Positions 1-64,000 of a stretch of DNA of 64,000 nucleotides are shown piece after piece. How positions within the stretch are numbered: the stretch's first letter is position 1; every line of letters starts with the position of its first letter. The position numbers were made by a program, and so were the translations under genes. The notes under the pieces were generated by a model. That model was not told where the DNA came from, did not search any database, and worked only from the letters and a program-made list of their open reading frames with translations. Source of the DNA: a virus; IMG/VR virus record IMGVR_UViG_3300031857_011362, positions 60,443 to 124,442 of that record. One strand, written 5' to 3'.

Positions 1-1797
1 ATCGCGGCCGCCACTGCCTTCCACAATGAACCCAAAGAAAAAAGATTAAAATATGTTAAAGAATATTATGAATGTGCGTCTGATGGTCATTTTACTCTCG
101 CTACTCCTGTGCTCGCTGGCCTCGGTACTACAACTAAACAGTTCAGCAGTTGTGTGCTTATTAGCAGTGACGATACCCTTGATTCGATATTCGCCTCAGG
201 AGAAATGATGGCAAAGTATGCTAGCAAACGTGCTGGCATTGGATTAGAGTTAGGGCGCATTCGCCCACTAGGAGCCGCCATTCGTAATGGAGAAATCAAA
301 CACACAGGCATGATTCCTTTCTTAAAGAAGTGGTTTGGTGATCTACGTAGTTGCAGTCAAGGTGGTGTTCGCAATGCATCCTGCACAGTTACATTCCCAG
401 TATGGCACTATCAATTTGAAGACCTTATTGTGTTAAAGAACAATCAAGGCACAGAAGAAACACGTGTGCGTCAAATGGATTACTCTGTTGTAGTCAACAA
501 GATGTTCTGGAATCGTTATCGTAACAACGAAAATATTACATTGTTTGATCCACACGAAGTTCCTGATTTGTATGAAGCATATTACAGAGACAGTGAAGAA
601 TTTGAGAAACTGTATAAAAAATATGAACAAGATAAGACAAAGAAAAAGAAGGTACTACCCGCGGTTGAAATATTCAAAAATGGAATACTTAAAGAACGCA
701 CTGATACTGGCAGAATTTATCTTGTCAATATCGACAACGTTATCAATCAGGGCCCGTTCGACACAAAACTTGATCCAATATATCAATCAAACCTATGCCA
801 AGAGATACTTTTACCCACCCGTCCTTTCCAGAGAATTGAAGACGAAAAGGGCAGAATTGCTCTTTGCACTCTTGGTAGCATAAACTGGGGAGCATTCAAA
901 ACCCCACAAGAAATGCGTAAAGCATGTCGTGTATTAGTACGTAGCTTAAGTAATTTGTTAACCTATCAAGACTTTCTATCAATACAAAGTAAACTGGCTA
1001 ACTTAGATTTTGAACCGTTAGGTGTTGGTATTACTAACTTAGCTTACTGGCATGCACGTAAGAGTTTCAAGTATGGTGAAGCAGATGCACTAGCAGAAGT
1101 CAAGCGTTGGATGGAACATCAAGCATACTACCTCACTGAGATGAGCGTAGAACTAGCACAAGAAAAAGGTGCGTGTAAACGCAGTGAACATACGTATTAT
1201 GGCAAGGGAGTATTTCCTTGGGAACGTAGAAATCCCGGAGTCAATGAACTAACAGATTTTACTCCTAGTGCAAATTTAGACTGGGAAGTCTTGCGCCAAA
1301 ATCTATTGAAGTATGGCATTAGAAATGCTACACTAATGGCAGTAGCACCAGTTGAAAGTTCAAGCGTTGTATTGAATAGTACAAATGGTATTGAGATGCC
1401 AATGGAATTGATTAGTGTTAAGGAAAGCAAAGCTGGATCGTTTGTACAAGTAGTACCAGAATACAGACGATTAAAGAATCGATATCAACTAATGTGGGAT
1501 CAAAAAGACTGTGTAGAGTATTTAAAAACTAGTGCAGTATTGGCAGTATACATTGACCAATCACTATCAACAAATACGTTCTATAACCCTGCATTCTTTG
1601 ATCAAGGTAAAGTACCTGGCACATTGATTGCTAAGAACTTGATGCTAGCATATAAGTGGGGAATCAAAACTATATATTATAGTTTGATTAACAAAGTAGG
1701 TAGCAAAGCGTCCCTACAAGAAGAAAATAATATTATTCCTTTTGTAAAGTTAGATGCAATAGAAGATGAAGAATACTGTGAAAGTTGTGTATTATGA
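1..1797 (+). CDS. nrdA: Ribonucleoside-diphosphate reductase large subunit, class I (5' end outside window)
   Basis: The reading frame is open from base 1, so the gene begins upstream of the window. The product reduces NDPs to dNDPs together with NrdB. Visible family motifs are the SSCVLI segment with the first active-site cysteine, GIGLELGRIRPLG, the N-x-C-x-E active-site triad (NLCQE, about 790-804), the APVESSS...NSTNGIE phosphate-binding region, the adjacent tyrosine pair in TIYYSL, and a C-terminal C-E-S-C redox pair (about 1777-1788). The stop overlaps the nrdB start (ATGA), so the two are translationally coupled. A glutaredoxin follows nearby, as in T4-like phages. No intein or intron is seen in this part. 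Confidence 0.97.
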   Translation: MAAATAFHNEPKEKRLKYVKEYYECASDGHFTLATPVLAGLGTTTKQFSSCVLISSDDTLDSIFASGEMMAKYASKRAGIGLELGRIRPLGAAIRNGEIKHTGMIPFLKKWFGDLRSCSQGGVRNASCTVTFPVWHYQFEDLIVLKNNQGTEETRVRQMDYSVVVNKMFWNRYRNNENITLFDPHEVPDLYEAYYRDSEEFEKLYKKYEQDKTKKKKVLPAVEIFKNGILKERTDTGRIYLVNIDNVINQGPFDTKLDPIYQSNLCQEILLPTRPFQRIEDEKGRIALCTLGSINWGAFKTPQEMRKACRVLVRSLSNLLTYQDFLSIQSKLANLDFEPLGVGITNLAYWHARKSFKYGEADALAEVKRWMEHQAYYLTEMSVELAQEKGACKRSEHTYYGKGVFPWERRNPGVNELTDFTPSANLDWEVLRQNLLKYGIRNATLMAVAPVESSSVVLNSTNGIEMPMELISVKESKAGSFVQVVPEYRRLKNRYQLMWDQKDCVEYLKTSAVLAVYIDQSLSTNTFYNPAFFDQGKVPGTLIAKNLMLAYKWGIKTIYYSLINKVGSKASLQEENNIIPFVKLDAIEDEEYCESCVL

Positions 1798-2894
1798 GTA
1801 AAGAACAATATAATTTAAGTAAGCAAACAAACTACCTCAAGCGTACAATGTTTTTAGACCCAGCCGGTCCTGTAACAGTACAACGTTTTGAAGAAGTTAA
1901 GTACCCTCGCATTGCCAAGTATGAAGAAACAGCACGTGGCTTCTTTTGGGTGCCCGAAGAGATTTCGTTGACTAAAGATAAAATGGATCACAAAGATTCC
2001 AGTGATGCTATCAAGCATATTTTTACTAGCAACCTACTAAGACAAACAGCCTTAGACAGTATTCAAGGTCGTGCACCTAGTCAAGTGTTTAGTCCTGTAA
2101 TCAGTATACCTGAACTTGAAGCACTAGTGGGTAACTGGAGTTTCTTTGAGACTAACATTCACAGTAAGTCATACAGTCATATCATTCGCAATGTATATGG
2201 TGTACCTAAAGAAGAATTCAACAAGATACATGATACAAAAGAGATTATTGACATGGCTGCTAGCATCGGTAGATACTATGAAGCACTACATCAACTTAAT
2301 TGTTTAAAAGAAACAGGTTCTGAAGTATCAGAACGTGAACACATTAAAGCTATTTGGATGGCACTACATGCAAGTTATGCATTAGAAGCATTTAGATTTA
2401 TGGTAAGTTTTGCAACAAGTCTTGCTATGGTAGAGAATCGAATTTACATTGGTAACGGAAACATTATCTCCTTGATCCTGCAAGATGAGTTGCTTCACGC
2501 TGAGTGGACAGCATGGTTGATTAATAACGTGACTAAGGATGATACTAGATTTGCTTCTATTGTAGAAGAATGTCGTGTCGAAGTGTATGCATTGTATATG
2601 GAAGTTATTAAAGAAGAAAAAGAGTGGGCCGAGTATCTATTCAGTAAGGGTGTAGTAATTGGCTTGAATGCAGAGATATTAAAAGACTTTGTAGACTTTA
2701 CTGCATTTACTCGTTTGAAAGAAATTGGTATCAAGTACACGGAAAACTATCCTAAGCATAGTCCTATCCCATGGTTCAACAAGCACGTTAATTTAAATAA
2801 AAAACAGGCCGCGCTCCAGGAGACAGAAAGTACATCCTATGTAATAGGGGTAATGTCAGATACAGTTAATTATGATGAGTTGCCAATTCTATGA
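1794..2894 (+). CDS. nrdB: Ribonucleoside-diphosphate reductase small subunit, class Ia
   Basis: This is the radical-generating subunit of class Ia ribonucleotide reductase. ATG 1794 overlaps the nrdA stop; a TTG nine bases upstream is in frame but less likely. Di-iron ligands are recognisable: Asp in KMDH, Glu in ALEAFRF, Glu and His in QDELLHAEW, and His plus the radical Tyr in IHSKSY. The C-terminus NYDELPIL resembles the acidic-hydrophobic tail that docks on NrdA. One oddity is that the first helix-B ligand pair reads E-T-N-I-H, with one residue more between Glu and His than the E-x-x-H of E. coli. Its 3' end overlaps a convergent endonuclease gene. Confidence 0.97.
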
Positions 2895-3430
2895 CGACAA
2901 TTATCAAAATGATACCTCTTCATTGCATTTGAGCCACCTTCTAGCTCACAGTGTGGGCAAGTAGTTTTAAGTTTTGACCCTAATTTTTTGCCCTTCAATA
3001 TATTAGGCAACCCTTTATTCCAAGCAACATATCCTCTAGCCTTAGGACTAGCTAATCTAGCAGCCACAACATTCGCAATGTGCTCTGGTGATTTTTTACG
3101 GCCAGTAAGTTGTTTACTTGCATTGGATTTAAATTCATCGGACCTAATACATCCGGTACCTCCTTCGCCACCGTCTGTCATATTGTGAAGTATCCCGTTA
3201 CCCAAGTCTTTACGACCGTACCATTTGATATAACGTCTTTCTAATGCAAAAGCGCCTAGCTCAGATAGATTTTTCTCTAAAAAAACAATCCTACGTAGAT
3301 CCTTAGGTGTATGTACTCCACCTCTCTTGGTACGATGTGATTGAAATGCTCTGCTATCTTTACCCTTACCAATGTAGTAGGGTTTGCCGTCTTTTCTTAT
3401 ATAGGCGTAGACATAATATGCTAAATACAT
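2870..3430 (-). CDS. GIY-YIG homing-type endonuclease
   Basis: The 186-residue protein opens with [20 protein letters not shown], a GIY-YIG nuclease core with the catalytic Arg in a following helix (GKDSRAF) and a Glu in ALERRYI. The C-terminal half has a [12 protein letters not shown] segment like NUMOD-type DNA-binding modules, and a C-x2-C...H...C-like patch near the end that may bind zinc. It lies convergent to nrdB with overlapping 3' ends, typical of a free-standing homing gene inserted beside a conserved phage gene. It has a GGGAG ribosome site upstream. A paralogue sits at 39472-40008. Confidence 0.9.
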
Positions 3431-3502
3431 TGCTGATTGCTCCCTTAAAGCGTTAGAGTAGTTAGGAACTCCAATTCCGTGAACTACACTAATATTTATG
3501 CC

Positions 3503-3538
3503 ATTATCATTGATAATGATAGGTATATCGTGTATAAT
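3503..3538 (+). promoter_or_regulatory. Sigma70-type promoter with overlapping palindrome
   Basis: TTGATA (3510-3515) and TATAAT (3533-3538) are separated by exactly 17 bases, upstream of the glutaredoxin gene. A 15-base palindrome, ATTATCA-T-TGATAAT (3503-3517), overlaps the -35 box and could be an operator. Confidence 0.75.
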
Positions 3539-3559
3539 ATAAAATTATAAAGGAAAAAT

Positions 3560-3790
3560 ATGACAGCAATCATATGGAGTAAGTACCACTGCCCTTATTG
3601 CGACCAAGCAAAGGCATTACTAACTAGTAAGGGTATCCAATTTGAAGAAAAGAAAATTGGTGATGGATACACCAAAGAAGAATTATTAGAAGCTGTACCA
3701 ACAGCCAGAACAGTCCCGCAGATTTTCCTAGACGGAGAATTGATCGGTGGGTTCAATGAACTCAAAACAAAATTAAAAGAAAGCGCATAA
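3560..3790 (+). CDS. Glutaredoxin
   Basis: A 76-residue thioredoxin-fold protein with the CPYC active-site motif near residue 11, a cis-proline region (RTVPQIF) and a GGFNEL glutathione-binding segment. It probably supplies electrons to the neighbouring phage NrdAB, like T4 NrdC. An AAAGG ribosome site precedes ATG 3560, and the gene has its own sigma70-type promoter. Its stop overlaps the next start (TAATG). Confidence 0.95.
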   Translation: MTAIIWSKYHCPYCDQAKALLTSKGIQFEEKKIGDGYTKEELLEAVPTARTVPQIFLDGELIGGFNELKTKLKESA

Positions 3791-4098
3791 TGCTACAAAT
3801 AGCCCTAGAACCAAATACAGTATATACATTTAAATTAAACAGCGGAGAAGAACTTATTGCTAAAGTAAGATTGTCCGGTGGTGATTGGATTCACATTGAA
3901 GAACCCGTTTCTATTGCACCAATGCAACAGGGTATGCAAATGATCCCTAGCGTGTTTACCGCAGATCCGAAGGCTGAATTCAAGCTAAATACTAATAGTA
4001 TTGCAATAGTTGCAACTACAGATGATAGCTTAAAGATGAAATATTTAGAAGCTACAACAGGTATTAAAGTACCTGACAAGAAAATTGTATTAGGATAA
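3790..4098 (+). CDS. Small Sm-like/beta-barrel phage protein, function unknown
   Basis: The 102-residue protein begins with a strand pattern (YTFKLNSGEELIAKVRLSGGD) that resembles the Sm-like fold of short proteins seen in T4-like marine phages. The rest (PMQQGMQMIPSVF..., NTNSIAIVATTDDSLKMKYLEAT) is predicted beta then helix. No catalytic motif is visible. It is coupled to glutaredoxin by TAATG and lies directly before the PAAR gene, so it may belong to the structural operon. The Sm-like assignment is inference. Confidence 0.75.
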   Translation: MLQIALEPNTVYTFKLNSGEELIAKVRLSGGDWIHIEEPVSIAPMQQGMQMIPSVFTADPKAEFKLNTNSIAIVATTDDSLKMKYLEATTGIKVPDKKIVLG

Positions 4099-4099
4099 T

Positions 4100-4381
4100 A
4101 TGCCAGCATTAAGTCGTGTAGGAGATCAGAATCAGCCCGGTGGAGCAATTGTCCGCGGCGCCGATTCAGTGTATGCGAATGGAATCCGTGTTGGATTACA
4201 TGTTAGCACCATCACTCCTCACGCACCCTGGGGTAGACCACATCCACCACACAAATCAGCAACCACTACCGAAGGTAGTCCTACTGTGTTTGCAGAAGGT
4301 GCACCTGTTCTTAGAGTAGGGTCAGGAAACAGTTGCGGTCATAGTATCGTACAAGGTAGTCCTGATGTATTTGTGCCATGA
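4100..4381 (+). CDS. PAAR-domain baseplate spike-tip protein
   Basis: The 93-residue protein shows the PAAR pattern: an N-terminal RVGDQN, His-rich turns (HAPWGRPHPPHKS), a repeated G-x-P-x-V-x-x-x-G-x-P blade motif, and a late cysteine (NSCGHS) with His for metal binding. PAAR proteins cap the membrane-piercing needle of contractile tails, as T4 gp5.4 does. The following gene overlaps by ATGA. This points to a contractile-tail phage; nothing in the window suggests a type VI secretion locus. Confidence 0.92.
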   Translation: MPALSRVGDQNQPGGAIVRGADSVYANGIRVGLHVSTITPHAPWGRPHPPHKSATTTEGSPTVFAEGAPVLRVGSGNSCGHSIVQGSPDVFVP

Positions 4382-7014
4382 GTTTAACCGGTAAATATTC
4401 TCCCCTTAACTTAAACAGTTTAGGGTCTTTTGTTCAGAACCAAGGCTTACGCATCAACGCAGTTGCACAAAGTCATATGGGAACTAGTAACTCCCTATCT
4501 AATTATGTAATGGGATCTACTACACAAGGTACTGTATTGCGTATGTTGGTGTTGAGTATTAGAGCAGGATTCTTAAACAGTAACCTGACTGTCTATAATA
4601 ATTTAATTTCAATAGGCTCTACTTCTATCCCAGCATTGGGTGACAGCAAACCACCTGAATATACTAGAACAGCATCACTTAATCCTTACCCTAATGCAGT
4701 ACCTTACACAAGTGAGTATACTAGTTTCGGATGGTTACGTATTATACCGTTACAAGCACATTATGAATTTTATATAAACAACGGATCATACACTGATTTC
4801 TTGTTCACGTTTAATATGGCTCATGGATTTATTAGTCAGTCAAACAAAGCGATTGATGCAATGAATGCATCAGATACATACTTAGATGGTGCATATAGCA
4901 ATATGAACGACCTAGTAACTGCTGATTTTTCGGGAGTTACCTTAGCATTGTTCTTTTGGGGGCAAGACTTAATTGCATCCGGTAGAAGTATTGACTTGCA
5001 TAATATCGATAAGTTCGGTAGCCCTGTAGTATTATTAAGAACGTTATTTAAAACTAAGTCACTTACTAAAGCGGTAAATCTAGCATTACTAGCAGCCGGT
5101 TTTTCTTCTGATGAAATAGATTCTCTTGTTGCAGGGGCAGAGCCTAGTACTGACCAGCAGAAAAAACTATATAGCGCATACTGTATTGTTATGGGTATAG
5201 ACCTTGTTGAAGTTATGATAGGTTTGAATTGTCAAACCAAAGGAGTAAGAACACTTGCAGATTTATTAGATCCAAAGTATTTGTTCCCAAATAGTTATGC
5301 TACACTAACGTCACCTACATACAATGGTGTACCGGGCCCTACTAATAGTAAAACTTATTACCTAATATATACTGCCGGCGAAGTAACTTCTTACATAGTA
5401 AACAACTATGGTGAGAGCTTAAAAATAATTTTACCAGAGTCATTAGCTTCTGCGTGTGATGCATTTTCTACGACAATGTTACAAATTAAAAACATCAAGT
5501 CAATGGATATTGAAAGATTTAGTCAAGTAGTACAAAATTTAGAAACAGTATCTGATCTAGGAGTTAATGGTACAAATGTCCCTGCAAATCAACCTATTAG
5601 AAATACCACACTGCCACTTATTGCATTAGGCAATGGCGAAAAAGGTAGATATACTACTTGTGATTTCTTTGGAGCAATGTCAGGTCTCTCGTATGATTGG
5701 CGAATATTAGAAGGGTATATTAAGAGTTTACAAACTGCAAAGTTGTTTAAAATATACAATGAACTGTACTTAGCAATAACTTGGAAACAAGCTACATTCA
5801 ATGTAACTACGGAACAAAGAGCAGTTGAAACAAGTCCTGATTCAGGCGTATACACATGGCAGTATAGAATCAACAGCACTACTATAACTGATTCAGGCGG
5901 CGGTTATGGAAGAAACGGAGCCCCGGGCCCGGGTGGCGATTACACCTTCTCTGATGGTACTCTTGCTAGTTCCGGTGGTGCACTTCTTACTTGTAATCCT
6001 GACACTAATCCTAGTAATGCACCAAGTACATATGGTAGAATAGTAAATTTAAATTTATCATCCATACCCGGATCATGGGTGACTTATGGTACAGGTGGAT
6101 CAACTCCTGCTAATCCCGGAATTCAATATCGTTTACAGGCACCACCTGTAACATATATTAGTTATCCTTATACTGGTGGAACTAACTCTCCTTTTGGTAC
6201 AGCTGGATGGCCTACTATGAACAGTGTGGTTCAATCTTTAATAAATGATGCTAACACTGAGATTGCATCTATTGCAACCAACAATCCTGCATTAATGGTA
6301 ACAGCTAATAACTTATACAATGTATTCGGCAAACACATGAGATTAGAACAGAATGCTAGAAGTCTAGGATTAAGACAAGAAAAATATTTACCTGACCTAG
6401 ATACTACTGTCACTGAGATATATGGATTCATGGAAAGTTTGAATGGCTATGCTACTCAGACAGAAAAATGGGGTCCTGTACAAAACTTAGAAGCCATAAC
6501 TGATACTTCTAAAGTGGGAGGTAACAGTATGATTGGTAGTATGCGTGAAGTACGTAATGCGCATAGACTAGGATTGACCGGAGCTGAACAAGACAATGAG
6601 GTTGGTATTGAGAAATTATCATTGCCTAGAGTCAACGGTTCAATACCAACCACTACCAAAACAGATCCTGTAACAGGTAATACTATTACAGTACCACTAA
6701 TCACTACTAGCCCTCTGATTGGTCTGCCTATCATAACGGGCGGTCCTGGACCAGTTGGTCCACCGTGGGGAGATGTTATAACAGGTTCAAGCAATAATGA
6801 AACAACACCAAATGATTCAGACATTGCTTCACCGTATCCGGTCATTAACCCAAATACAGGTAATCCGAATACATCGCCGTGGACTACATTAGTCCCATCA
6901 TCGATAGATTTAATTAATATTACTGATATCGTAAAACCGTCAATTATTACGCCGTCTCAGGCAATCGATGAAGTTGTGTTATGTAACTGCGATTGCTGGG
7001 ATCATATAATCTAA
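4378..7014 (+). CDS. Large virion structural protein, probably baseplate or tail
   Basis: An 878-residue protein translated from an ATG overlapping the PAAR stop, which suggests a baseplate or tail role. The N-terminal two thirds are mixed helix and strand with no motif I recognise. Residues about 500-620 are rich in Gly, Ser, Thr and Pro (GRNGAPGPGGDY), and the C-terminal 150 residues are Pro/Thr/Asn-rich and end in CNCDCWDHII, a possible metal-binding tail. There is no signal peptide. Length and context fit a phage structural protein; the exact part is unknown. Confidence 0.8.
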   Translation: MSLTGKYSPLNLNSLGSFVQNQGLRINAVAQSHMGTSNSLSNYVMGSTTQGTVLRMLVLSIRAGFLNSNLTVYNNLISIGSTSIPALGDSKPPEYTRTASLNPYPNAVPYTSEYTSFGWLRIIPLQAHYEFYINNGSYTDFLFTFNMAHGFISQSNKAIDAMNASDTYLDGAYSNMNDLVTADFSGVTLALFFWGQDLIASGRSIDLHNIDKFGSPVVLLRTLFKTKSLTKAVNLALLAAGFSSDEIDSLVAGAEPSTDQQKKLYSAYCIVMGIDLVEVMIGLNCQTKGVRTLADLLDPKYLFPNSYATLTSPTYNGVPGPTNSKTYYLIYTAGEVTSYIVNNYGESLKIILPESLASACDAFSTTMLQIKNIKSMDIERFSQVVQNLETVSDLGVNGTNVPANQPIRNTTLPLIALGNGEKGRYTTCDFFGAMSGLSYDWRILEGYIKSLQTAKLFKIYNELYLAITWKQATFNVTTEQRAVETSPDSGVYTWQYRINSTTITDSGGGYGRNGAPGPGGDYTFSDGTLASSGGALLTCNPDTNPSNAPSTYGRIVNLNLSSIPGSWVTYGTGGSTPANPGIQYRLQAPPVTYISYPYTGGTNSPFGTAGWPTMNSVVQSLINDANTEIASIATNNPALMVTANNLYNVFGKHMRLEQNARSLGLRQEKYLPDLDTTVTEIYGFMESLNGYATQTEKWGPVQNLEAITDTSKVGGNSMIGSMREVRNAHRLGLTGAEQDNEVGIEKLSLPRVNGSIPTTTKTDPVTGNTITVPLITTSPLIGLPIITGGPGPVGPPWGDVITGSSNNETTPNDSDIASPYPVINPNTGNPNTSPWTTLVPSSIDLINITDIVKPSIITPSQAIDEVVLCNCDCWDHII

Positions 7015-7024
7015 TCCAAAACAA

Positions 7025-7053
7025 TTGACATTAACCCTTACATAGTGTATTCT
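7025..7053 (+). promoter_or_regulatory. Sigma70-type promoter
   Basis: TTGACA (7025-7030) and TATTCT (7048-7053) with a 17-base spacer precede the wall-hydrolase gene. An AAAAAGGAG ribosome site follows. Confidence 0.65.
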
Positions 7054-7075
7054 ATGTATAGAAAAAGGAGTGTAT

Positions 7076-7696
7076 ATGAAAAATATAGCCCTAAATCCCA
7101 CTAAGATATTTGCAATATTATTAGTCGTATTTACACTTATCGTAGTGCTTAGTAACACCAGTATAGAACCAGAACCAGAACCAGAACCAGAAAAAATTGC
7201 AGAAGTTGTAGAAGCCAAACCAGTTGACAACAAACAATTAAAATGTTTAGCTGAAAATATATTCTATGAAGCCCGAGGCGAAAGTATTACTGGAAAGGCA
7301 GCAGTAGCTAGAGTAGTAATGAATAGAGTAAACCACGGTTTTGCTAGTACTCCTTGCAACGTGATATACCAAGTAACAATGGTAACCAAGATTAATGAAG
7401 AAACATTAGATGAATACAAAGTTAGACTTTGCCAGTTTAGTTGGGTATGCGAGAACAGACAAAAAATAAACGTCAACGACCCTAAATATATACAAGCAAT
7501 GGATATTGCATATCAAGTGTTAGCGTATGATGCATACCATGATGTATTACCTAGAAGTGCATTATTCTTTCATAACTTGACCGTTGATCCGTTCTGGCCA
7601 TATAAACAAGTAGCAAGAATAGGTAATCATATTTTTTATAGTAAACAGAAAGTAAAACAAAATGATAAGCAGAAGTCCTCAGAGAGGAACATTTAG
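7076..7696 (+). CDS. Membrane-anchored SleB-type cell-wall hydrolase
   Basis: A 206-residue protein with one N-terminal hydrophobic segment (FAILLVVFTLIVVL) followed by a (Glu-Pro) repeat linker and a Hydrolase_2/SleB domain (CLAENIFYEARGE...AVARVVMNRV, then SALFFHN near the end). The conserved Glu in YEARGE is the predicted catalytic acid. It probably cleaves peptidoglycan, either at lysis or during virion assembly. ATG 7076 is chosen because it sits at the right distance from AAGGAG; an in-frame GTG at 7070 overlaps that site. Confidence 0.92.
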   Translation: MKNIALNPTKIFAILLVVFTLIVVLSNTSIEPEPEPEPEKIAEVVEAKPVDNKQLKCLAENIFYEARGESITGKAAVARVVMNRVNHGFASTPCNVIYQVTMVTKINEETLDEYKVRLCQFSWVCENRQKINVNDPKYIQAMDIAYQVLAYDAYHDVLPRSALFFHNLTVDPFWPYKQVARIGNHIFYSKQKVKQNDKQKSSERNI

Positions 7697-7697
7697 T

Positions 7698-8228
7698 ATG
7701 GAACGTTATGAGAAAAAACTCATAGAAGATCCACAGGATGAAACTGCACGTTCTATGATAGAGTATTTTAAAACTAGTACTCAACATAAACTAGATTTAG
7801 AAGAAACTGATGAGTGGCGCATTGATAATATGGAATATGATTTGCGAACCAGCGAACTTATCATAGAGAAGTGCAATGATAGTATCTATGCGCAACATCT
7901 CTATGCCGCAATGTGCAACAATGAATTTATTAAAAACGATGTGTGGCCTATATTATCAGACAAACGATGGGGTTGTTCATGGAGATACGCTGGTGGAATA
8001 GTTGCTGACATACGACAAGAGGGTGATTATATTGACTGGTACTGTAGCGGCATACGTAACAACGAAGACCTAACTGACGAAGAATATAACCAGCTTAGTA
8101 GAGAAGCACAAGAAAAGTATTTGGAAACTAAAGCCAGTGTAGCCGAAAGCGTAGTGACTGATGAAATACGAAAAGATTTGTTATCAATTGGGTGGCTTGT
8201 AGTAGATTCGGACAACCAAGACTACTAA
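7698..8228 (+). CDS. Conserved phage hypothetical protein
   Basis: 176 residues, acidic, with an internal segment (ILSDKRWGCSWRYAGGIVADIR...DYIDWYCSGI) that looks like a small folded domain followed by a helical tail. I do not recognise the family. ATG 7698 has a GAGAGG ribosome site eight bases upstream and starts just after the hydrolase stop; an in-frame ATG at 7662 would overlap that gene by 35 bases and has no such site. Confidence 0.75.
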   Translation: MERYEKKLIEDPQDETARSMIEYFKTSTQHKLDLEETDEWRIDNMEYDLRTSELIIEKCNDSIYAQHLYAAMCNNEFIKNDVWPILSDKRWGCSWRYAGGIVADIRQEGDYIDWYCSGIRNNEDLTDEEYNQLSREAQEKYLETKASVAESVVTDEIRKDLLSIGWLVVDSDNQDY

Positions 8229-8239
8229 ATATAGTTATG

Positions 8240-8271
8240 TGTCAACGGAAACGTCCTCTGAGGCGTTATAT
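8240..8271 (+). promoter_or_regulatory. Conserved hairpin element, copy A
   Basis: A 32-base element containing GTCAACGGAAACGTC, a variable loop and GGCGTTATAT. AACGTC and GGCGTT (8250-8267) form a 6-bp stem with one G-U pair. A second copy lies at 63385-63416; the stem is identical while the loop differs. Both copies sit upstream of secreted-protein genes. Confidence 0.6.
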
Positions 8272-8292
8272 TAGTATGACTAGGAGAATGTT

Positions 8293-8598
8293 ATGAAAAA
8301 ATTTATATTTGCACTATTGTTATTATTGGCTAGCGTTCCCGCTTTTGCTCAACATCATTTTCGCTATCATGGTCACGGACACGGCCATCAGCGTGGTGGA
8401 TGGGGTTTGGGACAAGTTGTTGGTGGTGCTATAGTGGGTGCAGTCATATACGATATCTACAATAGACCTCTCGTAGTTCAACAACCACAAGTAGTTATTC
8501 AACAACAGCCTGTAATACAAAGTCAAAACTGTACGCCGTGGACTGAAACTTATCACTCTGATGGCACTATCACACGTACTAGAACTTGTCAGCAATAA
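8293..8598 (+). CDS. Small secreted His-rich protein with glycine-zipper segment
   Basis: 101 residues with a clear signal peptide (MKKFIFALLLLLASVPAFA, cleavage before QHH). A His-rich stretch follows (HHFRYHGHGHGHQ), then a glycine-zipper-like hydrophobic segment (GQVVGGAIVGAVIYD), a Gln-rich linker and two cysteines flanking a TETYHSDGTITRTRT strand. It is probably periplasmic or outer-membrane associated; metal binding by the His tract is possible. AGGAG precedes ATG 8293. Function unknown. Confidence 0.85.
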   Translation: MKKFIFALLLLLASVPAFAQHHFRYHGHGHGHQRGGWGLGQVVGGAIVGAVIYDIYNRPLVVQQPQVVIQQQPVIQSQNCTPWTETYHSDGTITRTRTCQQ

Positions 8599-8606
8599 AT
8601 ATTTTG

Positions 8607-8650
8607 GTTACTGTATTTTGCTATAAATTATAGTAACTGAGAGATTTTTT
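8607..8650 (+). terminator. Possible hairpin terminator
   Basis: GTTACTGTA (8607-8615) pairs with TATAGTAAC (8629-8637), one G-U pair, followed seven bases later by T6. The gap before the T run makes it a weak candidate. Confidence 0.35.
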
Positions 8651-8651
8651 A

Positions 8652-9506
8652 ATGTCAACTGAAGAAGAAATTCAACAAACCATCGATTCAATGAAGGATT
8701 CACTGCTACTTACTGATAGTAGAGTGGGAGTCTTTTTGGTATATAGAAATGATAACACTGTAAGTAAGTCAATTGACATGTACGGTGAATACTGCCAAGC
8801 AGAAATTAACATAATTAAGCAATACTTACCCGATGATACTAGTCAATATATCGATATAGGTACTAACGTTGGATATCATTTAGTAGCGGTGCATAAAGAA
8901 ACAAACTGTAATGCACTGGGATTTGAACCCAATCCTAAGCATTTTGCAGTAGCATCTTACAACAGCAAAGACTACCCTAAAATTCAAATTATCAACGCTG
9001 GCGCTAGTAATAAAAAATCTGAACGTGTTTTAAAAGATTTCGACCCCGAAGTAAAATCTAACTACGGTGATATACATATCACTAATAGTAGCGAAGGCAT
9101 TCCTGTTAGAATGCTTACCTTAGATAATGTAGAACTTGCCCACTGTAACGTTATCAAAATTGACGTAGAAGGGCATGAGTTTGAAGCACTACAAGGATGT
9201 GTTAAGACTATCAGCAAATTCAGACCTGTTATCTTTTATGAAGCAATGGAATGGGATGTTTGGAATAACTGCCAACAGTTTTTAGAAGCTAGAAAATACA
9301 AACAATATTGGGTAGCTTGCAGAACTAAGCCTATTGCAGAAACATTTAAACATAGTGATGAAAACCCATTTGAAGACAGCACCGTAGCTAACATTTTAGC
9401 AGTACCGGCTGAATTAGCACAACCAGACTACTTAGTTGAAGTAGTCCCGGGTGAGGGATTTATGACATGTTTCGAACGCTATAAAAAAATTAAGATACTA
9501 TTTTGA
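8652..9506 (+). CDS. FkbM-family SAM-dependent methyltransferase
   Basis: 284 residues. The class I methyltransferase signature YIDIGTNVGYH, the GFEPNP motif and the FkbM-specific IKIDVEGHEFEALQG are all present. FkbM enzymes O-methylate sugars or small molecules and are common in phage and surface-polysaccharide gene sets. This is the first gene of the biosynthetic island. The C-terminal third (after ANILAVPAEL) has no obvious extra domain. Confidence 0.9.
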   Translation: MSTEEEIQQTIDSMKDSLLLTDSRVGVFLVYRNDNTVSKSIDMYGEYCQAEINIIKQYLPDDTSQYIDIGTNVGYHLVAVHKETNCNALGFEPNPKHFAVASYNSKDYPKIQIINAGASNKKSERVLKDFDPEVKSNYGDIHITNSSEGIPVRMLTLDNVELAHCNVIKIDVEGHEFEALQGCVKTISKFRPVIFYEAMEWDVWNNCQQFLEARKYKQYWVACRTKPIAETFKHSDENPFEDSTVANILAVPAELAQPDYLVEVVPGEGFMTCFERYKKIKILF

Positions 9507-9519
9507 TATAGTAACTACC

Positions 9520-10134
9520 ATGCAAATAGACACAGACCATTTACATCATTGGATGAGAGCTATTCGTGGTAGTAAAGATCCTTTAAGAACAATGGATGCG
9601 TTTTGGAACGGTCAAATAAAAAGCAAAGAGTGGTTAATAGATAGTTTAGATTTTGTCATTCGACCCTATATCAATAAAACAGTACTGTCAATAGACATTC
9701 ACGGCGGCTGGGTTGGAGTACTAGCCAGCATGTTGTTTCAAAGTAACCTACACATATCAACTATTCGTAATATAGATATTGACCCTGATTGTCAAGATAT
9801 AGCTCACACTATGAATCAGCTAGAAACTCATGCAGGAAGATTTCGTGCTATTACTGCTGATATGTGTGTAATTAGGTCAGATGCAGATATTGTCATAAAC
9901 ACTAGCTGTGAACATATATCACAAGATGCGTATGAATTATGGTTGTCTGGAATTAGGAACGACAGTTTGATAGTTCTGCAAAGTAATAATTACTCAATAC
10001 CAGAACATGTTCGGATTGCTAATAGCCTGGCAGAATTTAAGAGGCAGGCATGTATAGAAAATATATTATATACCGGTGAACTTGATTTGCCCCTGTATAA
10101 AAGATACATGATTATAGGAAAAAAGTATGTTTAA
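9520..10134 (+). CDS. Probable class I SAM-dependent methyltransferase
   Basis: 204 residues with a Rossmann-like start (VLSIDIHGGWVGVLASML), an acidic residue after strand 2 (RNIDIDPDCQDIA) and a strand-4 region (DADIVINTSCEHIS) that fit a class I methyltransferase fold. The SAM-binding glycine motif is divergent (IHGGW), so activity is uncertain. It overlaps the next gene by eight bases, and an AGGAA within its end serves that gene. Confidence 0.7.
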   Translation: MQIDTDHLHHWMRAIRGSKDPLRTMDAFWNGQIKSKEWLIDSLDFVIRPYINKTVLSIDIHGGWVGVLASMLFQSNLHISTIRNIDIDPDCQDIAHTMNQLETHAGRFRAITADMCVIRSDADIVINTSCEHISQDAYELWLSGIRNDSLIVLQSNNYSIPEHVRIANSLAEFKRQACIENILYTGELDLPLYKRYMIIGKKYV

Positions 10135-11218
10135 ATTCTCTGAGTTAAAAACTTTGCACATAGAGCTAACATCACGTTGTCAAGCTAGTTGCCCTATGTG
10201 TGCAAGAAACTATCATTCGGGACAAGAAAATACAAACTTACCTTTAGATGAAATTTCCGTAGATGATTTCAAAAGTATAGTTAATACAGAAGTGCTTTCT
10301 CAAATAGAATACATTTATTTTTGTGGTAACTACGGAGATCCGATAATATCTAACAACTTATTAGAGATAGTCTCTTATTGCAAAAGTCAGAAAGAAAACA
10401 TCAAGTTAGGAATACACACTAATGGTAGTGCAAGAACACCTGACTGGTGGAGTAAATTAGCAACGATATTGCCAACGGAACACAGTGTGCATTTTGCCTT
10501 AGATGGACTTGCTGACACTCATCACTTATACAGAGTAGGTACTAGCTTTGATAAAATTTTAGAAAATGCTAAGGCATTTATATCTGCAGGTGGACGTGCT
10601 GAATGGGTTTTCTTATCCTTCAAGCATAACGAACATCAAGTTGAAACAGCCAGACAGATGGCAAAAGATTTAGGGTTTGAAAAATTTACTCATAAAGCAA
10701 CTAGTAGATTTTTAGAAAAGCCGTGGTTAGATGTTATGAATGCGCAGGGTGAAGTATTATATAAAATTGAACCACCATCTGAGCATAAGATAACTTTCAT
10801 ACACCCTGATATTATCAAGTCTTATAAAAAGGTAGTCGAGACGGCATCCATCAACTGCAAAGCAATAAATACTAAATCATTGTATATTGATGCATTTAAG
10901 AATTTATGGCCCTGTTGTTGGATAGGAATGATACCGTATACTTATAGTAAGCCTGCAGATATTGTACATGAATATCAAACTGAACAGGCTAATGTTATTA
11001 ATGAACTAGTAACATCTATTGGGGGTTATGATTCAATAGACCTTCTTAAAAATTCAGTGAAGACAATTTTAGAAAACCCTGATTGGTCAACCGTGTGGGA
11101 GAAGTATTGGAATACACATAGTCTAGCAACATGCGCTAAGATATGTGGTACATTCCCAGAAAAAATAATCACACAATATGACGAACAATTTATCAAAGTA
11201 GAATCATTTAATGAGTAA
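10127..11218 (+). CDS. Radical SAM protein with SPASM-like C-terminus
   Basis: 363 residues. The Fe-S motif C-x3-C-x2-C (CQASCPMC) lies at about residues 18-25, followed by a TIM-barrel pattern (YFCGNYGDP in the GGEP position, HTNGSA, FALDG). C-terminal cysteines (NCKA, PCCWIG, CAKICG) suggest an auxiliary cluster. Family enzymes generate a 5'-deoxyadenosyl radical to modify peptides, sugars or other substrates; the substrate here is unknown. It is coupled to the next radical-SAM gene by overlap. Confidence 0.9.
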   Translation: MFKFSELKTLHIELTSRCQASCPMCARNYHSGQENTNLPLDEISVDDFKSIVNTEVLSQIEYIYFCGNYGDPIISNNLLEIVSYCKSQKENIKLGIHTNGSARTPDWWSKLATILPTEHSVHFALDGLADTHHLYRVGTSFDKILENAKAFISAGGRAEWVFLSFKHNEHQVETARQMAKDLGFEKFTHKATSRFLEKPWLDVMNAQGEVLYKIEPPSEHKITFIHPDIIKSYKKVVETASINCKAINTKSLYIDAFKNLWPCCWIGMIPYTYSKPADIVHEYQTEQANVINELVTSIGGYDSIDLLKNSVKTILENPDWSTVWEKYWNTHSLATCAKICGTFPEKIITQYDEQFIKVESFNE

Positions 11219-12623
11219 CATATATTGGCTACAACCAGAAGATAACCTGTTAGGTAAATGGCAACGCAAAGTCGCAGACATATCAGGCAGCAATACCTTT
11301 TGTATCCTGCCCTGGATTCATTTTGCCACACGACCTAACGGCGATATGAGGCTGTGCTGTGGTTCTAATTCTAGTGGTGCAGGGTCAGACCATGAGATTG
11401 GATTAGTAAAGAATGAGGCCGGATCTCCTGCTAACTTTGGCAGCGAGACTCCCATGAGTGCATGGAACAATAGCTATATGCGTTCTGTTAGAACAACAAT
11501 GCTTAACGGTGAGATTCCTAGAAGCTGTACCAAATGCTTTGATGAAGAATCAAACGGTGTGGCTAGCAAGAGAATGTGGGAGTCTGGTACATGGATACAA
11601 GATGGTCTGGATGTTAAAGAACTTATCAAGCAAACAGAAGAAGACGGAACAGTTCCTGAAAAGCTATTATACTTAGACCTAAGATTAGGTCATAACTGTA
11701 ATATCAAATGTATTATGTGTAGCCCGCATGATTCGAGTAGATGGGTACAAGATTACAAAAAAGTGTTTCCTATACTTAAGTCACCTGAAATTAAATCTCA
11801 ACTGAGTTGGAATGAAGAATCATTCAATAACAAGTGGCACGAAAATCCAGACTTTTGGAAAGAGATGTATGCGCAAATCCCTAACTTAAAGCAAGTATAT
11901 TTTGCTGGTGGCGAACCTCTAATGATTAAAGAGCATAAGTTGTTCTTAGAGGAAATTGTTCGTCAAGGTTATGCTGATAAGATTCTAATTAGATACAACT
12001 CTAATGGATTGTTACTAGATGATAGCATTATTAAACTGTGGGAGAAGTTTAGAAAAGTTAAGTTTGCATGTAGTCAGGATATGTTTGGAGACAGAAACCA
12101 CTATATCAGATACCCAACAGAGTGGGACATTGTGGAAGAGAAGCTAGATATACTAGATAACACACAGGACAACATTGAAGTAAGCATTGCTACCGCGATA
12201 CAAATTTTAAACGTCAAGAAACTACCCGAGTTTGCTAAGTGGAAGATTCAAAAGAATTTTAAGAAAATAAACAAAGCAACTGTCATGGACGAGTCTGATG
12301 CAGGTGGTGGAATCTTTAACATGCATTTTGTTTATATCCCCACGTTTCTAAGTGTCAAAATATTGCCCGAAAAAGACAAGCAAGAAGTAAGAGAAATCTA
12401 CTCAGAGTTTAAGACTTGGCTGTGGGATAACTATAGACAAGACGATAACTTTTGGCATCATAACCCATATGGATGGAAACGTTGGCAAGCTGTATTGGAT
12501 TTTATGGACAGTGAAGACCATACTCATTTACTGCCGGCGTTCAAAGAGTATATAGAGACTATGGACAGTGTTAGGGGGAATAGTTTCAAAGAAACGTTCC
12601 CTGAGTTAAGTCACTTGATTTAA
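11211..12623 (+). CDS. Twitch-domain radical SAM protein
   Basis: 470 residues. An N-terminal cysteine module (FCILPWIHFATRPNGDMRLCCG, then SCTKC) resembles a twitch/SPASM auxiliary cluster placed before the radical-SAM core. The core motif CNIKCIMC is near residue 160, with FAGGEPLM and SNGLLL downstream. This arrangement also occurs in large cyanophages. The 3' end overlaps the convergent gene by 18 bases. The homologue 13501-14805 has the same architecture. Confidence 0.9.
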   Translation: MSNIYWLQPEDNLLGKWQRKVADISGSNTFCILPWIHFATRPNGDMRLCCGSNSSGAGSDHEIGLVKNEAGSPANFGSETPMSAWNNSYMRSVRTTMLNGEIPRSCTKCFDEESNGVASKRMWESGTWIQDGLDVKELIKQTEEDGTVPEKLLYLDLRLGHNCNIKCIMCSPHDSSRWVQDYKKVFPILKSPEIKSQLSWNEESFNNKWHENPDFWKEMYAQIPNLKQVYFAGGEPLMIKEHKLFLEEIVRQGYADKILIRYNSNGLLLDDSIIKLWEKFRKVKFACSQDMFGDRNHYIRYPTEWDIVEEKLDILDNTQDNIEVSIATAIQILNVKKLPEFAKWKIQKNFKKINKATVMDESDAGGGIFNMHFVYIPTFLSVKILPEKDKQEVREIYSEFKTWLWDNYRQDDNFWHHNPYGWKRWQAVLDFMDSEDHTHLLPAFKEYIETMDSVRGNSFKETFPELSHLI

Positions 12624-13508
12624 CTTTGTCAATGGTATATCTGCCGCGCACGTACAGTAATTCCTATCACAGATAACGGGCCCGGTGGGTATAACGAACG
12701 AGTTGGTATATATATTTCCTAATGTTCCACCAACTCTACACGTAGCCCGATGTACGTCACCGTCCCAGTTAATCATTAAACTTTCTAATCCTGCATTGCA
12801 ATGCCAACCTTTATATTGATTTAAATGCTTTTTAATCACATCATTGGCATGCATCATTAGTTCACGGTCCTTGTATATCAATACAGTATTAGGTTCTACT
12901 GTACTACTCTTACTCAGTATCCAATCTAAGTCGTTTTGGTCATACTTCATATCATCAAACAAATCGTGGTCACCTTCAGTCCAACGTATCCTACGTATAC
13001 CGTGATTAATAGTATGGTGCTCTAATAAGCCCGCCGCCGTCTTTACTTCTCGCATATGATTATGATGAGCCATAACATTAACTAACACGTGAGTGTGCAT
13101 AACAGTTTCATGGACAGCTTTGATAGTGTATAATACATTTAACCAATCATATTCAAAGTGTAGTGAGAACACCCATTGGTCTACTTGCTGAGATGTATAC
13201 CAGCTATCCTTTCTAGTTCCATTAGTAGTAATACTAAGCCAAAAGCCCTTACTCTTAATATATGCTATGAGTTCTTCTATACGAGGATGTACGCATGGTT
13301 CACCACCAGTTAAACTTAAGCGAATAGGTTTTTCTAAGTCACATAATCTATCTACAGTTGCCTTAAGTAGTTCAATATCGGTATGGGGACTAGAATTATC
13401 GTGTATAACTGACGGACAATAACTACAGTCATAGTTACAGCGTTTCCCTATGTTCCATTCAATCTTAATACTGTCCTGATGATTCCATCGACTTTTAACT
13501 TTATGCAT
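12606..13508 (-). CDS. Radical SAM protein, SPASM type
   Basis: 300 residues. CNYDCSYC near residue 24 binds the radical-SAM cluster, with SLTGGEP and TTNGT downstream. C-terminal cysteines (WHCNAGLESLMINWDGDVHRATC, then CDRNYCTCA) match a SPASM auxiliary-cluster domain of the type found in peptide-modifying enzymes. It is read from the opposite strand to the preceding pair and overlaps the upstream twitch gene by eight bases, forming a three-gene operon with the PP-loop gene. Confidence 0.9.
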   Translation of the reverse strand: MHKVKSRWNHQDSIKIEWNIGKRCNYDCSYCPSVIHDNSSPHTDIELLKATVDRLCDLEKPIRLSLTGGEPCVHPRIEELIAYIKSKGFWLSITTNGTRKDSWYTSQQVDQWVFSLHFEYDWLNVLYTIKAVHETVMHTHVLVNVMAHHNHMREVKTAAGLLEHHTINHGIRRIRWTEGDHDLFDDMKYDQNDLDWILSKSSTVEPNTVLIYKDRELMMHANDVIKKHLNQYKGWHCNAGLESLMINWDGDVHRATCRVGGTLGNIYTNSFVIPTGPVICDRNYCTCAADIPLTKLNQVT

Positions 13509-14805
13509 AGGGCTTAAACTCTGGAATCACTGTTAATAAACTTTGGTTACGACTACTATCTAGTTCATAGTTAAATGATAAAAAATCTTGCCACAAGTGA
13601 TGTTGATCCTTTGCACGTAAGTAATTGATATTGTCTTTTATCTGTTGCTGTGTTACCTTTTCTAGTATGGGGTGCTTAACAACATTACTAAATGTGTGGA
13701 CTTTTTTACTGACTGTTTCAAGACGTTGTATAGCTAATTCTTTGAGTTCATGTGGTAACACTTGTGCTGAAAGACAATTGGGATAGCTGACACGATGACT
13801 ATAGAACACAATATTCATCTTATTGATAAAATAGTCAATGCATTCAGCTGCCTGCAGTATATTACCTGCTTGTGCTGTAAACGCACCCACTACACGACTT
13901 ACATTGGTTATTGTTTGAATTTCTTTTATATTTCTTTCTACCTCAGTAAAGTCACCGTTGCCTCTTATGTAGTCATACACATCGTTGATTCCATCTAGAC
14001 TAACATTAACTGCAATGCTTCTAAAGTGTGGCCAATAATCATGTATTGTGCGTCCCTTACTGATACCAAGTGTGGTCCCGTTAGTAGCATATTTGAGTTC
14101 AATGTTTTTACCATATGGTTTTAACATGTCTAGTATCTTATAATGTTGCGGGTCCATTAATGGCTCACCACCTGCAAATTCTACTCGCCTAAAGTGTGGT
14201 AGTAATTTTTCAAAGCTAGCCCACCAGTTGTCAGTGTCATCAAATGCACCTATATACTTGCCGGGCTTGTTTACCAATGATTCAATTGTGGGTACTAAAA
14301 AGTTATTTTCTTTTTTATAAAAGGGTACAACTTTATCCCAATCCGTCCAATTAGTGCTATCTAATGGATTGCACATGCGACATTTCAAGTTGCATAGATT
14401 GTTAAGTTTAATTTCCATCGTAGGAAATGTGAAGGGCAGTATTTCTTGTAGAGGCGTATCTGGATACAAGTTGATTCGTGCTTCGGGAATGACTCCATTA
14501 ATATGTCGCTGACGTAGACTTTCTACGCCCTGATCTTCTAAATCAAAGCAAGGCTTGCATACCTCAGGACGTTCTCCACACAGTACTTGCCTACGAACAA
14601 GTTGCATTGTATCATTATTCCAAATTTCTTCTAGTGTGTTATCTGCTATATTACCAATTGGTGCACTACGACAACAGACTTTAACTGCCCCATCTTCACG
14701 TGTAGCTAGCCCGGTAAAAGGATGCATACAAAACGTTTTACTTTGATTGTTCAATTGCCCACTCTCTTTCCTTACACCAAAAACATGTATTACACAACGG
14801 AACAT
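13501..14805 (-). CDS. Twitch-domain radical SAM protein
   Basis: 434 residues with an N-terminal auxiliary cysteine module (FCMHPFTGLATREDGAVKVCC, VCKPC) and a radical-SAM core (CNLKCRMC, FAGGEPLMD, ATNGT). It has the same layout as 11211-12623. The start is uncertain: ATG 14805 has an AGGA site five bases upstream but overlaps the PP-loop gene by 68 bases, while TTG 14754 has AAGGAAAG upstream and overlaps by only 17. The domain begins after either start. Confidence 0.88.
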   Translation of the reverse strand: MFRCVIHVFGVRKESGQLNNQSKTFCMHPFTGLATREDGAVKVCCRSAPIGNIADNTLEEIWNNDTMQLVRRQVLCGERPEVCKPCFDLEDQGVESLRQRHINGVIPEARINLYPDTPLQEILPFTFPTMEIKLNNLCNLKCRMCNPLDSTNWTDWDKVVPFYKKENNFLVPTIESLVNKPGKYIGAFDDTDNWWASFEKLLPHFRRVEFAGGEPLMDPQHYKILDMLKPYGKNIELKYATNGTTLGISKGRTIHDYWPHFRSIAVNVSLDGINDVYDYIRGNGDFTEVERNIKEIQTITNVSRVVGAFTAQAGNILQAAECIDYFINKMNIVFYSHRVSYPNCLSAQVLPHELKELAIQRLETVSKKVHTFSNVVKHPILEKVTQQQIKDNINYLRAKDQHHLWQDFLSFNYELDSSRNQSLLTVIPEFKPYA

Positions 14806-15439
14806 ATTGTCCTGTTATGTAATTTTTATAATTTAAATCGTCAAACACGCCTTCACAACTTCTAGTTAGTTCAAACAGTTCTAGTAAGTTTTGCTTTCTA
14901 TACTCAGTTAGTATTTCTTTCTTTTCTAAGAATCTAAAAGGATGAATGGCAAGTTTACCCATATGAGTAGTATACTCTAAATGCTTATTGTACTCCGTGG
15001 GGTCAATGTCTCTAGTATGCATCCCGTCAAATTCTACAGCTTTTGGATTTCGTGTCACCGCGTTATAATATACGTCAATGTCATGTGAATAGCATATGTA
15101 TTCAGCAAAAGAACGTAACTCAATATTATCGCCGCTGACTGTCTTTCCATATTCGTCAGTTAGAGTGGGTCCTAAGGCTCCCCACTCCATTTCTGGCGGG
15201 ATAAAGTTTTCATGCCTAAACATCTTAACGTTAGGAAACTTAATCTGTAACCAATTATATATACCAAGAGCATCATTTCTTTGCCAGGGCTTTGTTTTCC
15301 AGCATCTGACATGTGATATTATATGTAGTTCTTGATTGGTTATTTGCTGACATATGAGAAATGCTAGCAATGCACTATCGGCACCACCACTTAGACTAAT
15401 AGATATCTTGTTCCAACTATTATCAAAGTGAATATTCAT
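14738..15439 (-). CDS. PP-loop ATPase with QueC-like cysteine cluster
   Basis: 233 residues. SISLSGGADSALLAF is the N-type ATP-pyrophosphatase PP-loop. The C-terminus has C-x(n)-C-x2-C-x2-C (SCEG...LCNTCFWCKER), the zinc-site layout of QueC, which makes 7-cyano-7-deazaguanine. No QueD, QueE or QueF is recognised nearby, so it may act on another substrate. It is the promoter-proximal gene of a minus-strand operon whose start is set by a TATAAATA-like element. Confidence 0.8.
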   Translation of the reverse strand: MNIHFDNSWNKISISLSGGADSALLAFLICQQITNQELHIISHVRCWKTKPWQRNDALGIYNWLQIKFPNVKMFRHENFIPPEMEWGALGPTLTDEYGKTVSGDNIELRSFAEYICYSHDIDVYYNAVTRNPKAVEFDGMHTRDIDPTEYNKHLEYTTHMGKLAIHPFRFLEKKEILTEYRKQNLLELFELTRSCEGVFDDLNYKNYITGQYVPLCNTCFWCKEREWAIEQSK

Positions 15440-15478
15440 GTATATATTTATTAGCTACCTTACAGTCTTATAAATAAT
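15440..15478. promoter_or_regulatory. Divergent late-promoter node 1
   Basis: The 39-base gap between divergent genes holds AATAAATA on the minus strand (15452-15445), five bases before ATG 15439, and TATAAATA on the plus strand (15469-15476), five bases before ATG 15482. Neither gene has a Shine-Dalgarno site. The spacing predicts transcription starting at or next to each ATG. Confidence 0.7.
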
Positions 15479-15481
15479 ATG

Positions 15482-16165
15482 ATGCTTAAAGAATTAAATC
15501 ACACTGTACCAAAAGATATTCTAGATAAAGCCATGGCAGAATTTTCTTATAGTGACTTTAAGACACCTATTAATGAGCCCACTGGTAACTTTTTCTATAG
15601 TCCATGGACTATTAGACCAGAGTTTAAAGATACTGTATGGGAATATATCTTACAAACTCTGCCCTATTCAATTGGGGAAGCAAGATTAATAAACTTAAAA
15701 TACGGAACATGCTATCAAAGTCATGCTGATATAGATGATAGATATCATTTAAACATACAGGGTGACATTTCTGCACTGATTAATTTAGAGACAAACACAA
15801 TGTATCCTGTAACTACAGATGGTAAATGGTACGAAATGGATGCGTCAAATAGACACAGCGCCGCAAACTTTGGATATGTAGAAAGAATACAGTTGGTAGT
15901 TAGAAAGCTGTTAAACAAGAATGATATATCAAATCCAACAATGATTGTTATAAAGAGTAAAACGGATAATGAATTTAGCAATAGATTTCTATTCGATAAT
16001 CAGATAAGCGGAGTTCTCAACAGCTACAACAAAAACAATATTATTACAGATTTCAATCCTACTAGCAAAGAAGTCAGACTCTGTATTAATTCAGATTACA
16101 TTAGTGAATTAGAATCTAAAATGTCTGAAAACTTCTATATAGAACATATCAAGGAACAACAATGA
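15482..16165 (+). CDS. Probable 2-oxoglutarate/Fe(II) oxygenase (Asp/Asn hydroxylase-like)
   Basis: About 227 residues. HADID supplies the H-x-D iron ligands near residue 110, and NRHSAANFGYVERIQLVVR supplies the distal His and the Arg that usually binds 2-oxoglutarate, as in aspartyl/asparaginyl beta-hydroxylase-like proteins. The C-terminal 80 residues are an extra domain with no assignment. ATG 15479 is also possible, but ATG 15482 fits the promoter spacing. It overlaps the next start by ATGA. Confidence 0.78.
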   Translation: MLKELNHTVPKDILDKAMAEFSYSDFKTPINEPTGNFFYSPWTIRPEFKDTVWEYILQTLPYSIGEARLINLKYGTCYQSHADIDDRYHLNIQGDISALINLETNTMYPVTTDGKWYEMDASNRHSAANFGYVERIQLVVRKLLNKNDISNPTMIVIKSKTDNEFSNRFLFDNQISGVLNSYNKNNIITDFNPTSKEVRLCINSDYISELESKMSENFYIEHIKEQQ

Positions 16166-16854
16166 TTAACAATACCGGATGGGAATATATTTACAAATTA
16201 ACGAACGGCTACCCCTGTTCTACTAATGTACTATATACTCCTACTACGAATGCACAACGTGACCGAATGTGTATGCACTTTTCCACATATTCTCCTGAAT
16301 ATATGACTGGTAGTTGCGTACCACGATCAGATGAGCTTATGGACTCATTCTTTCAACGTGAATTAAAGTATTTAAGTCTATTTCAGGGTCAAGCCTGGTG
16401 TCCTGAAATATATGAAGTTGATGCAACTGAGAGAAAGATTCTAGTAGAGTTTAATGGCGAAAGTTTAAACTGGCCTGTATATACTGAGGGTAGAGATTTA
16501 AATCATGAATTCCCGTCATGGAAAGAAGACTTGTACAATATTATTAAAAGTATTCATGATTTGGGTTATCATAAGGCATCTATATATCCCCATTGCTTCT
16601 TCTATACAAAGACTAACCAGCTTAAAATGGTAGACTATTATGCAACATTAGATAAAAATGACACAAGAATGCATAAAAGCCTTATTGAGCCAATCATTGG
16701 TGTAGATAGTCAGCAACGTTTTATAGAAGTTAAAGACGGTGATTACTATGAAATGGCAGATCACTTTAAGAATTCAATGAAGACTTGGATTAAATGGCCG
16801 GACGATCCTTTACCAGAATTCTATGATAGAATTATTCAAGGAATTTCAACATGA
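16162..16854 (+). CDS. Kinase-like protein A, probably catalytically altered
   Basis: 230 residues, a paralogue of 22336-23019. A helix (FQRELKYLSLF) and strands (KILVEFNGESLNW) precede a segment shaped like a kinase catalytic loop (HDLGYHKASIYPHCFFY...LKMVDYYA). The Asp of the HxD motif is replaced (H-K-A), while an Asp in the DFG position (VDY) remains. It may be a degenerate small-molecule kinase or a binding protein. It sits between two oxygenase genes with ATGA overlaps. Confidence 0.7.
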   Translation: MINNTGWEYIYKLTNGYPCSTNVLYTPTTNAQRDRMCMHFSTYSPEYMTGSCVPRSDELMDSFFQRELKYLSLFQGQAWCPEIYEVDATERKILVEFNGESLNWPVYTEGRDLNHEFPSWKEDLYNIIKSIHDLGYHKASIYPHCFFYTKTNQLKMVDYYATLDKNDTRMHKSLIEPIIGVDSQQRFIEVKDGDYYEMADHFKNSMKTWIKWPDDPLPEFYDRIIQGIST

Positions 16855-17402
16855 CACCAGTTAATGCAGAATATATAACAGTCGATGTACCCTTTGACTG
16901 GGCTAGTATATTAGACAGTTTAAAAGATAAAGAGGGTGTTGACATAACACCTGATCCTAGCATTTGGAGAATGGAAGTTCCTGCATACACTGAGATATTA
17001 AATATCTGGAAAGATGCAAATTACAAACTTGATTCTGTCAAATGGACTAACTATTACCCGGGCGAACATTACGATACGGGCGATATTGACGAAACACTAT
17101 GTAAGATACTTAATGTACAATTAAGACGTAGTTGGATAAGTAGAATTGATCCGGGTTATTCAGCACCCTGGCATTGGGATGTTGAAGATGACCCGGAAGA
17201 AGTGGGTGATGCACTACGATATACTGTATTCTTGGGAGACGCTAAATTAGGACATATCTTTATATTAGGTGAAGAAGATTACTTTTTCAATGTTAAACAC
17301 GGAACAATGATTAAGTGGAATAGATATGATGAGTGGCATATAGGAATGAATGCAGGATTAGTTCCTAAATATATGTATCACCTTAAAGCTAAACGTCTTT
17401 AA
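16851..17402 (+). CDS. Probable 2-oxoglutarate/Fe(II) oxygenase
   Basis: 183 residues. APWHWDVED gives the H-x-D pair, followed by LRYTVFL, HIFILG and a distal EWHIGMN His, in the order expected for a cupin-fold Fe(II) oxygenase. It belongs to a plus-strand operon with 15482-16165 and 16162-16854. The 3' end overlaps the convergent gene by 14 bases. Confidence 0.8.
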   Translation: MTPVNAEYITVDVPFDWASILDSLKDKEGVDITPDPSIWRMEVPAYTEILNIWKDANYKLDSVKWTNYYPGEHYDTGDIDETLCKILNVQLRRSWISRIDPGYSAPWHWDVEDDPEEVGDALRYTVFLGDAKLGHIFILGEEDYFFNVKHGTMIKWNRYDEWHIGMNAGLVPKYMYHLKAKRL

Positions 17403-17940
17403 GCATTCTCCACTTGCTTAATCTATTGTTATTTACTTTATCTACATAAATTAAAGGTATATCAATATTAGACTCAATGATGAATTTAATTGTTTCAACA
17501 ATATCATCGGGGTCTATTTTGACATCTTCTTCTACTCCAAATCTTTGAAACCCGCTGGTTATTAAGTGTGTAGTTTTTATATGTTCGCTAGCTAATTCTA
17601 AGCTAGCATTTCTTATAGACAGTTTTTCATTACCAGTCACTGGATCAAGGTGTTTCCACTCGTCAAATTCTAATATAGTTCCTATACTAATGATATGTCC
17701 GTTGTCTAATATACTAGCAACATCACGTAATGCTCTTTCTTGAAACCCCAATTCAATCTGTGAATGATTAATAAACACATTAAATTCTTTAACTATATTA
17801 AGAAATCTATTATATCCTTCAACTGTTTTTAAATCATACCCCGTAGTTCTACTGATAAACACTGTGTCAGGGTAATACTTCAACAAACTTTTAGTGATGC
17901 CACCGTGATTAGGATCACCTGTGCATATAATCTTAGTCAT
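17389..17940 (-). CDS. Short-chain-dehydrogenase-like Rossmann protein
   Basis: 183 residues. The N-terminus IICTGDPNHGGITKSLL resembles the TGxxxGxG nucleotide-binding turn of short-chain dehydrogenases, and VFINHSQ and GHIISIGT fit the following strands. The YxxxK catalytic pair is not obvious (NEKLSIRNAS at that place). It may be an oxidoreductase for a sugar or small molecule. It is the last gene of a minus-strand operon beginning at 22293. Confidence 0.65.
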   Translation of the reverse strand: MTKIICTGDPNHGGITKSLLKYYPDTVFISRTTGYDLKTVEGYNRFLNIVKEFNVFINHSQIELGFQERALRDVASILDNGHIISIGTILEFDEWKHLDPVTGNEKLSIRNASLELASEHIKTTHLITSGFQRFGVEEDVKIDPDDIVETIKFIIESNIDIPLIYVDKVNNNRLSKWRMLKDV

Positions 17941-18457
17941 ATAATGTAATTTGCAAGGTATATCTTACTGTATAGCTAATGTTAACACACCCGTGAATGC
18001 ATTCAGGGTCACTCCATTCAAAGATATCACCTGCTTTATAGTTAGTTGCTAGAAAGTCATCAAACATGAATATATGCCCGGGTACATAGTCTTGTAAAAA
18101 CATAGAATAACGTACAGGGTTCTTTACGCCTATTAAATGAGGATCAATGTGCATAGTTTGCATTTGTCCGGGTAATAATTTGATAAACCACCAGTGCATA
18201 TGAGTTCTAGACTCGGGTACTATAGGCATAGTAACCGGGAAGTCTTGCATATCTTTGCTTCTAGAATTAAATTGTTGGAAATACGGAGTGCTAGTTTCAA
18301 AGAAAGGTCTAGCAGTTTCTCTGAATATATCTAGTGTTGGGTGCCCCGTCCATCTTTCAGGTTGCCATACGGGAATTGTATCACCCTTTTTATCTGCTAG
18401 ATGATTCATTAAATCACTGGTTATCCAGGCTTTATCATTGTTAACGTAATTGAACAT
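17933..18457 (-). CDS. Probable 2-oxoglutarate/Fe(II) oxygenase
   Basis: 174 residues. TMHIDPH carries H-x-D, HIFMFDD and AGDIFEW lead to the distal His in ECIHGCVNIS, and YTVRYTLQI supplies an Arg. It is closely similar in layout to the adjacent 18457-18966, indicating a tandem duplication. It overlaps its neighbours by one to eight bases. Confidence 0.8.
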   Translation of the reverse strand: MFNYVNNDKAWITSDLMNHLADKKGDTIPVWQPERWTGHPTLDIFRETARPFFETSTPYFQQFNSRSKDMQDFPVTMPIVPESRTHMHWWFIKLLPGQMQTMHIDPHLIGVKNPVRYSMFLQDYVPGHIFMFDDFLATNYKAGDIFEWSDPECIHGCVNISYTVRYTLQITLYD

Positions 18458-18966
18458 TATGTGTAATATTGAAAATTTAGTGTATAGCGTGGAATGCCCA
18501 TACTTATATTAAATGCACCATGACGGTCGGACTCGTTAGTATACTCAAACACATCGCCCGCTTTATAGTCTTTGATAAAATCATGTTCTATGATAAAAAT
18601 ATGTCCTTCAACATAGTCTTGTAACGGCATCCAAAATCGTCTAACAGTCATATCTGCTAAGTGATTCTGCGGTGCATGGTCTTTGTGAAACGGTATGAAA
18701 TTGCCACAACCCATCTTAACAAACCACCAATCAGTGTGTTCACTTAGACCTAGTGGTGGTGTTAGTTTAAACGGAAAGCTACGACTCTCATAACTCTCCC
18801 AAAAGGTATCTTCTAGTTTATATCCATAACCTCTTAGCTTATCTAGTGGATTACCAGATCCATACTCTTTTGGATCAATTCTAGGATGTTTCTCTCCGTT
18901 GTTATTACTTAGATAGTCTATCCACTGTGGATTAATCCAATCTTTAAAATTTCCTATATATTCCAT
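18457..18966 (-). CDS. Probable 2-oxoglutarate/Fe(II) oxygenase
   Basis: 169 residues. PFHKDHA has H-x-D, then LQDYVEGHIF, AGDVFEY, the distal His of DRHGAFNIS and the Arg of PRYTLNF. The LQDYV-GHIF and AGD-FE strings are shared with 17933-18457, so the pair arose by duplication. TAATG-type one-base overlaps link it to both neighbours. Confidence 0.8.
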   Translation of the reverse strand: MEYIGNFKDWINPQWIDYLSNNNGEKHPRIDPKEYGSGNPLDKLRGYGYKLEDTFWESYESRSFPFKLTPPLGLSEHTDWWFVKMGCGNFIPFHKDHAPQNHLADMTVRRFWMPLQDYVEGHIFIIEHDFIKDYKAGDVFEYTNESDRHGAFNISMGIPRYTLNFQYYT

Positions 18967-19769
18967 TAGTATGTCTCCAAATGATCTATGCCTAATTTTT
19001 TACGAAAGTCTTCAGTAAACTTACCGTCGATTCGTAGTCCATAACTCTGTTCCATAATACGCTCTCCGCCATGCCAGTCTGTATCATTCCACCAGGCTGC
19101 ACGTGTATTCAAATATGTTTTATCTTTGTTCTCTGGATCCCATAGATAAAAGGCTTTCTTAGTGTTAGGGCGTACATGTATAAATTCATTACGATGTGGC
19201 TTAACTATATTAACTCCGTTCTTAGCATCTAAGTCTCTGTGTTCAAATGGGATACCATCATGTTCACAGTGAAAGAATATAACACGACCAATGTCTTCAA
19301 ACACTGGACCAACTAAACTCTCGACCCATTTGACTACGTTAGGAAAGTATTGAGCCTCAGGTGTAAGTTTGCGCACTGCTGTTCTATCATCCCATGAACC
19401 TTCTTCCCATAAATAGTAGTATATATACGGGTCATACGCACCCATACTCATTTTTAAGTATCGTGTAAATATGTTTCGTTCTTGGAAGTTTTTAAAGTCC
19501 TTAGGCATTACTTCTAATCCTGCAATTTTAATAGGGTCAGTGTCGGGTAGCTTCATAAACTCTTGCATTGACTCGTAGATCGGTTTCCAATGAATCCTGT
19601 AGCTCATTTTCTCAAAGGTAAAGCCGGGTTCCATCCACGTTCCTTCTTTTGCAAACATTCTTGCTTCTGCAAATCCTTTGTATATCTCTGGTTGCATTTT
19701 ATCAAATGCATTCATATCTAGATATGAAGTCATATCGATATATGGTTGATTGTTAATACCTTTAATCAT
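18966..19769 (-). CDS. Probable large 2-oxoglutarate/Fe(II) oxygenase-like protein
   Basis: 267 residues. FEHRDLD supplies H-x-D near residue 175, and DWHGGERIMEQSYGLRIDG supplies the distal His and an Arg. The N-terminal 150 residues are an extra helical domain (KMSYRIHWKPIY, YLKMSMGAYDPYIYYYLWEEG). ATG 19769 overlaps the upstream stop by ATGA and is preferred to an in-frame TTG at 19778. Confidence 0.72.
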   Translation of the reverse strand: MIKGINNQPYIDMTSYLDMNAFDKMQPEIYKGFAEARMFAKEGTWMEPGFTFEKMSYRIHWKPIYESMQEFMKLPDTDPIKIAGLEVMPKDFKNFQERNIFTRYLKMSMGAYDPYIYYYLWEEGSWDDRTAVRKLTPEAQYFPNVVKWVESLVGPVFEDIGRVIFFHCEHDGIPFEHRDLDAKNGVNIVKPHRNEFIHVRPNTKKAFYLWDPENKDKTYLNTRAAWWNDTDWHGGERIMEQSYGLRIDGKFTEDFRKKLGIDHLETY

Positions 19770-21232
19770 AATTTCCAACTTAATTTTTTATATTTGTAAT
19801 TTGTAATGAATCTATTCATATTGTCAGACTCATCATTACACCATTTAATCTTAATAATATCAGCAACATTATTAGTATTGTGCTCAATAAACCCTGATAC
19901 GAAGTTAAACCCAGTGCAATTAAAATTATCCGAGAACACAATGTCGTAGAAATTCTGCATAATGTCAATAGCAGTTAATTGATCCATACCGTCATGCTCC
20001 CAAATAGTGACTTCTTCTAGTCCGGGATAAAAGCTAATGATATCTGGTTTCTTATCTACCTTTTTCTTTCTTATACCGTACTTTTCTAAGTTCTTAGAAA
20101 ACTCACTTAGATTAGACATTTGTGAATTATACTCTGGTATTTCTAAGTACCATGATGTAACACTTTGATCTTGCCAATTTTGCACACACCAGTCAATACC
20201 ATCTTGAAACGTTTCTGGAGTTTCCTTAGGTAATCCGCAAATAAGACTGACAGTACCTCGATACATATTATGCGGTTCAAAGAAGTTTCTTGCATCAAGT
20301 AGTCCTTGTTTAAGTTTGACAGGATTCATTCCCTTACCTATAATTTTCCCGGCTTGATGATTAAATGTTTCTACTCCGTAAAAATGTCCACCAAGTCCCA
20401 TAGCTAACATTTTGTCCCAGTGACTGCGTTGATTTACTAACAAGTCAGCTCTCATAAATGCCATAAACCATGGTTTAAAATTCAAACTGGATACAGCATC
20501 AGAATACTTTTCAATTTTCTCTATACGGTCATTGAATGTTTCGTCTGCAATAGTATAGTTTTTAACACCCCATTCATCGTAATTAAACATTAATTCATCT
20601 TTAATATCGTCTCTGGATCTAGAAGTATCTTCTTTAACTCCCAATATTGGAAAATTACAGAAATCACATTTGAACTTACAGCCACGACTCGTTTCAATAG
20701 TAAGCATTTCAAACGATTCAATAAAGTCTCGTTTCTCATGTGTGTTTCTGTATGTAGGTAGATTCCATGCAGGAAAGTTATGTAGTGCTCTAATTACTTT
20801 TCTACCTTGATAATCTTCAAACTGTAATCCAGTGTGAAATATCAGATTTCCTGAGATATGTCTACATAACTCTAGCATTGCAACTTCTCCAAAGCTGTCT
20901 ACCCAGTAGTCAATGTTTTGTGCAGGTGTAATTAAACATCCGTGACCACCCAGTATCGTTGGGATGTTTGGATAAGTTTCTTTAAGCCATTTAGTAAAGT
21001 TATTAGTGTCTTCCGGCCACCAATTAATAAACGAACTAAATCCAAAGAATTTAGTATTAGAATTAACTCTGCTACGAACAAATTCTTTTAGTTCATCAAG
21101 TGTAAACTCAATAGCAAAGTCAAGTACTTCAATATCCCAGTTACTGGCTCTTAGATAAGAAGCTATACGATGTGCACCGGTCCCCCTGTGCCCACGCTCT
21201 TTTCTGTAACTAAACATTAACCCGTGATGCAT
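19766..21232 (-). CDS. Radical SAM protein with N-terminal B12-binding-like domain
   Basis: 488 residues. The N-terminal 150 residues look like a Rossmann B12-binding domain (GTGAHRIASYLRASNWDIEVLDF, FFGFSSFINWW, TILGGHG) but lack the DxHxxG cobalamin ligand. The radical-SAM motif CKFKCDFC is near residue 190, with ETFNDR and GVETFNHQ in the barrel. Proteins of this type include methylases and ring-forming enzymes. It is operon-coupled by ATGA and TAATG overlaps. Confidence 0.88.
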   Translation of the reverse strand: MHHGLMFSYRKERGHRGTGAHRIASYLRASNWDIEVLDFAIEFTLDELKEFVRSRVNSNTKFFGFSSFINWWPEDTNNFTKWLKETYPNIPTILGGHGCLITPAQNIDYWVDSFGEVAMLELCRHISGNLIFHTGLQFEDYQGRKVIRALHNFPAWNLPTYRNTHEKRDFIESFEMLTIETSRGCKFKCDFCNFPILGVKEDTSRSRDDIKDELMFNYDEWGVKNYTIADETFNDRIEKIEKYSDAVSSLNFKPWFMAFMRADLLVNQRSHWDKMLAMGLGGHFYGVETFNHQAGKIIGKGMNPVKLKQGLLDARNFFEPHNMYRGTVSLICGLPKETPETFQDGIDWCVQNWQDQSVTSWYLEIPEYNSQMSNLSEFSKNLEKYGIRKKKVDKKPDIISFYPGLEEVTIWEHDGMDQLTAIDIMQNFYDIVFSDNFNCTGFNFVSGFIEHNTNNVADIIKIKWCNDESDNMNRFITNYKYKKLSWKL

Positions 21233-22293
21233 TACACTAACCTATATTGTTCAGGTACCGTATCTAATAAAGGTAATTTATTATTAACTAATCTATCACG
21301 CAATAACACTTGATGCACCAATGGCGATATTGGCATGCCGGGCAACATATCAGCCCAAGACTCAGTTTGTGTTTCTACTAAGTCAAGTGTTTTGATATCA
21401 GGCCATTGTATTAGTTTAACTAATACTCCGTTGATTTCTACAGGGTAATGAGCACGAATTCCCAGTTCGGGTCTAGGATTAAATGTCCAATTATTCTTTT
21501 CTGCTATGGTACGACTATTTTTCACTAAATCACTCATAAACATCTTATCCTGTACAGGACTTCTTCCAATCTCGGTGCCTACACGTATACGATACATTTT
21601 GCAATATTGTTTTTCTTTGTTAAATTTCTGTATTTCTTCTAAGCAATACTCTAATTGGTGATATCCTTCAAGCGTATAGCTAATGTTCTTTATTGACATG
21701 TTTCTAGCTTTACAATTTTCAATACCTTGTATTTGTTTTCGTCTAACAGTGTGACCCTGATAATCCGGATGATTTAATCCAAATGTAAAGTGAACATTAT
21801 TAAATTCTGTAAATTCATCAATGTATTCTTCTTTACTAAGTCTAACGCCGTTAGTCAAAATCATGATAGGTCTTATAGATACTTCATTGATTGCACGAAT
21901 AAGATCGGGTAAATCTTCTCTAACTGTGGGTTCAGCACCCATTAATACAACAGATTGGTTACCGGGCCAGTTCTTAATCTGAGCTATAATGCTTTCAATG
22001 CTTGGGTCTTTGCTGGTACTGTCGGGCAATTGATAACAATGCGGGCATGTTAAATTGCATCTATTTGTTATATCCAAGCATATAGCATCTAAGAATGTTT
22101 TTAATTCACGTTTTGGATACTGATAATTTAAATAAAATTCTGAGTCAGGATCAACTAAATGTGTCTCTCCGATATGATTTGGGCATTTCTTTTTCAAGTA
22201 CACTCTACCATCTTTTTCAAATAACTCAGCAGGTATATGTTTACTGCATGTAGTACATAAACTAGTGGTGTGGTGTATGTGATTGATTGTCAT
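21232..22293 (-). CDS. Radical SAM protein of the TrsS/Tes-like type with N-terminal zinc ribbon
   Basis: 353 residues. The N-terminus LCTTCSKHIPAELFEKDG...CPNH is a C-x2-C...C-x2-H zinc-ribbon-like module typical of the family that includes tetraether lipid synthase (Tes) and TrsS. The core CNLTCPHC, VLMGAEPTVRED and LTNGVRL follow. Tes joins lipid tails in archaea; whether this phage protein acts on lipid is unknown. It is the first gene of a six-gene minus-strand operon, with CATAAATA four bases before ATG 22293. Confidence 0.82.
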   Translation of the reverse strand: MTINHIHHTTSLCTTCSKHIPAELFEKDGRVYLKKKCPNHIGETHLVDPDSEFYLNYQYPKRELKTFLDAICLDITNRCNLTCPHCYQLPDSTSKDPSIESIIAQIKNWPGNQSVVLMGAEPTVREDLPDLIRAINEVSIRPIMILTNGVRLSKEEYIDEFTEFNNVHFTFGLNHPDYQGHTVRRKQIQGIENCKARNMSIKNISYTLEGYHQLEYCLEEIQKFNKEKQYCKMYRIRVGTEIGRSPVQDKMFMSDLVKNSRTIAEKNNWTFNPRPELGIRAHYPVEINGVLVKLIQWPDIKTLDLVETQTESWADMLPGMPISPLVHQVLLRDRLVNNKLPLLDTVPEQYRLV

Positions 22294-22335
22294 ATATTAT
22301 TTATGTTCTATGTCTAACCTTATAAATATTATGCA
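22294..22335. promoter_or_regulatory. Divergent late-promoter node 2
   Basis: The 42-base gap holds CATAAATA on the minus strand (22305-22298), four bases before ATG 22293, and TATAAATA on the plus strand (22321-22328), seven bases before ATG 22336. No Shine-Dalgarno site is present on either side. Confidence 0.7.
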
Positions 22336-23019
22336 ATGAACTATCAATATTATTATAACAACGTCCCGGGTGTTGGGTTAACTAGAAACAATTTAATCTA
22401 TACCAGTCTTATTTCTGACGATAAAAAGACATTTGTACAATGGTACTACAATGATTCTGTATATCATGCTGGACAAAATGAAGTAATTGATTCAGATAAA
22501 ATGGAAGAAAAATGGCAACGGGAAGTAAAGTATTTGTCTTTAATGAGAGACCAACACCCTGACTTAGTACCCAAAATCAATGACATAGATTACGCCAATA
22601 AAAAAATCTATTTAAGTATAGATGGTATTGATTTTTGGAATCGTGCTGAATGCTCATCTGATAATTATGATAATGTATTACCTGATTGGCAAGAACAAAT
22701 GCTTGAGATTTTTAATGCTCATAAAGCCTTAGGTGTACACAAATATTCAATGCATCCTAGTAGTTACTTTATAGTAGACGGTCAGCTTAAAAGTTTCAAT
22801 TACTTTTTCACATACCATAATACAGAACCCTGTGTTAGTGTAAAGGATGTTCAAAGTCATATACACAGTAATAGACAAGTAGAAATACGTAAGCATTTAG
22901 AAAGTTTAGGAATTGAATGGGATGTGCCGCAACCATGGCCATTAATGGATAAATTATGTTGGAACAGTTTTAGAACTAATTACCCTGAAGACTTCATTAC
23001 TAAGGCTTTAAATGTATAG
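22336..23019 (+). CDS. Kinase-like protein B, probable pseudokinase
   Basis: 227 residues, a paralogue of 16162-16854 (shared WQREVKYLSL, KKIYLSIDGIDFW). In the catalytic-loop position it reads GVHKYSMHPSSYFI, and in the DFG position SFNYFF, so both catalytic Asp residues are missing. A binding or scaffolding role is more likely than phosphotransfer. It overlaps the next gene by eight bases. Confidence 0.7.
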   Translation: MNYQYYYNNVPGVGLTRNNLIYTSLISDDKKTFVQWYYNDSVYHAGQNEVIDSDKMEEKWQREVKYLSLMRDQHPDLVPKINDIDYANKKIYLSIDGIDFWNRAECSSDNYDNVLPDWQEQMLEIFNAHKALGVHKYSMHPSSYFIVDGQLKSFNYFFTYHNTEPCVSVKDVQSHIHSNRQVEIRKHLESLGIEWDVPQPWPLMDKLCWNSFRTNYPEDFITKALNV

Positions 23020-23563
23020 AATTGTTCCTTTTTCGGACGATTTAGATTTAGAAGAATTTTATATTAAAGCTCTTGCCCGAGGCTATAAAAACAACAGTAG
23101 TAAATTCTGGATTAAAGATTGCTTTCGCAACGAACAGAGTAGTCAAACTTGGATACTATATTATAATAGTAACCCGGTTGGGTCTGTCGTAGCACACACG
23201 TTCCCCGAGATGGGCTCTAAATCATACAGAATAGCGGCTAGAACCTGTGTGCTTACTGATGATATACCCACGCCGTCATTAAGAACAAGAAATCAAATTA
23301 TCACACATCAACATGCTACTGCGCAGTTTTTAATTCCGTCATGCATTGAATGGGCAGGTAAAGAAAATGATTTGTATATTACTTCCAACAACCTAGAAAG
23401 TGGAAGTCAAAGACTAGTACACAACATATATTTTCCTTCTATGGCTAAATCAGGGCAAGTAACCCGTATTTGTGAACTAGAGTATCGAGGATCTATGCAA
23501 ACAGTTTGGAAATTATGTGTAGATAGATTCTATGAAGAACTTAACAAACACCCTAGATGGTAG
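23012..23563 (+). CDS. GNAT-like acetyltransferase-type protein
   Basis: 183 residues. WILYYNSNPVGSVVAH followed by YRIAARTCVLTDD matches the central strands of a GNAT fold, and the N-terminal helix (DLDLEEFYIKALARGY) fits too. The acetyl-CoA pyrophosphate loop (R/Q-x-x-G-x-G/A) is not clear, so activity is uncertain. It ends one base before the convergent gene. Confidence 0.62.
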   Translation: MYRIVPFSDDLDLEEFYIKALARGYKNNSSKFWIKDCFRNEQSSQTWILYYNSNPVGSVVAHTFPEMGSKSYRIAARTCVLTDDIPTPSLRTRNQIITHQHATAQFLIPSCIEWAGKENDLYITSNNLESGSQRLVHNIYFPSMAKSGQVTRICELEYRGSMQTVWKLCVDRFYEELNKHPRW

Positions 23564-24151
23564 TTAGATAGTTAAATTTAGATTATAGATATCGTCAAAT
23601 TGATCGGTATCACACACAATAATTATGTGTGCTCTAGTCACATGACCGCAATTTATAGTTCCGTGTCTTTGCTTAACATCTAGTATATAAGCACTGCCCG
23701 GATACATATGATCGAACCCATAGTCAGTTACCCACCAATGTGTCTCGTCTGCGATAATTGGAATATGTATTTTAATTTTGTTTTCTTGGTCAGTGTGAGG
23801 GGTTACTATGGTAGCTGGCGGGGCAATAGCTACAATACTTCTGTGTGCTGTAGGAAATGACTCAATTGCTTTAGCCGCCCAATCTACGCAACATCCGGTG
23901 TTTTTGTATAGTTTATAATCCCCTACTGTATTGTTTTCAAATGCATGATATGTTTGATTGACGTTCTCATATATAGTTTGAAGTCCCCAGCCGTATGCTT
24001 GATGGTCTGCCCACGGATTTTCACATGCACATCCTCCCATACCCACCCACTTTTGACTTTGAAATTCATTTTCTAAACGCTTGTAGAAGTTTAGTGCGGC
24101 ATCAACGTCAATAACAATGTTTGGTATTTTCGTAATCGTTTTTCTTTGCAT
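23564..24151 (-). CDS. Probable 2-oxoglutarate/Fe(II) oxygenase (Asp/Asn hydroxylase-like)
   Basis: 195 residues. PHTDQ carries H-x-D, followed by IKIHIPI, AYILDVKQRHGTINCG with the distal His, and TRAHIIIVCD with the Arg. An N-terminal Cys-rich stretch (GGCACENPWADH) and an internal CC are unusual. ATG 24151 has an AGGA site at the right distance; an in-frame TTG at 24178 would overlap the upstream gene. Confidence 0.78.
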   Translation of the reverse strand: MQRKTITKIPNIVIDVDAALNFYKRLENEFQSQKWVGMGGCACENPWADHQAYGWGLQTIYENVNQTYHAFENNTVGDYKLYKNTGCCVDWAAKAIESFPTAHRSIVAIAPPATIVTPHTDQENKIKIHIPIIADETHWWVTDYGFDHMYPGSAYILDVKQRHGTINCGHVTRAHIIIVCDTDQFDDIYNLNLTI

Positions 24152-24159
24152 GTTAAATC

Positions 24160-24717
24160 CTAATGTAAATCTACCCAAACTCCGTTTGCATAACCTTGGA
24201 ATTTGTGAGTATCATCATTGTACACAATCATTCCGTTTTTGGGTTGTATACTATTTATAGACAAAGTACTTTGTTCGATGCATTGAACCATTTTAGTTTC
24301 AAACCCACCGTCTTTATTGAATCTCCAGCCCCTATAATCGTCTAATATCTCACCCTGCCCGTCGCCTGCACCAACAAGGATACTTAAACTACTTGCGGGT
24401 GCATTGTCGGTTTTGTCAGCAGTGGGATCCATTCTTGAAAGTAGTGACACTAGACTTTTGCTAATGTCATCGTTATTTTCGTTAGAATAAGTAGTGAAAC
24501 TCAACGTTACGCCATAGTCACCCGGGTGTAGTGCCTCAGGTTCGTCAATAGTTCCACGCACTGCATGTATCTCGACCCTAGGCTTATCGCCTCCTGCAAC
24601 ACCAACCATACGCACTACTCTATTACTATTAGACTGTAATATGACCCCTTTGTCTGTGCTTACAGTCAAATGCTGGTCATTGGCATTAATAACATCTACT
24701 GATATTTCTTTTTTCAT
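24160..24717 (-). CDS. Tail-fibre-like or receptor-binding protein
   Basis: 185 residues. The C-terminus NGMIVYNDDTHKFQGYANGVWVDL is the short module found at the end of many phage fibre and adhesin subunits. The N-terminal part is a beta-rich Gly/Ser/Asp sequence (GVILQSNSNRVVRMVGV...RVEIHAVRG). It is the only virion-like gene within the biosynthetic island, between two oxygenase genes, and may be a substrate or partner of those enzymes (inference). Confidence 0.72.
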   Translation of the reverse strand: MKKEISVDVINANDQHLTVSTDKGVILQSNSNRVVRMVGVAGGDKPRVEIHAVRGTIDEPEALHPGDYGVTLSFTTYSNENNDDISKSLVSLLSRMDPTADKTDNAPASSLSILVGAGDGQGEILDDYRGWRFNKDGGFETKMVQCIEQSTLSINSIQPKNGMIVYNDDTHKFQGYANGVWVDLH

Positions 24718-25370
24718 ACCAACACTTCATGGTTATGGTATTTGCCAGTTACATTTTGTTCTATGCAAGCCTTGTCAAACTTTTGTTTCCATTCATCAGT
24801 GCAGTCTAGTCGATGAATGATTAAGTGAAATCTATCCTCATTGCTATTATTGATAACCGAATGAGGGTAATGTATGTTCATCACATACGATTTCCCGGGT
24901 TCCATAAACAATGTTTCTTTATCTCCCCACTGCCATAAACAGTCTACGGGATTACTAAGGCTTATGTTTGTGTTATCTAATAGTGGTACCCTAGAATCCA
25001 TGTGTTCTGAGATATAACCACCGGCTTCTACTAACATAAATCTAACTCTACCAAACATGTTGCTAGGGAAACGATTTTTAACAAAGTCTACAGTGACAGG
25101 ACATTGCTTAGATAATTCTGTCCACTGCATATCTTTCACTACTTCTTCAATATCGGTATATCCGTAGTCTTTCCAATGCCCCGACTTATGTTCATCTAGT
25201 CCGTGTAATACAAGACTGCGCCAGCCTTTATGGTCATAACTTCCGGGTCTGTGTGTCACAAAATGTTCTTTAAGTGCCTTAGCCTCAGCTAGCATACCCA
25301 AATAGTCTATGTCAAAATCTAAGATAAGATATTTGGAATCTGATATGAAATAGTCTTTGAGTAGGGTCAT
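24714..25370 (-). CDS. Probable 2-oxoglutarate/Fe(II) oxygenase (Asp/Asn hydroxylase-like)
   Basis: 218 residues. SEHMDSRVP supplies H-x-D, NIHYPHSVINNS supplies the distal His, and RFHLIIHR the 2-oxoglutarate Arg. ATG 25370 is chosen because the reading frame upstream runs through the divergent promoter region and into the neighbouring gene. A weak AAGAG precedes it. It overlaps the fibre-like gene by ATGA. Confidence 0.8.
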   Translation of the reverse strand: MTLLKDYFISDSKYLILDFDIDYLGMLAEAKALKEHFVTHRPGSYDHKGWRSLVLHGLDEHKSGHWKDYGYTDIEEVVKDMQWTELSKQCPVTVDFVKNRFPSNMFGRVRFMLVEAGGYISEHMDSRVPLLDNTNISLSNPVDCLWQWGDKETLFMEPGKSYVMNIHYPHSVINNSNEDRFHLIIHRLDCTDEWKQKFDKACIEQNVTGKYHNHEVLV

Positions 25371-25408
25371 TAATTTTATTCTCTTATCAATATTTATTAA
25401 ATATGCGT
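25371..25408. promoter_or_regulatory. Divergent late-promoter node 3
   Basis: AATAAATA on the minus strand (25398-25391) lies 20 bases before ATG 25370. On the plus strand ATTAAATA (25396-25403) lies five bases before ATG 25409. The two elements overlap, so the sides may compete. Confidence 0.5.
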
Positions 25409-26809
25409 ATGCTACAGAAAATTCACACCAACCACCATGCAAAATCGATATTAATTTGCATACATGATATTTTAAATGATTGTCAATCTGATTGGTCAAG
25501 AGAGATAGCTAAAAATTTATCCGACTATATGGTTAATCGTTTCTTAAAATACGGTTATGATGTGTGTATAGGAACCGATGAAAATGAATTATTGAGCCAT
25601 GGATTAGACCAATATAGTCATGCTGTCATTATAGCTACTGGTACTAGCCCTAAGTTGTCGGATAGACTGATAGGTGCAATAGAAGACAAGTGTATGGAAG
25701 ATTTTTACCTAGCAGGACATGTATTAGATAGAAAAGAAAAGTATTTTGAACTACACCATCAATTCTATATAGTAAATTTAAAAACCCATGCTGAGTTAGG
25801 ATGCCCAATTATTGGTGATGTATCTGATAATACACATACCTTAACTAAACCCATATCAGATAGTAATGATGATTATATTGCCCAAGTACTGAAATGTGGC
25901 ACAGAAGACTACTCATACTCTGGGGTTATGCATGGTTGGAATATATTATCTACTGCATTAGAACATAATAAACCTATTATTGATTTGGGCAATGATATAC
26001 GAAACAACAAGAAATATTTCTATTATGAATACGACCATGTATTTTTAAAAGAGTCTACGTCTTTATATTACAATCAGTATTTCTTCAATAACTTTGTAGT
26101 CCCGTTCAACAGCGATAGATTAAGCGAAAACTTAGTATTTGAAGGACCAATAGAACAATATATAACTTTAGGTACAGGTATTAATTGGGTTGAAAATCTA
26201 CACAAGGTTGGCTTTACAGAATCTACCGTTGTGTATTTTACAGATATCAATCCATTGGTTTTACAATTTATGCAGTCTATGGTAAAAGAATGGGACGGGG
26301 AAGATTATGTAGATTTTTACATGTCAAAGAATTTTATAATCCCAAATAATATTCAGTATGATTATGATAGCTATATGGAACAAACTAGAAGCCAATGGCT
26401 TGCATTCAGAGTTAATAATCCCGACTGGTTGACTAAATGGAATAATATACGCGGTCTTACTTTCAAATTCATATCTATTGATTACATGAGTGAATACAAC
26501 TTTGATTGGTTTGATAGTAACAAAAAAACAATTTTTAATGCCAGTGATATGTTTGACCATGTCCCGGTTATCTTTCAGCAAAGTATGAAGTATAGAATAG
26601 CGGCAGAGAATCGCTTTATTACTAGGCTTCAAGAAAAAGATCCCAACTTATACTTACTTTGGACAAGTCGAGCCTGCACTGAGTTTATGAAAACTAGTGA
26701 TGCCCCTAAGTTTCAAACAATATGTGAAGTTAATGTAGTTGACATAGAACAAATTGTTCGACCATATTGGCATAAGGACGATTGGAATACATTAAGACCA
26801 TTGGTCTAA
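25403..26809 (+). CDS. Large unknown protein with methyltransferase-like C-terminal half
   Basis: 468 residues. I do not recognise the N-terminal half (HAVIIATGTSPKLSDRLIG..., HGWNILSTALEHNKPIIDLG). The C-terminal half contains QYITLGTGINWVENL and VVYFTDINPLVLQFMQSM, resembling the SAM-binding region of a class I methyltransferase. ATG 25403 and ATG 25409 are both possible; the latter fits the promoter spacing rule. It ends four bases before the convergent SGNH gene. Confidence 0.7.
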   Translation: MRMLQKIHTNHHAKSILICIHDILNDCQSDWSREIAKNLSDYMVNRFLKYGYDVCIGTDENELLSHGLDQYSHAVIIATGTSPKLSDRLIGAIEDKCMEDFYLAGHVLDRKEKYFELHHQFYIVNLKTHAELGCPIIGDVSDNTHTLTKPISDSNDDYIAQVLKCGTEDYSYSGVMHGWNILSTALEHNKPIIDLGNDIRNNKKYFYYEYDHVFLKESTSLYYNQYFFNNFVVPFNSDRLSENLVFEGPIEQYITLGTGINWVENLHKVGFTESTVVYFTDINPLVLQFMQSMVKEWDGEDYVDFYMSKNFIIPNNIQYDYDSYMEQTRSQWLAFRVNNPDWLTKWNNIRGLTFKFISIDYMSEYNFDWFDSNKKTIFNASDMFDHVPVIFQQSMKYRIAAENRFITRLQEKDPNLYLLWTSRACTEFMKTSDAPKFQTICEVNVVDIEQIVRPYWHKDDWNTLRPLV

Positions 26810-26813
26810 TGTT

Positions 26814-27485
26814 TTATATTAGTGAAGACTCAACTAAACATTCTTTAATGTCTTTTGCTATTTGTTCATGTGTTAGTGGACCTGGGTGACAATTATCTAA
26901 TGCGTAATCTACAAAATTCCCTACTATTAACTTAATATCCTTATAAGGTATTTTAACGTATTTGGGTTTATAATCTCTTAAGCTGTCATAATCTACAAAG
27001 AAATTATAATGCGGAACATTTATACTAGATAGATATAAATTAGCATGATGTACATGTAACCAAGTCCTCATTATTAAATCAGTGTCATTGTGGGCCAACA
27101 TCCAGTCTTTTGATAGACCATCATGGGCCCAAGATCCAACATGCACTGCCATATCAGCGTGGTCTATTTTTTTACTAAAAAACTCTAACGTCGGGTTGTA
27201 CTTTTCGTGGAATATCATATCCCTACTATGAAAACTCCACATTACCACACATAGTGAGTCATTATTAAAGTTAGTGTTGAGTATTCTATGCAATATTGCA
27301 AGATTGCTAAACCCCGGCCCACTACGGTTGACCATGTTGTATTCTAAATCTTTTGCTAGTAAAGACGGCCACGCATATTGACTACATACTGAGCCAACCG
27401 TATAATCATTACCCTGCTTCATCCAGCAGTCTTCTAAGCCGTGACCGTATGTATATGAATCTCCAAAAGCAAATAGTGTTCTCAT
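26814..27485 (-). CDS. SGNH/GDSL-family hydrolase
   Basis: 223 residues. Block I FAFGDSYTYG carries the nucleophile Ser, block II NRSGPGFSN the oxyanion Gly, and block V NCHPGPLTHEQ the His of the D/N-x-x-H pair. SGNH enzymes act as esterases or deacetylases on lipids and glycans. There is no signal peptide. It is linked to the upstream radical-SAM gene by a four-base overlap. A second, shorter SGNH protein lies at 53092-53511. Confidence 0.87.
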   Translation of the reverse strand: MRTLFAFGDSYTYGHGLEDCWMKQGNDYTVGSVCSQYAWPSLLAKDLEYNMVNRSGPGFSNLAILHRILNTNFNNDSLCVVMWSFHSRDMIFHEKYNPTLEFFSKKIDHADMAVHVGSWAHDGLSKDWMLAHNDTDLIMRTWLHVHHANLYLSSINVPHYNFFVDYDSLRDYKPKYVKIPYKDIKLIVGNFVDYALDNCHPGPLTHEQIAKDIKECLVESSLI

Positions 27486-28474
27486 AATTTTTCTTTTGGT
27501 ATCTTACTGTCAGCACTAGAGACACATGAAGGTGTAGTACAAATTACCGGTTTGTCAAAGATAGTAAAACCTTTACTTAGTGACCCTAACGGTGTATCAC
27601 TGCAACTATAACTACGTTTTACTTCATCACTGCGTATCACTATGCCCTGATACCCACTATTACACATCCATCCTTCAAACTTGTTGAATCCAAATGCATT
27701 GAATCGTTCTGCTTGATCTAGCCAGTGCACCTTGTTTGTATCATCTATTAGTTTAACTTGTAGTACAGGCTCATCATTTGCCTGTTGAGGAAATCCATTA
27801 CGCATGATTTGTATCATTTCATCAGTATACCCACTAACAACAAAACTAGCAGTAGGATCACTCTGTGGCTTAAGTGTGACATTGATCCCACGTTTATGAA
27901 AACGTTGTAGTCGTTCATAGCTTTCCCAAAAGAATTCAGGAACCATAACTTGATTGACTGTTACATAGACTTGTTCCTGCATCAATGCTAGAATCTTATC
28001 TCCAAACTCGTTCTCTTTGGCAAACTCTGCATGAAAACTAGCAGTTAGGCTTCTACGTTGTAATAGACTAGTAGCTTTATCCCAACGTAGCCACCAATTG
28101 ATACTGGGCGACAGATTGGTAGTCATGTGGACACTTTGATAACCTTCGACTGGACCTTCATCTAAGTGTTGAGTGAGTTCTAGCAAATGCTTATATGCTG
28201 TGGGTTCTCCACCACTAAAGCTCCAGTGAAACTTGTTAAACCCATTACGTCTAGCTTGTTCTTTGATACTGTCAATAGAGTTCTTGTATATTTGTAAATC
28301 TTGATGGTCTGGCACATTGCTATTAGCATATGGCCAGCAATAGCTACAGCTATAATTACAGAATCTTCCAAGTATCCAGCTAACGGTGAATAAGTCCATG
28401 TCAAGCATATTTGCTTGCCCAAACTTAACTATCCTATCGAATGGAATATCACTGAAGTTGTTTTGTGTACTCAT
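27482..28474 (-). CDS. Radical SAM protein
   Basis: 330 residues. CNYSCSYC near residue 39 is the cluster motif, with SFSGGEPTAY and MTTNLS downstream. C-terminal cysteines (WMCNSGYQ, SYSCSDTPLG, VICTTPSCVSS) suggest an auxiliary-cluster site. It overlaps the upstream glycosyltransferase gene by 26 bases, so the two are probably co-translated. Confidence 0.9.
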   Translation of the reverse strand: MSTQNNFSDIPFDRIVKFGQANMLDMDLFTVSWILGRFCNYSCSYCWPYANSNVPDHQDLQIYKNSIDSIKEQARRNGFNKFHWSFSGGEPTAYKHLLELTQHLDEGPVEGYQSVHMTTNLSPSINWWLRWDKATSLLQRRSLTASFHAEFAKENEFGDKILALMQEQVYVTVNQVMVPEFFWESYERLQRFHKRGINVTLKPQSDPTASFVVSGYTDEMIQIMRNGFPQQANDEPVLQVKLIDDTNKVHWLDQAERFNAFGFNKFEGWMCNSGYQGIVIRSDEVKRSYSCSDTPLGSLSKGFTIFDKPVICTTPSCVSSADSKIPKEKL

Positions 28475-29990
28475 CGTGTAGCCATTCGTAGTTGTTGATT
28501 AGTTTAAGTTTTTCGTTATCGTTTTTGTTTGCTTCGCCATATAGCTTGCCCATCAATGCACCTCGAATTGTCTCACGACCGTATTGTTCTTCAGCACCAA
28601 CACTGCACCACGTGAACAGTCTGTCTAATGTTTCACTTGATTGTTGCCTGTCAATAACTTGGCTAGATAGTTTGACACATTCACGGAAAGCAGTACGCCA
28701 AGAACTAAACTCATCTGTGTTAAACTTGTGTATGTTGCTTATGATGTGTACAGGCTCATACAGTGTGCTAATGCTGGTAGTCATATCTACTTTATCAGTA
28801 CTCATACGCATGGTAGCAAGACGAGGAAGCAGTTTAATTCCACCGTGACCGTATACTAATTTGTTTACAGGATTGATAGAACGAAATACTCTGACAGTAG
28901 GTTGTTCGTAAAACTTCACATCATTGTATACAAAGTTAAAATCATCGTGTATGATTGCATCACCATCTACTACCCAAAAGTAATCAGTCTGACACATCTT
29001 TGCCGCACGTATGTGTGCATTGTGTATACCCTGAACCCCACTCAATACTTTAGTACGGGGGAAACGTTCTTTAACTTTGTTGAAATTTTCTTCTGCTTCG
29101 GGTTCGTTGTTGTGAATGAATACAATATCATACTTTGGGGTATAGTTTACAGGGCTACGTGTTGGGTTAGTAATACGGGTCCTGTAATCACTACATACCC
29201 AACCTTGTAGTGCTATCCCGATGTTATTATCGTTGGTCTTTTCTTTTATCAATATACCTAGTACATTTACTTCTTCTAATAATGTCCCTGGCATTACATT
29301 TGTCATATGCTCAAACAGTTTATCAAGGAATGAAAAATTCTTAACGTTGTTTGAACCGTCCCAGTAATTGACCTTGAGCATAAAGTAAGCTAGTCTTGCA
29401 CCATAAACAGCGTATAGTCCGTTCTCTATATCTTCGCCAATGTGCATCCAACGCCATATCCTATCATAATTACGCCAGTCTATGTTATCATCACGTGTGA
29501 GTTTTATGACTTCACGGAAGCCTGCACGCCATGCTTGTAGTGGGCTAGCATTAATGTGCAAATCGCTACCTATATTGTTTAGTTCTATGTACTTGTTTAA
29601 CACAAAGTCAATGCTATCGTCATCACCGTTTTCGTGTGTACGCATTTCTATGATATGTTTAACAGGCCAGCATTTGATACCACCATTTCCATAACTAGTG
29701 CCATTGACAATGTTATATCCTGCATAGCTTATAACATCCTCATCCGAATACTCTATATCAATATCAGTTGTATAGAAGTCATCTCTGACCCAATTGTCTC
29801 CGTCAATGATGACAACACGGTCAGTTGTTGCTAGTTTAGCACATTCTTTGTGTGCAGTATCACTACCCTCTACCCCATGCACTCTTAGAGCATTTGGGTT
29901 TAGAGTTAATAAATGTTGATAGTTTTCTTCACAGTTTGGTTCATCATAGCTTAGAAACACTGTGGTATAGTCTGAGGGATTAAATCGCAT
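28449..29990 (-). CDS. Tandem-duplicated GT-A glycosyltransferase-like protein
   Basis: 513 residues made of two homologous halves. Each has an F-(L/I)-S/H-x-(N/D)EP start, EENY/EENF, a V-x-G-(V/S)-x-G turn, an acidic DGD motif (IIDGDNW and VVDGDAI, the metal-binding DxD of GT-A enzymes), GNGGIK/GHGGIK and a W-R-A/T-(G/A)-FRE(V/C)(I/V)KL segment. It may add two sugars or form an internal dimer. It starts at ATG 29990, five bases after TATAAATA on the minus strand, with no ribosome site. Confidence 0.82.
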   Translation of the reverse strand: MRFNPSDYTTVFLSYDEPNCEENYQHLLTLNPNALRVHGVEGSDTAHKECAKLATTDRVVIIDGDNWVRDDFYTTDIDIEYSDEDVISYAGYNIVNGTSYGNGGIKCWPVKHIIEMRTHENGDDDSIDFVLNKYIELNNIGSDLHINASPLQAWRAGFREVIKLTRDDNIDWRNYDRIWRWMHIGEDIENGLYAVYGARLAYFMLKVNYWDGSNNVKNFSFLDKLFEHMTNVMPGTLLEEVNVLGILIKEKTNDNNIGIALQGWVCSDYRTRITNPTRSPVNYTPKYDIVFIHNNEPEAEENFNKVKERFPRTKVLSGVQGIHNAHIRAAKMCQTDYFWVVDGDAIIHDDFNFVYNDVKFYEQPTVRVFRSINPVNKLVYGHGGIKLLPRLATMRMSTDKVDMTTSISTLYEPVHIISNIHKFNTDEFSSWRTAFRECVKLSSQVIDRQQSSETLDRLFTWCSVGAEEQYGRETIRGALMGKLYGEANKNDNEKLKLINNYEWLHDEYTKQLQ

Positions 29991-30016
29991 GACTGTATTT
30001 ATAATGTAAATATGTC
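29991..30016. promoter_or_regulatory. Divergent late-promoter node 4
   Basis: This 26-base gap contains TATAAATA on the minus strand (30003-29996), five bases before ATG 29990, and TGTAAATA on the plus strand (30005-30012), four bases before ATG 30017. There is no room for a ribosome site or leader. Confidence 0.68.
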
Positions 30017-31375
30017 ATGCTTAAGATTATTAGTTCGCCACCATTTGATGATTATAGTAAAAAACTGTTCTTTCAATTATTCGGTCAAAAGAAAAAATTG
30101 GGTCTGGATAGTGCTAGTTTTATATACTTGTGGACTGGACCATTAACTAATAACAACACCTATTCATACAGCAATTCTATATCGTTTAATACAAACCCTA
30201 CATCATTGCCCAAATTTGTTGATTTTATGTTATCTCATGCACGGATGCTAGCCGGTAAAAAAAGATTTTTTAACTCACGTGATGAAATGTTTTCTTTATA
30301 TCTTGAGTATGTTGGGGTAGATGTTTCACGTGAAATATTTGACCAGTACTATTCTACCTATGTAGAAAGCATCATAGACCGTAGTACAATGGAAGATATG
30401 ATTCAAGAGGCATGCATAAATGACGTTATAGTATTATTTGTCAAAGATCACTTTAGAATAAATTTTAAAAATTCTTGGATTGATCCAATACCCGAACTGG
30501 TTACTTACTTTGCAAATTTGTGTAATTACTTCCCTGATAAAAAATTTATCATTGTTACTAGTTTGGAAAACTTAGATAAAGAACTAAAATCTAGCAATTG
30601 TAAAATAGTGAACATGGGCGGAGATATAACTAATCAGATATCAAGTTATATGAATTTTACCCCTTTGATAGAAAAATCCGCAACTAAGAATTTTATATCA
30701 TTGAACCGAGGAGATAGACCCCATAGGGTGTATCTGGTTTCAAATTTATATGCTAAAAATTTACACAATCACGGGCAGATTAGTTTATTAACCCCGCAGA
30801 ACCCGAATGCAAAACTCAATGAAGCAATTATCTATAACTATAAAAATGACCAAAATTATGAATTATCAAACATTGGTTTCAGTAAGTATGTGGCCGAACA
30901 TAACCATCAGATAGCCGATAGCTATAATATTTACCCTCAGCGTGGTAATGACAATTTACGAAATTTCCAAGATTCTTTACAGAGTAAGTATCTTAATAGT
31001 TATGTGGAATTTGTTTCGGAAACCAGTTTCAATGAAAAGAGCTTTAACATAACGGAAAAAACACTACATTTCATATACGGTTGCAATTATCCTATAATGA
31101 TTTCTAGTCCCGGCGTAGTCAAATTTCTGCGAGAAATGGGAATAGATATGTTTGATGATATAATTGACCATTCATATGATGATATAGAAGATCCTTGTGA
31201 CCGCATAGTCCAGGCTATAAACAAAAATATAAAAATTTTAACTATGGATCTGAATTCTCTACGGAAACAGTGGGAAAATGATAAATACAGAATGGAGCAA
31301 AATATTAAATTTGTCCAGACCAAATTAGCTAAATTCTATCAGGATAGATTTTGGCAACAGATTAAAGGATTATAA
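30017..31375 (+). CDS. Glycosyltransferase-like protein (GT10-like C-terminus)
   Basis: 452 residues. The region SLNRGDRPHRVYLVSNL and the C-terminal ITEKTLHFIYGCNYPIMISSPGVVKFLREMGIDMFDDIIDHSYD match the donor-binding part of fucosyltransferase/exostosin-like GT-B enzymes. The N-terminal 200 residues are not recognised. It probably transfers a sugar in surface or virion glycan assembly. The gene has a late promoter directly before its ATG and is followed after one base by a sulfotransferase-like gene. Confidence 0.72.
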   Translation: MLKIISSPPFDDYSKKLFFQLFGQKKKLGLDSASFIYLWTGPLTNNNTYSYSNSISFNTNPTSLPKFVDFMLSHARMLAGKKRFFNSRDEMFSLYLEYVGVDVSREIFDQYYSTYVESIIDRSTMEDMIQEACINDVIVLFVKDHFRINFKNSWIDPIPELVTYFANLCNYFPDKKFIIVTSLENLDKELKSSNCKIVNMGGDITNQISSYMNFTPLIEKSATKNFISLNRGDRPHRVYLVSNLYAKNLHNHGQISLLTPQNPNAKLNEAIIYNYKNDQNYELSNIGFSKYVAEHNHQIADSYNIYPQRGNDNLRNFQDSLQSKYLNSYVEFVSETSFNEKSFNITEKTLHFIYGCNYPIMISSPGVVKFLREMGIDMFDDIIDHSYDDIEDPCDRIVQAINKNIKILTMDLNSLRKQWENDKYRMEQNIKFVQTKLAKFYQDRFWQQIKGL

Positions 31376-31376
31376 C

Positions 31377-31979
31377 ATGGTACATTACACACTGATGCAA
31401 GACGCAATCCCTTCAGTATTCAACATTGATTTTCTACAAGCATGTAGTCAAAAATTAGAATATTTTATAGATACTAAAACCCTATTAGGGGGAGAAGCTA
31501 TTCACCCTATTAATGAAATAGATGAAATATTTGATTTATCAAACTCAGAGGAGTTTAAAACTATTGCAGTCAAAATTAATCCATTCAAGCGAGTAGTACT
31601 ACACTATTTTGCATATAATAACTATCCTGCTGAAGAATACTCTGACTCTGAATATTACACTCAATTTACTGATACTGATGATTTTGATAAGTTTGTGGAA
31701 CATTATTTTTCACCAGATAACCTTGAAGGACCGTTAGTGAACTCAAGTGACTACTACTTCACTGACAAGTTGTCGGTTACGTATTTGTTAGAATTTGACA
31801 CTTTTGCCACCGACATAAAACAAATTCCAGAATTCAGTACAGTAGAAAATACTGATTATTTTCACGTAGCTCAAGACTTATCTGCCGATTACCGTAGCTA
31901 TTACACTACACAAGCTACAATTGATAAGGTCGCTCAAGTTTATGCTAAAGACCTTGCCAAATACGGATATACATTCTAA
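31377..31979 (+). CDS. Sulfotransferase-like protein lacking a recognisable P-loop
   Basis: 200 residues. IAVKINPFKRVVLHYFAY matches the R-N-P-x-x-R-x-x-S region that binds the 3'-phosphate of PAPS in family-2 sulfotransferases, and the end VTYLLEFDTF...VYAKDLAKYGYTF matches the family C-terminus. The usual N-terminal PAPS-binding P-loop is not visible, so it may be divergent or inactive. It is co-transcribed with the glycosyltransferase. Confidence 0.6.
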   Translation: MVHYTLMQDAIPSVFNIDFLQACSQKLEYFIDTKTLLGGEAIHPINEIDEIFDLSNSEEFKTIAVKINPFKRVVLHYFAYNNYPAEEYSDSEYYTQFTDTDDFDKFVEHYFSPDNLEGPLVNSSDYYFTDKLSVTYLLEFDTFATDIKQIPEFSTVENTDYFHVAQDLSADYRSYYTTQATIDKVAQVYAKDLAKYGYTF

Positions 31980-31983
31980 CAGT

Positions 31984-32001
31984 AGTCACCAATGGGTGAC
32001 T
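31984..32001 (+). other. Stable hairpin after the sulfotransferase-like gene
   Basis: AGTCACC (31984-31990) and GGTGACT (31995-32001) form a perfect 7-bp stem with an AATG loop. No T run follows, so it is not a clear terminator; it may stabilise or process the mRNA 3' end. Confidence 0.5.
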
Positions 32002-32016
32002 GTATAAAGTTACGTG

Positions 32017-32617
32017 ATGCTAAACCAACCCAGTCTGGCAATTCTTATTGATTTTTGGAATCCAATAGCAATCAAAAGGGTTAACAATACTATTGAATTT
32101 TTGAGTACCAATGATACTATCAAAACTGTAGTATTATCAACTTATAATTCCCGCTCTGAGTTATTTTTTAATAATACTATTTGGTACCGTAATCGAAAAG
32201 AATGGTATAAAAAATCACCAACATGGGCCCAAAATAAGTCAACGGTAGAAGACACTGCATATATAAAAAACAACAGTTTAAAAAATGTAACCACTGATAC
32301 GCATATACTTCAGTATTATAATTCAAAACAATATCAAATTGCAATGCTCCAGTTACTGGGAACTAGAGTATTATTTGTCTATGCACCCGGAAATAAAAAA
32401 CGTATATATATTTGGTTGTGCATGGGAGGACTGTGTTAAACATAGACCGATTGGTTATTTGGCACTGTCACAGCTACAAAATGTTAACATATTAACTAAT
32501 ACTACTTTAGTAAGTAACATTGCAATGAAACGTCCCGATTTATCTTTAGATCGTGACTGGATCAATGTAGAGGGAAACGTATATAGGTATTTGGGCAACG
32601 AGAAGGTTGACTCTTAA
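32017..32617 (+). pseudogene. Frameshifted isochorismatase-like protein
   Basis: Two overlapping frames look like one protein. The first (32017 onward) starts LAILIDFWNP and contains TIKTVVLSTYNSR. The second (open from 32291 to the stop at 32615-32617) continues LEYYLSMHPEIKNVYIFGCAWEDCVKHRPIGY, which resembles the cysteine-containing end of isochorismatase-fold hydrolases. A +1 shift near 32335-32365 would join them. It could be a real pseudogene, a programmed shift or a sequencing error; no strong slippery site is evident. Confidence 0.5.
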
Positions 32618-32635
32618 TCGATATTCTGTTATACT
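32607..32635 (+). promoter_or_regulatory. Sigma70-type promoter
   Basis: TTGACT (32607-32612) and TATACT (32630-32635) are separated by 17 bases, overlapping the end of the frameshifted gene and reading into the 367-base region before the HNH gene. Confidence 0.6.
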
Positions 32636-32652
32636 TCACATATGAATTAAAA

Positions 32653-32680
32653 AGTGTAAATAACATATGTTAATTACACT
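32653..32680. repeat. 28-base palindrome
   Basis: The two 14-base arms AGTGTAAATAACAT and ATGTTAATTACACT are inverse with a single mismatch and no spacer. It lies just after the predicted transcription start, so it could be an operator or an RNA hairpin. Confidence 0.55.
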
Positions 32681-32709
32681 AATTTGAAACCAGGACTAAA
32701 TAACTTACT

Positions 32710-32847
32710 ATGATGAATAAAACTTGTAACACGCTGAAACATATGGGACTATGGCTGTCAATAGCCAGTGTATCCTTTACGCCAGTGTATCCAACAAGTA
32801 TTCGCGGCTTAAATGATAACCAAGAGAGAGGCCCCGGGACTAGGTAA
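32710..32847 (+). CDS. Possible 45-residue peptide
   Basis: The only reading frame of note in 32618-32984. It has a hydrophobic middle (MGLWLSIASVSFTPVYP) and an Arg/Gly-rich end. No ribosome site is visible (ACTTACT precedes the ATG). It may be chance. Confidence 0.3.
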   Translation: MMNKTCNTLKHMGLWLSIASVSFTPVYPTSIRGLNDNQERGPGTR

Positions 32848-32875
32848 CAAGTTAACATCATAACTAAAATTATCT

Positions 32876-32907
32876 AACCCCTGGGAAACTAAAAAGTCTC
32901 AGGGGTT
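32876..32907 (+). terminator. Probable terminator hairpin
   Basis: AACCCCTG (32876-32883) pairs perfectly with CAGGGGTT (32900-32907), with a further short stem inside; only TTTCC follows, so termination may be partial. Confidence 0.45.
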
Positions 32908-32984
32908 TCCAGTTAATGAAAGAAGCAAAATAAAAAACACTTGTTTTTTTACTTTTTTGATAAATAAAATGAAGGAATCATTTT

Positions 32985-33359
32985 ATGAACAAAGAACAAA
33001 AAAGCGAGTATGCGAAAGAAAGATATAAAAAGAATAGAGAAAGGTTACTAGAGTATCAGAACAAACGATACAACGAAACATTGGATATCTTCCAGCAATG
33101 GAGAAAAACTTTGAAGTGTTGTAGATGTGAGGAGAATGATGTTGCTTGTTTAGAGTTTCATCATAGCGATCCAGAGACAAAGGAAAATAATGTCGTAAGG
33201 ATGGTATCTCGCAGTGTGAAGTCTGTTATCAAAGAACTCAAAAAATGTGTTGTAGTTTGTGCTAATTGTCATCGCAGGATACATGCGTATGACATAAAAA
33301 CAGACCCTAACACCGAGGATCTAGGAACAAGTTTTGAAAATTTTTTGAAAGAAATTTGA
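32985..33359 (+). CDS. HNH endonuclease
   Basis: 124 residues. A charged N-terminal helix is followed by CCRCEEN...LEFHHSDP...VVCANCHRRIH, the zinc-ribbon HNH pattern with two C-x2-C pairs and catalytic H-H. It is a free-standing homing-type gene with a GATAAATA element (32959-32966) and a GAAGGA ribosome site. The last codons (GAA ATT TGA) form part of the downstream promoter's -35 box. Confidence 0.88.
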   Translation: MNKEQKSEYAKERYKKNRERLLEYQNKRYNETLDIFQQWRKTLKCCRCEENDVACLEFHHSDPETKENNVVRMVSRSVKSVIKELKKCVVVCANCHRRIHAYDIKTDPNTEDLGTSFENFLKEI

Positions 33360-33384
33360 CAATAAATGGACAAAAAGATACAAT
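33356..33384 (+). promoter_or_regulatory. Sigma70-type promoter of the TTGACAATAAATGG family
   Basis: TTGACA (33356-33361) and TACAAT (33379-33384) with a 17-base spacer; the -35 box overlaps the HNH stop codon. It reads toward the structured region 33534-33769. Confidence 0.65.
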
Positions 33385-33533
33385 ACAAAACTTCTGAAAC
33401 AAAACGTGATTGGTATTCTACTCACACATTGACGAAGGAACAATACGCACAGTTGATACAAAATAAGATCGACCGTGTAAAGTCTTATCAAGAGGCTACC
33501 AAGAAAGCTAACAAGCTAGCAGGTATCACTTGA
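33366..33533 (+). CDS. Possible 55-residue protein overlapping a promoter
   Basis: MDKKIQYKTSETKRDWYSTHTLTKEQ... is basic, helical and protein-like. Its ATG lies within the spacer of the promoter 33356-33384, so transcripts from that promoter would lack the start; expression would need read-through from the HNH gene. No ribosome site is visible. Confidence 0.4.
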   Translation: MDKKIQYKTSETKRDWYSTHTLTKEQYAQLIQNKIDRVKSYQEATKKANKLAGIT

Positions 33534-33769
33534 TAGGCAGCGTGAACAGGCAACGAGAGCCGTAATACAGCGCAAAATGTATAGAATGGGCGGACAGGAA
33601 ACATGAACGAGTGGCGATAACACTCTTAGTAAGACTCCTGGGTAGGGTATCAACCCTATCATGTCGTGTAGCAATACACGGCATTCTAAAACATACGTAG
33701 TGAAACACTTTAGCTTACAACGCTATACCCACACGACTCGGGAGTACTAGGTGTGTTTTAGAATGCCAC
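33534..33769 (+). ncRNA. Putative structured RNA 1
   Basis: No protein gene is seen. Perfect inverted repeats are GGCATTCTAAAACA (33680-33693) with TGTTTTAGAATGCC (33754-33767), and TAGGGT-ATCA-ACCCTA. GTCGTGT also pairs with ACACGAC, and ACTCC with GGAGT. A sigma70 promoter lies about 150 bases upstream. The final arm resembles that of the region 40009-40284. Confidence 0.45.
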
Positions 33770-34345
33770 TTAAGTATTTGGTGTATTATAGATTCTTTCT
33801 ATATATTTTTTTATATTGTATATGTTAACAGGCTCTATGATCTTAGCATTATGTGACCCCAACAGATTATTGTTTAACAAATATTCATAAGTTAATTCTT
33901 CGTCAAATTTTATAGCTAAGTCATTGATTAATTTATCATTTTTGTTTATTATATCGATTGATTTTCTAACCGAATCAGCTAGAAATTTTACTGTATATTT
34001 TTCACCTCGGGCAAGACTATTCTTTGAGTTCCATATTGTTGTCATCTCGGCTACATAGTAGCTAGCAATTTGTTCAATTTTATTTTCTCTGGTCAATTTT
34101 ATTTTATAACAATCGCTGTTTAAAATTTCTTGATAAAGTAAATGTTTATCAATTTGGTCAGGCATAAATTTTACTACAAATGGTTCGTTATTTACAAACA
34201 ACTTTTCTAAAAGATTGTATTCTTCTTCATAAAGATGCGGTTCAGGAAAACATTTGGCTTCATTGTCTTTTGATAATTTGAAAGTGTAGTCACTAGAACC
34301 TGTTCTATAATTTGCCAATAGTAATATACGATTTTTTGTTGTCAT
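33770..34345 (-). CDS. Sulfotransferase-like protein
   Basis: 191 residues. ILLLANYRTGSSDYTF matches the PAPS 5'-phosphosulfate loop (R-T-G-S-S) of Stf0-like sulfotransferases, and IKLTRENKIEQIASYY matches the 3'-phosphate-binding R...S/A region. It may sulfate a glycan made by the island enzymes. It starts at ATG 34345, four bases after an ACTAAATA late-type element, with no ribosome site. Confidence 0.75.
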   Translation of the reverse strand: MTTKNRILLLANYRTGSSDYTFKLSKDNEAKCFPEPHLYEEEYNLLEKLFVNNEPFVVKFMPDQIDKHLLYQEILNSDCYKIKLTRENKIEQIASYYVAEMTTIWNSKNSLARGEKYTVKFLADSVRKSIDIINKNDKLINDLAIKFDEELTYEYLLNNNLLGSHNAKIIEPVNIYNIKKYIERIYNTPNT

Positions 34346-34349
34346 TCGA

Positions 34350-34357
34350 TATTTAGT
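34350..34357 (-). promoter_or_regulatory. Late-type promoter element (ACTAAATA)
   Basis: One or two bases differ from TATAAATA; it lies four bases before ATG 34345 and there is no Shine-Dalgarno site. Confidence 0.5.
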
Positions 34358-34383
34358 TATTGTCTTTCAACCACGTTAATAAT

Positions 34384-34460
34384 GCGACCTTAGCTCAGAT
34401 GGATAGAGCACCAGGCTACGAACTTGGGGGTCAGGAGTTCGAATCTCTTAGGTCGCACCA
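34384..34460 (+). tRNA. tRNA-Arg(ACG)
   Basis: Acceptor GCGACCT/AGGTCGC, anticodon loop CTACGAA on a 5-bp stem, encoded CCA. It is the first gene of the tRNA array. Confidence 0.95.
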
Positions 34461-34462
34461 AT

Positions 34463-34537
34463 GGATGTATAACACAGCGGTAGTGTATCTCCTTCATACG
34501 GAGCAGGTCAGTAGTTCAAATCTACTTACATCCACCA
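34463..34537 (+). tRNA. tRNA-Met(CAT), possibly Ile2
   Basis: Acceptor GGATGTA/TACATCC, loop TTCATAC with anticodon CAT, encoded CCA. The outer anticodon-stem pair is mismatched. CAT could be elongator Met or lysidine-modified Ile; sequence alone does not decide. Confidence 0.85.
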
Positions 34538-34545
34538 AACAATAT

Positions 34546-34622
34546 AGCCTCATAGCTCAGTTGGTTAGAGCACCGTCTTGATAAGGCGGGGGTCCTGTGT
34601 TCGAGTCACAGTGAGGCTACCA
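34546..34622 (+). tRNA. tRNA-Ile(GAT)
   Basis: Acceptor AGCCTCA/TGAGGCT, loop TTGATAA with anticodon GAT, encoded CCA. Confidence 0.95.
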
Positions 34623-34629
34623 AATTTAT

Positions 34630-34703
34630 TCCCGGATTGTGTAATGGTAGCACAACAGACTTTGACTCTGTTAGCCTAGGTTCGATCCCTAGTCCGGGTG
34701 CCA
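34630..34703 (+). tRNA. tRNA-Gln(TTG)
   Basis: Loop CTTTGAC with anticodon TTG, discriminator G, encoded CCA. The first acceptor pair is U-U, in line with the weak 1-72 pair of glutamine tRNAs. Confidence 0.93.
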
Positions 34704-34873
34704 GTTTATGGGATAGACGATAGGTTCGAGTCCCTGTCAATCTAGTCACAGTGGGGTTAACTGTGATGACACTATAGTATGATTGATGGGTGTATAAACT
34801 TGCCTATACGAGACAATCTAACGAGGCTTATTAACAATAAGATAGTTAGGCGCCCAATCTATAAGGAGTTATG
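34704..34873 (+). other. Non-coding stretch with tRNA relic and hairpins
   Basis: AGGTTCGAGTCCCT at about 34721-34734 looks like a leftover T-arm without a full tRNA. TCACAGT/ACTGTGA (34746-34766) and CTAAC...GTTAG around 34815-34850 form hairpins. They may form the leader of the next gene. Confidence 0.4.
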
Positions 34874-35242
34874 ATGTTAAAACAATTTACTATTGATGAA
34901 AAATTTATATGTGATGTTACTGTTAGAACTGAATTCGATTTAGTCAAAGATAGAAACAATCCCACATATGATGATCTTATCAAAGTCCTTAAAGGATGGG
35001 ATAAGATGACTAGCACTAGTAACAAAGACCACGATGAATTTACCAAGTTACGTAATCAATTAGAAGAACTGGGTTATATCAAAATTGAACGTGGATGGTG
35101 GAACGGTGACAGAGTATTAAAATCGTTCAAGTTAAACGAATGGACTTTTCGTAAAGGACATAAATTTTCTTGTGCGGCAGCAATGAACAACAGTATTCAT
35201 TGTGCTAGAAAATTCGGATGGAAGACTATTTCATCTTTATAA
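34874..35242 (+). CDS. Hypothetical phage protein
   Basis: 122 residues, not recognised. Helical N-terminal half (DLVKDRNNPTYDDLIKVLKGWDKM) and a basic C-terminal part (WTFRKGHKFSCAAAMNNSIHCARKFGW). ATG 34874 is five bases from AAGGAG; ATG 34871 is too close. The stop overlaps the spacer before tRNA-His. Confidence 0.75.
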   Translation: MLKQFTIDEKFICDVTVRTEFDLVKDRNNPTYDDLIKVLKGWDKMTSTSNKDHDEFTKLRNQLEELGYIKIERGWWNGDRVLKSFKLNEWTFRKGHKFSCAAAMNNSIHCARKFGWKTISSL

Positions 35243-35245
35243 TAT

Positions 35246-35321
35246 GGTGTTGGTAGCTCAATGGTAGAGCAACGGATTGTGATTCCGTTGGTTGTGGGTT
35301 CGAGTCCCATCCTTCACCCCA
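35246..35321 (+). tRNA. tRNA-His(GTG)
   Basis: Loop TTGTGAT with anticodon GTG, the extra G at -1 opposite C73, encoded CCA. Two U-U mismatches interrupt the acceptor stem. Confidence 0.92.
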
Positions 35322-35325
35322 ATAT

Positions 35326-35401
35326 GCAACTTTAGCTGATGTGGTCATAGCGGCGGTCTGAAGAACCGTTGAACGTGGTTCGATCCCACGAGGTTGCACC
35401 A
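35326..35401 (+). tRNA. tRNA-Phe(GAA)
   Basis: Acceptor GCAACTT/AGGTTGC, loop CTGAAGA with anticodon GAA, encoded CCA. Confidence 0.94.
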
Positions 35402-35406
35402 GACAT

Positions 35407-35493
35407 GCCCCCATAGACAAATTGGCAAAGTCACTCTCCTCAAAAGGGAGTATCTTAAAGGAAATCTGAGTTCGAATCTCAGTGGGGGCACCA
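35407..35493 (+). tRNA. tRNA-Leu(CAA)
   Basis: Acceptor GCCCCCA/TGGGGGC, loop CTCAAAA with anticodon CAA, long variable arm, encoded CCA. Confidence 0.93.
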
Positions 35494-35497
35494 ATAG

Positions 35498-35526
35498 TTG
35501 ACAACAAACACATTTTGTGTTATGAT
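35498..35526 (+). promoter_or_regulatory. Sigma70-type promoter
   Basis: TTGACA (35498-35503) and TATGAT (35521-35526), 17-base spacer, before tRNA-Arg(TCG). Confidence 0.72.
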
Positions 35527-35533
35527 ATATTAA

Positions 35534-35608
35534 GGGTCTTTAGTTCAATGGATAGAATGCCATGCTTCGAACTTGGAGATGTGGGTTCGATTCCTGCAAG
35601 ACCCGCCA
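35534..35608 (+). tRNA. tRNA-Arg(TCG)
   Basis: Acceptor GGGTCTT/AAGACCC, loop CTTCGAA with anticodon TCG, discriminator G, encoded CCA. It lies almost at the predicted transcription start. Confidence 0.94.
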
Positions 35609-35654
35609 ATACGTGTTAAATACTAATAGTGACAAAGCAGAAAAGGAGTACATA

Positions 35655-36215
35655 ATGGCTGTTCTAGCACTAGATATCTCAGGAGTTCCCCGGCAGTGGA
35701 TCTCAAATGATGACGCAATTACCTATAAAGCAAAAGATGCCATCGCATGGTCAATGGGGAATATTGTGGCTAGATATCGCGGTGGTATTCAAAATGACGG
35801 CACATTAAGTTACTTAGAAGCATCTAGTATCATTGCTATCAAAGGTCACGGATTTAATCCATACAAACATGCATGTGTCGCACTAAGTAACAAAACATTG
35901 TTTGGTCGTGATAGACATGTGTGTGCTTACTGTGGTGAACAGTTTCCTAATTACCATATGTTAAGTCGTGACCACATTGTTCCGAAGAGCAAAGGTGGTG
36001 AAAACACTTGGATGAACGTAGTTACCGCATGTAAAGATTGCAACAGTAATAAAGGTCATAAAAGTTTGAAGGAAGTGCGTATGGAATTATTGTATGCACC
36101 TTATGTACCTAATCATTACGAGAATATGATTCTACAACATAGAACAATTCTCGCAGACCAAATGGAATACTTGTTAGCAGGTGTTCCCAAGCATAGTAGA
36201 ATTCTCCTAAGCTAG
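35655..36215 (+). CDS. HNH endonuclease
   Basis: 186 residues. CAYCGEQ...RDHIVPKSKGGENTWMNVVTACKDCNSNKGHK is a complete HNH/zinc site of the widespread bacterial-phage type. An N-terminal 80-residue domain (YKAKDAIAWSMGNIVARYRGG) precedes it. AAAGGAG supports ATG 35655. It lies between tRNA genes as a probable homing gene. Confidence 0.9.
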   Translation: MAVLALDISGVPRQWISNDDAITYKAKDAIAWSMGNIVARYRGGIQNDGTLSYLEASSIIAIKGHGFNPYKHACVALSNKTLFGRDRHVCAYCGEQFPNYHMLSRDHIVPKSKGGENTWMNVVTACKDCNSNKGHKSLKEVRMELLYAPYVPNHYENMILQHRTILADQMEYLLAGVPKHSRILLS

Positions 36216-36234
36216 AAAGATATCACAATGAGGC

Positions 36235-36263
36235 TTGACAAAAAAGTTTTGTTGTGATATACT
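36235..36263 (+). promoter_or_regulatory. Sigma70-type promoter
   Basis: TTGACA (36235-36240) and TATACT (36258-36263), 17-base spacer. A TATAAATA octamer (36267-36274) lies just downstream, so early and late transcription may both start here. tRNA-Thr follows. Confidence 0.72.
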
Positions 36264-36360
36264 CTCTATAAATATTCAAGTCAGTTCCGAGATGACATTA
36301 AAAATGTCGGCTACTCAATCGTCAACGGAAAGAGTGTAAGGTCACAGTTGAAAGTTTTTC

Positions 36361-36435
<75 letters not shown>

Positions 36436-36442
36436 AAATTAT

Positions 36443-36518
36443 TCTCCTATAGCTCAGTCGGTAGAGCGTTTGACTGTTAATCAAAATGTCCGTGGTTCGA
36501 GCCCACGTAGGGGAGCCA
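36443..36518 (+). tRNA. tRNA-Asn(GTT)
   Basis: Acceptor TCTCCTA/TAGGGGA, loop CTGTTAA with anticodon GTT, discriminator G, encoded CCA. Confidence 0.95.
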
Positions 36519-36537
36519 AATTTATAATGGAGTAAGT

Positions 36538-36732
36538 ATGTTAGTAAGTAATAACGCAGGTTATAAATTGTATTGTGAAGTGCGCAAACTTGACGTACAC
36601 CCACAAGACAATCATGTACGTATATTCACCACATATGACTGGTCTAAAAATCCGGAAGCAGAACAAAACAAAATTGAGTTGTTCCTTAGTGACATTGAAC
36701 TTGATGCACTTAGGAAGGCACTTGCATCATGA
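36538..36732 (+). CDS. Small hypothetical protein
   Basis: 64 residues, not recognised; strands then a C-terminal helix (LFLSDIELDALRKAL). TGGAG precedes ATG 36538. It overlaps the convergent J-domain gene by six bases. Confidence 0.65.
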   Translation: MLVSNNAGYKLYCEVRKLDVHPQDNHVRIFTTYDWSKNPEAEQNKIELFLSDIELDALRKALAS

Positions 36733-37314
36733 TTGGATCATTAACTGCCATTCTTCTAAACTAAAGTGGTAGTCTTCTAAGGTTTCTAACATTTTTGCAA
36801 AAACTATCAATGTTCTTCTATGAGTGGTTAATTCATTTTGACGTTGAGTAATTTTTTCTTCTACTAGGGTTTTTAGTAAATTCTCACCCTCTTTTTTCAT
36901 TTTGATTTTTTGAGCAATGGTGTTTAACTTTTTTATTGTGTTATTACATTCTAGTATGACATTGTTTGCTTGATGTTGTGCCTGATGAATGTCAACTTTC
37001 ATTCTTAAAATCAAATCATCAACATCAGGATTTATATGTTGAGTAAAATGAGTTATCATATTAGACAGTCTAGTGTATACCTCATTGTCAATATTTGTAT
37101 CGTCATAATGTTCACCGGTAGAATCGTAATGGGCACGTTTTGTAGGATCACCTAGTGTTTCATAAGCTAATTTAATTCGTTTGAATTTTTCTTCATTTCC
37201 ACCTGGCCTGTCTGGGTGATGAATTTGTGCTAGAATTCTATATTTTTGTTTGATTTCTTCGGAAGTACAATTTTTAGGTAATTCTAGTTCATCATATAAG
37301 GTAGGTTGTTCCAT
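36727..37314 (-). CDS. J-domain (DnaJ-like) protein 1
   Basis: 195 residues. An N-terminal J-domain (LYDELELPKNCTSEEIKQKYR, HPD, FKRIKLAYETLGDPTKRAHYD) would stimulate a DnaK/Hsp70. The rest is a long coiled coil with no Gly/Phe or zinc region, so it is a class C type. It starts at ATG 37314, five bases after GATAAATA, without a ribosome site. A paralogue lies at 45503-46090. Confidence 0.9.
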   Translation of the reverse strand: MEQPTLYDELELPKNCTSEEIKQKYRILAQIHHPDRPGGNEEKFKRIKLAYETLGDPTKRAHYDSTGEHYDDTNIDNEVYTRLSNMITHFTQHINPDVDDLILRMKVDIHQAQHQANNVILECNNTIKKLNTIAQKIKMKKEGENLLKTLVEEKITQRQNELTTHRRTLIVFAKMLETLEDYHFSLEEWQLMIQS

Positions 37315-37319
37315 ACGAA

Positions 37320-37327
37320 TATTTATC
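37320..37327 (-). promoter_or_regulatory. Late-type promoter element (GATAAATA)
   Basis: Five bases before ATG 37314 on the minus strand; it shares one base with the start of tRNA-Arg(TCT) on the other strand. Confidence 0.55.
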
Positions 37328-37401
37328 TGGGGTTAATATAATGGATAATATAGTTGCCTTCTAAGCAATCAATACAGGTTCGATTCCTGTACCCCGGACC
37401 A
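37327..37401 (+). tRNA. tRNA-Arg(TCT)
   Basis: Acceptor CTGGGGT/ACCCCGG, loop CTTCTAA with anticodon TCT, encoded CCA. Confidence 0.93.
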
Positions 37402-37405
37402 GAAT

Positions 37406-37434
37406 TTGACAATAAATGGATTTGGCTATACAAT
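37406..37434 (+). promoter_or_regulatory. Sigma70-type promoter of the TTGACAATAAATGG family
   Basis: TTGACA (37406-37411) and TACAAT (37429-37434), 17-base spacer, upstream of 37463-37996. Confidence 0.75.
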
Positions 37435-37462
37435 AGCATCTTAATTACTTGAAAGGTACTTT

Positions 37463-37996
37463 ATGTTAGATAAAATTCAATCTTTAATTGACGCTGGAAA
37501 CACTGTAGTTTATCAATGCATCAGATACAATTATGCTTTTGTAATTGAACGTGTTATTACACCTGATGACAATGATCTATCTATTGGGTTTAAACATCGT
37601 GGCACTTTTACTAGGCCCGAGCAGTCCGCGGGCAAACAAAGTGTTGGCACTATGAAATCAGTGGCAAAAATGTTCTTAGTTCAAACTGGCGAAAAAGAGT
37701 ATGAAGTATTTGATACTGAAAAAAATTATCGTAGCGGCAAACGCATTGAAAAATGTGCTGACTATGATAAAGTTCGTGCTTTATATGAGACACAAGTTGT
37801 TCACACATTCACATTCAAACACAATGTGGGCCGTAAAGTAATTGATCGTTCAATGTCATATATATGTCTGCCTGATACAAAAATCCCAGACCCACTGAAT
37901 GAAAGCAATTTTACGTCAAACTATAATATCAATGATATCATTGATTTTAAGTATCTGGGCACTAAGTCTATCATTGAGCATGAGAACGAAATTTGA
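37463..37996 (+). CDS. Hypothetical phage protein
   Basis: 177 residues, not recognised. Beta-rich N-terminus (VVYQCIRYNYAFVIERVIT) and a segment VHTFTFKHNVGRKVIDRSMSYICLP. GAAAGG precedes ATG 37463. The last codons GAA ATT TGA belong to the next promoter's -35 box. Confidence 0.75.
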   Translation: MLDKIQSLIDAGNTVVYQCIRYNYAFVIERVITPDDNDLSIGFKHRGTFTRPEQSAGKQSVGTMKSVAKMFLVQTGEKEYEVFDTEKNYRSGKRIEKCADYDKVRALYETQVVHTFTFKHNVGRKVIDRSMSYICLPDTKIPDPLNESNFTSNYNINDIIDFKYLGTKSIIEHENEI

Positions 37997-38021
37997 CAAT
38001 AAATGGAGCCTATGATACAAT
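37993..38021 (+). promoter_or_regulatory. Sigma70-type promoter of the TTGACAATAAATGG family
   Basis: TTGACA (37993-37998), overlapping a stop codon, and TACAAT (38016-38021), 17-base spacer. It is the first of two tandem promoters. Confidence 0.72.
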
Positions 38022-38085
38022 CATAGCATGAGTTGAGAAAAAGAGTTAGTTGGTGAAGTTAGTGATAACGACACAAACAAAGTTC

Positions 38086-38114
38086 TTGACAATAAATGGT
38101 AAAGGTTTTATAAT
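38086..38114 (+). promoter_or_regulatory. Sigma70-type promoter of the TTGACAATAAATGG family
   Basis: TTGACA (38086-38091) and TATAAT (38109-38114), 17-base spacer: a consensus promoter with no protein gene downstream, reading into a structured region and tRNA-Glu. Confidence 0.8.
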
Positions 38115-38535
38115 AGACACATAGCAACAAACGATAGAGTCAGTTGTAAAACAGTTCTTTAAAATTTAGAATTCATATATCCCTGTTAAGTTCAGGGCTC
38201 TATATGAAAATACATTAAGGTCACCTAATCCGTTAGGTAGGTCTATGAGGTCAGCCGGTGGACGACGCCGGGTCGCATAGGATACAAGAAGCGTACCGAC
38301 AATAGTAATATTGTTTAACGTGACGGGAAGTTAGGCAGTAATGACAGAAACAACGATCCAGTAGACGGTACTGGTAGATACAGTTTAAGTTCCTTAATGT
38401 TTTTTCATATAGTGTAAAACTATTATTAAGTGTTATCAAGGTATCGTGTATGGACCCATACACTATTCGGGCCTAACTGTGCGAGGAACAGGTCCTGATA
38501 TAACTGCTATTCGCTTGTCAGTGCTAGCTACATTT
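38115..38535 (+). ncRNA. Putative structured RNA 2
   Basis: No protein gene is seen between 37997 and 38573. Downstream of a consensus promoter there is a GTTCTTTAAAA boxA-like site (38154-38164), CCCTG/CAGGG within CATATA...TATATG, CCTAA/TTAGG, CCGG/CCGG, a closing ACATTAAGG/CCTTAATGT pair spanning about 190 bases followed by T6, and GTGTATGG/CCATACAC (38446-38463). It does not match RNase P RNA or tmRNA by eye. Confidence 0.45.
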
Positions 38536-38564
38536 TTGACAAATTGGTAGATAATACTTAATAA
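38536..38564 (+). promoter_or_regulatory. Probable sigma70-type promoter
   Basis: TTGACA (38536-38541) and TAATAA (38559-38564), 17-base spacer, just before tRNA-Glu. The -10 box is weak. Confidence 0.5.
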
Positions 38565-38573
38565 TATTTTTAT

Positions 38574-38649
38574 GCTCGGTTCATCTAGCGGCCTAGGATA
38601 GTGCCCTTTCACGGCATTCACACGGGTTCAAATCCCGTACCGAGCTCCA
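38574..38649 (+). tRNA. tRNA-Glu(TTC)
   Basis: Acceptor GCTCGGT/ACCGAGC, loop CTTTCAC with anticodon TTC, encoded CCA. The discriminator is U. Confidence 0.94.
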
Positions 38650-38924
38650 GTATCCCGTTACTACTTTCGTTAAAGTAGCGTTTGATTAGCGATAGAGATC
38701 CGGTGGCAGAAAACCGTAAGCGCAAGCGATGAATCACATCCTGCAGGCTCTGATAGGCAGAATCTCAACTGCACACAGACTTTGAATAAATGGAGATGGA
38801 CAGAGTAACTGCTCAATTAAGGGCTTGTGTGGAAACAAGTAGCTTATACTAATTTTTTGAGTTACATCGCCCTGATACTTCTCTCAGTAATGAGACACTA
38901 GGTCTTGCAACCGTAACTCATCTT
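38650..38924 (+). ncRNA. Putative structured RNA 3
   Basis: No protein gene. Stems: CTACTTT/AAAGTAG, GAGAT/ATCTC closing a domain with CGGT/ACCG inside, CTTGT/ACAAG, and TGAGTTAC/GTAACTCA (38858-38865 with 38913-38920) enclosing TCTCA/TGAGA. The last arm ends four bases before tRNA-Tyr. Confidence 0.42.
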
Positions 38925-39010
38925 GGAGATGTAGGAAAATTGGTAACCCCAGGAGACTGTAAATCTTCCGCCTTATGGCACTACTGGTTCAACTCCAGTC
39001 GTCTCCACCA
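38925..39010 (+). tRNA. tRNA-Tyr(GTA)
   Basis: Acceptor GGAGATG/CGTCTCC, loop CTGTAAA with anticodon GTA, long variable arm, encoded CCA. Confidence 0.93.
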
Positions 39011-39017
39011 AGAATAT

Positions 39018-39094
39018 GCACCGTTAGCGCAGTTGGTTAGCGCACCGCCCTGTCACGGCGGGGGTCAGGGGTTCGAGTCCCCTACGGTGCGCCA
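39018..39094 (+). tRNA. tRNA-Asp(GTC)
   Basis: Acceptor GCACCGT/ACGGTGC, loop CTGTCAC with anticodon GTC, discriminator G, encoded CCA. Confidence 0.95.
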
Positions 39095-39311
39095 AGTTTT
39101 GTTAGAGTGTTAGCAAGAGAAAGACACACTACTATGGATTCTTCGAAGGTCCTTGTAGTGTAGAGCAGAGAGCGGGGTCAGTACCCGTCTAAGAGCATAA
39201 TGGAATGCACTGGTTAAGTATCCCAAGTGACGTACCGAGTCCCGGTCGACTTTATTACACGGGTGAATGATGTCTATAACTATGGAGATATTACTTTAAC
39301 AAATTTAATAT
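39095..39311 (+). ncRNA. Putative structured RNA 4
   Basis: No protein gene. ACACTAC (39126-39132) and GTAGTGT (39155-39161) close a long hairpin with further G-U and Watson-Crick pairs inside. The remainder shows no clear promoter or T run. Confidence 0.35.
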
Positions 39312-39399
39312 GGAGTATTGGCCGAGCGGTTAAGGCAATGGATTGCTAATCCATCACTGGGCAACCGGTGGGTAGGTTCGATTCCTACATACTCCGCCA
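39312..39399 (+). tRNA. tRNA-Ser(GCT)
   Basis: Acceptor GGAGTAT/ATACTCC, loop TTGCTAA with anticodon GCT, long variable arm, discriminator G, encoded CCA. Confidence 0.95.
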
Positions 39400-39458
39400 G
39401 AACGTTCTGAGTGTCTCCGGATACTGTGACCCGCAAAGTAGTAGTATGACCCGTTAGG

Positions 39459-39466
39459 CATAAATA
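39459..39466 (+). promoter_or_regulatory. Late-type promoter element (CATAAATA)
   Basis: Five bases before ATG 39472; no ribosome site. Confidence 0.55.
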
Positions 39467-39471
39467 ATAGT

Positions 39472-40008
39472 ATGAAAGAATACTATGTTTATGCCTATTT
39501 GAGAGAAGACGGAACTCCTTACTATATTGGTAAAGGTAAAGAAAGACGTGCCTGGGAGCAACATCGTTCTAACGGAAAAGGAGTTCATACTCCATCTGAT
39601 TATAAACGAATAGTGTTATTATATGAAGATTTAGATGAACCCGCCGCATTTAATTTAGAAACTGAATTGATTTCAAAGTATGGAAGACAAGATTTAGGAA
39701 CAGGTATATTAAAAAATATGACCAATGGTGGCGAAGGATCTGCAGGAACTTCACCAGAAACTAATTGGAAAAAAGGTAGTTCGAAAAGAAGTAAAACGAC
39801 TAGTAGTAAAACTAGACAAAAAATAAGCAAAGCAAATAAAAATCGTGATTACCCAAACAATCATACCGAGGAAGTTAGACAAAAGTTAAGCGAGACAACA
39901 AAGAAATCTTGGGAAACAAGACCGAGAACAATGTCCGAAGAACAAAAGAAAAAGATATCAGACGCCGCAAAAGAACGCTGGCGTTTGAGGAAGAACCCGC
40001 CCAGGTAA
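39472..40008 (+). CDS. GIY-YIG homing-type endonuclease
   Basis: 178 residues. [20 protein letters not shown] is the GIY-YIG core with Arg (GKERRAW) and Glu (NLETELI). The C-terminal part is a Lys/Ser-rich linker with two NUMOD-like repeats (SKTRQKISKANK, TEEVRQKLSETTKK). It is a paralogue of 2870-3430 and lies in the tRNA array. A late-type promoter abuts its start codon. Confidence 0.9.
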   Translation: MKEYYVYAYLREDGTPYYIGKGKERRAWEQHRSNGKGVHTPSDYKRIVLLYEDLDEPAAFNLETELISKYGRQDLGTGILKNMTNGGEGSAGTSPETNWKKGSSKRSKTTSSKTRQKISKANKNRDYPNNHTEEVRQKLSETTKKSWETRPRTMSEEQKKKISDAAKERWRLRKNPPR

Positions 40009-40284
40009 CGCTGGGCTAGTCTGATCCAGACGAAGGAGAAGTAAGTTCGTAACTTACGGGTGGTAGTCTTTAAACCCAAAGGCCGCTGGCAATGCGAGAA
40101 CGGTCCCTGTCGGGAAGCGGGTGGAAGGAGTGTGTGATGGGTATGATAGCGTCATATCTTTCTGTACTATAATTACCGCCGGGGGATGCAGAGCATATTG
40201 AAGCACATTAAAGATAGGGTAGTAGCGGTTCATATGAACCTTAGTACATACCGAGGTAGTTAGTGTGTTTCAATATGCTTTTAT
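40009..40284 (+). ncRNA. Putative structured RNA 5
   Basis: No protein gene. GTCTG/CAGAC, GTAAGTT/AACTTAC (loop CGT), TATGA/TCATA, the palindrome GGTTCATATGAACC, and a long closing pair GCATATTGAAGCAC with GTGTTTCAATATGC (13 of 14 pair), followed by TTTT and tRNA-Cys. The last arm resembles that of structured RNA 1. Confidence 0.42.
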
Positions 40285-40360
40285 GTAGGTGTGTACTGAA
40301 AGGCTAGGTAGCGGATTGCAAATCCGTGCTATGCAGGTTCGAATCCTGTCACCTACTCCA
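40285..40360 (+). tRNA. tRNA-Cys(GCA)
   Basis: Acceptor GTAGGTG/CACCTAC, loop TTGCAAA with anticodon GCA, discriminator U, encoded CCA. Confidence 0.93.
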
Positions 40361-40463
40361 AATTTTTTAACAAAGGAAACGATATGAAGCGCAGTAAGCG
40401 ATAGTGTCGTCATAGACTTCCGTAGGTCTATGATTGGCACGTAAAATCAAACATACGACTTAT

Positions 40464-40540
40464 GGAAGTATAGCTCAACTGGCTAGAGCAACCGGCTTTT
40501 AACCGGTAGGTTCAGGGTTCAAGTCCCTGTGCTTCTACCA
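40464..40540 (+). tRNA. tRNA-Lys(TTT)
   Basis: Acceptor GGAAGTA/TGCTTCT with G1-U72, loop CTTTTAA with anticodon TTT, encoded CCA. A CATAGAC/GTCTATG hairpin lies just upstream. Confidence 0.94.
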
Positions 40541-40616
40541 TATAAAAACATATTTGACTAAACTCGGGTTCATCCGTGATAGTAATTGCTACTATATCAA
40601 GTGTGTTTCTATATGG

Positions 40617-40624
40617 TATAAATA
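40617..40624 (+). promoter_or_regulatory. Late-type promoter (TATAAATA)
   Basis: Exact octamer five bases before ATG 40630, with no ribosome site. Confidence 0.6.
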
Positions 40625-40629
40625 TTTAC

Positions 40630-40818
40630 ATGATAGTTCAATCGATTCATAGCTCTTGGGATATGGTGTACAACCAATATCGCAATACAGAGTTTAAAAC
40701 TCTTGTAGACCCAGTGTCTCATAAGAAAATAATAGAGATTGTTCAATACCTTTATGATAAGACGGGTCAAATAGAACCCACTAATACTAAAGGAAACAAT
40801 GTTGATACCAAAGCGTAA
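40630..40818 (+). CDS. Small hypothetical protein
   Basis: 62 residues, not recognised: MIVQSIHSSWDMVYNQYRN followed by a helix (HKKIIEIVQYLYDK). The start is set by the TATAAATA octamer. A longer frame from GTG 40576 would run through the promoter and is rejected. It ends four bases before tRNA-Trp. Confidence 0.55.
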   Translation: MIVQSIHSSWDMVYNQYRNTEFKTLVDPVSHKKIIEIVQYLYDKTGQIEPTNTKGNNVDTKA

Positions 40819-40821
40819 TAT

Positions 40822-40897
40822 ATCTCGGTAGCTCAATTGGCAGAGCACTGGTCTCCAAAACCAGGGGTTGTAAGTTCGAGGCTTACCCGGGATGCCA
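40822..40897 (+). tRNA. tRNA-Trp(CCA)
   Basis: Acceptor ATCTCGG/CCGGGAT, loop CTCCAAA with anticodon CCA, discriminator G, encoded CCA end. Confidence 0.94.
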
Positions 40898-40905
40898 AAA
40901 ATATT

Positions 40906-40998
40906 GCCCCTGTAGTTTAATGGTTAAAACGGCGGATTTATATCCCGTAAGCAACAGATAATTGGTTCATGTGGGTTCGATTCCCTCCAGGGGTACCA
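40906..40998 (+). tRNA. Atypical tRNA, apparent anticodon TAT (Ile?)
   Basis: Acceptor GCCCCTG/CAGGGGT and encoded CCA are good. The loop TTTATAT gives TAT, but the anticodon stem has an A-C mismatch, the T-stem a T-T mismatch, and the variable region is about 20 bases, unlike Ile tRNAs. It may be degenerate or of another identity. Confidence 0.55.
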
Positions 40999-41004
40999 AA
41001 CAGT

Positions 41005-41033
41005 TTGACAACATGTAGCAAGTGCTATATAAT
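41005..41033 (+). promoter_or_regulatory. Sigma70-type promoter
   Basis: TTGACA (41005-41010) and TATAAT (41028-41033), 17-base spacer, 11 bases before a tRNA. Confidence 0.78.
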
Positions 41034-41044
41034 AAAAGAATGTT

Positions 41045-41121
41045 GCGCTTGTAGCTCAGTTGGTTAGAGCAGAGGACTCATAATCCTTTGGTCGCGGGTT
41101 CAAGTCCCTCCGAGCGCACCA
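41045..41121 (+). tRNA. tRNA-Met or tRNA-Ile2 (CAT)
   Basis: Acceptor GCGCTTG/CGAGCGC, loop CTCATAA with anticodon CAT, encoded CCA. Segment TTGGTCGC-GGTTCAAGTCC resembles bacterial Ile2(CAU), so the identity is open. Confidence 0.9.
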
Positions 41122-41122
41122 A

Positions 41123-41284
41123 TTATAATGAGCGTATGAATTCCATTGCATCATTGACATTAGTGAAAAACTTCATTGTCAATTCGTGATTATAAATATC
41201 ACGTGAAAAGATGTAACAGGCGTCATCACTCATTGATAAGTGAATGTGCAGTCCTGATCTAGTGATAGCGTCATACGTGTGCAT
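41123..41284 (-). CDS. Small hypothetical protein (53 aa)
   Basis: Reads MHTYDAITRSGLHIHLSMSD... with alternating strands and a C-terminal helix (VNDAMEFIRSL), typical of a small folded domain. An exact TATAAATA on the minus strand lies four bases before its ATG. It sits antisense between two tRNA genes. Confidence 0.6.
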   Translation of the reverse strand: MHTYDAITRSGLHIHLSMSDDACYIFSRDIYNHELTMKFFTNVNDAMEFIRSL

Positions 41285-41288
41285 TATG

Positions 41289-41296
41289 TATTTATA
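41289..41296 (-). promoter_or_regulatory. Late-type promoter (TATAAATA)
   Basis: Exact octamer on the minus strand, four bases before ATG 41284. Confidence 0.58.
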
Positions 41297-41297
41297 T

Positions 41298-41371
41298 GCG
41301 GGGTTCGTATAGTGGTAATACCTTAGCCTTCCAAGCTAATGCTGACAGTTCGATTCTGTTACCCCGCTCCA
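41298..41371 (+). tRNA. tRNA-Gly(TCC)
   Basis: Acceptor GCGGGGT/ACCCCGC, loop CTTCCAA with anticodon TCC, encoded CCA. Confidence 0.95.
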
Positions 41372-41381
41372 ATAACAAGGC

Positions 41382-41435
41382 CCAGACCTCTGTGATAACT
41401 AACCGGTAAATGGTTATCATACGTCTGAGTTTTTC
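41382..41435 (+). terminator. Intrinsic terminator
   Basis: CCAGAC...GTCTGAG encloses GATAAC...GTTATC, and TTTTTCTT follows directly. It ends the tRNA-Gly transcript just before a new promoter. Confidence 0.7.
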
Positions 41436-41449
41436 TTACCCTAATATAG

Positions 41450-41497
41450 TTGACAGATATGTATTTCTCTGTTATACTATAGTCTGTTCTTTAAAAA
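41450..41497 (+). promoter_or_regulatory. Sigma70-type promoter with boxA-like leader
   Basis: TTGACA (41450-41455) and TATACT (41473-41478), 17-base spacer. TGTTCTTTAAAAA (41485-41497) resembles the boxA antitermination site of rRNA leaders and sits at the predicted start, seven bases before tRNA-Leu(TAG). Confidence 0.65.
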
Positions 41498-41503
41498 GTT
41501 AAT

Positions 41504-41587
41504 GCGCAAGTGGTGGAATGGTATACACGATGGTCTTAGAAGCCATTGCCGAAGGGATTGAGAGTTCGAGTCTCTCCTTGCGCACCA
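41504..41587 (+). tRNA. tRNA-Leu(TAG)
   Basis: Acceptor GCGCAAG/CTTGCGC, loop CTTAGAA with anticodon TAG, variable arm TGCCGAAGGGA, encoded CCA. Confidence 0.94.
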
Positions 41588-41592
41588 ATATT

Positions 41593-41757
41593 ATGATAAC
41601 AGAATACAAAGTTATAAACGCTACATATGAAGAATTTCATAAAGAAGTAGCAAAGTTATTGTCTGAAGGCTGGCAACCGCAAGGTGGTGTTAGTGTAGTT
41701 CGTAGTTGGTATAGTAATGATCCAACAACTTATTACTTTCAGGCATTTGTTAGATGA
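41593..41757 (+). CDS. DUF1737-like small protein
   Basis: 54 residues: MITEYKVINATYEEFHKEVAKLLSEGW then QPQGGVSV and a final YYFQAFVR match the short DUF1737 pattern (one helix, GWQPxGG, strands). Function of the family is unknown. It starts six bases after tRNA-Leu(TAG) and has no ribosome site. Confidence 0.75.
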   Translation: MITEYKVINATYEEFHKEVAKLLSEGWQPQGGVSVVRSWYSNDPTTYYFQAFVR

Positions 41758-41807
41758 TTTTAACTGAAAATTTCGTCTACCGCATAAATACATCATAGGA
41801 GACTATT

Positions 41808-42410
41808 ATGTATTGTGATTATGGATGCGGTCAAGAATCATCTTTCAAATTGAAGAATGGTAAAAATTGTTGTGCTACGAGAACAGCAAGTTGCCCTGAA
41901 CAAAAAAGAAAAAATTCAGAAGCAACAAAGAAAGTTTATGATGACGGTAAGAGATTACCGGCAGCTCTGGTATATGAAAATTTATCAGAAGAAGTTAAAA
42001 AACGAATGAATTGGAATAAGGGAAACTTTTCTAATACATTGTTTGTTTATAATGGTGTAGGTAATCATAAAGCTGTGTTGATTCAAGAAAAAGGTCACCA
42101 GTGTGAAGATTGTAGATTGACTGAATGGAAATCTAAACCTATACCGTTAGAGTTAGAACATGTTGATGGTGACAACAAAAATAACACAAGAGAAAATCTT
42201 AAGTTGTTATGTTGTAATTGTCATGCTTTGACTCCAACTTGGAGAGGTAGAAATATTAATTCAGGTAAAGTTAAAGTAAGTGACCAAGAACTATTGACAG
42301 CATTGCAAGAATGTAGTAATATACGTCAAGCATTGCAGAAAGTGGGGTTATCTCCGAAAGGTGGTAACTACCAAAGAGCAAATAAATTAAATGCGACCTT
42401 GGTGAAATAG
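41808..42410 (+). CDS. HNH endonuclease overlapping the intron-bearing tRNA-Leu
   Basis: 200 residues. An N-terminal Cys-rich zinc finger (CDYGCGQES...CCATRTASC) precedes an HNH site (CEDCRLTEW...LELEHVDGDNKNNTRENLKLLCCNCH) and a C-terminal helix-turn-helix-like segment (ALQECSNIRQALQKVGLS). CATAAATA (41783-41790) and AGGAG precede ATG 41808. Its last 18 bases are the first 18 bases of tRNA-Leu(TAA), which carries a group I intron. Confidence 0.9.
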   Translation: MYCDYGCGQESSFKLKNGKNCCATRTASCPEQKRKNSEATKKVYDDGKRLPAALVYENLSEEVKKRMNWNKGNFSNTLFVYNGVGNHKAVLIQEKGHQCEDCRLTEWKSKPIPLELEHVDGDNKNNTRENLKLLCCNCHALTPTWRGRNINSGKVKVSDQELLTALQECSNIRQALQKVGLSPKGGNYQRANKLNATLVK

Positions 42411-42690
42411 GTAGACACAAGAGACTTGAGAGTAAAATTTGAGTGCCCTAGTGGAAATGCTAGGAGTAGAACCCGTCAAATTCGGTGAAGGCTGTAAAAT
42501 GCTAATACCGAGCGAAGCCTAAGTAGAAATACTTTTGAACGTGTAGAGACTAGACGGCGGGCATCTAAAGCAGTAATGCTATGATGAAGGTATAGTCCAG
42601 ACCACAAAACTGTAAAGGTAGTGAAAACTATAGTGGTAAGAAAATCTCTCGCCGAAAGGCATCCCGGTTCGATTCCGGGAGGTCGCACCA
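42393..42690 (+). tRNA. tRNA-Leu(TAA) interrupted by a group I intron
   Basis: 5' exon 42393-42427 and 3' exon 42641-42690 join to give acceptor GCGACCT/AGGTCGC, anticodon stem AGAGA/TCTCT with loop CTTAAAA (anticodon TAA), variable arm GCC-GAAA-GGC and encoded CCA. The interruption falls between anticodon positions 34 and 35, the classic site of the cyanobacterial and plastid tRNA-Leu intron. Confidence 0.92.
42428..42640 (+). ncRNA. Group I intron (IC3-like) in tRNA-Leu(TAA)
   Basis: 213 bases with no reading frame. The exon ACTT can pair with GAGT inside the intron (P1, with U-G at the splice site). P2 is CCCTAG/CTAGG. Core segments AATACCGAGC-GAAGCC, AGAGACTAGACGG and TATAGTCCAGACC match the P, Q, R and S regions of bacterial tRNA-Leu introns. 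The intron ends in G (42640). Self-splicing is predicted. Confidence 0.9.
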
Positions 42691-42696
42691 GAATTT

Positions 42697-42770
42697 GGGG
42701 GATTGATGTAATGGGAGCCTGGGACCTTTGCAAGGTTTTCGTGGGAGTTCGATTCTCCCATCCTCCACCA
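42697..42770 (+). tRNA. tRNA-Ala(TGC)
   Basis: Acceptor GGGGGAT/ATCCTCC, loop TTTGCAA with anticodon TGC, encoded CCA. Two G-U pairs weaken the anticodon stem. Confidence 0.9.
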
Positions 42771-42801
42771 AATACGATAAATACTGCATAGAGGAAACAA
42801 T

Positions 42802-42975
42802 ATGCAATTAAAAGTCTTTATCAATGATAAACTGTATAAAACGGTAACAGTACCGGGAGAAACATATAATCCTAATTTCATCTGGCCTGAAATAGAAGCT
42901 GACAGAGATTCAGGATTATTGACAACATTTAATCTAAACAAAGGTTTATCAATTCGCTACGAAAAAGTAGCATAA
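42802..42975 (+). CDS. Small hypothetical protein (57 aa)
   Basis: MQLKVFINDKLYKTVTVPG..., a beta-rich sequence ending LSIRYEKVA. GATAAATA (42776-42783) and a GAGGAAA ribosome site precede ATG 42802. It lies between tRNA-Ala and the initiator tRNA. Not recognised. Confidence 0.72.
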   Translation: MQLKVFINDKLYKTVTVPGETYNPNFIWPEIEADRDSGLLTTFNLNKGLSIRYEKVA

Positions 42976-42982
42976 CAGTTTA

Positions 42983-43058
42983 CGCGGGGAGGGCCCGGTC
43001 ACCACTTCGGTCTCATAAGCCAGGAGCATCGGCAGTTCAAATCTGTCCCCCGCATCCA
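42983..43058 (+). tRNA. Initiator tRNA-fMet(CAT)
   Basis: CGCGGGG/CCCCGCA leaves C1 opposite A72, the mismatch that marks bacterial initiator tRNAs. The anticodon loop is CTCATAA, and the stem has G-C pairs next to it. CCA is encoded; the discriminator is U instead of A. Confidence 0.88.
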
Positions 43059-43072
43059 AATAGGAAAATTAT

Positions 43073-43222
43073 ATGCCAATGTATGAAACGACAGTTCGCA
43101 CACCACAGGGTGAAATTAAAGATAAAGTCTTTGCACCAAATGTACAAGAAGCTAAAAAGCTACTTGAACAACGTCATGGTCCACGAAACGTTCCATATAT
43201 ACCGCATATAATACCAAGTTAA
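43073..43222 (+). CDS. Small hypothetical protein (49 aa)
   Basis: MPMYETTVRTPQGEIKDKVFAP with a helix (NVQEAKKLLEQRHG) and a Pro/Ile tail. TAGGAAA precedes ATG 43073. It ends two bases before tRNA-Pro. Not recognised. Confidence 0.68.
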   Translation: MPMYETTVRTPQGEIKDKVFAPNVQEAKKLLEQRHGPRNVPYIPHIIPS

Positions 43223-43224
43223 TT

Positions 43225-43301
43225 CGGAGTGTAGAACAGCCCGGTAGTTCGCATCGTTTGGGACGATGAGGTCCAAGGTTCGAATCCTTGTACTCCGACC
43301 A
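43225..43301 (+). tRNA. tRNA-Pro(TGG)
   Basis: Acceptor CGGAGTG/TACTCCG, loop TTTGGGA with anticodon TGG, encoded CCA. Confidence 0.94.
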
Positions 43302-43324
43302 ATTTTTTAAAAAGGAAAAATAGT

Positions 43325-43486
43325 ATGACATGTAGAGGTTATGACCCAAAAGCCGTTAAAATCGGTAAGTTAGTAAAGATAGCAGGATCTTCGATTCTTG
43401 ATCCACACAAACGTGGTGATTTTTTTCGTAGCTATACTAAGGTTGCGCAAGAAAATTTGCGTTCCGGTGGTAGAAAAGAAAAGTAA
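43325..43486 (+). CDS. Small basic hypothetical protein (53 aa)
   Basis: MTCRGYDPKAVKIGKLVKIAG..., basic throughout and ending RSGGRKEK. AAAAGGAAA precedes ATG 43325. It lies between tRNA-Pro and tRNA-Val; nucleic-acid binding is possible. Not recognised. Confidence 0.68.
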   Translation: MTCRGYDPKAVKIGKLVKIAGSSILDPHKRGDFFRSYTKVAQENLRSGGRKEK

Positions 43487-43496
43487 TTTTTAAAAG

Positions 43497-43571
43497 GCAT
43501 CGTTAGCTCAGGGGTAGAGCGTCTCCTTTACACGGAGAGGGTCCGCGGTTCGAAACCGTGACGATGTACCA
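43497..43571 (+). tRNA. tRNA-Val(TAC)
   Basis: Acceptor GCATCGT/ACGATGT with a G-U pair, loop TTTACAC with anticodon TAC, encoded CCA. Confidence 0.94.
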
Positions 43572-43577
43572 AATACA

Positions 43578-44741
43578 ATGAGTAATTACATACCCTTACC
43601 ACAAACAATATCAGCTTTGCCTATGGCAGGGTGTGAGTGGTATTGGTATGACATTTACGATATAATAAATTCATCTATATACAGAGAGAACTTATTCAAT
43701 AGTGTTGGTAGTTCTGCTAAAGATTATTTTTTGTTTCGAAAAGGAACAACCATGCGTGGATCGTACAGTAGATATGATAGACTTGACTTTCCGCAAAAAT
43801 TACTGACAAACAGTGTTTATTGTATCCAACCTGATTTATCGGATACATGTGCTACATCATTTGAAACCATTACTAATAATAGAGCATTGATACTATTAGA
43901 AGTTGCAAAAAAATACAGGCAAGTTTTTTTATTTTATAGCGGCGGACTTGATAGTACTACTATACTATGCTCTCTGTTAAAAAATTGGGGTAGTCAAGAC
44001 TTAGCTAGAATTACATTGGTTATGAATCAATATTCAATAGATGAAAATAAAAACTTTTATGAAAATTTTATTCAGAATAAATTTACTACCGTTAGCACAA
44101 CTGATTATTTTAGCAATAGATTAATGAACAATGAATCGCTGTATATTACAGGTGACCTCGGTGGTGCTCTAATGAATAGTGATAACTCTGACGTTACTAA
44201 AATATTTTCAAAAACATATAATAAACCCTGGAAGTCTAACGTAGATAGTATACTTAAATATTTTACTGATAATTCTACAACTGCAAACGGCATTAAAACG
44301 TTTGAAAAGATAACACAAACCTTTGACAAGCTACACTATGAAGTTGAATCAATTAACGATTTCTTTTGGTGGGTCAATTTCAATTGGGGTTGGGATATAG
44401 AATTGTATTACGCTATTTGGTACTGGAGACTTTCACCCGAAACTGATACAAAAGATTTTTTAGAAAAAAATCTGTTCTTGTGGTTTAATACTATGGAATA
44501 TCAAGTATGGGCCATCACTAATAGTGAACCGAAGATAGGTGATTTGGTTAGTATGGACAAACTACCTATGAAAAAATATATTTACGATTTTAATAATGAT
44601 CGTGATTATTTTTTGTATAAAAAAGATGAGGCCTCAGTTTCAAAAAATAAATCGTTAATAACTACGAGGCTCTGCGGGGTCGATAGTAATTATAACATTT
44701 ATTATCGCAAGCTAAATAATAGTATACCTTCAAGGAAATAA
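43578..44741 (+). CDS. PP-loop ATPase, asparagine-synthetase-like
   Basis: 387 residues. FLFYSGGLDSTTILCSLL is an N-type ATP-pyrophosphatase PP-loop, and ITGDLGGALMN resembles the second ATP-binding segment of asparagine-synthetase-type amide ligases. No glutaminase domain or QueC-type cysteines are present. It starts six bases after the tRNA-Val CCA end with no ribosome site, so tRNA processing would leave a nearly leaderless mRNA. Substrate unknown. Confidence 0.75.
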   Translation: MSNYIPLPQTISALPMAGCEWYWYDIYDIINSSIYRENLFNSVGSSAKDYFLFRKGTTMRGSYSRYDRLDFPQKLLTNSVYCIQPDLSDTCATSFETITNNRALILLEVAKKYRQVFLFYSGGLDSTTILCSLLKNWGSQDLARITLVMNQYSIDENKNFYENFIQNKFTTVSTTDYFSNRLMNNESLYITGDLGGALMNSDNSDVTKIFSKTYNKPWKSNVDSILKYFTDNSTTANGIKTFEKITQTFDKLHYEVESINDFFWWVNFNWGWDIELYYAIWYWRLSPETDTKDFLEKNLFLWFNTMEYQVWAITNSEPKIGDLVSMDKLPMKKYIYDFNNDRDYFLYKKDEASVSKNKSLITTRLCGVDSNYNIYYRKLNNSIPSRK

Positions 44742-44743
44742 TC

Positions 44744-45049
44744 ATGAGCTACCAAATTACAATAACTTTCAAAAAAACTACAGAGACTCCGGAAAATGCA
44801 TTCAGTACTATTCCGATTCGTGAACCTAATGAAAATGTTACACAAGCACAAATTACTGCATTAGATAGTGCTTATCCGCACCAATTTGAAATGCGTATGA
44901 TACAGGATCAACTAACGATCACTTATACATATAACTCAAAAGAAGATTATGACGCAGTAGTTAATCATGCTGTTACTCAGGATTTACGTACAAGACGATT
45001 AGCTTGGGCGGAACTCAATAAAGTTACAATCTCTACAAGAGAAGTGTAA
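44744..45049 (+). CDS. Hypothetical protein
   Basis: 101 residues: ITITFKKTTETPENAFST..., a strand-rich N-terminus and a strand-helix end (LTITYTYNSKEDYDAVVNHAV). AAGGAAA precedes ATG 44744, so it is probably translated with the PP-loop gene. Not recognised. Confidence 0.72.
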   Translation: MSYQITITFKKTTETPENAFSTIPIREPNENVTQAQITALDSAYPHQFEMRMIQDQLTITYTYNSKEDYDAVVNHAVTQDLRTRRLAWAELNKVTISTREV

Positions 45050-45055
45050 TTAATT

Positions 45056-45131
45056 GCGGCTGTAGCTCAGTTGGTAGAGCATCACGTTGCCAACGTGAAT
45101 GTCACCGGTTCGAACCCGGTTAGCCGCTCCA
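45056..45131 (+). tRNA. tRNA-Gly(GCC)
   Basis: Acceptor GCGGCTG/TAGCCGC, loop TTGCCAA with anticodon GCC, encoded CCA. Confidence 0.95.
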
Positions 45132-45156
45132 AATTTTTTAACCAAAGAAAGAAACT

Positions 45157-45390
45157 ATGACAGATACAAGAATACAATATTCAAGTGAAGCAGCCGTTAC
45201 CATGGTCGAAAACAGATTCGACCTAGTACTCATTGCCTCAACAAGAGTTAGAGAATTAAAGAGTGGCCACAAATCTACACTTGGTAGTAAGAGTGGACCA
45301 GTAACTACGGCACTTCAAGAAATTGAACAAGGTCTAATAGGTCGTGAGTATCTAAAACGAGTTAGAGAAAACGCAAGAGCCGGAAAATAA
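45157..45390 (+). CDS. rpoZ: RNA polymerase omega subunit (RpoZ-like)
   Basis: 77 residues. NRFDLVLIASTRVRELKSGHKSTL and the conserved TTALQEIEQGLIGREYL match bacterial omega (RFDLVLVAARRARQ, ALREIEEGLI). Omega binds the beta-prime subunit and helps RNA polymerase assembly. The protein lacks the long C-terminal tail of E. coli omega. AAAGAAAG precedes ATG 45157. It lies between two tRNA genes. Confidence 0.88.
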   Translation: MTDTRIQYSSEAAVTMVENRFDLVLIASTRVRELKSGHKSTLGSKSGPVTTALQEIEQGLIGREYLKRVRENARAGK

Positions 45391-45395
45391 TATAT

Positions 45396-45485
45396 GGAAG
45401 ATAGGCTGCATGGCGCGGACACGGTCTTGAAAACCGTCCCACTTATGATGAATAGGTGACAGTTCGATTCTGTTATCTTCCTCCA
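45396..45485 (+). tRNA. tRNA-Ser(TGA)
   Basis: Acceptor GGAAGAT/ATCTTCC, loop CTTGAAA with anticodon TGA, long variable arm, encoded CCA. Last gene of the array. Confidence 0.94.
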
Positions 45486-45502
45486 AATTCTATTAATGAA
45501 AA

Positions 45503-46090
45503 TTATTGACTAACTTCGGTTAGTGTCGCTGCAAGCTCGATAAAACCATATTGATAATCTTTTAATAAAACTATCATATGTTCAAGTGTTTCTTTCCGAT
45601 GTTGAAAGTTTTTTAAATCTTTGTTGCGAGTTGATAGTTGAGTTTCTAAAAATCCTAAAAGAAGATTTTCTTCTTGTGGATTTTTATGTATCAATTTTTT
45701 CTTTGCAACATTCAGATTTACAATCTGTTGATTACATTGTGCTATGCTCAATTCATTTCGAGTTAACTCTCCGTTAACTTCATAACGCATAGTGTCTATT
45801 AAATTTGCATGGTGTAAATCAATATTAGCAATTACGGTAAAGAAAACGTTAGCTAGTTGTGAAATTGCCTCAGCCCCTACATTTAGGGATTCTGCGGTAG
45901 AGTTAGTTTCATCATATAATTTCCTGCGACTTGGGTCAATTAAAACCTCGTATGCAAATTTTATTCGTTGAAATTTTTCAGTATTTCCTCCTTTATCGGG
46001 ATGGTGTATATTAGCTAAATGACGATATTGGTGTTTGATTTCTTCAATCGTGCAATTTCTGGGTAATTCTAGTTCTTCATAAAGAGTCAT
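45503..46090 (-). CDS. J-domain (DnaJ-like) protein 2
   Basis: 195 residues, a paralogue of 36727-37314: LYEELELPRNCTIEEIKHQYR, HPD and FQRIKFAYEVLIDPSRRKLYD, then a coiled coil. ATG 46090 is chosen because it aligns with the paralogue's start and lies five bases after an ACTAAATA element; an in-frame ATG 46126 would include the promoter. Confidence 0.9.
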   Translation of the reverse strand: MTLYEELELPRNCTIEEIKHQYRHLANIHHPDKGGNTEKFQRIKFAYEVLIDPSRRKLYDETNSTAESLNVGAEAISQLANVFFTVIANIDLHHANLIDTMRYEVNGELTRNELSIAQCNQQIVNLNVAKKKLIHKNPQEENLLLGFLETQLSTRNKDLKNFQHRKETLEHMIVLLKDYQYGFIELAATLTEVSQ

Positions 46091-46095
46091 ACTAG

Positions 46096-46103
46096 TATTT
46101 AGT
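46096..46103 (-). promoter_or_regulatory. Late-type promoter element (ACTAAATA)
   Basis: Five bases before ATG 46090, the same arrangement as for J-domain protein 1. Confidence 0.5.
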
Positions 46104-46253
46104 TTGTCCAAATAAGTAGTAAACATTAGCGATGAATGTTATAATTTATGTTAACAATAAAGTAAAGTGAAATGACTACAGCAATTTAAAAAATTCTAAA
46201 GTAAAATACCCATAGAAAGCGGTTGTAGAACAGTAGCAGACATTATTAATTAT

Positions 46254-47048
46254 ATGAAAATTTTAATCACAGGCACCACAGGTTTTATAGGCAGTAATGC
46301 AGTAAAGCACTTTGAATCAAATCATACAATTGACTGTTACGAATGGTCAAATGAGAAACCAATCATAAGCAATTATGATTGGGTTCTCCACTTCGGTGCC
46401 ATATCTAGTACTACTGAACGTGATGTAGAAAAGATTATGCGACAAAATCTAGACTTTAGTTGCTGGTTACTAAGCGAATGCAATCGTACAGGAGCCAACT
46501 TACAATATAGTAGTAGTGCTAGCGTATACGGCATGACCAGAAGTTTTGTAGAGACAGATCCAGTTTCACCGCAAAGTCCATATGCATGGAGCAAGTATTT
46601 GTTTGAGCGTCATGTCAAACAAACTAAACTAGACATTATTGCACAAGGATTTAGATACTTCAATGTATATGGGCCGGGAGAAGATCATAAGGGAAAACAA
46701 GCTAGCCCATATCATCAATTCACACAACAAGCAATAAACAACGGTGTCATTAAGTTATTCGAAAACAGTAACCTCTATCTTAGAGATTTTGTGCCTGTTA
46801 GCAGTATAATAGACATACATGAAAAATTCTTGTCTGTTAAAAATTCAGGTGTATGGAATATCGGTACCGGAGTTACTAAGAGTTTTTTAGATGTTGCCAC
46901 TGAAGTTATACAAAAACACCCGGCACGAATAGAATATATACCAATGCCTTATATACTAAAACAAAGCTATCAGACATACACCTGTGCAGACCTAACGCAC
47001 TTACATGAGACATTAAATGAAAACAATATTTGTAAATGGTACATTTGA
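46254..47048 (+). CDS. hldD: NAD-dependent sugar epimerase, ADP-heptose 6-epimerase-like (HldD)
   Basis: 264 residues. ILITGTTGFIGSN is the NAD-binding turn, SSASVYG and YAWSK give the Ser and Tyr-x-x-x-Lys catalytic residues, and RYFNVYGPGEDHKGKQAS closely matches HldD, which makes ADP-L-glycero-D-manno-heptose. The following two genes encode the kinase and nucleotidyltransferase of the same pathway, which supports the call. It overlaps the next gene by 32 bases. Confidence 0.85.
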   Translation: MKILITGTTGFIGSNAVKHFESNHTIDCYEWSNEKPIISNYDWVLHFGAISSTTERDVEKIMRQNLDFSCWLLSECNRTGANLQYSSSASVYGMTRSFVETDPVSPQSPYAWSKYLFERHVKQTKLDIIAQGFRYFNVYGPGEDHKGKQASPYHQFTQQAINNGVIKLFENSNLYLRDFVPVSSIIDIHEKFLSVKNSGVWNIGTGVTKSFLDVATEVIQKHPARIEYIPMPYILKQSYQTYTCADLTHLHETLNENNICKWYI

Positions 47049-47415
47049 TTTACTACACCCGGGTCACCTTGTACTACTAAATACGGCACGAAGCATGGGT
47101 GACTATCTAATAGTTGCTATTGATAGCGACCGCCGCGTCAAGGAATTGAAGGGAGATGATCGGCCAATAAATTCTCAACAGGACAGACAAACCTTGCTAA
47201 GTAATATAAAAGTAGTAGATTTAGTTGACATATTTGACACTGATGAAGAACTAATTGAATTGATCAAACTATACAAACCTGATATCATGCTTAAGGGCAG
47301 TGATTGGAAAGGTAAGCCTATTATAGGTGAAAGCTACTGCAAGAAGATAGAATATTATGACAGAATTGAAGAATACTCAACCACCAAAACGATTCAACGT
47401 ATTACTAATAGGTGA
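47017..47415 (+). CDS. Heptose 1-phosphate adenylyltransferase-like (HldE C-domain)
   Basis: 132 residues. FVNGTFDLLHPGHLVLL carries the HxGH nucleotidyltransferase motif, DRRVKELKGDDRPI and MLKGSDWKGK fit the RfaE domain II family. In most bacteria this is fused behind the kinase in HldE; here it is a separate gene placed before the kinase. Confidence 0.87.
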   Translation: MKTIFVNGTFDLLHPGHLVLLNTARSMGDYLIVAIDSDRRVKELKGDDRPINSQQDRQTLLSNIKVVDLVDIFDTDEELIELIKLYKPDIMLKGSDWKGKPIIGESYCKKIEYYDRIEEYSTTKTIQRITNR

Positions 47416-48136
47416 TAGTTGTGTTGATGAATATTGTTATGGTACAATTGATAGATTAAGTCCTGAGGCGCCTATACCTGTATTAAAGTTTGTCACTACC
47501 GCTAGTAACCCGGGCATGGCGGCAAATGTAAAAGAGAACTTACTGGCATTCGGTTTAGATGTTGACTTTGTAACCAACAACGAGCAAATTACTAAAACTC
47601 GCTATGTTGAAATTAAATCAGGCCAGCACTTGTTGAGGGTCGACACCGATACTGAATTGCTTCCGTGGAGAGGTCACGTACCGTTCCCCCTAACAGATTA
47701 TGATGCAATAGTTATATCAGATTATAATAAAGGCTTTGTTACTTACGAGGTAATTGAAAAATTAAGAATCGATTTTCAAGGCCCTATCTTTGTTGACACT
47801 AAGAAACAAGACTTAGCACGATTCAGTGGTTGTTACGTTAAAATTAATGAATCAGAATACAAGGTAAGCACCAGTCAGTGTGAGACACTGATTGTTACAA
47901 AAGGTGGTAAGGGTGCAATGTACAAAGATATACTATATGCTACGGTTAAACAAGATGTAGTTGATGTATGTGGTGCAGGGGATACCTTTCTGGCTGCATT
48001 GACCTATGAATTCTTAAACACAAATTGCATAGTACAAGCCATAGACTTTGCTAATAAGTGTTCAGCTATTACTGTTGGTCACCGAGGTGTGTATGCATTA
48101 TCATACGAAGACATACAGAAAGTTACATCAAAATGA
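47357..48136 (+). CDS. Heptose 7-phosphate kinase-like (PfkB family, HldE N-domain)
   Basis: 259 residues. LLIGDSCVDEYCYG...PVLK, the NPGMAANVKENL substrate region, and DVCGAGDTFLAAL with the catalytic Asp and anion-hole glycines identify a PfkB kinase of the RfaE type. It is shorter than the HldE kinase domain. It overlaps the adenylyltransferase by 59 bases; a later start is possible. Confidence 0.85.
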   Translation: MTELKNTQPPKRFNVLLIGDSCVDEYCYGTIDRLSPEAPIPVLKFVTTASNPGMAANVKENLLAFGLDVDFVTNNEQITKTRYVEIKSGQHLLRVDTDTELLPWRGHVPFPLTDYDAIVISDYNKGFVTYEVIEKLRIDFQGPIFVDTKKQDLARFSGCYVKINESEYKVSTSQCETLIVTKGGKGAMYKDILYATVKQDVVDVCGAGDTFLAALTYEFLNTNCIVQAIDFANKCSAITVGHRGVYALSYEDIQKVTSK

Positions 48137-48489
48137 GATTAGAAGGCTTTGTAGAGAAGGGTTGGGGTTCAGAATTTATTTTTGCTACCAATGACAAGTA
48201 CTGCGGCAAGCTATTGAAATTTAATACTGGTTCTAAATTCAGTATGCACTTTCATGCTGAGAAAGATGAAACGTGGTATGTGTTAAGTGGGAAGTTCCTG
48301 ATAAAGTGGATAGACACTATTAATGCAAAACAGTACGAAGAAGAAATATCAGAAGGCGCGGCTTGGCGTAACATGCCATTGTCCCCGCATCAAGTCATAT
48401 GCATTGAAGAGGGAATATTAATTGAGGTAAGTACACCCGATTCAGTGGAAGACAATTACCGAGTATTGCCCGGAGACAGTCAAGCATGA
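48133..48489 (+). CDS. Cupin-domain protein (sugar isomerase-like)
   Basis: 118 residues. GWGSEFIF, SMHFHAEKDETWYVLSGKF and SPHQVICIEEG form two cupin motifs with metal-binding His/Glu, as in the isomerase domain of mannose-6-phosphate isomerase type II. ATG 48133 overlaps the kinase stop by ATGA. It probably isomerises or binds a sugar phosphate in the heptose block. Confidence 0.8.
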   Translation: MRLEGFVEKGWGSEFIFATNDKYCGKLLKFNTGSKFSMHFHAEKDETWYVLSGKFLIKWIDTINAKQYEEEISEGAAWRNMPLSPHQVICIEEGILIEVSTPDSVEDNYRVLPGDSQA

Positions 48490-48788
48490 AATATATTGTT
48501 GACATTGACGGAACCATTTGCACCAATACATTTGGAGACTATTCGTCTGCTGAACCATATGTTGAAAGAATCAAACGCTTCAATCAGCTATTCGATGAAG
48601 GCCACGAGATTCACTATTGGACTGCCCGTGGTAGTACCAGCAAAGTAGATTGGACTTCCCTCACACAACAACAGATTGCTAATTGGGAAGTAAAATATAC
48701 AAGTATTAAATTGGGTAAACCATCATACGACATTTGGATAGATGATAAAGCTACCAACTCAGAGATTTTTTTCAAGCAAGCGCCTTAG
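48486..48788 (+). CDS. HAD-family phosphatase
   Basis: 100 residues. DIDGTIC holds the nucleophile Asp, WTARGS the motif II Thr region, and DIWIDDKA the motif IV acids; it belongs to the short HAD group found in capsule and sugar loci. It could remove a phosphate in the heptose pathway in place of GmhB. ATGA overlap with the cupin gene. Confidence 0.82.
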   Translation: MKYIVDIDGTICTNTFGDYSSAEPYVERIKRFNQLFDEGHEIHYWTARGSTSKVDWTSLTQQQIANWEVKYTSIKLGKPSYDIWIDDKATNSEIFFKQAP

Positions 48789-48858
48789 ACGAACATTCGC
48801 ATACCTTACGTTCTTTATTATATTACTTAGACTATATTTGAGCAACTAGGGCGTTTAT

Positions 48859-48887
48859 TTGACAAATATCCTACACTATGCTATAAT
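48859..48887 (+). promoter_or_regulatory. Sigma70-type promoter
   Basis: TTGACA (48859-48864) and TATAAT (48882-48887), 17-base spacer; AGGAG precedes the next gene. Confidence 0.82.
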
Positions 48888-48907
48888 AGTATCAACAGGA
48901 GAAAATT

Positions 48908-49522
48908 ATGCCAGCTGTATTCTTAGTCAGCGACACCCACTTTGGGCATGTAGGCGTTTGTAAATTCACAAACAAAGATGGTGCTAAAATGCGTCCATGG
49001 ACTGATCCGGATGAGATGGATGAAGAAATGGTTAAGCGTTGGAACGAAACTGTTCGACCTAACGACAAAGTTTATCATTTAGGTGATGTGGTTATTAACC
49101 GCAAAGCAATGAAAACACTGTCACGTTTGAACGGTGATAAAGTATTGATTCGCGGTAACCATGATATCTTCCGTGATGATGAGTATAGAGAACACTTCCG
49201 TGAACTACGTGCTTATCATGTAATGAATGGTATGATATTAAGTCATATCCCAATCCATGAGGCATCGTTGGGTCGTTTTGGAACTAACATCCACGGGCAC
49301 TTACATGCAAATCGTGTAATGAAAAAAGCCTGGGTTGACAAAGTTAGTATGCATGATCCTAGACCATACATAATTGAAGAAGAAGTAGTTGACCCAAGGT
49401 ATCATTGCGTATGCGTTGAGCATACTAACTTTAGACCCATACTGTTCGAGGATGTTATCAAACGTATTGAAGCAGAAGGTGGGAGTGTTGGGTTTAAGAA
49501 TGGCAACGGTCCTACTATGTAA
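48908..49522 (+). CDS. Calcineurin-like metallophosphoesterase
   Basis: 204 residues. SDTHFGH, HLGDVV, GNHD and a late HGHLH are the metal-binding motifs of the metallophosphoesterase family. Phage members act on nucleotides or cyclic dinucleotides, or on RNA ends; the substrate here is unknown. It has a consensus promoter and an AGGAG site. Confidence 0.9.
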   Translation: MPAVFLVSDTHFGHVGVCKFTNKDGAKMRPWTDPDEMDEEMVKRWNETVRPNDKVYHLGDVVINRKAMKTLSRLNGDKVLIRGNHDIFRDDEYREHFRELRAYHVMNGMILSHIPIHEASLGRFGTNIHGHLHANRVMKKAWVDKVSMHDPRPYIIEEEVVDPRYHCVCVEHTNFRPILFEDVIKRIEAEGGSVGFKNGNGPTM

Positions 49523-49528
49523 TAAATA
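49521..49528 (+). promoter_or_regulatory. Late-type promoter element (AATAAATA)
   Basis: Overlaps the previous stop codon and lies four bases before ATG 49533, with no ribosome site. Confidence 0.52.
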
Positions 49529-49532
49529 ATCA

Positions 49533-50294
49533 ATGAAAAACTTTTTAATTTCATTACTACTATCGCCACTGATAGCTATGGCTACTACGAATACAATTGT
49601 TTACAATGTAACTAGTAACCAAGTTATCAGTGGCGACCTCATTGAAAAAAAGGTTAGTATTGCAAGCATTAGTAAATTGATGACTGTTTACACTGTATTG
49701 ACACAAAATCAACCATTGAATGAAAAGTTAACTGTTAAAAGTAACAAAGTACCTAATACTAGAATTAGTAAAGGAATGGTGTTGACCAGACATGACCTTC
49801 TTAAATTAGCACTAGTTGGCAGTGATAATCTAGCGGCAGTAACACTATCTGAAAACTATCCGGGCGGAAGAATCAAATTCATTGAAGAAATGAATCACAA
49901 TGCAAGGGCACTTGGAATGGTCAACAGTGGATTTGTCGAGCCGACCGGACTAAGCCCCATGAACTACAGTACCATCCAAGATGTTATTAGATTAACCACA
50001 GTTGTTAGTAGTTTTGAGATTGTCCAATTAGCGGCACAATCTCACGGGGAAGTAACTCAGTATTCCAAAGGTAAAAAGAATGCTAAATTTTCTAGCAACC
50101 CAACTAGTAAGTACTTTGGGCAACAGGGCATTATTGCTATCAAAACTGGATTCACTAAGGCCGCGGGATTTTGCATTACAATGTTAGTTAACGTTAACAA
50201 TCAGTTATACAACATAACCGTTCTGGGTGCAAAGACAAAACAAGAACGAGAGACACTCATCAACCAATCTTTGGACATTATTTATCGCATATAA
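49533..50294 (+). CDS. D-alanyl-D-alanine carboxypeptidase/endopeptidase-like (S11 family)
   Basis: 253 residues with a signal peptide (FLISLLLSPLIAMA). SISKL is the S-x-x-K nucleophile motif (ASISK), SDN the second motif and KTGF the third, in the order and spacing of penicillin-binding proteins of the PBP7 type. It would act on peptidoglycan cross-links in the periplasm. Phage-encoded members are uncommon. It has a late-type promoter. Confidence 0.88.
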   Translation: MKNFLISLLLSPLIAMATTNTIVYNVTSNQVISGDLIEKKVSIASISKLMTVYTVLTQNQPLNEKLTVKSNKVPNTRISKGMVLTRHDLLKLALVGSDNLAAVTLSENYPGGRIKFIEEMNHNARALGMVNSGFVEPTGLSPMNYSTIQDVIRLTTVVSSFEIVQLAAQSHGEVTQYSKGKKNAKFSSNPTSKYFGQQGIIAIKTGFTKAAGFCITMLVNVNNQLYNITVLGAKTKQERETLINQSLDIIYRI

Positions 50295-50316
50295 TATGCG
50301 TATTTAATGCACGAAG

Positions 50317-50324
50317 TATAAATA
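50317..50324 (+). promoter_or_regulatory. Late-type promoter (TATAAATA)
   Basis: Exact octamer eight bases before ATG 50333, with no ribosome site. Confidence 0.55.
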
Positions 50325-50332
50325 CATTTACT

Positions 50333-50836
50333 ATGCTACACTTCATCAAAGACCTCACACACCAACTACTTAGCTTTATTAAAGATGATCCTGTACGCCC
50401 TGAAATCCCTGCTGATTTTAGAGTTAGTAATGGTAGAATGGTAGCGGCATTAACTGATGATACCGAAGAGACAAATCCTGAAGCAATGGTGTGTATTAGC
50501 TTTCATGATTTTGTACCACAGGATGTTAATGATTTGAGTAGTACTACAGTAGTTCCAACTACCGCAGTATTCTATACTATCTGGAGTTATAAAGCAGGTA
50601 AGGGCAGAGAGTTATTGATTGGCGCAGTCAGAGAAATTCAAAAATCCCATCCTAGCGTAACACGATTTGTAACACTAAGTCCTAAAACTGAAATGGCCAG
50701 ACGATTCCATTTAAAAAATGGTGCTATTGTTTTCCGTGAAAATATAGATACTGTTAATTATGAATATGCTCAGTCGGTTCATAAGGAAGAAACTGATAAT
50801 GGAAATAAAGTATTATTACCAGAACAATCAGTATAG
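50333..50836 (+). CDS. GNAT-like acetyltransferase
   Basis: 167 residues. YTIWSYKAGKGRELLIGAVREIQ and the end LSPKTEMARRFHLKNGA follow the GNAT pattern (acetyl-CoA loop K-x-G-R-x-L, C-terminal A-x-x-F-x-x-x-G). The N-terminal 40 residues are an extra helix. Substrate unknown. Confidence 0.68.
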   Translation: MLHFIKDLTHQLLSFIKDDPVRPEIPADFRVSNGRMVAALTDDTEETNPEAMVCISFHDFVPQDVNDLSSTTVVPTTAVFYTIWSYKAGKGRELLIGAVREIQKSHPSVTRFVTLSPKTEMARRFHLKNGAIVFRENIDTVNYEYAQSVHKEETDNGNKVLLPEQSV

Positions 50837-51236
50837 TCATAATCACGAAACTATAATAACTCTATTTGCAAATAGAGTATCCAAGATAATAGAGTTACCT
50901 GAATCATTGGAAGTATGTTTATACCCATTACCAAATAATGTTTATGGCGGGATAGATATGAATCATGTTAATCGAATCGGCATTAACTATGATTTACCAT
51001 TAGAGTTAATACCTAAAATACTTACACATGAGTTAATACATGTTAATCAAAAACATACTGGTATATTAACTATTAAGTCAAATGGAATGTGTTATTGGCA
51101 TGGCATTCCCTATACTAAAAAACTACCTGAGGAAATGAGTTATGAAGAATATAATAATCTACCATGGGAACTTGATGTTGCTAAAAAACAACAGGAAATC
51201 TATCTAAAAGCCCTAGACTTAGTTAGTGAACACTAA
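50799..51236 (+). CDS. HExxH zincin-like protein 1
   Basis: 145 residues. ILTHELIHVNQKHTG carries HExxH, and a conserved PWELDVAKKQQEIY follows, where Glu could be the third ligand. The same layout recurs in 52461-52889. No signal peptide. ATG 50799 has AAGGAA upstream; it overlaps the acetyltransferase-like gene by 38 bases. Confidence 0.75.
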   Translation: MEIKYYYQNNQYSHNHETIITLFANRVSKIIELPESLEVCLYPLPNNVYGGIDMNHVNRIGINYDLPLELIPKILTHELIHVNQKHTGILTIKSNGMCYWHGIPYTKKLPEEMSYEEYNNLPWELDVAKKQQEIYLKALDLVSEH

Positions 51237-51254
51237 CTTAATAATCTCGAAAAT

Positions 51255-51283
51255 TTGACAATAAATGGGTTCGGGTATATAAT
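51255..51283 (+). promoter_or_regulatory. Sigma70-type promoter of the TTGACAATAAATGG family
   Basis: TTGACA (51255-51260) and TATAAT (51278-51283), 17-base spacer. The next ATG is six bases after the -10 box, so the mRNA is probably leaderless. Confidence 0.82.
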
Positions 51284-51289
51284 ACATAC

Positions 51290-51628
51290 ATGAACTCGAA
51301 AAACAACCGCAAACGTAGAACTGATCGTAATCAAGTTATCTATTACATCCAAGATGTAGTGACACTTGACTACTACATCGGCTTGACTGCTATGTGCTTT
51401 GCAGGCAATGTTCGCAAGACACTTACCCGTCGTATGCAAAAACATATGCAACGTGCCTTGACAGAAAACAAAAACTGGGGTCTGAGTCGTGCTTTGCGTG
51501 AACAAGGCGCCGAGCGTTTTGTATTCGGAGTCGTTGAAGTTGTCCGAGGTAAAAGTCCTGCTCATGCACGTGAGACAGAATTAATCAACAGTTTACAACC
51601 TGCACTTAACACATTTGGAGTAAAGTAA
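51290..51628 (+). CDS. Short GIY-YIG nuclease-domain protein
   Basis: 112 residues. VIYYIQDVVTLDYYIGLT is the GIY-YIG core; RRMQKHMQRA has the catalytic Arg and ARETELINSL the Glu. It has no DNA-binding extension, unlike the other two GIY-YIG proteins. Its promoter abuts the ATG. It overlaps the next gene by TAATG. Confidence 0.82.
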   Translation: MNSKNNRKRRTDRNQVIYYIQDVVTLDYYIGLTAMCFAGNVRKTLTRRMQKHMQRALTENKNWGLSRALREQGAERFVFGVVEVVRGKSPAHARETELINSLQPALNTFGVK

Positions 51629-51852
51629 TGAACACACAAATTGAAAAATTAATTAACGATACAGTACAAATTTTGGATCGTGATCCTTTGAGTCAATCTG
51701 AGGACACTTATAGTATTCTACTAAAGTTTACGCAAGCCCTTGCTACTGAACTGGGTGAAATCGTAGTTCAAGATCCTGTCAAAGATGGTGTTCGTATGTA
51801 CTTTGATGAAAAGATCGCCCGTTATGTAATTAAGAAAAGTGTAGGACTGTAA
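51628..51852 (+). CDS. Small hypothetical protein
   Basis: 74 residues, helical (IEKLINDTVQILDRD, YSILLKFTQALATELGEIV) with a basic end. TAATG coupling. Not recognised. Confidence 0.68.
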   Translation: MNTQIEKLINDTVQILDRDPLSQSEDTYSILLKFTQALATELGEIVVQDPVKDGVRMYFDEKIARYVIKKSVGL

Positions 51853-51853
51853 A

Positions 51854-51937
51854 ATGCAAGCATATATTAATTTGTGTATCGTAATGTTACCCGTCATTGT
51901 GATGGGTCTAGCAATTATTATAAAGGATGGTTTCTAA
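51854..51937 (+). CDS. Tiny membrane peptide (27 aa)
   Basis: MQAYINLCIVMLPVIVMGLAIIIKDGF is a single predicted transmembrane helix with a short tail. It fills the space exactly and its stop overlaps the next start (TAATG), which argues that it is translated. Confidence 0.5.
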   Translation: MQAYINLCIVMLPVIVMGLAIIIKDGF

Positions 51938-52164
51938 TGAAGTTGAATGATATCTTACAATGGGTAGGTGCAGTATTCATTATCATTGGACACGTTTGTA
52001 ATTCACTAGGTCCTGATGCATACCCCTACAACATTGTAGCATTCACATTAGGTACTATTATGTTTATGACTTGGACTATTCGTGTAAAGAATCGTCCTCA
52101 ATTGGTTGTCAATATGGTGGCAATCGTAACATGTTTGATAGGTCTTGTTAAGGCTTATAGTTAA
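51937..52164 (+). CDS. Small membrane protein
   Basis: 75 residues with three hydrophobic helices (WVGAVFIIIGHVC, YNIVAFTLGTIMFMTW, LVVNMVAIVTCLIGLV). AAAGGA precedes the TAATG start. Function unknown. Confidence 0.75.
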   Translation: MKLNDILQWVGAVFIIIGHVCNSLGPDAYPYNIVAFTLGTIMFMTWTIRVKNRPQLVVNMVAIVTCLIGLVKAYS

Positions 52165-52174
52165 GGAGTATAGT

Positions 52175-52456
52175 ATGAGAGACGGATATGGAGTATGCCC
52201 TGTTTGTAACGGGACTTGTCAAGTTGAATTGACAGAACAAGAAAAAAGTTATTCTTGGAATAAAGATATGACACATCGTAGTTGTCACAATTGCGGAGGT
52301 CAGTATATGTACAGTACCGCTAAGGGTGAAGTACGATTAAACAATGAAGGTGTGCCTTGTACACATAGTTATACAAGTACCAACGACGGCCGTTGTTTAA
52401 CAGGTTACACGTGTAAACATTGTGGAGATCGTTATCAAATTGACTCAGGAGATTGA
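52175..52456 (+). CDS. Small zinc-binding protein
   Basis: 93 residues with three Cys clusters (CPVCNGTC, SCHNCGG, CKHCG) plus C-x-H near residue 65, suggesting one or two zinc sites. AAGGAG precedes ATG 52175. Role unknown. Confidence 0.75.
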   Translation: MRDGYGVCPVCNGTCQVELTEQEKSYSWNKDMTHRSCHNCGGQYMYSTAKGEVRLNNEGVPCTHSYTSTNDGRCLTGYTCKHCGDRYQIDSGD

Positions 52457-52460
52457 TCTG

Positions 52461-52889
52461 ATGGAATATAAAATTGAATCATCGAATGTAAAAATACAAA
52501 AGTTTTTAGAATCTCTTATGCCTTCGTTTATTAAACAGTTAGGACTTACTAATAGCAAACGTGCGGTTCTAGTAAAAGTTACCAAAGACTTAGACAAAAA
52601 TTTTCAAGGTTCTACAATGAACATTGAAGTAGCAGACTGTATGATAGTATTAATCAAACCACCAAAACGGCTTACTCCTATGAGCTTGATAGATATGTCG
52701 GGCACACTAGCACATGAAATGGTACACGTTAAACAATTGGCTAAAGGTCAAATGAAACTTCTTCCGAATGAAGTTAGGATGTGGAAAGGTAAACGCTACA
52801 GTAAAAAAACAAAGTACTTAGACATGCCTTGGGAAATTGATGCATTTTCTAAACAAGAACTGCTATTACGTAGAGCACTAGAGCTATAA
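52461..52889 (+). CDS. HExxH zincin-like protein 2
   Basis: 142 residues. TLAHEMVHVKQLAKG carries HExxH and MPWEIDAFSKQELLL matches the PWE(L/I)D segment of 50799-51236. AGGAG lies eight bases before ATG 52461. It is probably a metalloprotease or structural zinc protein of a phage-specific family. Confidence 0.78.
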   Translation: MEYKIESSNVKIQKFLESLMPSFIKQLGLTNSKRAVLVKVTKDLDKNFQGSTMNIEVADCMIVLIKPPKRLTPMSLIDMSGTLAHEMVHVKQLAKGQMKLLPNEVRMWKGKRYSKKTKYLDMPWEIDAFSKQELLLRRALEL

Positions 52890-52900
52890 AGGATTATATA

Positions 52901-53083
52901 ATGAAAACTGTTGACACATGGCTTGATGAAAATGATATTGCCCGTTTGTGGAAAGTAATACAGGGGGAACTACCGCATGCGGCAGCATCCTCCGATGAAA
53001 TGGATGAGTTTCTAAAATTGGTAACGCATGTAGCAATGGTAAAGATGGGTGGAGTTGAATATCAAACTTCCACTATACAGTAA
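52901..53083 (+). CDS. Small hypothetical protein
   Basis: 60 residues, helical and acidic (WLDENDIARLWKVIQGELPHAAAS, DEFLKLVTHVAMV). AAAGGA precedes the start. Not recognised. Confidence 0.65.
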   Translation: MKTVDTWLDENDIARLWKVIQGELPHAAASSDEMDEFLKLVTHVAMVKMGGVEYQTSTIQ

Positions 53084-53091
53084 GGAATGAT

Positions 53092-53511
53092 ATGTTAGAA
53101 TGTTTAATTTTAGGTGATAGTATTGCAGTTGGAGTAGCACAATTTCGTCCTGAATGTGTGGCTTATGCTAAAGGTGGGATTAATTCTCGACAATGGGTAA
53201 ACAGCTACATTACCAAAAACCTGTCAGCAAATACAGTAATTATTAGTTTGGGTAGTAACGACCACATGGGCGTTAAAACTGTAAAGGAGTTGCGTACTAT
53301 GCGGGAACTGACTAAAGCTAAACGTGTGTTTTGGATTTTACCTTCAGGGGTGAACCCAAAGAACAACGTACCAGTGAATGATATTCAACAAATGGTACGG
53401 TTAGTTGCAGACGAATACAGTGATATTGTATTACCTGTTACACGATTACAAGCGGATGGAATACATCCAAGTACAGCTGGCTACAAAGAGTTAGCAAATA
53501 ATACGAGGTAA
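53092..53511 (+). CDS. SGNH-type hydrolase
   Basis: 139 residues. LILGDSIAVG (nucleophile Ser), AKGGINSR (Gly), ISLGSNDHM (Asn) and ADGIHPSTAGY (Asp-His) give all four SGNH blocks in a minimal protein. AAGGA precedes ATG 53092. It may deacylate a glycan or lipid. No signal peptide. Confidence 0.88.
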   Translation: MLECLILGDSIAVGVAQFRPECVAYAKGGINSRQWVNSYITKNLSANTVIISLGSNDHMGVKTVKELRTMRELTKAKRVFWILPSGVNPKNNVPVNDIQQMVRLVADEYSDIVLPVTRLQADGIHPSTAGYKELANNTR

Positions 53512-53516
53512 TTTAA

Positions 53517-53981
53517 ATGTGGATTGAAAATGTAGCGGCGGCAGATATACCTACTAGGTTTCATCATGATGCCGGCGAAAATAGTATGCTAATTAGCATC
53601 GTAGATCCTGCTAGTTGGAGACCAACACCTGCTCACAAGTTTAAAGAAATTCACAATTTTGAATTCTTAGATGTAGAACGTAATGACTTTGTACTTGAGG
53701 AAGCTATGAAATGTAGCCAAGAACAAGCAAACGAATTAGTCCGATTACTACAACATGCCAAAGACAATAGAATGAACGTTGTTGTTCATTGTTATGCAGG
53801 TATATGCCGTAGTGGTGCTGTATGTGAAGTTGGTGTCATGATGGGCTTTGAAGATACCGGAAGATTTCGTAGCCCCAACCTACTTGTCAAGCATCGTATG
53901 ATGAAAGCATTAGGTTGGACATATGATGAAGATGAAAAGCCAAACGTTGATGATTGGCGAACTTTTAGGAATATAGAATGA
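53517..53981 (+). CDS. Protein tyrosine/dual-specificity phosphatase-like
   Basis: 154 residues. VVHCYAGICRSGAV is the C-x5-R phosphate-binding loop, and the upstream acid loop is plausible (LDVERND). The family dephosphorylates Tyr or Ser/Thr, or RNA 5' ends. ATGA overlap with the next gene. Confidence 0.85.
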   Translation: MWIENVAAADIPTRFHHDAGENSMLISIVDPASWRPTPAHKFKEIHNFEFLDVERNDFVLEEAMKCSQEQANELVRLLQHAKDNRMNVVVHCYAGICRSGAVCEVGVMMGFEDTGRFRSPNLLVKHRMMKALGWTYDEDEKPNVDDWRTFRNIE

Positions 53982-54286
53982 ACAAGTTTATTAAAGATGG
54001 AATGGTTGCTGTACTAATATCACCCGGCTTCGGTGCAGGATGGTACACATGGAACTATGAGCGTCCTGAAATTCTTTTTGATCCCGGGATAGTAGATTTG
54101 GTTGACCAAAATATGTGGTCTGAATTGGAAACATATGTGACATTGAAGTATCCTGAAATCTACAAAGGTGGTATGGAAGATTTAAGAATAGTGTGGGTAC
54201 CAGAAGGCACTATGTTTAAAATACATGAGTATGATGGTAGTGAATCTATTGAATACAAAGAAAATGACCACTGGATGGTTGCATAG
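53978..54286 (+). CDS. Hypothetical protein
   Basis: 102 residues: VAVLISPGFGAGWYTWNYERPEILFDPGIVDLV and IVWVPEGTMFKIHEYDGSESI, a compact alpha/beta domain I have no name for. It is translated from an ATG overlapping the phosphatase stop. Confidence 0.72.
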   Translation: MNKFIKDGMVAVLISPGFGAGWYTWNYERPEILFDPGIVDLVDQNMWSELETYVTLKYPEIYKGGMEDLRIVWVPEGTMFKIHEYDGSESIEYKENDHWMVA

Positions 54287-54306
54287 AAGTCACTACCCAA
54301 AAGCAC

Positions 54307-54336
54307 TTGATACATAATATCGTTGAGTGCTATAAT
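54307..54336 (+). promoter_or_regulatory. Sigma70-type promoter
   Basis: TTGATA (54307-54312) and TATAAT (54331-54336), 18-base spacer. Confidence 0.62.
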
Positions 54337-54354
54337 AGCAATAGAGAAAATCCT

Positions 54355-54633
54355 ATGATCTATTTTAGCTTTAACATTCAAAATCCTCGGTCTAATAAAT
54401 TTAAAAATTTATTTTCTAAAACTGGTCGCCTTATCAAAAATAAATTTTGGGAAATAAGTCTTTACAAAGATCCGGTACTGGTTAGACTAACTGTTGAAAT
54501 TAATTTTCGTAAGGATCATGGCGGAATAGATATGGAAATAGGATTTATGGGATACTCAATCGGTCTACAAATTTATGACAACCGACACTGGGATAATAAA
54601 AAAGCCACATGGGCAAATAATGAAACAAACTAA
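54355..54633 (+). CDS. Hypothetical protein
   Basis: 92 residues, beta-rich (IYFSFNIQNPRSNKFKNLF, WEISLYKDPVLVRLTVEINFR). ATG 54355 lies 18 bases after the -10 box; an upstream frame would include the promoter. Not recognised. Confidence 0.68.
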   Translation: MIYFSFNIQNPRSNKFKNLFSKTGRLIKNKFWEISLYKDPVLVRLTVEINFRKDHGGIDMEIGFMGYSIGLQIYDNRHWDNKKATWANNETN

Positions 54634-54853
54634 AGAAGAAATCATTCATATGATGTGTTTGGAGTATAGACATGATTTTGGACTACGAAAATCAGATAAT
54701 TCTAATCCATTAGAATCAGGAATGACTGAAAAGGATGCCAAAGTACTTTACAAAGTAATGGAGTTCATATACAATGAACTTATAAAATTACATGAATCAA
54801 GAAAACTCAAAGGAAAACCAAATGAACCTAAAAGACGTAAACGAAAATTTTGA
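54620..54853 (+). CDS. Small hypothetical protein with basic tail
   Basis: 77 residues: an acidic helical body (KEEIIHMMCLEYRHDFG, EKDAKVLYKVMEFIYNELIKLHE) and a strongly basic end (KPNEPKRRKRKF). Overlaps both neighbours. Not recognised. Confidence 0.65.
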   Translation: MKQTKEEIIHMMCLEYRHDFGLRKSDNSNPLESGMTEKDAKVLYKVMEFIYNELIKLHESRKLKGKPNEPKRRKRKF

Positions 54854-55334
54854 ACATCGTATCACTGGTGGTAGCGAATACACTTGGAACTGTTATGGTC
54901 CTAACGCCCGTTATTTAGATTACGAAAGTAACTATGGAACGGGATCTTGCATCTTTGATTCTCAGACACAGGAAATTTACGAAGTGTCCGTCGAGGTCAA
55001 GGAGTCAGACAATCGCCCTTATCGATGGTTGAATCCTGACACTAAACAAGTTATGTTTGACGAGGCTTCTTATCGCAATGTGGATTGTGACATGGCATGG
55101 GATAACATCAAGTGGGTTGATCTGGAAACTGAACAAGACTTTTTAGAAAAAGCAAATGCTATTTTTAAAGGTCAACCATATGATACACGTGTTAGTGTAC
55201 CACTAGATTTGAATGATGAGGAGTTGTTTGCTATGATGAAGCTAGCGCATCAACGAGATATCACTCTTAATCAATTGATGGTAGAAGTATTGCAAGCCGC
55301 AATTGATAGTAATAAGCAAGAACAACATGAATAA
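54822..55334 (+). CDS. Hypothetical protein with C-terminal ribbon-helix-helix-like segment
   Basis: 170 residues. The N-terminal 110 residues are beta-rich (ARYLDYESNYGTGSCIFDSQTQEIYEVSVEV, PYRWLNPDTK). The end TRVSVPLDLNDEELFAMMKLAHQRDITLNQLMVEVLQAAI resembles a strand-helix-helix DNA-binding fold. AAAGGA supports ATG 54822. Confidence 0.72.
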   Translation: MNLKDVNENFEHRITGGSEYTWNCYGPNARYLDYESNYGTGSCIFDSQTQEIYEVSVEVKESDNRPYRWLNPDTKQVMFDEASYRNVDCDMAWDNIKWVDLETEQDFLEKANAIFKGQPYDTRVSVPLDLNDEELFAMMKLAHQRDITLNQLMVEVLQAAIDSNKQEQHE

Positions 55335-55617
55335 CATTTTAAATGGAATTTTTACTTGGATCAAAGATGATTACAAAACTAACAGATTTCGTTTTTTTAT
55401 TGAAGTTTTGGCTTGGGCAATTTCAATTGGCTGTAGCATTGCGATGGCTTTCACTGTACCCAATCCACCTCTTCTTTACTTGTATCCTGCTTGGATTGCT
55501 GGCTGTGCTATGTATGCTTGGGCTAGTTTTACTAGGAAATCATTTGGGATGCTTGCTAACTACATATTGTTAACAACCATTGATACGATAGGTTTAACTA
55601 GGATGCTAATACAATGA
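55327..55617 (+). CDS. Small membrane protein
   Basis: 96 residues with three hydrophobic stretches (FIEVLAWAISIGCSIAMAF, PLLYLYPAWIAGCAMYAW, MLANYILLTTIDTIGL); resembles short phage inner-membrane proteins. ATGA overlap with the next gene. Confidence 0.72.
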   Translation: MNNILNGIFTWIKDDYKTNRFRFFIEVLAWAISIGCSIAMAFTVPNPPLLYLYPAWIAGCAMYAWASFTRKSFGMLANYILLTTIDTIGLTRMLIQ

Positions 55618-56081
55618 AAACTTGGACAGTTGAATTACAAGACGATCCCGAAACAGGTGATTGTATTTTAGAGTTTCCGCCCGATATGCTAGCAGAAACG
55701 GGTTGGAAAGAGGGTGATGTATTACAATGGCATGATAACAAAGATGGATCATTTACTATGACAAAAAAAGAAACACAATGGGTATTAGTTGAGGCGATAA
55801 GCACATTCCGTCAACGTTACATGGTTGAAGTTCCAACAGGTACTGATGACTATGGTAAAGATAAAAGTGAGTGGGCACTAGATACTGTCACTATGAATGA
55901 GGCACAGGAATTTAGCCAAGAACACATTGGTGAACAAATCATTAGCCATCGTATCGTCACAAAAGACGAAGCCTTGACTTTATGTGATAAGGATAATGAT
56001 TATTGCAGTTCGTGGTCCGAAGAGCAAAAAGTAAATTCATTTTTTACACCCTGGAAAGAAAAAAATGGCACGAGCGATTGA
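55614..56081 (+). CDS. Protein with AbrB/SpoVT-like N-terminal domain
   Basis: 155 residues. WTVELQDDPETGDCILEFPPDMLAETGWKEGDVLQW matches the swapped-hairpin fold pattern often seen in phages. The C-terminal part (WVLVEAISTFRQRYMVEVPTG...) is a separate strand-helix domain. It may bind DNA; unproven. Confidence 0.72.
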   Translation: MKTWTVELQDDPETGDCILEFPPDMLAETGWKEGDVLQWHDNKDGSFTMTKKETQWVLVEAISTFRQRYMVEVPTGTDDYGKDKSEWALDTVTMNEAQEFSQEHIGEQIISHRIVTKDEALTLCDKDNDYCSSWSEEQKVNSFFTPWKEKNGTSD

Positions 56082-56388
56082 AATGACACATACTAAAACT
56101 GGTATCGTCAAGCAAGGATATATCGGTTTTAGTTATAGTTACTTTTTCTTAGGAATCTTTAGTCTTGGCTGGGTCGTGCCACTCTATCGTGGCAACTTAG
56201 TTATGGCATTGATTTGTCTTATTTTTCACATGTTTACTTTGCCGTTGTGGATGTTAACTGCACTATTGTTTGGTGTGTTATTTAACAAATTTTACACACT
56301 GAGACTTATTGAAGAAGGTTACCGATTCACCGATAGTGACGAAGAATTGGTTGCACGTGCTAAAACAATTTTGGGAGTAACGAAATGA
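56065..56388 (+). CDS. Membrane protein
   Basis: 107 residues with hydrophobic helices (YSYFFLGIFSLGWVVPLY, LVMALICLIFHMFTLPLWMLTALLFGVLF) and a charged C-terminal helix. Overlaps both neighbours. Function unknown. Confidence 0.72.
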   Translation: MARAIEMTHTKTGIVKQGYIGFSYSYFFLGIFSLGWVVPLYRGNLVMALICLIFHMFTLPLWMLTALLFGVLFNKFYTLRLIEEGYRFTDSDEELVARAKTILGVTK

Positions 56389-56720
56389 CAGAAACACTTA
56401 ATTGGATCAACACCGATGTTAAAGTTACCGATGAACTTGAACCAAAATTACACAAGTGGTTGAAGGGTGTATTGGTATCTACGCCAGTAACCGTTACTTT
56501 TACAAAAGTTGATGGTACTGTACGTGTAATGAAATGCACATTGGAATCTGAAAAGATTCCTAAAGTTGAGATTAAAGAAGATGCAAAGCCACGCAAACAA
56601 TCTGACAGTACAAAGGCACTACGTGTGTTTGACTTAGAAAAGAAAGAATGGCGTAGCTTTACAATTAAAAATATTAAACGCATTGAATTTACGATTGGTG
56701 GGGAAGATGGTACGGTATGA
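56385..56720 (+). CDS. DUF2693-like phage protein
   Basis: 111 residues. PVTVTFTKVDGTVRVMKCTLESEKIP matches the DUF2693 pattern, an SH3-like strand set found in T4-like phages; the rest carries FTIKNIKRIEF. Function unknown. Confidence 0.72.
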   Translation: MTETLNWINTDVKVTDELEPKLHKWLKGVLVSTPVTVTFTKVDGTVRVMKCTLESEKIPKVEIKEDAKPRKQSDSTKALRVFDLEKKEWRSFTIKNIKRIEFTIGGEDGTV

Positions 56721-56937
56721 TGAAACATGTGCAGTGAAATGCGTTGACAACGGAGAAACAGTTACGGCTGATATCTTAGACCACAAACCACAATTATTGT
56801 TAAGCGTAAGTCTAAACAAAAGTATCAAAATGATCCTCAAATATTCCCCGAAGAATGACGAGTATCAAGGCGATCTATACGGTAGAACTTTTGTTTCTAA
56901 AGGCCCAAAGGGCAAGCACTACACTACCGGACGATAA
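56707..56937 (+). CDS. Small hypothetical protein
   Basis: 76 residues, beta-rich (VRYDETCAVKCVDNGETVTADIL, GDLYGRTFVSKGPKGKHYTT). ATG 56707 overlaps the previous gene by 14 bases. Not recognised. Confidence 0.65.
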   Translation: MVRYDETCAVKCVDNGETVTADILDHKPQLLLSVSLNKSIKMILKYSPKNDEYQGDLYGRTFVSKGPKGKHYTTGR

Positions 56938-56939
56938 AT

Positions 56940-56968
56940 TTGACAATAAATACCCATTGTGCTATACT
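56940..56968 (+). promoter_or_regulatory. Sigma70-type promoter of the TTGACAATAAATGG family
   Basis: TTGACA (56940-56945) and TATACT (56963-56968), 17-base spacer; the next ATG is seven bases after the -10 box. Confidence 0.78.
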
Positions 56969-56975
56969 ATGGGTT

Positions 56976-57131
56976 ATGAAAAGACAAATACTATCATTCA
57001 AAATTGAACAACCCAAACATCGGGTTCATCGTGTGTTGTTTTCTGACAACACACCTTTTAAGCCTAAGGTTGTACAATCTAAGGTTCAGTACCGTCGTAA
57101 AGACAAGCATCCTAACCGCACCGAAATTTGA
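56976..57131 (+). CDS. Small basic protein (51 aa)
   Basis: MKRQILSFKIEQPKHRVHRV..., very basic, ending NRTEI. The promoter abuts the start, so the mRNA is probably leaderless. The final GAA ATT TGA is part of the next promoter. Nucleic-acid binding is possible. Confidence 0.65.
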   Translation: MKRQILSFKIEQPKHRVHRVLFSDNTPFKPKVVQSKVQYRRKDKHPNRTEI

Positions 57132-57156
57132 CATTTAATGGTGTTGGCTATACAAT
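57128..57156 (+). promoter_or_regulatory. Sigma70-type promoter
   Basis: TTGACA (57128-57133), overlapping a stop codon, and TACAAT (57151-57156), 17-base spacer; AAAAGGAG precedes the next gene. Confidence 0.75.
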
Positions 57157-57185
57157 AGAGTCTTATTCAATCAAAAGGAGTTCTT

Positions 57186-57473
57186 ATGAACATCAAGCAA
57201 ATTAATACTGCTATCATGCAGGGTGACTTTACTAATGAAGAATTGAACAGCATCACCGATGCAATTCGTTTTGCACGTGCCCAACTAGTGGTGCGTAATA
57301 AATCGGTATTGACAATCGGATCCAAGGTTACGTTTACAAGTTCTACACGGGGCACAATGGTTGGCTCTGTTAAAAAAATCAATCGTAAGTTTATCTTAGT
57401 TGATACGCAAGCCCCCGGCTCATTCACTAGTGGTGTTTGGAAAGTACCCGCTAGTATGTTGACACTTGTATAA
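57186..57473 (+). CDS. Small KOW/SH3-like phage protein
   Basis: 95 residues: an N-terminal helix pair (EELNSITDAIRFARAQLVV) and a barrel-like end (LTIGSKVTFTSSTRGTMVGSVKKINRKFILVDT) similar to a KOW-type motif seen in several phages. RNA or protein binding is possible. AAAGGAG supports ATG 57186. Confidence 0.72.
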   Translation: MNIKQINTAIMQGDFTNEELNSITDAIRFARAQLVVRNKSVLTIGSKVTFTSSTRGTMVGSVKKINRKFILVDTQAPGSFTSGVWKVPASMLTLV

Positions 57474-57482
57474 GGAACAATC

Positions 57483-57695
57483 ATGGAAAAGATTGCAGGT
57501 GTAGTTGGTGTAGTTGTCCTAGGTATTATGGGCTTGCTAGCTCTCAGTTTCTTGTTGAGTTGGCCGGTGTATATGCTTTGGAATGGTTGTTTAGTTGGTG
57601 CTATTGCAGGTGTTAGTGAGGTGTCTTGGTTGCAGGCATGGGGACTGACAGTGCTATGTGGCTTTTTGTTTAAATCTAATGTGAGTAAATCGTAA
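57483..57695 (+). CDS. Small membrane protein
   Basis: 70 residues with two hydrophobic helices (VVGVVVLGIMGLLALSFLLSW, LQAWGLTVLCGFLF). AAGGAA upstream. The stop overlaps the next start (TAATG). Confidence 0.75.
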   Translation: MEKIAGVVGVVVLGIMGLLALSFLLSWPVYMLWNGCLVGAIAGVSEVSWLQAWGLTVLCGFLFKSNVSKS

Positions 57696-57859
57696 TGAGT
57701 AAAATGGCAGACTTGGAAATCACAATCGAGGAAATGTTGGAAAAGGGCGACCACCCTGCAACAATCTCCGCAGTACTTAATGTTCCAGTAACTTGGGTGT
57801 ATGCAGTATCAGAATACACTGTAGAGGAATTGAGTCCTTTCATAACTGTCAATTCTTGA
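57695..57859 (+). CDS. Small helix-turn-helix-like protein (54 aa)
   Basis: MSKMADLEITIEEMLEKGDHPATISAVLNVPVTWVYAV resembles a short helix-turn-helix (ATISAVLNV-PVTWVYAV). It is coupled by TAATG. It is short but fits the tight gene spacing. Confidence 0.62.
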   Translation: MSKMADLEITIEEMLEKGDHPATISAVLNVPVTWVYAVSEYTVEELSPFITVNS

Positions 57860-57861
57860 AG

Positions 57862-57890
57862 TTGACAACAAATCCTTTTGGCTCTATAAT
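57862..57890 (+). promoter_or_regulatory. Sigma70-type promoter
   Basis: TTGACA (57862-57867) and TATAAT (57885-57890), 17-base spacer, before the helicase gene. Confidence 0.8.
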
Positions 57891-57922
57891 GGCCATAATG
57901 TTCAACAACTTATAGGTAAAAA

Positions 57923-59734
57923 ATGAAGCGAAATAAAACAGCAGTAGCATTAGCAGTTGACGAAATCTCAATTCCCAGTATTGAACCCCTGCAACAAGAA
58001 TATTTGGTAGATAATATTATTGATGCAATAACTAAGTTTTTAAAATCAGTAACAAAAAAAGCCATCGTTGTACAGGCTCCAACTGGTAGTGGTAAAAGTT
58101 TTACTATTACCAATTACACTGCAATTCTCATTGCACAACATTTTAAGAAAATCAAAAATGTTTTCTTTGCGGCACCATCACAAGAATGTGTTGACGAGCC
58201 TCTAGAAAGCATGATGAAGTACGATGGTACTTACATCGGTAACAAGCTAGTCAAAGTTTACGACAGTAAGCAATTAAAGTATTCATTAGAAAATGATATT
58301 GATTTGCCGGGTGACATTCGTTATTTCTTTATGACTACACAGTACATGTACGGTCTATATGAAAATTATGATCCTGCAAATCCTGATGACTTTGATTTGA
58401 TGTTGCCTGATCTGATTTTTAATGATGAGGCACATCGTGGTTTAGGTGTACCTGATAAGTCAACTACTAAAGATGACCAAGGAACTACTAATAATAACTG
58501 GGAACCCAAATGGTTTGACATGCAGACTGCAATGATGGATAGTGGTACTGTTGTCATTCACTTGACTGCAACACCTACGCAATCTCAACGTATGAAGACA
58601 TTGGTTGGTGCTGACAAGTACATACAATTACCTACAATGCCTAAATTCAAAGAATCAAACGCATTCACTAAGTTTGAATATCACGGCAATCGTGAAGATT
58701 TGTACGAGACATTAGAAGCCGCTTACAAGACATTTGCGTGGCAAGTTAATGAGATTCGCAATCAACAGATTTTGATTCCACAAGACACTTGGGATTCGGT
58801 GTCGGACAAGATGCCTAAAATGATGCCCGGCATCATTATTAGTTTGGGACGCAACAATGCAGTTAATGGTATTCCAATTGATGCAGTAATGAAAGACGTT
58901 AAGGAGTTTGTCAAACGAATCAATGCGGTATTGTTTGTTTCTACATCTAAGGAAAAACATTTTGATGGTAAGACTATCAAGCGCATGAGTGACGGCATTA
59001 AATTGGCTAATAGCCCTGCTTATCTAAATCGACCGCTTGTAATGGTTGTTGTTGATTCAGGTAAGATGGGTATTAATATTCCTCGATTGATTACAGCAGT
59101 AGTTTGCAAAGTCCCTGCACAACAAAAGATTCATAACAGTTATACACAGTTTGTTGCACGTACTTGTCGTTTGCCTTTCTTCCGAGATCATGAACTGGGA
59201 ATTGAGTTTATTCGCAAAATGAAAGTGTCCGATGAGGTGAAATCTTTGGTGTGTTCTTATTATTCATTATTGTCTACCTCGTTTGCTATTCTTCCGCAAG
59301 ATACTGAACTGATGCAATTAGTAGAAGAATTCTACACAGAAGATACATTTGAAATGATTGATGGCATTGATTACATTCTTAAAGGAGTCTTTGGGGGCAA
59401 AGACCCAAAAAAGTTAGTATCGGGCTTGCGGCTCGCTTTCGACAGAGGACAACTAAACTCGTTGTTTCGAAAGGACCACTGCGAAGCCTGCAAAGGTACT
59501 TGCTTTGAACAAGCAATTAAGGGTTACATCAATCAATATGGAGATGATACTTCTAAGCTAGGTGATTTTATCAATGATTGGAAAACTACATTGCAAGTTG
59601 ACCACATTGATGGTAATCGTTATAATAATGACCCATCTAATCATGCAACAGTATGCCCGAACGTTCACATGTTAAAGACACAACGACAAAAGGATTTTCT
59701 AAACACATACACTTTTGGTAAAGCAAAGGATTGA
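57923..59734 (+). CDS. DEAH-box superfamily 2 helicase fused to an HNH nuclease
   Basis: 603 residues. Walker A is QAPTGSGKSF (about residue 50), motif II NDEAHRG, motif III HLTATPT and motif VI QFVARTCR. The C-terminal 120 residues hold CEACKGTC and QVDHIDGNRYNNDPSNHATVCPNVH, an HNH site. Type III/ResIII-like helicases fused to a nuclease can act in restriction-like or recombination roles. A consensus promoter and TAGGTAAAAA precede ATG 57923. Confidence 0.88.
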   Translation: MKRNKTAVALAVDEISIPSIEPLQQEYLVDNIIDAITKFLKSVTKKAIVVQAPTGSGKSFTITNYTAILIAQHFKKIKNVFFAAPSQECVDEPLESMMKYDGTYIGNKLVKVYDSKQLKYSLENDIDLPGDIRYFFMTTQYMYGLYENYDPANPDDFDLMLPDLIFNDEAHRGLGVPDKSTTKDDQGTTNNNWEPKWFDMQTAMMDSGTVVIHLTATPTQSQRMKTLVGADKYIQLPTMPKFKESNAFTKFEYHGNREDLYETLEAAYKTFAWQVNEIRNQQILIPQDTWDSVSDKMPKMMPGIIISLGRNNAVNGIPIDAVMKDVKEFVKRINAVLFVSTSKEKHFDGKTIKRMSDGIKLANSPAYLNRPLVMVVVDSGKMGINIPRLITAVVCKVPAQQKIHNSYTQFVARTCRLPFFRDHELGIEFIRKMKVSDEVKSLVCSYYSLLSTSFAILPQDTELMQLVEEFYTEDTFEMIDGIDYILKGVFGGKDPKKLVSGLRLAFDRGQLNSLFRKDHCEACKGTCFEQAIKGYINQYGDDTSKLGDFINDWKTTLQVDHIDGNRYNNDPSNHATVCPNVHMLKTQRQKDFLNTYTFGKAKD

Positions 59735-59759
59735 CTTTTTCTAAATATACGTATATAAT
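59731..59759 (+). promoter_or_regulatory. Sigma70-type promoter
   Basis: TTGACT (59731-59736), overlapping the helicase stop, and TATAAT (59754-59759), 17-base spacer. The next ATG follows after six bases, so a leaderless mRNA is likely. Confidence 0.72.
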
Positions 59760-59765
59760 AGACAC

Positions 59766-60767
59766 ATGACAACATACGCACTCATCGATACGGCAAACAC
59801 TTTTTTTAGAGCACGCCACGTAGCATCACGTGGTGCTTCCGCAGAAGAAAAGGTAGCACAAGCATTGCATATCACCCTCGCTTCAGTGAACCAAGCGGTC
59901 CAGCGTTATAAGATCGATCACGTTGTCTTCTGCTTAGAGGGTAGATCGTTTCGCCGTGATCTGTACGCACCTTATAAGAGGAATCGTGTAGTTGATGAAC
60001 AATCAGTTACTGAAGAAGAATTGGAAGAGTCACGCCAATTTTGGGAAACGTATCAAGTTTTCACAGATTATATTTCACAGAAAACTAATGCAAGTGTCCT
60101 AAGGCATGAACGTGCTGAAGCCGATGACATGATTGCAAGATTTATCGCACTGCATCCAGCAGATAAACATTTTATCATCTCAACGGACACAGATTATGAC
60201 CAATTAATAACCGACAAAGTTTTTAGATACTCGGGCGTGGCCGGAGAACTTGTAACTCTCACTGGTTATCTCAAAGAGAATGGTCGGCCTGTTATTGATA
60301 AGAAAACTAAAGAGCCTAAACTGTTGGAAGATCCTGAGTACGGTCTCTTTAAAAAATTAGTCAGAGGAGATACATCCGACAATGTACATCCATCATACCC
60401 AGGTGCCAGAGAAAAAGGCACTAAAAACAAAATTGGAATCCGAGAGGCGTTCGAAGATCGTCACAAGCAAGGATTTCATTACAATTCGTTTATGCTTAGC
60501 CGATTTATCGACTATGATGGTAAGGAAGTGCGAGTTAGAGATGCATTTGAGAGGAACCGCACCCTGATTGATCTTACTGCACAACCCCAAGAAATCAAAG
60601 ATGCTGTGGATCAACGTATTCGAGAAAGTGTTCGCACAACTATCACCCCGACCGTCGGTGTACATTTCCTTCGCTTCTGTGGCAAGTATGAGTTGGTGAA
60701 GTTGAGCGAAAAGGCCGAGACCTTCAGTGCATGGTTGAACCGCCCTTACACAGGAGTACTAGCATGA
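59766..60767 (+). CDS. 5'-3' exonuclease (FEN/T4 RNase H-like)
   Basis: 333 residues. LIDTANTFFRARH, YKRNRV, AEADDMIARF, STDTDYDQLI and KLVRGDTSDNV are the acidic metal-binding motifs of the PIN/FEN family. In T4 this enzyme removes RNA primers during lagging-strand synthesis. There is no polymerase domain. ATGA overlap with the next gene. Confidence 0.92.
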   Translation: MTTYALIDTANTFFRARHVASRGASAEEKVAQALHITLASVNQAVQRYKIDHVVFCLEGRSFRRDLYAPYKRNRVVDEQSVTEEELEESRQFWETYQVFTDYISQKTNASVLRHERAEADDMIARFIALHPADKHFIISTDTDYDQLITDKVFRYSGVAGELVTLTGYLKENGRPVIDKKTKEPKLLEDPEYGLFKKLVRGDTSDNVHPSYPGAREKGTKNKIGIREAFEDRHKQGFHYNSFMLSRFIDYDGKEVRVRDAFERNRTLIDLTAQPQEIKDAVDQRIRESVRTTITPTVGVHFLRFCGKYELVKLSEKAETFSAWLNRPYTGVLA

Positions 60768-61000
60768 ACAAACGATTTGAAGACTTGATGTATCATGCGG
60801 GACTTACTGCACAGGGATGCTGGGATGAATTAGGCACCTATGAACAAGAAGCTATCGAAAAGTTCGCCGAGTTGATTCTAATCGAAGTAACGGACATACT
60901 CTCAACTTATCGTGGTAAGGTGGTGTTTACAGACGGTGCTGAATACAACTATGAGCATCCTATCATTGCTATTAGAAAACATTTCGGAGTTGAAGAATGA
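60764..61000 (+). CDS. Small hypothetical protein, paralogue A
   Basis: 78 residues: RFEDLMYHAGLTAQGCWDELG..., helical, ending with IAIRKHFGVEE. The end and the EKFAELI segment are shared with 60997-61194, a tandem duplicate. CAGGAG supports ATG 60764. Confidence 0.7.
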   Translation: MNKRFEDLMYHAGLTAQGCWDELGTYEQEAIEKFAELILIEVTDILSTYRGKVVFTDGAEYNYEHPIIAIRKHFGVEE

Positions 61001-61194
61001 ACGAACAATTAATTAGTGATTTGGTTGTAGAGACACAACGTCATATGACGGGTAGTGGTAGCAGAGAATTTGTTCAAAAGTTTACTGAATTGATAGTGAA
61101 AGAATGTGGTGTAGCGTTAAGTCCTATGTTGCGTGATATGATTAGTAGAGGTGAAGCGTTTGATTTGGTTAAACAACATTTTGGAGTTGAATAA
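60997..61194 (+). CDS. Small hypothetical protein, paralogue B
   Basis: 65 residues: QKFTELIVKECGVAL and FDLVKQHFGVE parallel the preceding gene. ATGA and TAATG overlaps on both sides. Confidence 0.68.
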   Translation: MNEQLISDLVVETQRHMTGSGSREFVQKFTELIVKECGVALSPMLRDMISRGEAFDLVKQHFGVE

Positions 61195-61430
61195 TGGATA
61201 TAGATAAATCAGTGGTATTTTTAGCAGGCAGTGTATTGATTATGTTTGGGTTTGTTATAATTGTTGCAGGTTGTGCAGTAATCAATAATATCTTGCACAA
61301 ATACTGGAAACCTGTTAGAATATTCACATCAGACAGTTGGCAACCTTTTAGTGGAATTCCACGCTATGCAACAGAAGAAGAACTTGCAAAGATTGAACCT
61401 CACATTAACAAACTAGATATTAAAAAATGA
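61194..61430 (+). CDS. Small membrane protein
   Basis: 78 residues: one N-terminal helix (VVFLAGSVLIMFGFVIIVAGCAVI) and a soluble acidic tail. Coupled by overlap on both sides. Function unknown. Confidence 0.7.
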   Translation: MDIDKSVVFLAGSVLIMFGFVIIVAGCAVINNILHKYWKPVRIFTSDSWQPFSGIPRYATEEELAKIEPHINKLDIKK

Positions 61431-61654
61431 CATACACTATTGCTAATAAAACTATTAAAACAATACGTAAGGGCGATGTAGATTTTCATATTCACAATGG
61501 ATTTCTTATGTCGCCACGTGCTGGATTTGAAATTAGTAACAAATGTCCAAGTCAGTATAAATTAATGATTGTAGAAGCTATTAGAAATGGTTGGGTAGAA
61601 CCAGTAGCATACATGAAAGATTCTGAGTACATGTGGGAAAAACTGAAAGACTAA
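61427..61654 (+). CDS. Small hypothetical protein
   Basis: 75 residues: FHIHNGFLMSPRAGFEI and a helix CPSQYKLMIVEAIRNGW. Not recognised. ATGA overlap upstream. Confidence 0.68.
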   Translation: MTYTIANKTIKTIRKGDVDFHIHNGFLMSPRAGFEISNKCPSQYKLMIVEAIRNGWVEPVAYMKDSEYMWEKLKD

Positions 61655-61655
61655 T

Positions 61656-61868
61656 ATGAAAGATAAAAACATTCGCATTGATTTAGGTGGCATCACTTCA
61701 ATGCTTGACAGAGAGCAATTTGGCCTGCTCATAGATGCTATGGTAGACAAGTACGTTGAGTTATATGGATTAGATAACTTAATGAATGATGAACCGATTA
61801 AGCCTAAGTATGACTGTGAAAACATTACTGAGGCTAGTGTTTATCTTAAGAAATTTCGATTAAAATGA
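61656..61868 (+). CDS. Small hypothetical protein
   Basis: 70 residues, acidic and helical (DREQFGLLIDAMVDKYVELYGLD). Not recognised. ATGA overlap with the next gene. Confidence 0.66.
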   Translation: MKDKNIRIDLGGITSMLDREQFGLLIDAMVDKYVELYGLDNLMNDEPIKPKYDCENITEASVYLKKFRLK

Positions 61869-62335
61869 AAAGGGATAACATGAATCTAATAGCCAAACCA
61901 ATAATAAAAAACCAATATTGGGTTGTAACCGATGGAAAGAAAAAAGTCGGTAACGTAACTGCGGAGGGCAACGGGTTCGATGTAAAGATTGGTAATAATA
62001 TTGAACATTACAATACGACTAAAGCCATTCAAAAAACAAAAAACATAGAATTTACTAAGATAGCTAAAGTAAAATCTAGTGAGCCTCCGTTTGCAGTTTT
62101 TCCAACTGATAGAACTATCATTTATAATAGTGTATTAGATGTGCGAAAAAAGCTACATTTGTACACTACCACACCTAAGAGCAAGTGTTACTATGCGGCC
62201 GGATGGTTCGCTATCAAACAAGGCCATGAATTTGTTAGTATTTTTTGCCCTAAGTACATTTTCATACAGCGTTACGAGTACACTGGCCCTTTTAAGACGG
62301 AAAAAGAGGCAAATAGTAGCATAAATAGTGTATGA
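61865..62335 (+). CDS. Hypothetical phage protein
   Basis: 156 residues, beta-rich N-terminus (QYWVVTDGKKKVGNVTAEGNGFDVKIG) and a C-terminal part with CYYAAGWFAIKQGHEFVSIFCPKYIFIQRY. It resembles proteins of other large phages but has no assigned function. A late-type promoter lies within its end. Confidence 0.72.
   Translation: MKRDNMNLIAKPIIKNQYWVVTDGKKKVGNVTAEGNGFDVKIGNNIEHYNTTKAIQKTKNIEFTKIAKVKSSEPPFAVFPTDRTIIYNSVLDVRKKLHLYTTTPKSKCYYAAGWFAIKQGHEFVSIFCPKYIFIQRYEYTGPFKTEKEANSSINSV
62320..62327 (+). promoter_or_regulatory. Late-type promoter element (CATAAATA)
   Basis: Inside the end of the preceding gene, four bases before ATG 62332; no ribosome site. Confidence 0.5.
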
Positions 62336-62520
62336 GCAATATAAAGAAGTTTATCGATAAGATTGTAACCGCAGAAGGCCGTCAGGCCCGTGAAGTGATT
62401 ATGACCCTCAACGATGCCAAAGAACTACGTGATGAGCTTTTGAAGATATTGCTAGACCAACGTGAAAACGTTAAAGAGCCCGAAACAATTCAAGTTGTAA
62501 TGTCGGGAGGAAAATGGTAA
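62332..62520 (+). CDS. Small hypothetical protein
   Basis: 62 residues, helical (IKKFIDKIVTAEGRQAREVIMTLNDAKELRDELLKILLDQR). It aligns with the short phage proteins often found near structural genes; not named here. Confidence 0.68.
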   Translation: MSNIKKFIDKIVTAEGRQAREVIMTLNDAKELRDELLKILLDQRENVKEPETIQVVMSGGKW

Positions 62521-62524
62521 AATA

Positions 62525-62818
62525 ATGAGCAGAACACAACCGAAAGTCATACTAGAAATAGTAGATAAAACAAGTTATAAATGTGACCAGATCGTTGAAG
62601 CTGCCGGAATTTGGGCGGTATTTTATGACGGTTGTCCCATCAACTTAAAAAGCCAACACTATTTGGATAGTGAAGCCGTGCCTAAGTATAAAAAGACCAG
62701 TTTCAGTAATCCTGGTCATGCAAGAAACCTGTGTCGTAAACTCAACGCACAATTTAAAAGTGATAAATTTAGTGTTGTGTTTATGAACAACGGCACCAAA
62801 GTTTATCCTGATGAGTAA
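62525..62818 (+). CDS. Small hypothetical protein
   Basis: 97 residues, alpha/beta (GIWAVFYDGCPINLKSQHYL, GHARNLCRKLNAQFK). Not recognised. It overlaps the next gene by eight bases. Confidence 0.68.
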   Translation: MSRTQPKVILEIVDKTSYKCDQIVEAAGIWAVFYDGCPINLKSQHYLDSEAVPKYKKTSFSNPGHARNLCRKLNAQFKSDKFSVVFMNNGTKVYPDE

Positions 62819-63209
62819 ACCATCCATCAAGGAATTGATAACACAAGCTGTAGTAGGTCAGATGCCAGATGGCTGGAAAGATTGGACTATAGAAACCGCA
62901 ATGAAAAAATGGTGGCAGACTGGATTACGTGGAGACAGTCTTCGCCTAACTGAAATTGGAGACATGGCTTTCCGATTAGGTGAGATAGAATTCTATCAAT
63001 ATGATTTCACTGCTAAGATAGAAGGTAGCTATCACAACTACATTTTGGAACTAAGTAGGAAAATAAAATGCCCCTACTACCTTGGGGTAAGTAAGAATGA
63101 AGGTAAGAAGAATCAACCATACATTCGACTTTATGACAGCAAAATTGCAATCATGGTGTCCTTGTATGGAAATATTGATTCTTATTTAAAATCACTAAAG
63201 GTAAGATAA
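62811..63209 (+). CDS. Hypothetical phage protein
   Basis: 132 residues: an N-terminal helix, WTIETAMKKWWQTGLRGDSLRLTEIGDMAFRLGEIEFYQYDF and a strand-rich end. The lexical pattern is frequent in large myophages; function unknown. TAATG overlap with the next gene. Confidence 0.72.
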   Translation: MSKPSIKELITQAVVGQMPDGWKDWTIETAMKKWWQTGLRGDSLRLTEIGDMAFRLGEIEFYQYDFTAKIEGSYHNYILELSRKIKCPYYLGVSKNEGKKNQPYIRLYDSKIAIMVSLYGNIDSYLKSLKVR

Positions 63210-63379
63210 TGACAGAAAAGAAAAGCCCAAATCCATTCATCAATATGGCACGTGAAGCAAAAGCACGTGATACAAAGATTACACTTGAAAAAGCCGCACA
63301 AATACACAAAATAAAAGCACCAAAACCAAGCAAAGGCTTTGGTGGTGCACCAGTTAGAAAAACTGGGCGAGGCGGCTAA
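63209..63379 (+). CDS. Small basic protein (56 aa)
   Basis: MTEKKSPNPFINMAREAKARDTKI..., Lys/Ala-rich helix with a Gly-rich end (GFGGAPVRKTGRGG). Coupled by TAATG. It could bind nucleic acid; unproven. Confidence 0.62.
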   Translation: MTEKKSPNPFINMAREAKARDTKITLEKAAQIHKIKAPKPSKGFGGAPVRKTGRGG

Positions 63380-63384
63380 ATTCT

Positions 63385-63416
63385 TGTCAACGGAAACGTC
63401 TTCCAAGGCGTTATAT
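63385..63416 (+). promoter_or_regulatory. Conserved hairpin element, copy B
   Basis: Second copy of the 8240-8271 element. The stem AACGTC/GGCGTT (63395-63412) is identical, and the loop differs (TTCCAA instead of CTCTGA). A secreted-protein gene follows at 63465. Confidence 0.6.
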
Positions 63417-63464
63417 ATATGTAGATTATGAAATCTACTTCATTAAACTTAAAGGAAACTTAAA

Positions 63465-63752
63465 ATGAAAACATTAGCAATCGCAATCATCGCCTCTTTC
63501 AGTATTGGTTCTGCCTTCGCACAAGCTGCCAAGCAACCCGAAGGTATTGCCAAAACAGCTCCAGTAGCAACTGCACCGGCTGCACCTGCTAAAGCAGAAG
63601 CACCAAAGACTGAAATGAAGTTGGCTAAGAAGAAAGAAGATAAAGAAGCAGAAGCAAAGGCTAAAAAAGACGCCACTAAAAGTGCACCTGCCAAAACAGA
63701 AGCGGCACCTGCAACAACTGCTCCTAAAGCAGACGCCAAGCCAGCCAAGTAA
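63465..63752 (+). CDS. Secreted Ala/Lys/Pro-rich protein
   Basis: 95 residues with a signal peptide (MKTLAIAIIASFSIGSAFA, cleavage before QAA). The mature part is low complexity: Ala/Pro stretches (APVATAPAAPAKAEA) alternating with Lys/Glu (KLAKKKEDKEAEAKAKKD), strongly cationic overall. It may sit in the periplasm or bind the cell wall. AAAGGAAA precedes ATG 63465. Confidence 0.82.
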   Translation: MKTLAIAIIASFSIGSAFAQAAKQPEGIAKTAPVATAPAAPAKAEAPKTEMKLAKKKEDKEAEAKAKKDATKSAPAKTEAAPATTAPKADAKPAK

Positions 63753-63933
63753 ATTAGATGATGACGATAACTATGATATAGTCGATTTAGACTTGCATCG
63801 TGGTTATGGTCGATTAAGGCTAATTCATACTAATTTATGGGATGATGATGCGGAATTACCCAAACACATCACCGATAGATTAGCTATGATTAGAGAGCAG
63901 GCTCTACAAAAATATAGAGAAGTTATGTTATAA
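63682..63933 (+). CDS. Possible small protein, start uncertain
   Basis: The distal part (DDDDNYDIVDLDLHRGYGRLRLIHTNLWDDDAELPKHITDRLAMIREQAL) looks like coding sequence. The frame is open from GTG 63682, inside the secreted-protein gene, with no ribosome site; TTG 63793 is an alternative. Boundaries are not reliable. Confidence 0.45.
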   Translation: MHLPKQKRHLQQLLLKQTPSQPSKLDDDDNYDIVDLDLHRGYGRLRLIHTNLWDDDAELPKHITDRLAMIREQALQKYREVML

Positions 63934-64000
63934 TTACTCTATAGGTGATAAATACTTGTGAAGTTAGGAGTTCTTCATAAAAACTCAATTTTTAAACACA

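Follow-up and report, generated by a model that had tools for sequence, protein, structure and literature searches.

Phage modules rich in radical-SAM (rSAM) genes have been noted since 2010, with no function assigned to them. The closest known system is the interchangeable rSAM module of the Campylobacter phages CP220 and CPt10 (Eucampyvirinae), which is exchanged en bloc among phages that otherwise resemble each other (PMC2853527). In CP220, which is related to T4, five rSAM genes and genes for GT-A-type proteins lie directly downstream of a gp5-like lysozyme gene and a PAAR gene. The marine T4-like environmental genome TARA_ERS488813_N000010 likewise combines many rSAM genes (12) with phage-borne Fe-S assembly genes, including an A-type carrier (PMC5332604); the passages considered here, compared by description only, speak neither of an exchanged cassette nor of a glycan context or an island of oxygenases. 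In Pelagibacter phage Mosig EXVC030M (Kyanoviridae), genes for AspH-type oxygenases, MoaA-like rSAM proteins, a GNAT protein, a methyltransferase, an aminotransferase and a carbamoyltransferase adjoin the tail-fibre genes, but the record as a whole yields no more than two rSAM matches and the composition is otherwise unlike that of the island considered here. Apart from the CP220 and marine papers, literature searches for rSAM enzymes together with phage 2-oxoglutarate (2OG) oxygenases or with virion glycosylation brought up nothing pertinent.

The locus studied here is a ~25-kilobase island in a large freshwater bacterial virus (IMG/VR record IMGVR_UViG_3300031857_011362), contained in a 64,000-nucleotide stretch that we call the window. 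The virus has a gp23 family match (E = 3e-102) that identifies a T4-related phage, and the seven rSAM genes of the island form a cluster ~18 kb long. Despite the resemblance to CP220 in phage type and block exchange, the best protein identity between the two modules is ~25% and they have no fixed N-twitch core in common. Furthermore, CP220 has a glycine amidinotransferase, for which profile searches of the island gave no match, and neither a 2OG-oxygenase family nor proteins with a kinase fold were noted in the CP220 module.

We give about even odds (a probability near 0.5) to the reading that this island is a late, exchangeable pathway building a glycan-type group, tailored by radical and oxygenase chemistry, on virion tail proteins, where both the glycan nature and the virion target are what we infer. 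Such a pathway would be cytosolic and carried as a cassette by T4-type freshwater phages. Glycosyltransferases would attach the group, which the N-twitch and other rSAM enzymes, the 2OG oxygenases and the methyl- and acyltransferases would tailor, and the product would end on virion proteins of the tail or tail fibres.

Exchange and conservation of the island

One related contig (L088) is 99.8% identical to the window over positions 1-9514 and unrelated beyond, where it carries a different cassette encoding another N-twitch-like rSAM protein, AspH-type oxygenases, an APH-like kinase and an AMP-binding protein. We conclude from this abrupt change that the island is exchanged whole. Its right limit, ~34,380 at the first tRNA, is set by comparison with a second contig (L031), in which homology resumes at 34381 with the tRNA cluster, so that the cassette spans 9515-34380. 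The converse case is seen in contig L008, whose island proteins are mostly 92-99% identical to those of the window although the adjoining tail protein is 78% identical. An FkbM-type methyltransferase at the left edge (8652-9506, + strand; PF05050, 60.6 bits), placed inside the island by an earlier note made from the sequence alone, is upheld as a methyltransferase but counts as phage backbone because it lies in the stretch common to L088. Whole-cassette replacement would alter the decoration and leave the rest of the phage unchanged, and thus the chemistry has probably been selected for variation, for which receptor interaction or escape from virion recognition could be the reason.

The most conserved island protein is an N-twitch rSAM enzyme (13501-14805, − strand). 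At least 234 IMG/VR contigs encode a relative of it, in most cases at 70-85% identity; its best matches in isolate phages and in bacteria are 26% and 36% identical. Across 30 non-redundant neighbourhoods of at least 20 kb each, an rSAM enzyme with a C-terminal Cys motif (12606-13508, −) recurs in all 30 loci, and the rSAM enzyme 10127, the oxygenase 15479 and the kinase-fold protein 22336 in 29 each (genes are named by their lower coordinate). Next come the oxygenases 18966 (28 loci) and 16851 (26), the PP-loop protein 14738 and the GNAT-like protein 23012 (25 each). The earlier note would have been refuted had its genes never co-occurred; they are found together in dozens of phages. In 20 relatives there are 6-19 rSAM matches per record, and the matches listed fall mostly in a single stretch (for example, at 171-188 kb of a 358-kb record); the relative with 19 (G003) has two outside its main stretch. 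This clustering exceeds chance by far. The island set is common in freshwater phages and essentially absent from isolates. Relatives with the island carry their own Fe-S genes, with IscU in 10 and an A-type carrier in 12 of 20 records; both are absent from the 124-kb record itself, which is possibly incomplete.

Enzymes and candidate substrates

All seven proteins that the first reading took for rSAM enzymes exceed the Pfam PF04055 cut-off, and the whole 124,442-base record has exactly these seven. Four belong to the core: 10127-11218 (+; 43.4 bits; bacterial homologues 33-38% identical), 12606 (46.5 bits) and the N-twitch enzymes 11211-12623 (+) and 13501, which score 383 and 314 bits against the twitch-domain rSAM model NF033640 (curated cut-off 170). 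The others are a B12-binding-type enzyme (19766-21232, −; PF04055 48.8 bits, PF02310 25.2 bits and below cut-off), an enzyme with an N-terminal HMPTM zinc ribbon (21232-22293, −; PF04055 62.8, PF23545 51.5 bits) and 27482-28474 (−; 42.1 bits; bacterial homologues 45-54% identical). The B12 and HMPTM types occur in only seven and three of the 30 loci. Prokaryotic viperin is not indicated for 12606 (55 bits against an NF038283 cut-off of 180), and equivalog models of RiPP maturases all fall far under their own cut-offs with the island rSAM proteins.

The N-twitch/SPASM-type architecture, the AspH-type oxygenases and the late-type motifs described below would also suit enzymes that act directly on amino-acid side chains of a structural virion protein, free of sugar, in the manner of RiPP-type maturases or AspH-type hydroxylases. 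Sub-threshold structural similarity to the sactipeptide enzymes CteB and SuiB points the same way. However, the N-twitch model is of moderate quality (pLDDT 71.7) and Foldseek gave no match under 1e-3, with MoaA, DesII, CteB and BlsE near the top, and therefore structure does not tell whether the substrate is a sugar or a peptide. Against direct side-chain modification, the rSAM core is accompanied by glycosyltransferases and epimerases in both phages and bacteria, and no precursor peptide was found. Intergenic DNA across 9507-32013 adds up to ~160 nt, so that no short precursor ORF fits in the enzyme block (as the first reading had already noticed), and no conserved small protein family emerged from the 30 loci. 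The one substrate then proposed, a fibre-like protein (24160-24717, −), is single-copy in the record and present in only two of the loci compared, whereas the enzyme core is nearly universal; we have dropped it as a common substrate and, for want of a precursor, a conserved small ORF or a maturase match above cut-off, a RiPP as the leading idea. Direct, sugar-free side-chain modification of virion proteins is, in our estimation, unlikely.

Of the seven 2OG/Fe(II) oxygenase candidates, only 24714-25499 (−; AspH-type, PF05118 52.6 bits) passes a Pfam cut-off; with its TTG start as listed it runs 97 nt into 25403, and the probable start is an ATG near 25370. The second AspH-type candidate, 23564-24178 (−), lies below the PF05118 cut-off (18.3 bits), and its type is found also in the alternative cassette of L088. 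The core oxygenase 15479-16165 (+) is likewise below cut-off, and 16851-17402 (+), 17933-18457 (−), 18457-18966 (−) and the core protein 18966-19778 (−) have no Pfam match. These five are supported by an HxD...H triad that is invariant in their family alignments: H82xD84...H126 in 15479, H108xD110...H163 in 16851, H103xD105...H155 in 17933 (aligned jointly with its paralogue 18457) and H180xD182...H236 in 18966. A profile search of solved structures returned nothing for 18966 and 16851 and a Cpz10-type beta-hydroxylase for 15479 (7v4f, 2e-18), whose substrate is a nucleoside-antibiotic intermediate (PMC9814697), a further point against peptide substrates.

That match, the adjoining tRNA array and a PP-loop ATPase (14738-15439, −) raise the question of whether the island supplies phage DNA (or tRNA) with a hypermodified nucleobase or nucleotide, since QueC-like proteins, rSAM enzymes, methyltransferases and oxygenases are all known from such pathways. 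The PP-loop protein has an invariant SGGADSA and a QueC-like Cys cluster (C..CFWCKER), but its likeness to QueC is weak (15.3 bits against a cut-off of 22), which does not place it in the queuosine/7-deazaguanine pathway, and the solved-structure profile search found nothing for it. No thymidylate synthase/dCMP hydroxymethylase-type gene (PF00303) was found in the record or in relatives of 364 kb and 282 kb; in the wider comparison it is absent from G000, G001, G003 and G004 and present in G002 and G005. DpdA was unmatched in eight records, though in a search whose controls gave no match either, profile searches found no Tet/JBP domain in the island, and the motifs are of late rather than early type. 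Nucleobase modification appears quite improbable, and for DNA we came to disfavour it after the PF00303 and DpdA searches.

The same mix of rSAM, oxygenase, methyltransferase, GNAT and PP-loop proteins, with its Cpz10-like member, resembles natural-product clusters, as if a small antibiotic-like or nucleoside-antibiotic-like metabolite diffused from the infected cell. However, profile searches found no carrier protein or NRPS/PKS in the island, nor is there an exporter, and late-type motifs and fibre linkage would be unexpected. We consider such a metabolite very improbable.

Late-type motifs and the virion context

The T4-late-type motif ATAAATA precedes 47 of 168 divergent starts as compared with 5 of 532 internal starts (Fisher 3e-26), in most cases at a distance of 4-5 nt from the start codon. 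Rearranging its letters gives 20 other motifs, none of which does as well. ATAAATA also precedes tail-fibre and RCC1-like genes of the same genome, although none lies in the 80 nt examined before gp23. In the island it stands before 14738 (15445-15451, −) and 21232 (22298-22304, −), and the late-type motif TATAAATA before 15479 (15469-15476, +), 22336 (22321-22328, +) and 28449 (29996-30003, −). Counted over the whole window, TATAAATA is at chance level, with nine occurrences against 10.4 expected; what carries information is only where it stands with respect to divergent starts. On its own the motif is no proof of a late promoter, but from this pattern the island appears to be switched on late, together with the tail genes.

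Two lineages of relatives place the set beside virion genes. In G002 and G005, which are near-identical at this place, and in G004, the order runs from fibre and virion proteins through two GT-A-like proteins, an epimerase (G004) and a GT2 to the rSAM genes (GT-A and fibre assignments were made by eye); the island edges examined in G001 and G003 showed no fibre adjacency. Two relatives thus encode glycosyltransferases alongside virion genes, as expected of a virion glycosylation system. The only profile-supported glycosyltransferase in the window is the tandem GT2-type protein recognized at first reading (28449-29990, −; PF00535 27.6 bits, cut-off 23.3), and no NDP-sugar-making enzyme was recognized in the window's own island. 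In Vibrio phage K566, rSAM genes occur together with GT8 genes.

Bacteria (Bdellovibrionota and others) have an operon with full-length homologues of 27482, 10127, 11211 and sometimes 9520, near genes for GT2 proteins, a glycosidase and NDP-sugar enzymes. Homologues of the tandem GT2-type protein 28449 stand next to these operons. The bacterial proteins are 30-54% identical, and nearly all island oxygenases and kinase-fold proteins are missing there. Such glycan clusters, and the FkbM and Stf0-like genes typical of surface glycans, might suggest that the pathway alters the host cell surface, for example in superinfection exclusion. However, the island has no convincing membrane protein and no flippase, polymerase or exporter, its late-type motifs also precede fibre genes, and relatives have it next to fibres; we judge a host-surface role rather improbable. 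The glycan or virion-protein decoration that the earlier note proposed is now supported by the late-type motifs, by fibre adjacency and associated glycosyltransferases and epimerases in relatives, and by the lack of membrane proteins.

The remaining proteins are less readily assigned. A core class I methyltransferase-like family (MT02; 9520-10134, +; 21 of 30 loci) has no Pfam match but conserved GGW, DIDP and DMC motifs in alignment; a hemagglutinin match (E 0.006) was treated as chance. The two-domain protein 25403-26809 (+), paired with 24714 in relatives, has a methyltransferase-like half (PF04672 22.0 bits, below cut-off). An SGNH/GDSL assignment for 26814-27485 (−) is weak (PF00657 19.1 bits, below cut-off), as is the one sulfotransferase of two proposed that found any profile support (33770-34345, −; Stf0 PF09037 17.3 bits, cut-off 22). 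No profile match was obtained for the GNAT-like reading of 23012-23563 (+) or the GT10-like reading of the large protein 30017-31375 (+), a 35% homologue of which adjoins the island in G002 and G005. The uncharacterized 17389-17940 (−) has no family match and occurs in two of 30 loci.

Motif, position and cassette exchange would tie the island set to the virion, and the question of why a phage would carry a dozen radical enzymes becomes directly testable on virions. A bolder and tentative view, to which we give somewhat less credence, is that exchangeable late rSAM/2OG islands, with Fe-S assembly in relatives, build chemically unprecedented groups on the tail fibres of T4-type phages. If so, a cassette swap would change the surface chemistry of the particle, much as bacteria vary their O-antigens.

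Kinase-fold proteins

The island also points to a reservoir of radical and oxygenase chemistry, and among its members is a conserved protein of kinase fold that lacks catalytic residues. This core protein (22336-23019, +), called kinase-like at first reading, has that fold supported by a TTK profile match with alignment (1.6e-6), a confident model (pLDDT 90.7) and Foldseek. In the family profile aligned with TTK, the HRD Asp, catalytic-loop Asn and DFG Asp of active kinases are absent and S, S and N stand in their places, as in a pseudokinase. Sequence comparison with relatives bears out 16162-16854 (+) as its paralogue, and this protein is merely 70% identical to its counterpart in L008, where its neighbours are 93-97% identical.

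Enzyme content and setting of the island

The window covers bases 60,443-124,442 of an IMG/VR virus record that comprises 124,442 bases and contains a T4-type gp23 capsid gene. Enzyme genes are densely packed on both strands in the stretch bounded by an FkbM methyltransferase gene (8652-9506) on the left and a region of 28 tRNA genes (34384-45485) on the right. The seven radical SAM (rSAM) proteins recognized in an earlier note all score above the Pfam cut-off, and they are the only rSAM proteins of the whole record. Two of them, named by their start coordinates as 11211 and 13501, belong to the NCBI twitch-domain family NF033640 (N-twitch; 383 and 314, respectively, with a cut-off of 170), 19766 is of the B12-domain type, and 21232 carries the zinc ribbon of HMPTM-type enzymes. 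There are also seven candidate oxygenases: the HxD...H motif is invariant in the families aligned, but only 24714 passes the Pfam cut-off. The remaining content comprises a PP-loop ATPase, two kinase-fold paralogues and a tandem GT2 protein, along with tentatively assigned SGNH and Stf0 proteins.

The family of the kinase-fold protein 22336 resembles TTK kinase by profile (1.6e-6), and the predicted model of 22336 (pLDDT 90.7) matches kinases in fold. The HRD Asp, the catalytic Asn and the DFG Asp are all substituted, which by sequence marks this family as predicted pseudokinases. Since 29 of 30 loci carry a member, the family may serve the pathway by binding or scaffolding.

Several smaller features accompany these genes. 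Two overlapping ORFs in different frames (32014-32617) look like a single broken gene. By eye, HNH endonuclease-like ORFs lie at the right edge of the island (32985-33359) and inside the tRNA region (35562-36215), and GIY-YIG endonuclease-like ORFs lie at 2870-3430 and 39472-40008, the former between nrdB and tail genes and absent in several relatives.

A conserved and exchangeable module

The island is a conserved module. One scan of IMG/VR contigs returned at least 234 relatives of 13501, and most of the 80 that were fetched share 70-85% identity. When all ORFs of the fetched loci were clustered, families emerged that span most loci, with gene order kept in part. The core is found in nearly all of 30 non-redundant loci that span 20 kb or more, and the median number of CxxxCxxC ORFs per locus is eight; these loci were picked via 13501, and the counts therefore describe what accompanies this protein. 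Each of 20 relatives' records carries 6-19 rSAM matches, most of those listed falling in one stretch per record. Relatives' records reach 364 kb, and gp23 is present in all those above 150 kb.

Among 50,697 phage records, 13501 matches only four Vibrio phages (23-26%), and 9520 and 18966 have no match; in a set of 84,980 bacterial and archaeal genomes, no match to 13501 exceeds 36%. A 3.5-kb contig from a Thermoplasmata archaeon bin matches 11211 and 12606 at 65% and 58%, and is probably misbinned phage DNA.

The island is exchanged as a unit. Across bases 1-9514 the window and the related contig L088 share 99.8% identity, and homology is absent beyond a breakpoint directly after the FkbM stop codon. 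The replacement cassette of L088 encodes an AMP-binding protein, AspH-type oxygenases, another N-twitch-like rSAM protein and an APH-like kinase whose HGD...N...D loop is apparently intact. L008 presents the converse case, in which island proteins are mostly 92-99% identical and the adjoining tail protein only 78%. Block replacement of rSAM modules is also known from the Campylobacter phages CP220 and CPt10 (PMC2853527). Single island genes are shuffled too: 12606 keeps 88% identity in L031 and 86% in L108, where several neighbours are at 40-65%. A kinase-fold gene (16162-16854) is only 70% identical to its L008 counterpart while its neighbours are at 93-97%, making it a local hot spot of change.

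Island-bearing phages invest in Fe-S chemistry. IscU is encoded in 10 of 20 island-bearing records (G001-G003, G005, G006, G008, G010, G011, G013 and G014; for example, at 1498-1893 of L193) while 12 of these records encode an A-type carrier, the two genes being frequently adjacent; of the 50,697 phage records, only a handful hold close IscU homologues. Neither gene was found in the window's own 124,442-base record, which is possibly a fragment. A marine T4-like genome has been described that combines 12 rSAM genes with an A-type carrier gene (PMC5332604).

A late-type promoter motif

The T4 late-promoter element is TATAAATA. Across 30 islands, ATAAATA lies within 30 nt upstream of 47 of 168 divergent starts, and internal starts are preceded by it in only 5 of 532 cases (Fisher p 3e-26). 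No other permutation of its letters is as frequent before divergent starts as its 28%, the next best reaching 9%. The window's phage also has the motif in front of tail-fibre-type genes, a virion protein gene and genes for RCC1-repeat proteins; the exact motif was not found in the stretch inspected at gp23. The island is probably a late-expressed gene set. Because the motif mostly ends 4-5 nt before the start codon, transcription would begin at the start codon, and late messages may be leaderless.

In L109-L111 and the window, the motif ends 4 nt ahead of fibre-type start codons (such as L110:7911, L110:15206 and L110:17637). RCC1-repeat (beta-propeller) proteins follow it at L110:17637-19583 and L111:12163-13341, and these are probable virion proteins. 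An SxxK-motif ORF that by eye resembles a D-Ala-D-Ala carboxypeptidase (49533-50294) is likewise preceded by ATAAATA.

Sugar and virion context of the putative pathway

The combined observations are best accounted for by a late, exchangeable putative pathway whose product would be a tailored decoration of glycan type on virion proteins. Among four rival readings, direct modification of a peptide is the most probable. A change to the host surface ranks second, and in the form of an exported surface polysaccharide it is disfavoured because the island has no convincing membrane protein, the sole hit being the PP-loop region. Modification of DNA is less probable again, and a free metabolite is the least probable of the four, with the same lack of a membrane protein arguing against a secreted metabolite.

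Relevant to decoration of the virion, the context of the island points to sugars and the virion. In relatives G002/G005 and G004, fibre proteins are followed by paired virion-like proteins, two GT-A-like proteins, a GT2 protein related to 28449 and N-twitch rSAM proteins, with an NDP-sugar epimerase between the GT-A-like pair and the GT2 protein in G004; the fibre, virion, GT-A and epimerase labels are readings of the sequence made without profiles. Epimerase/dehydratase families recur in other islands. Bdellovibrionota and a few further bacterial bins have an operon of homologues of 27482, 10127 and 11211, often joined by one of 9520; it lies near GT2 genes and a GH3 glycosidase gene and, in other bins, near genes for an epimerase and a UDP-sugar dehydrogenase. 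Similar associations are seen in Vibrio phage K566, where N-twitch-like rSAM genes are paired with GT8 genes, and in CP220, whose module holds GT-A proteins and lies downstream of PAAR.
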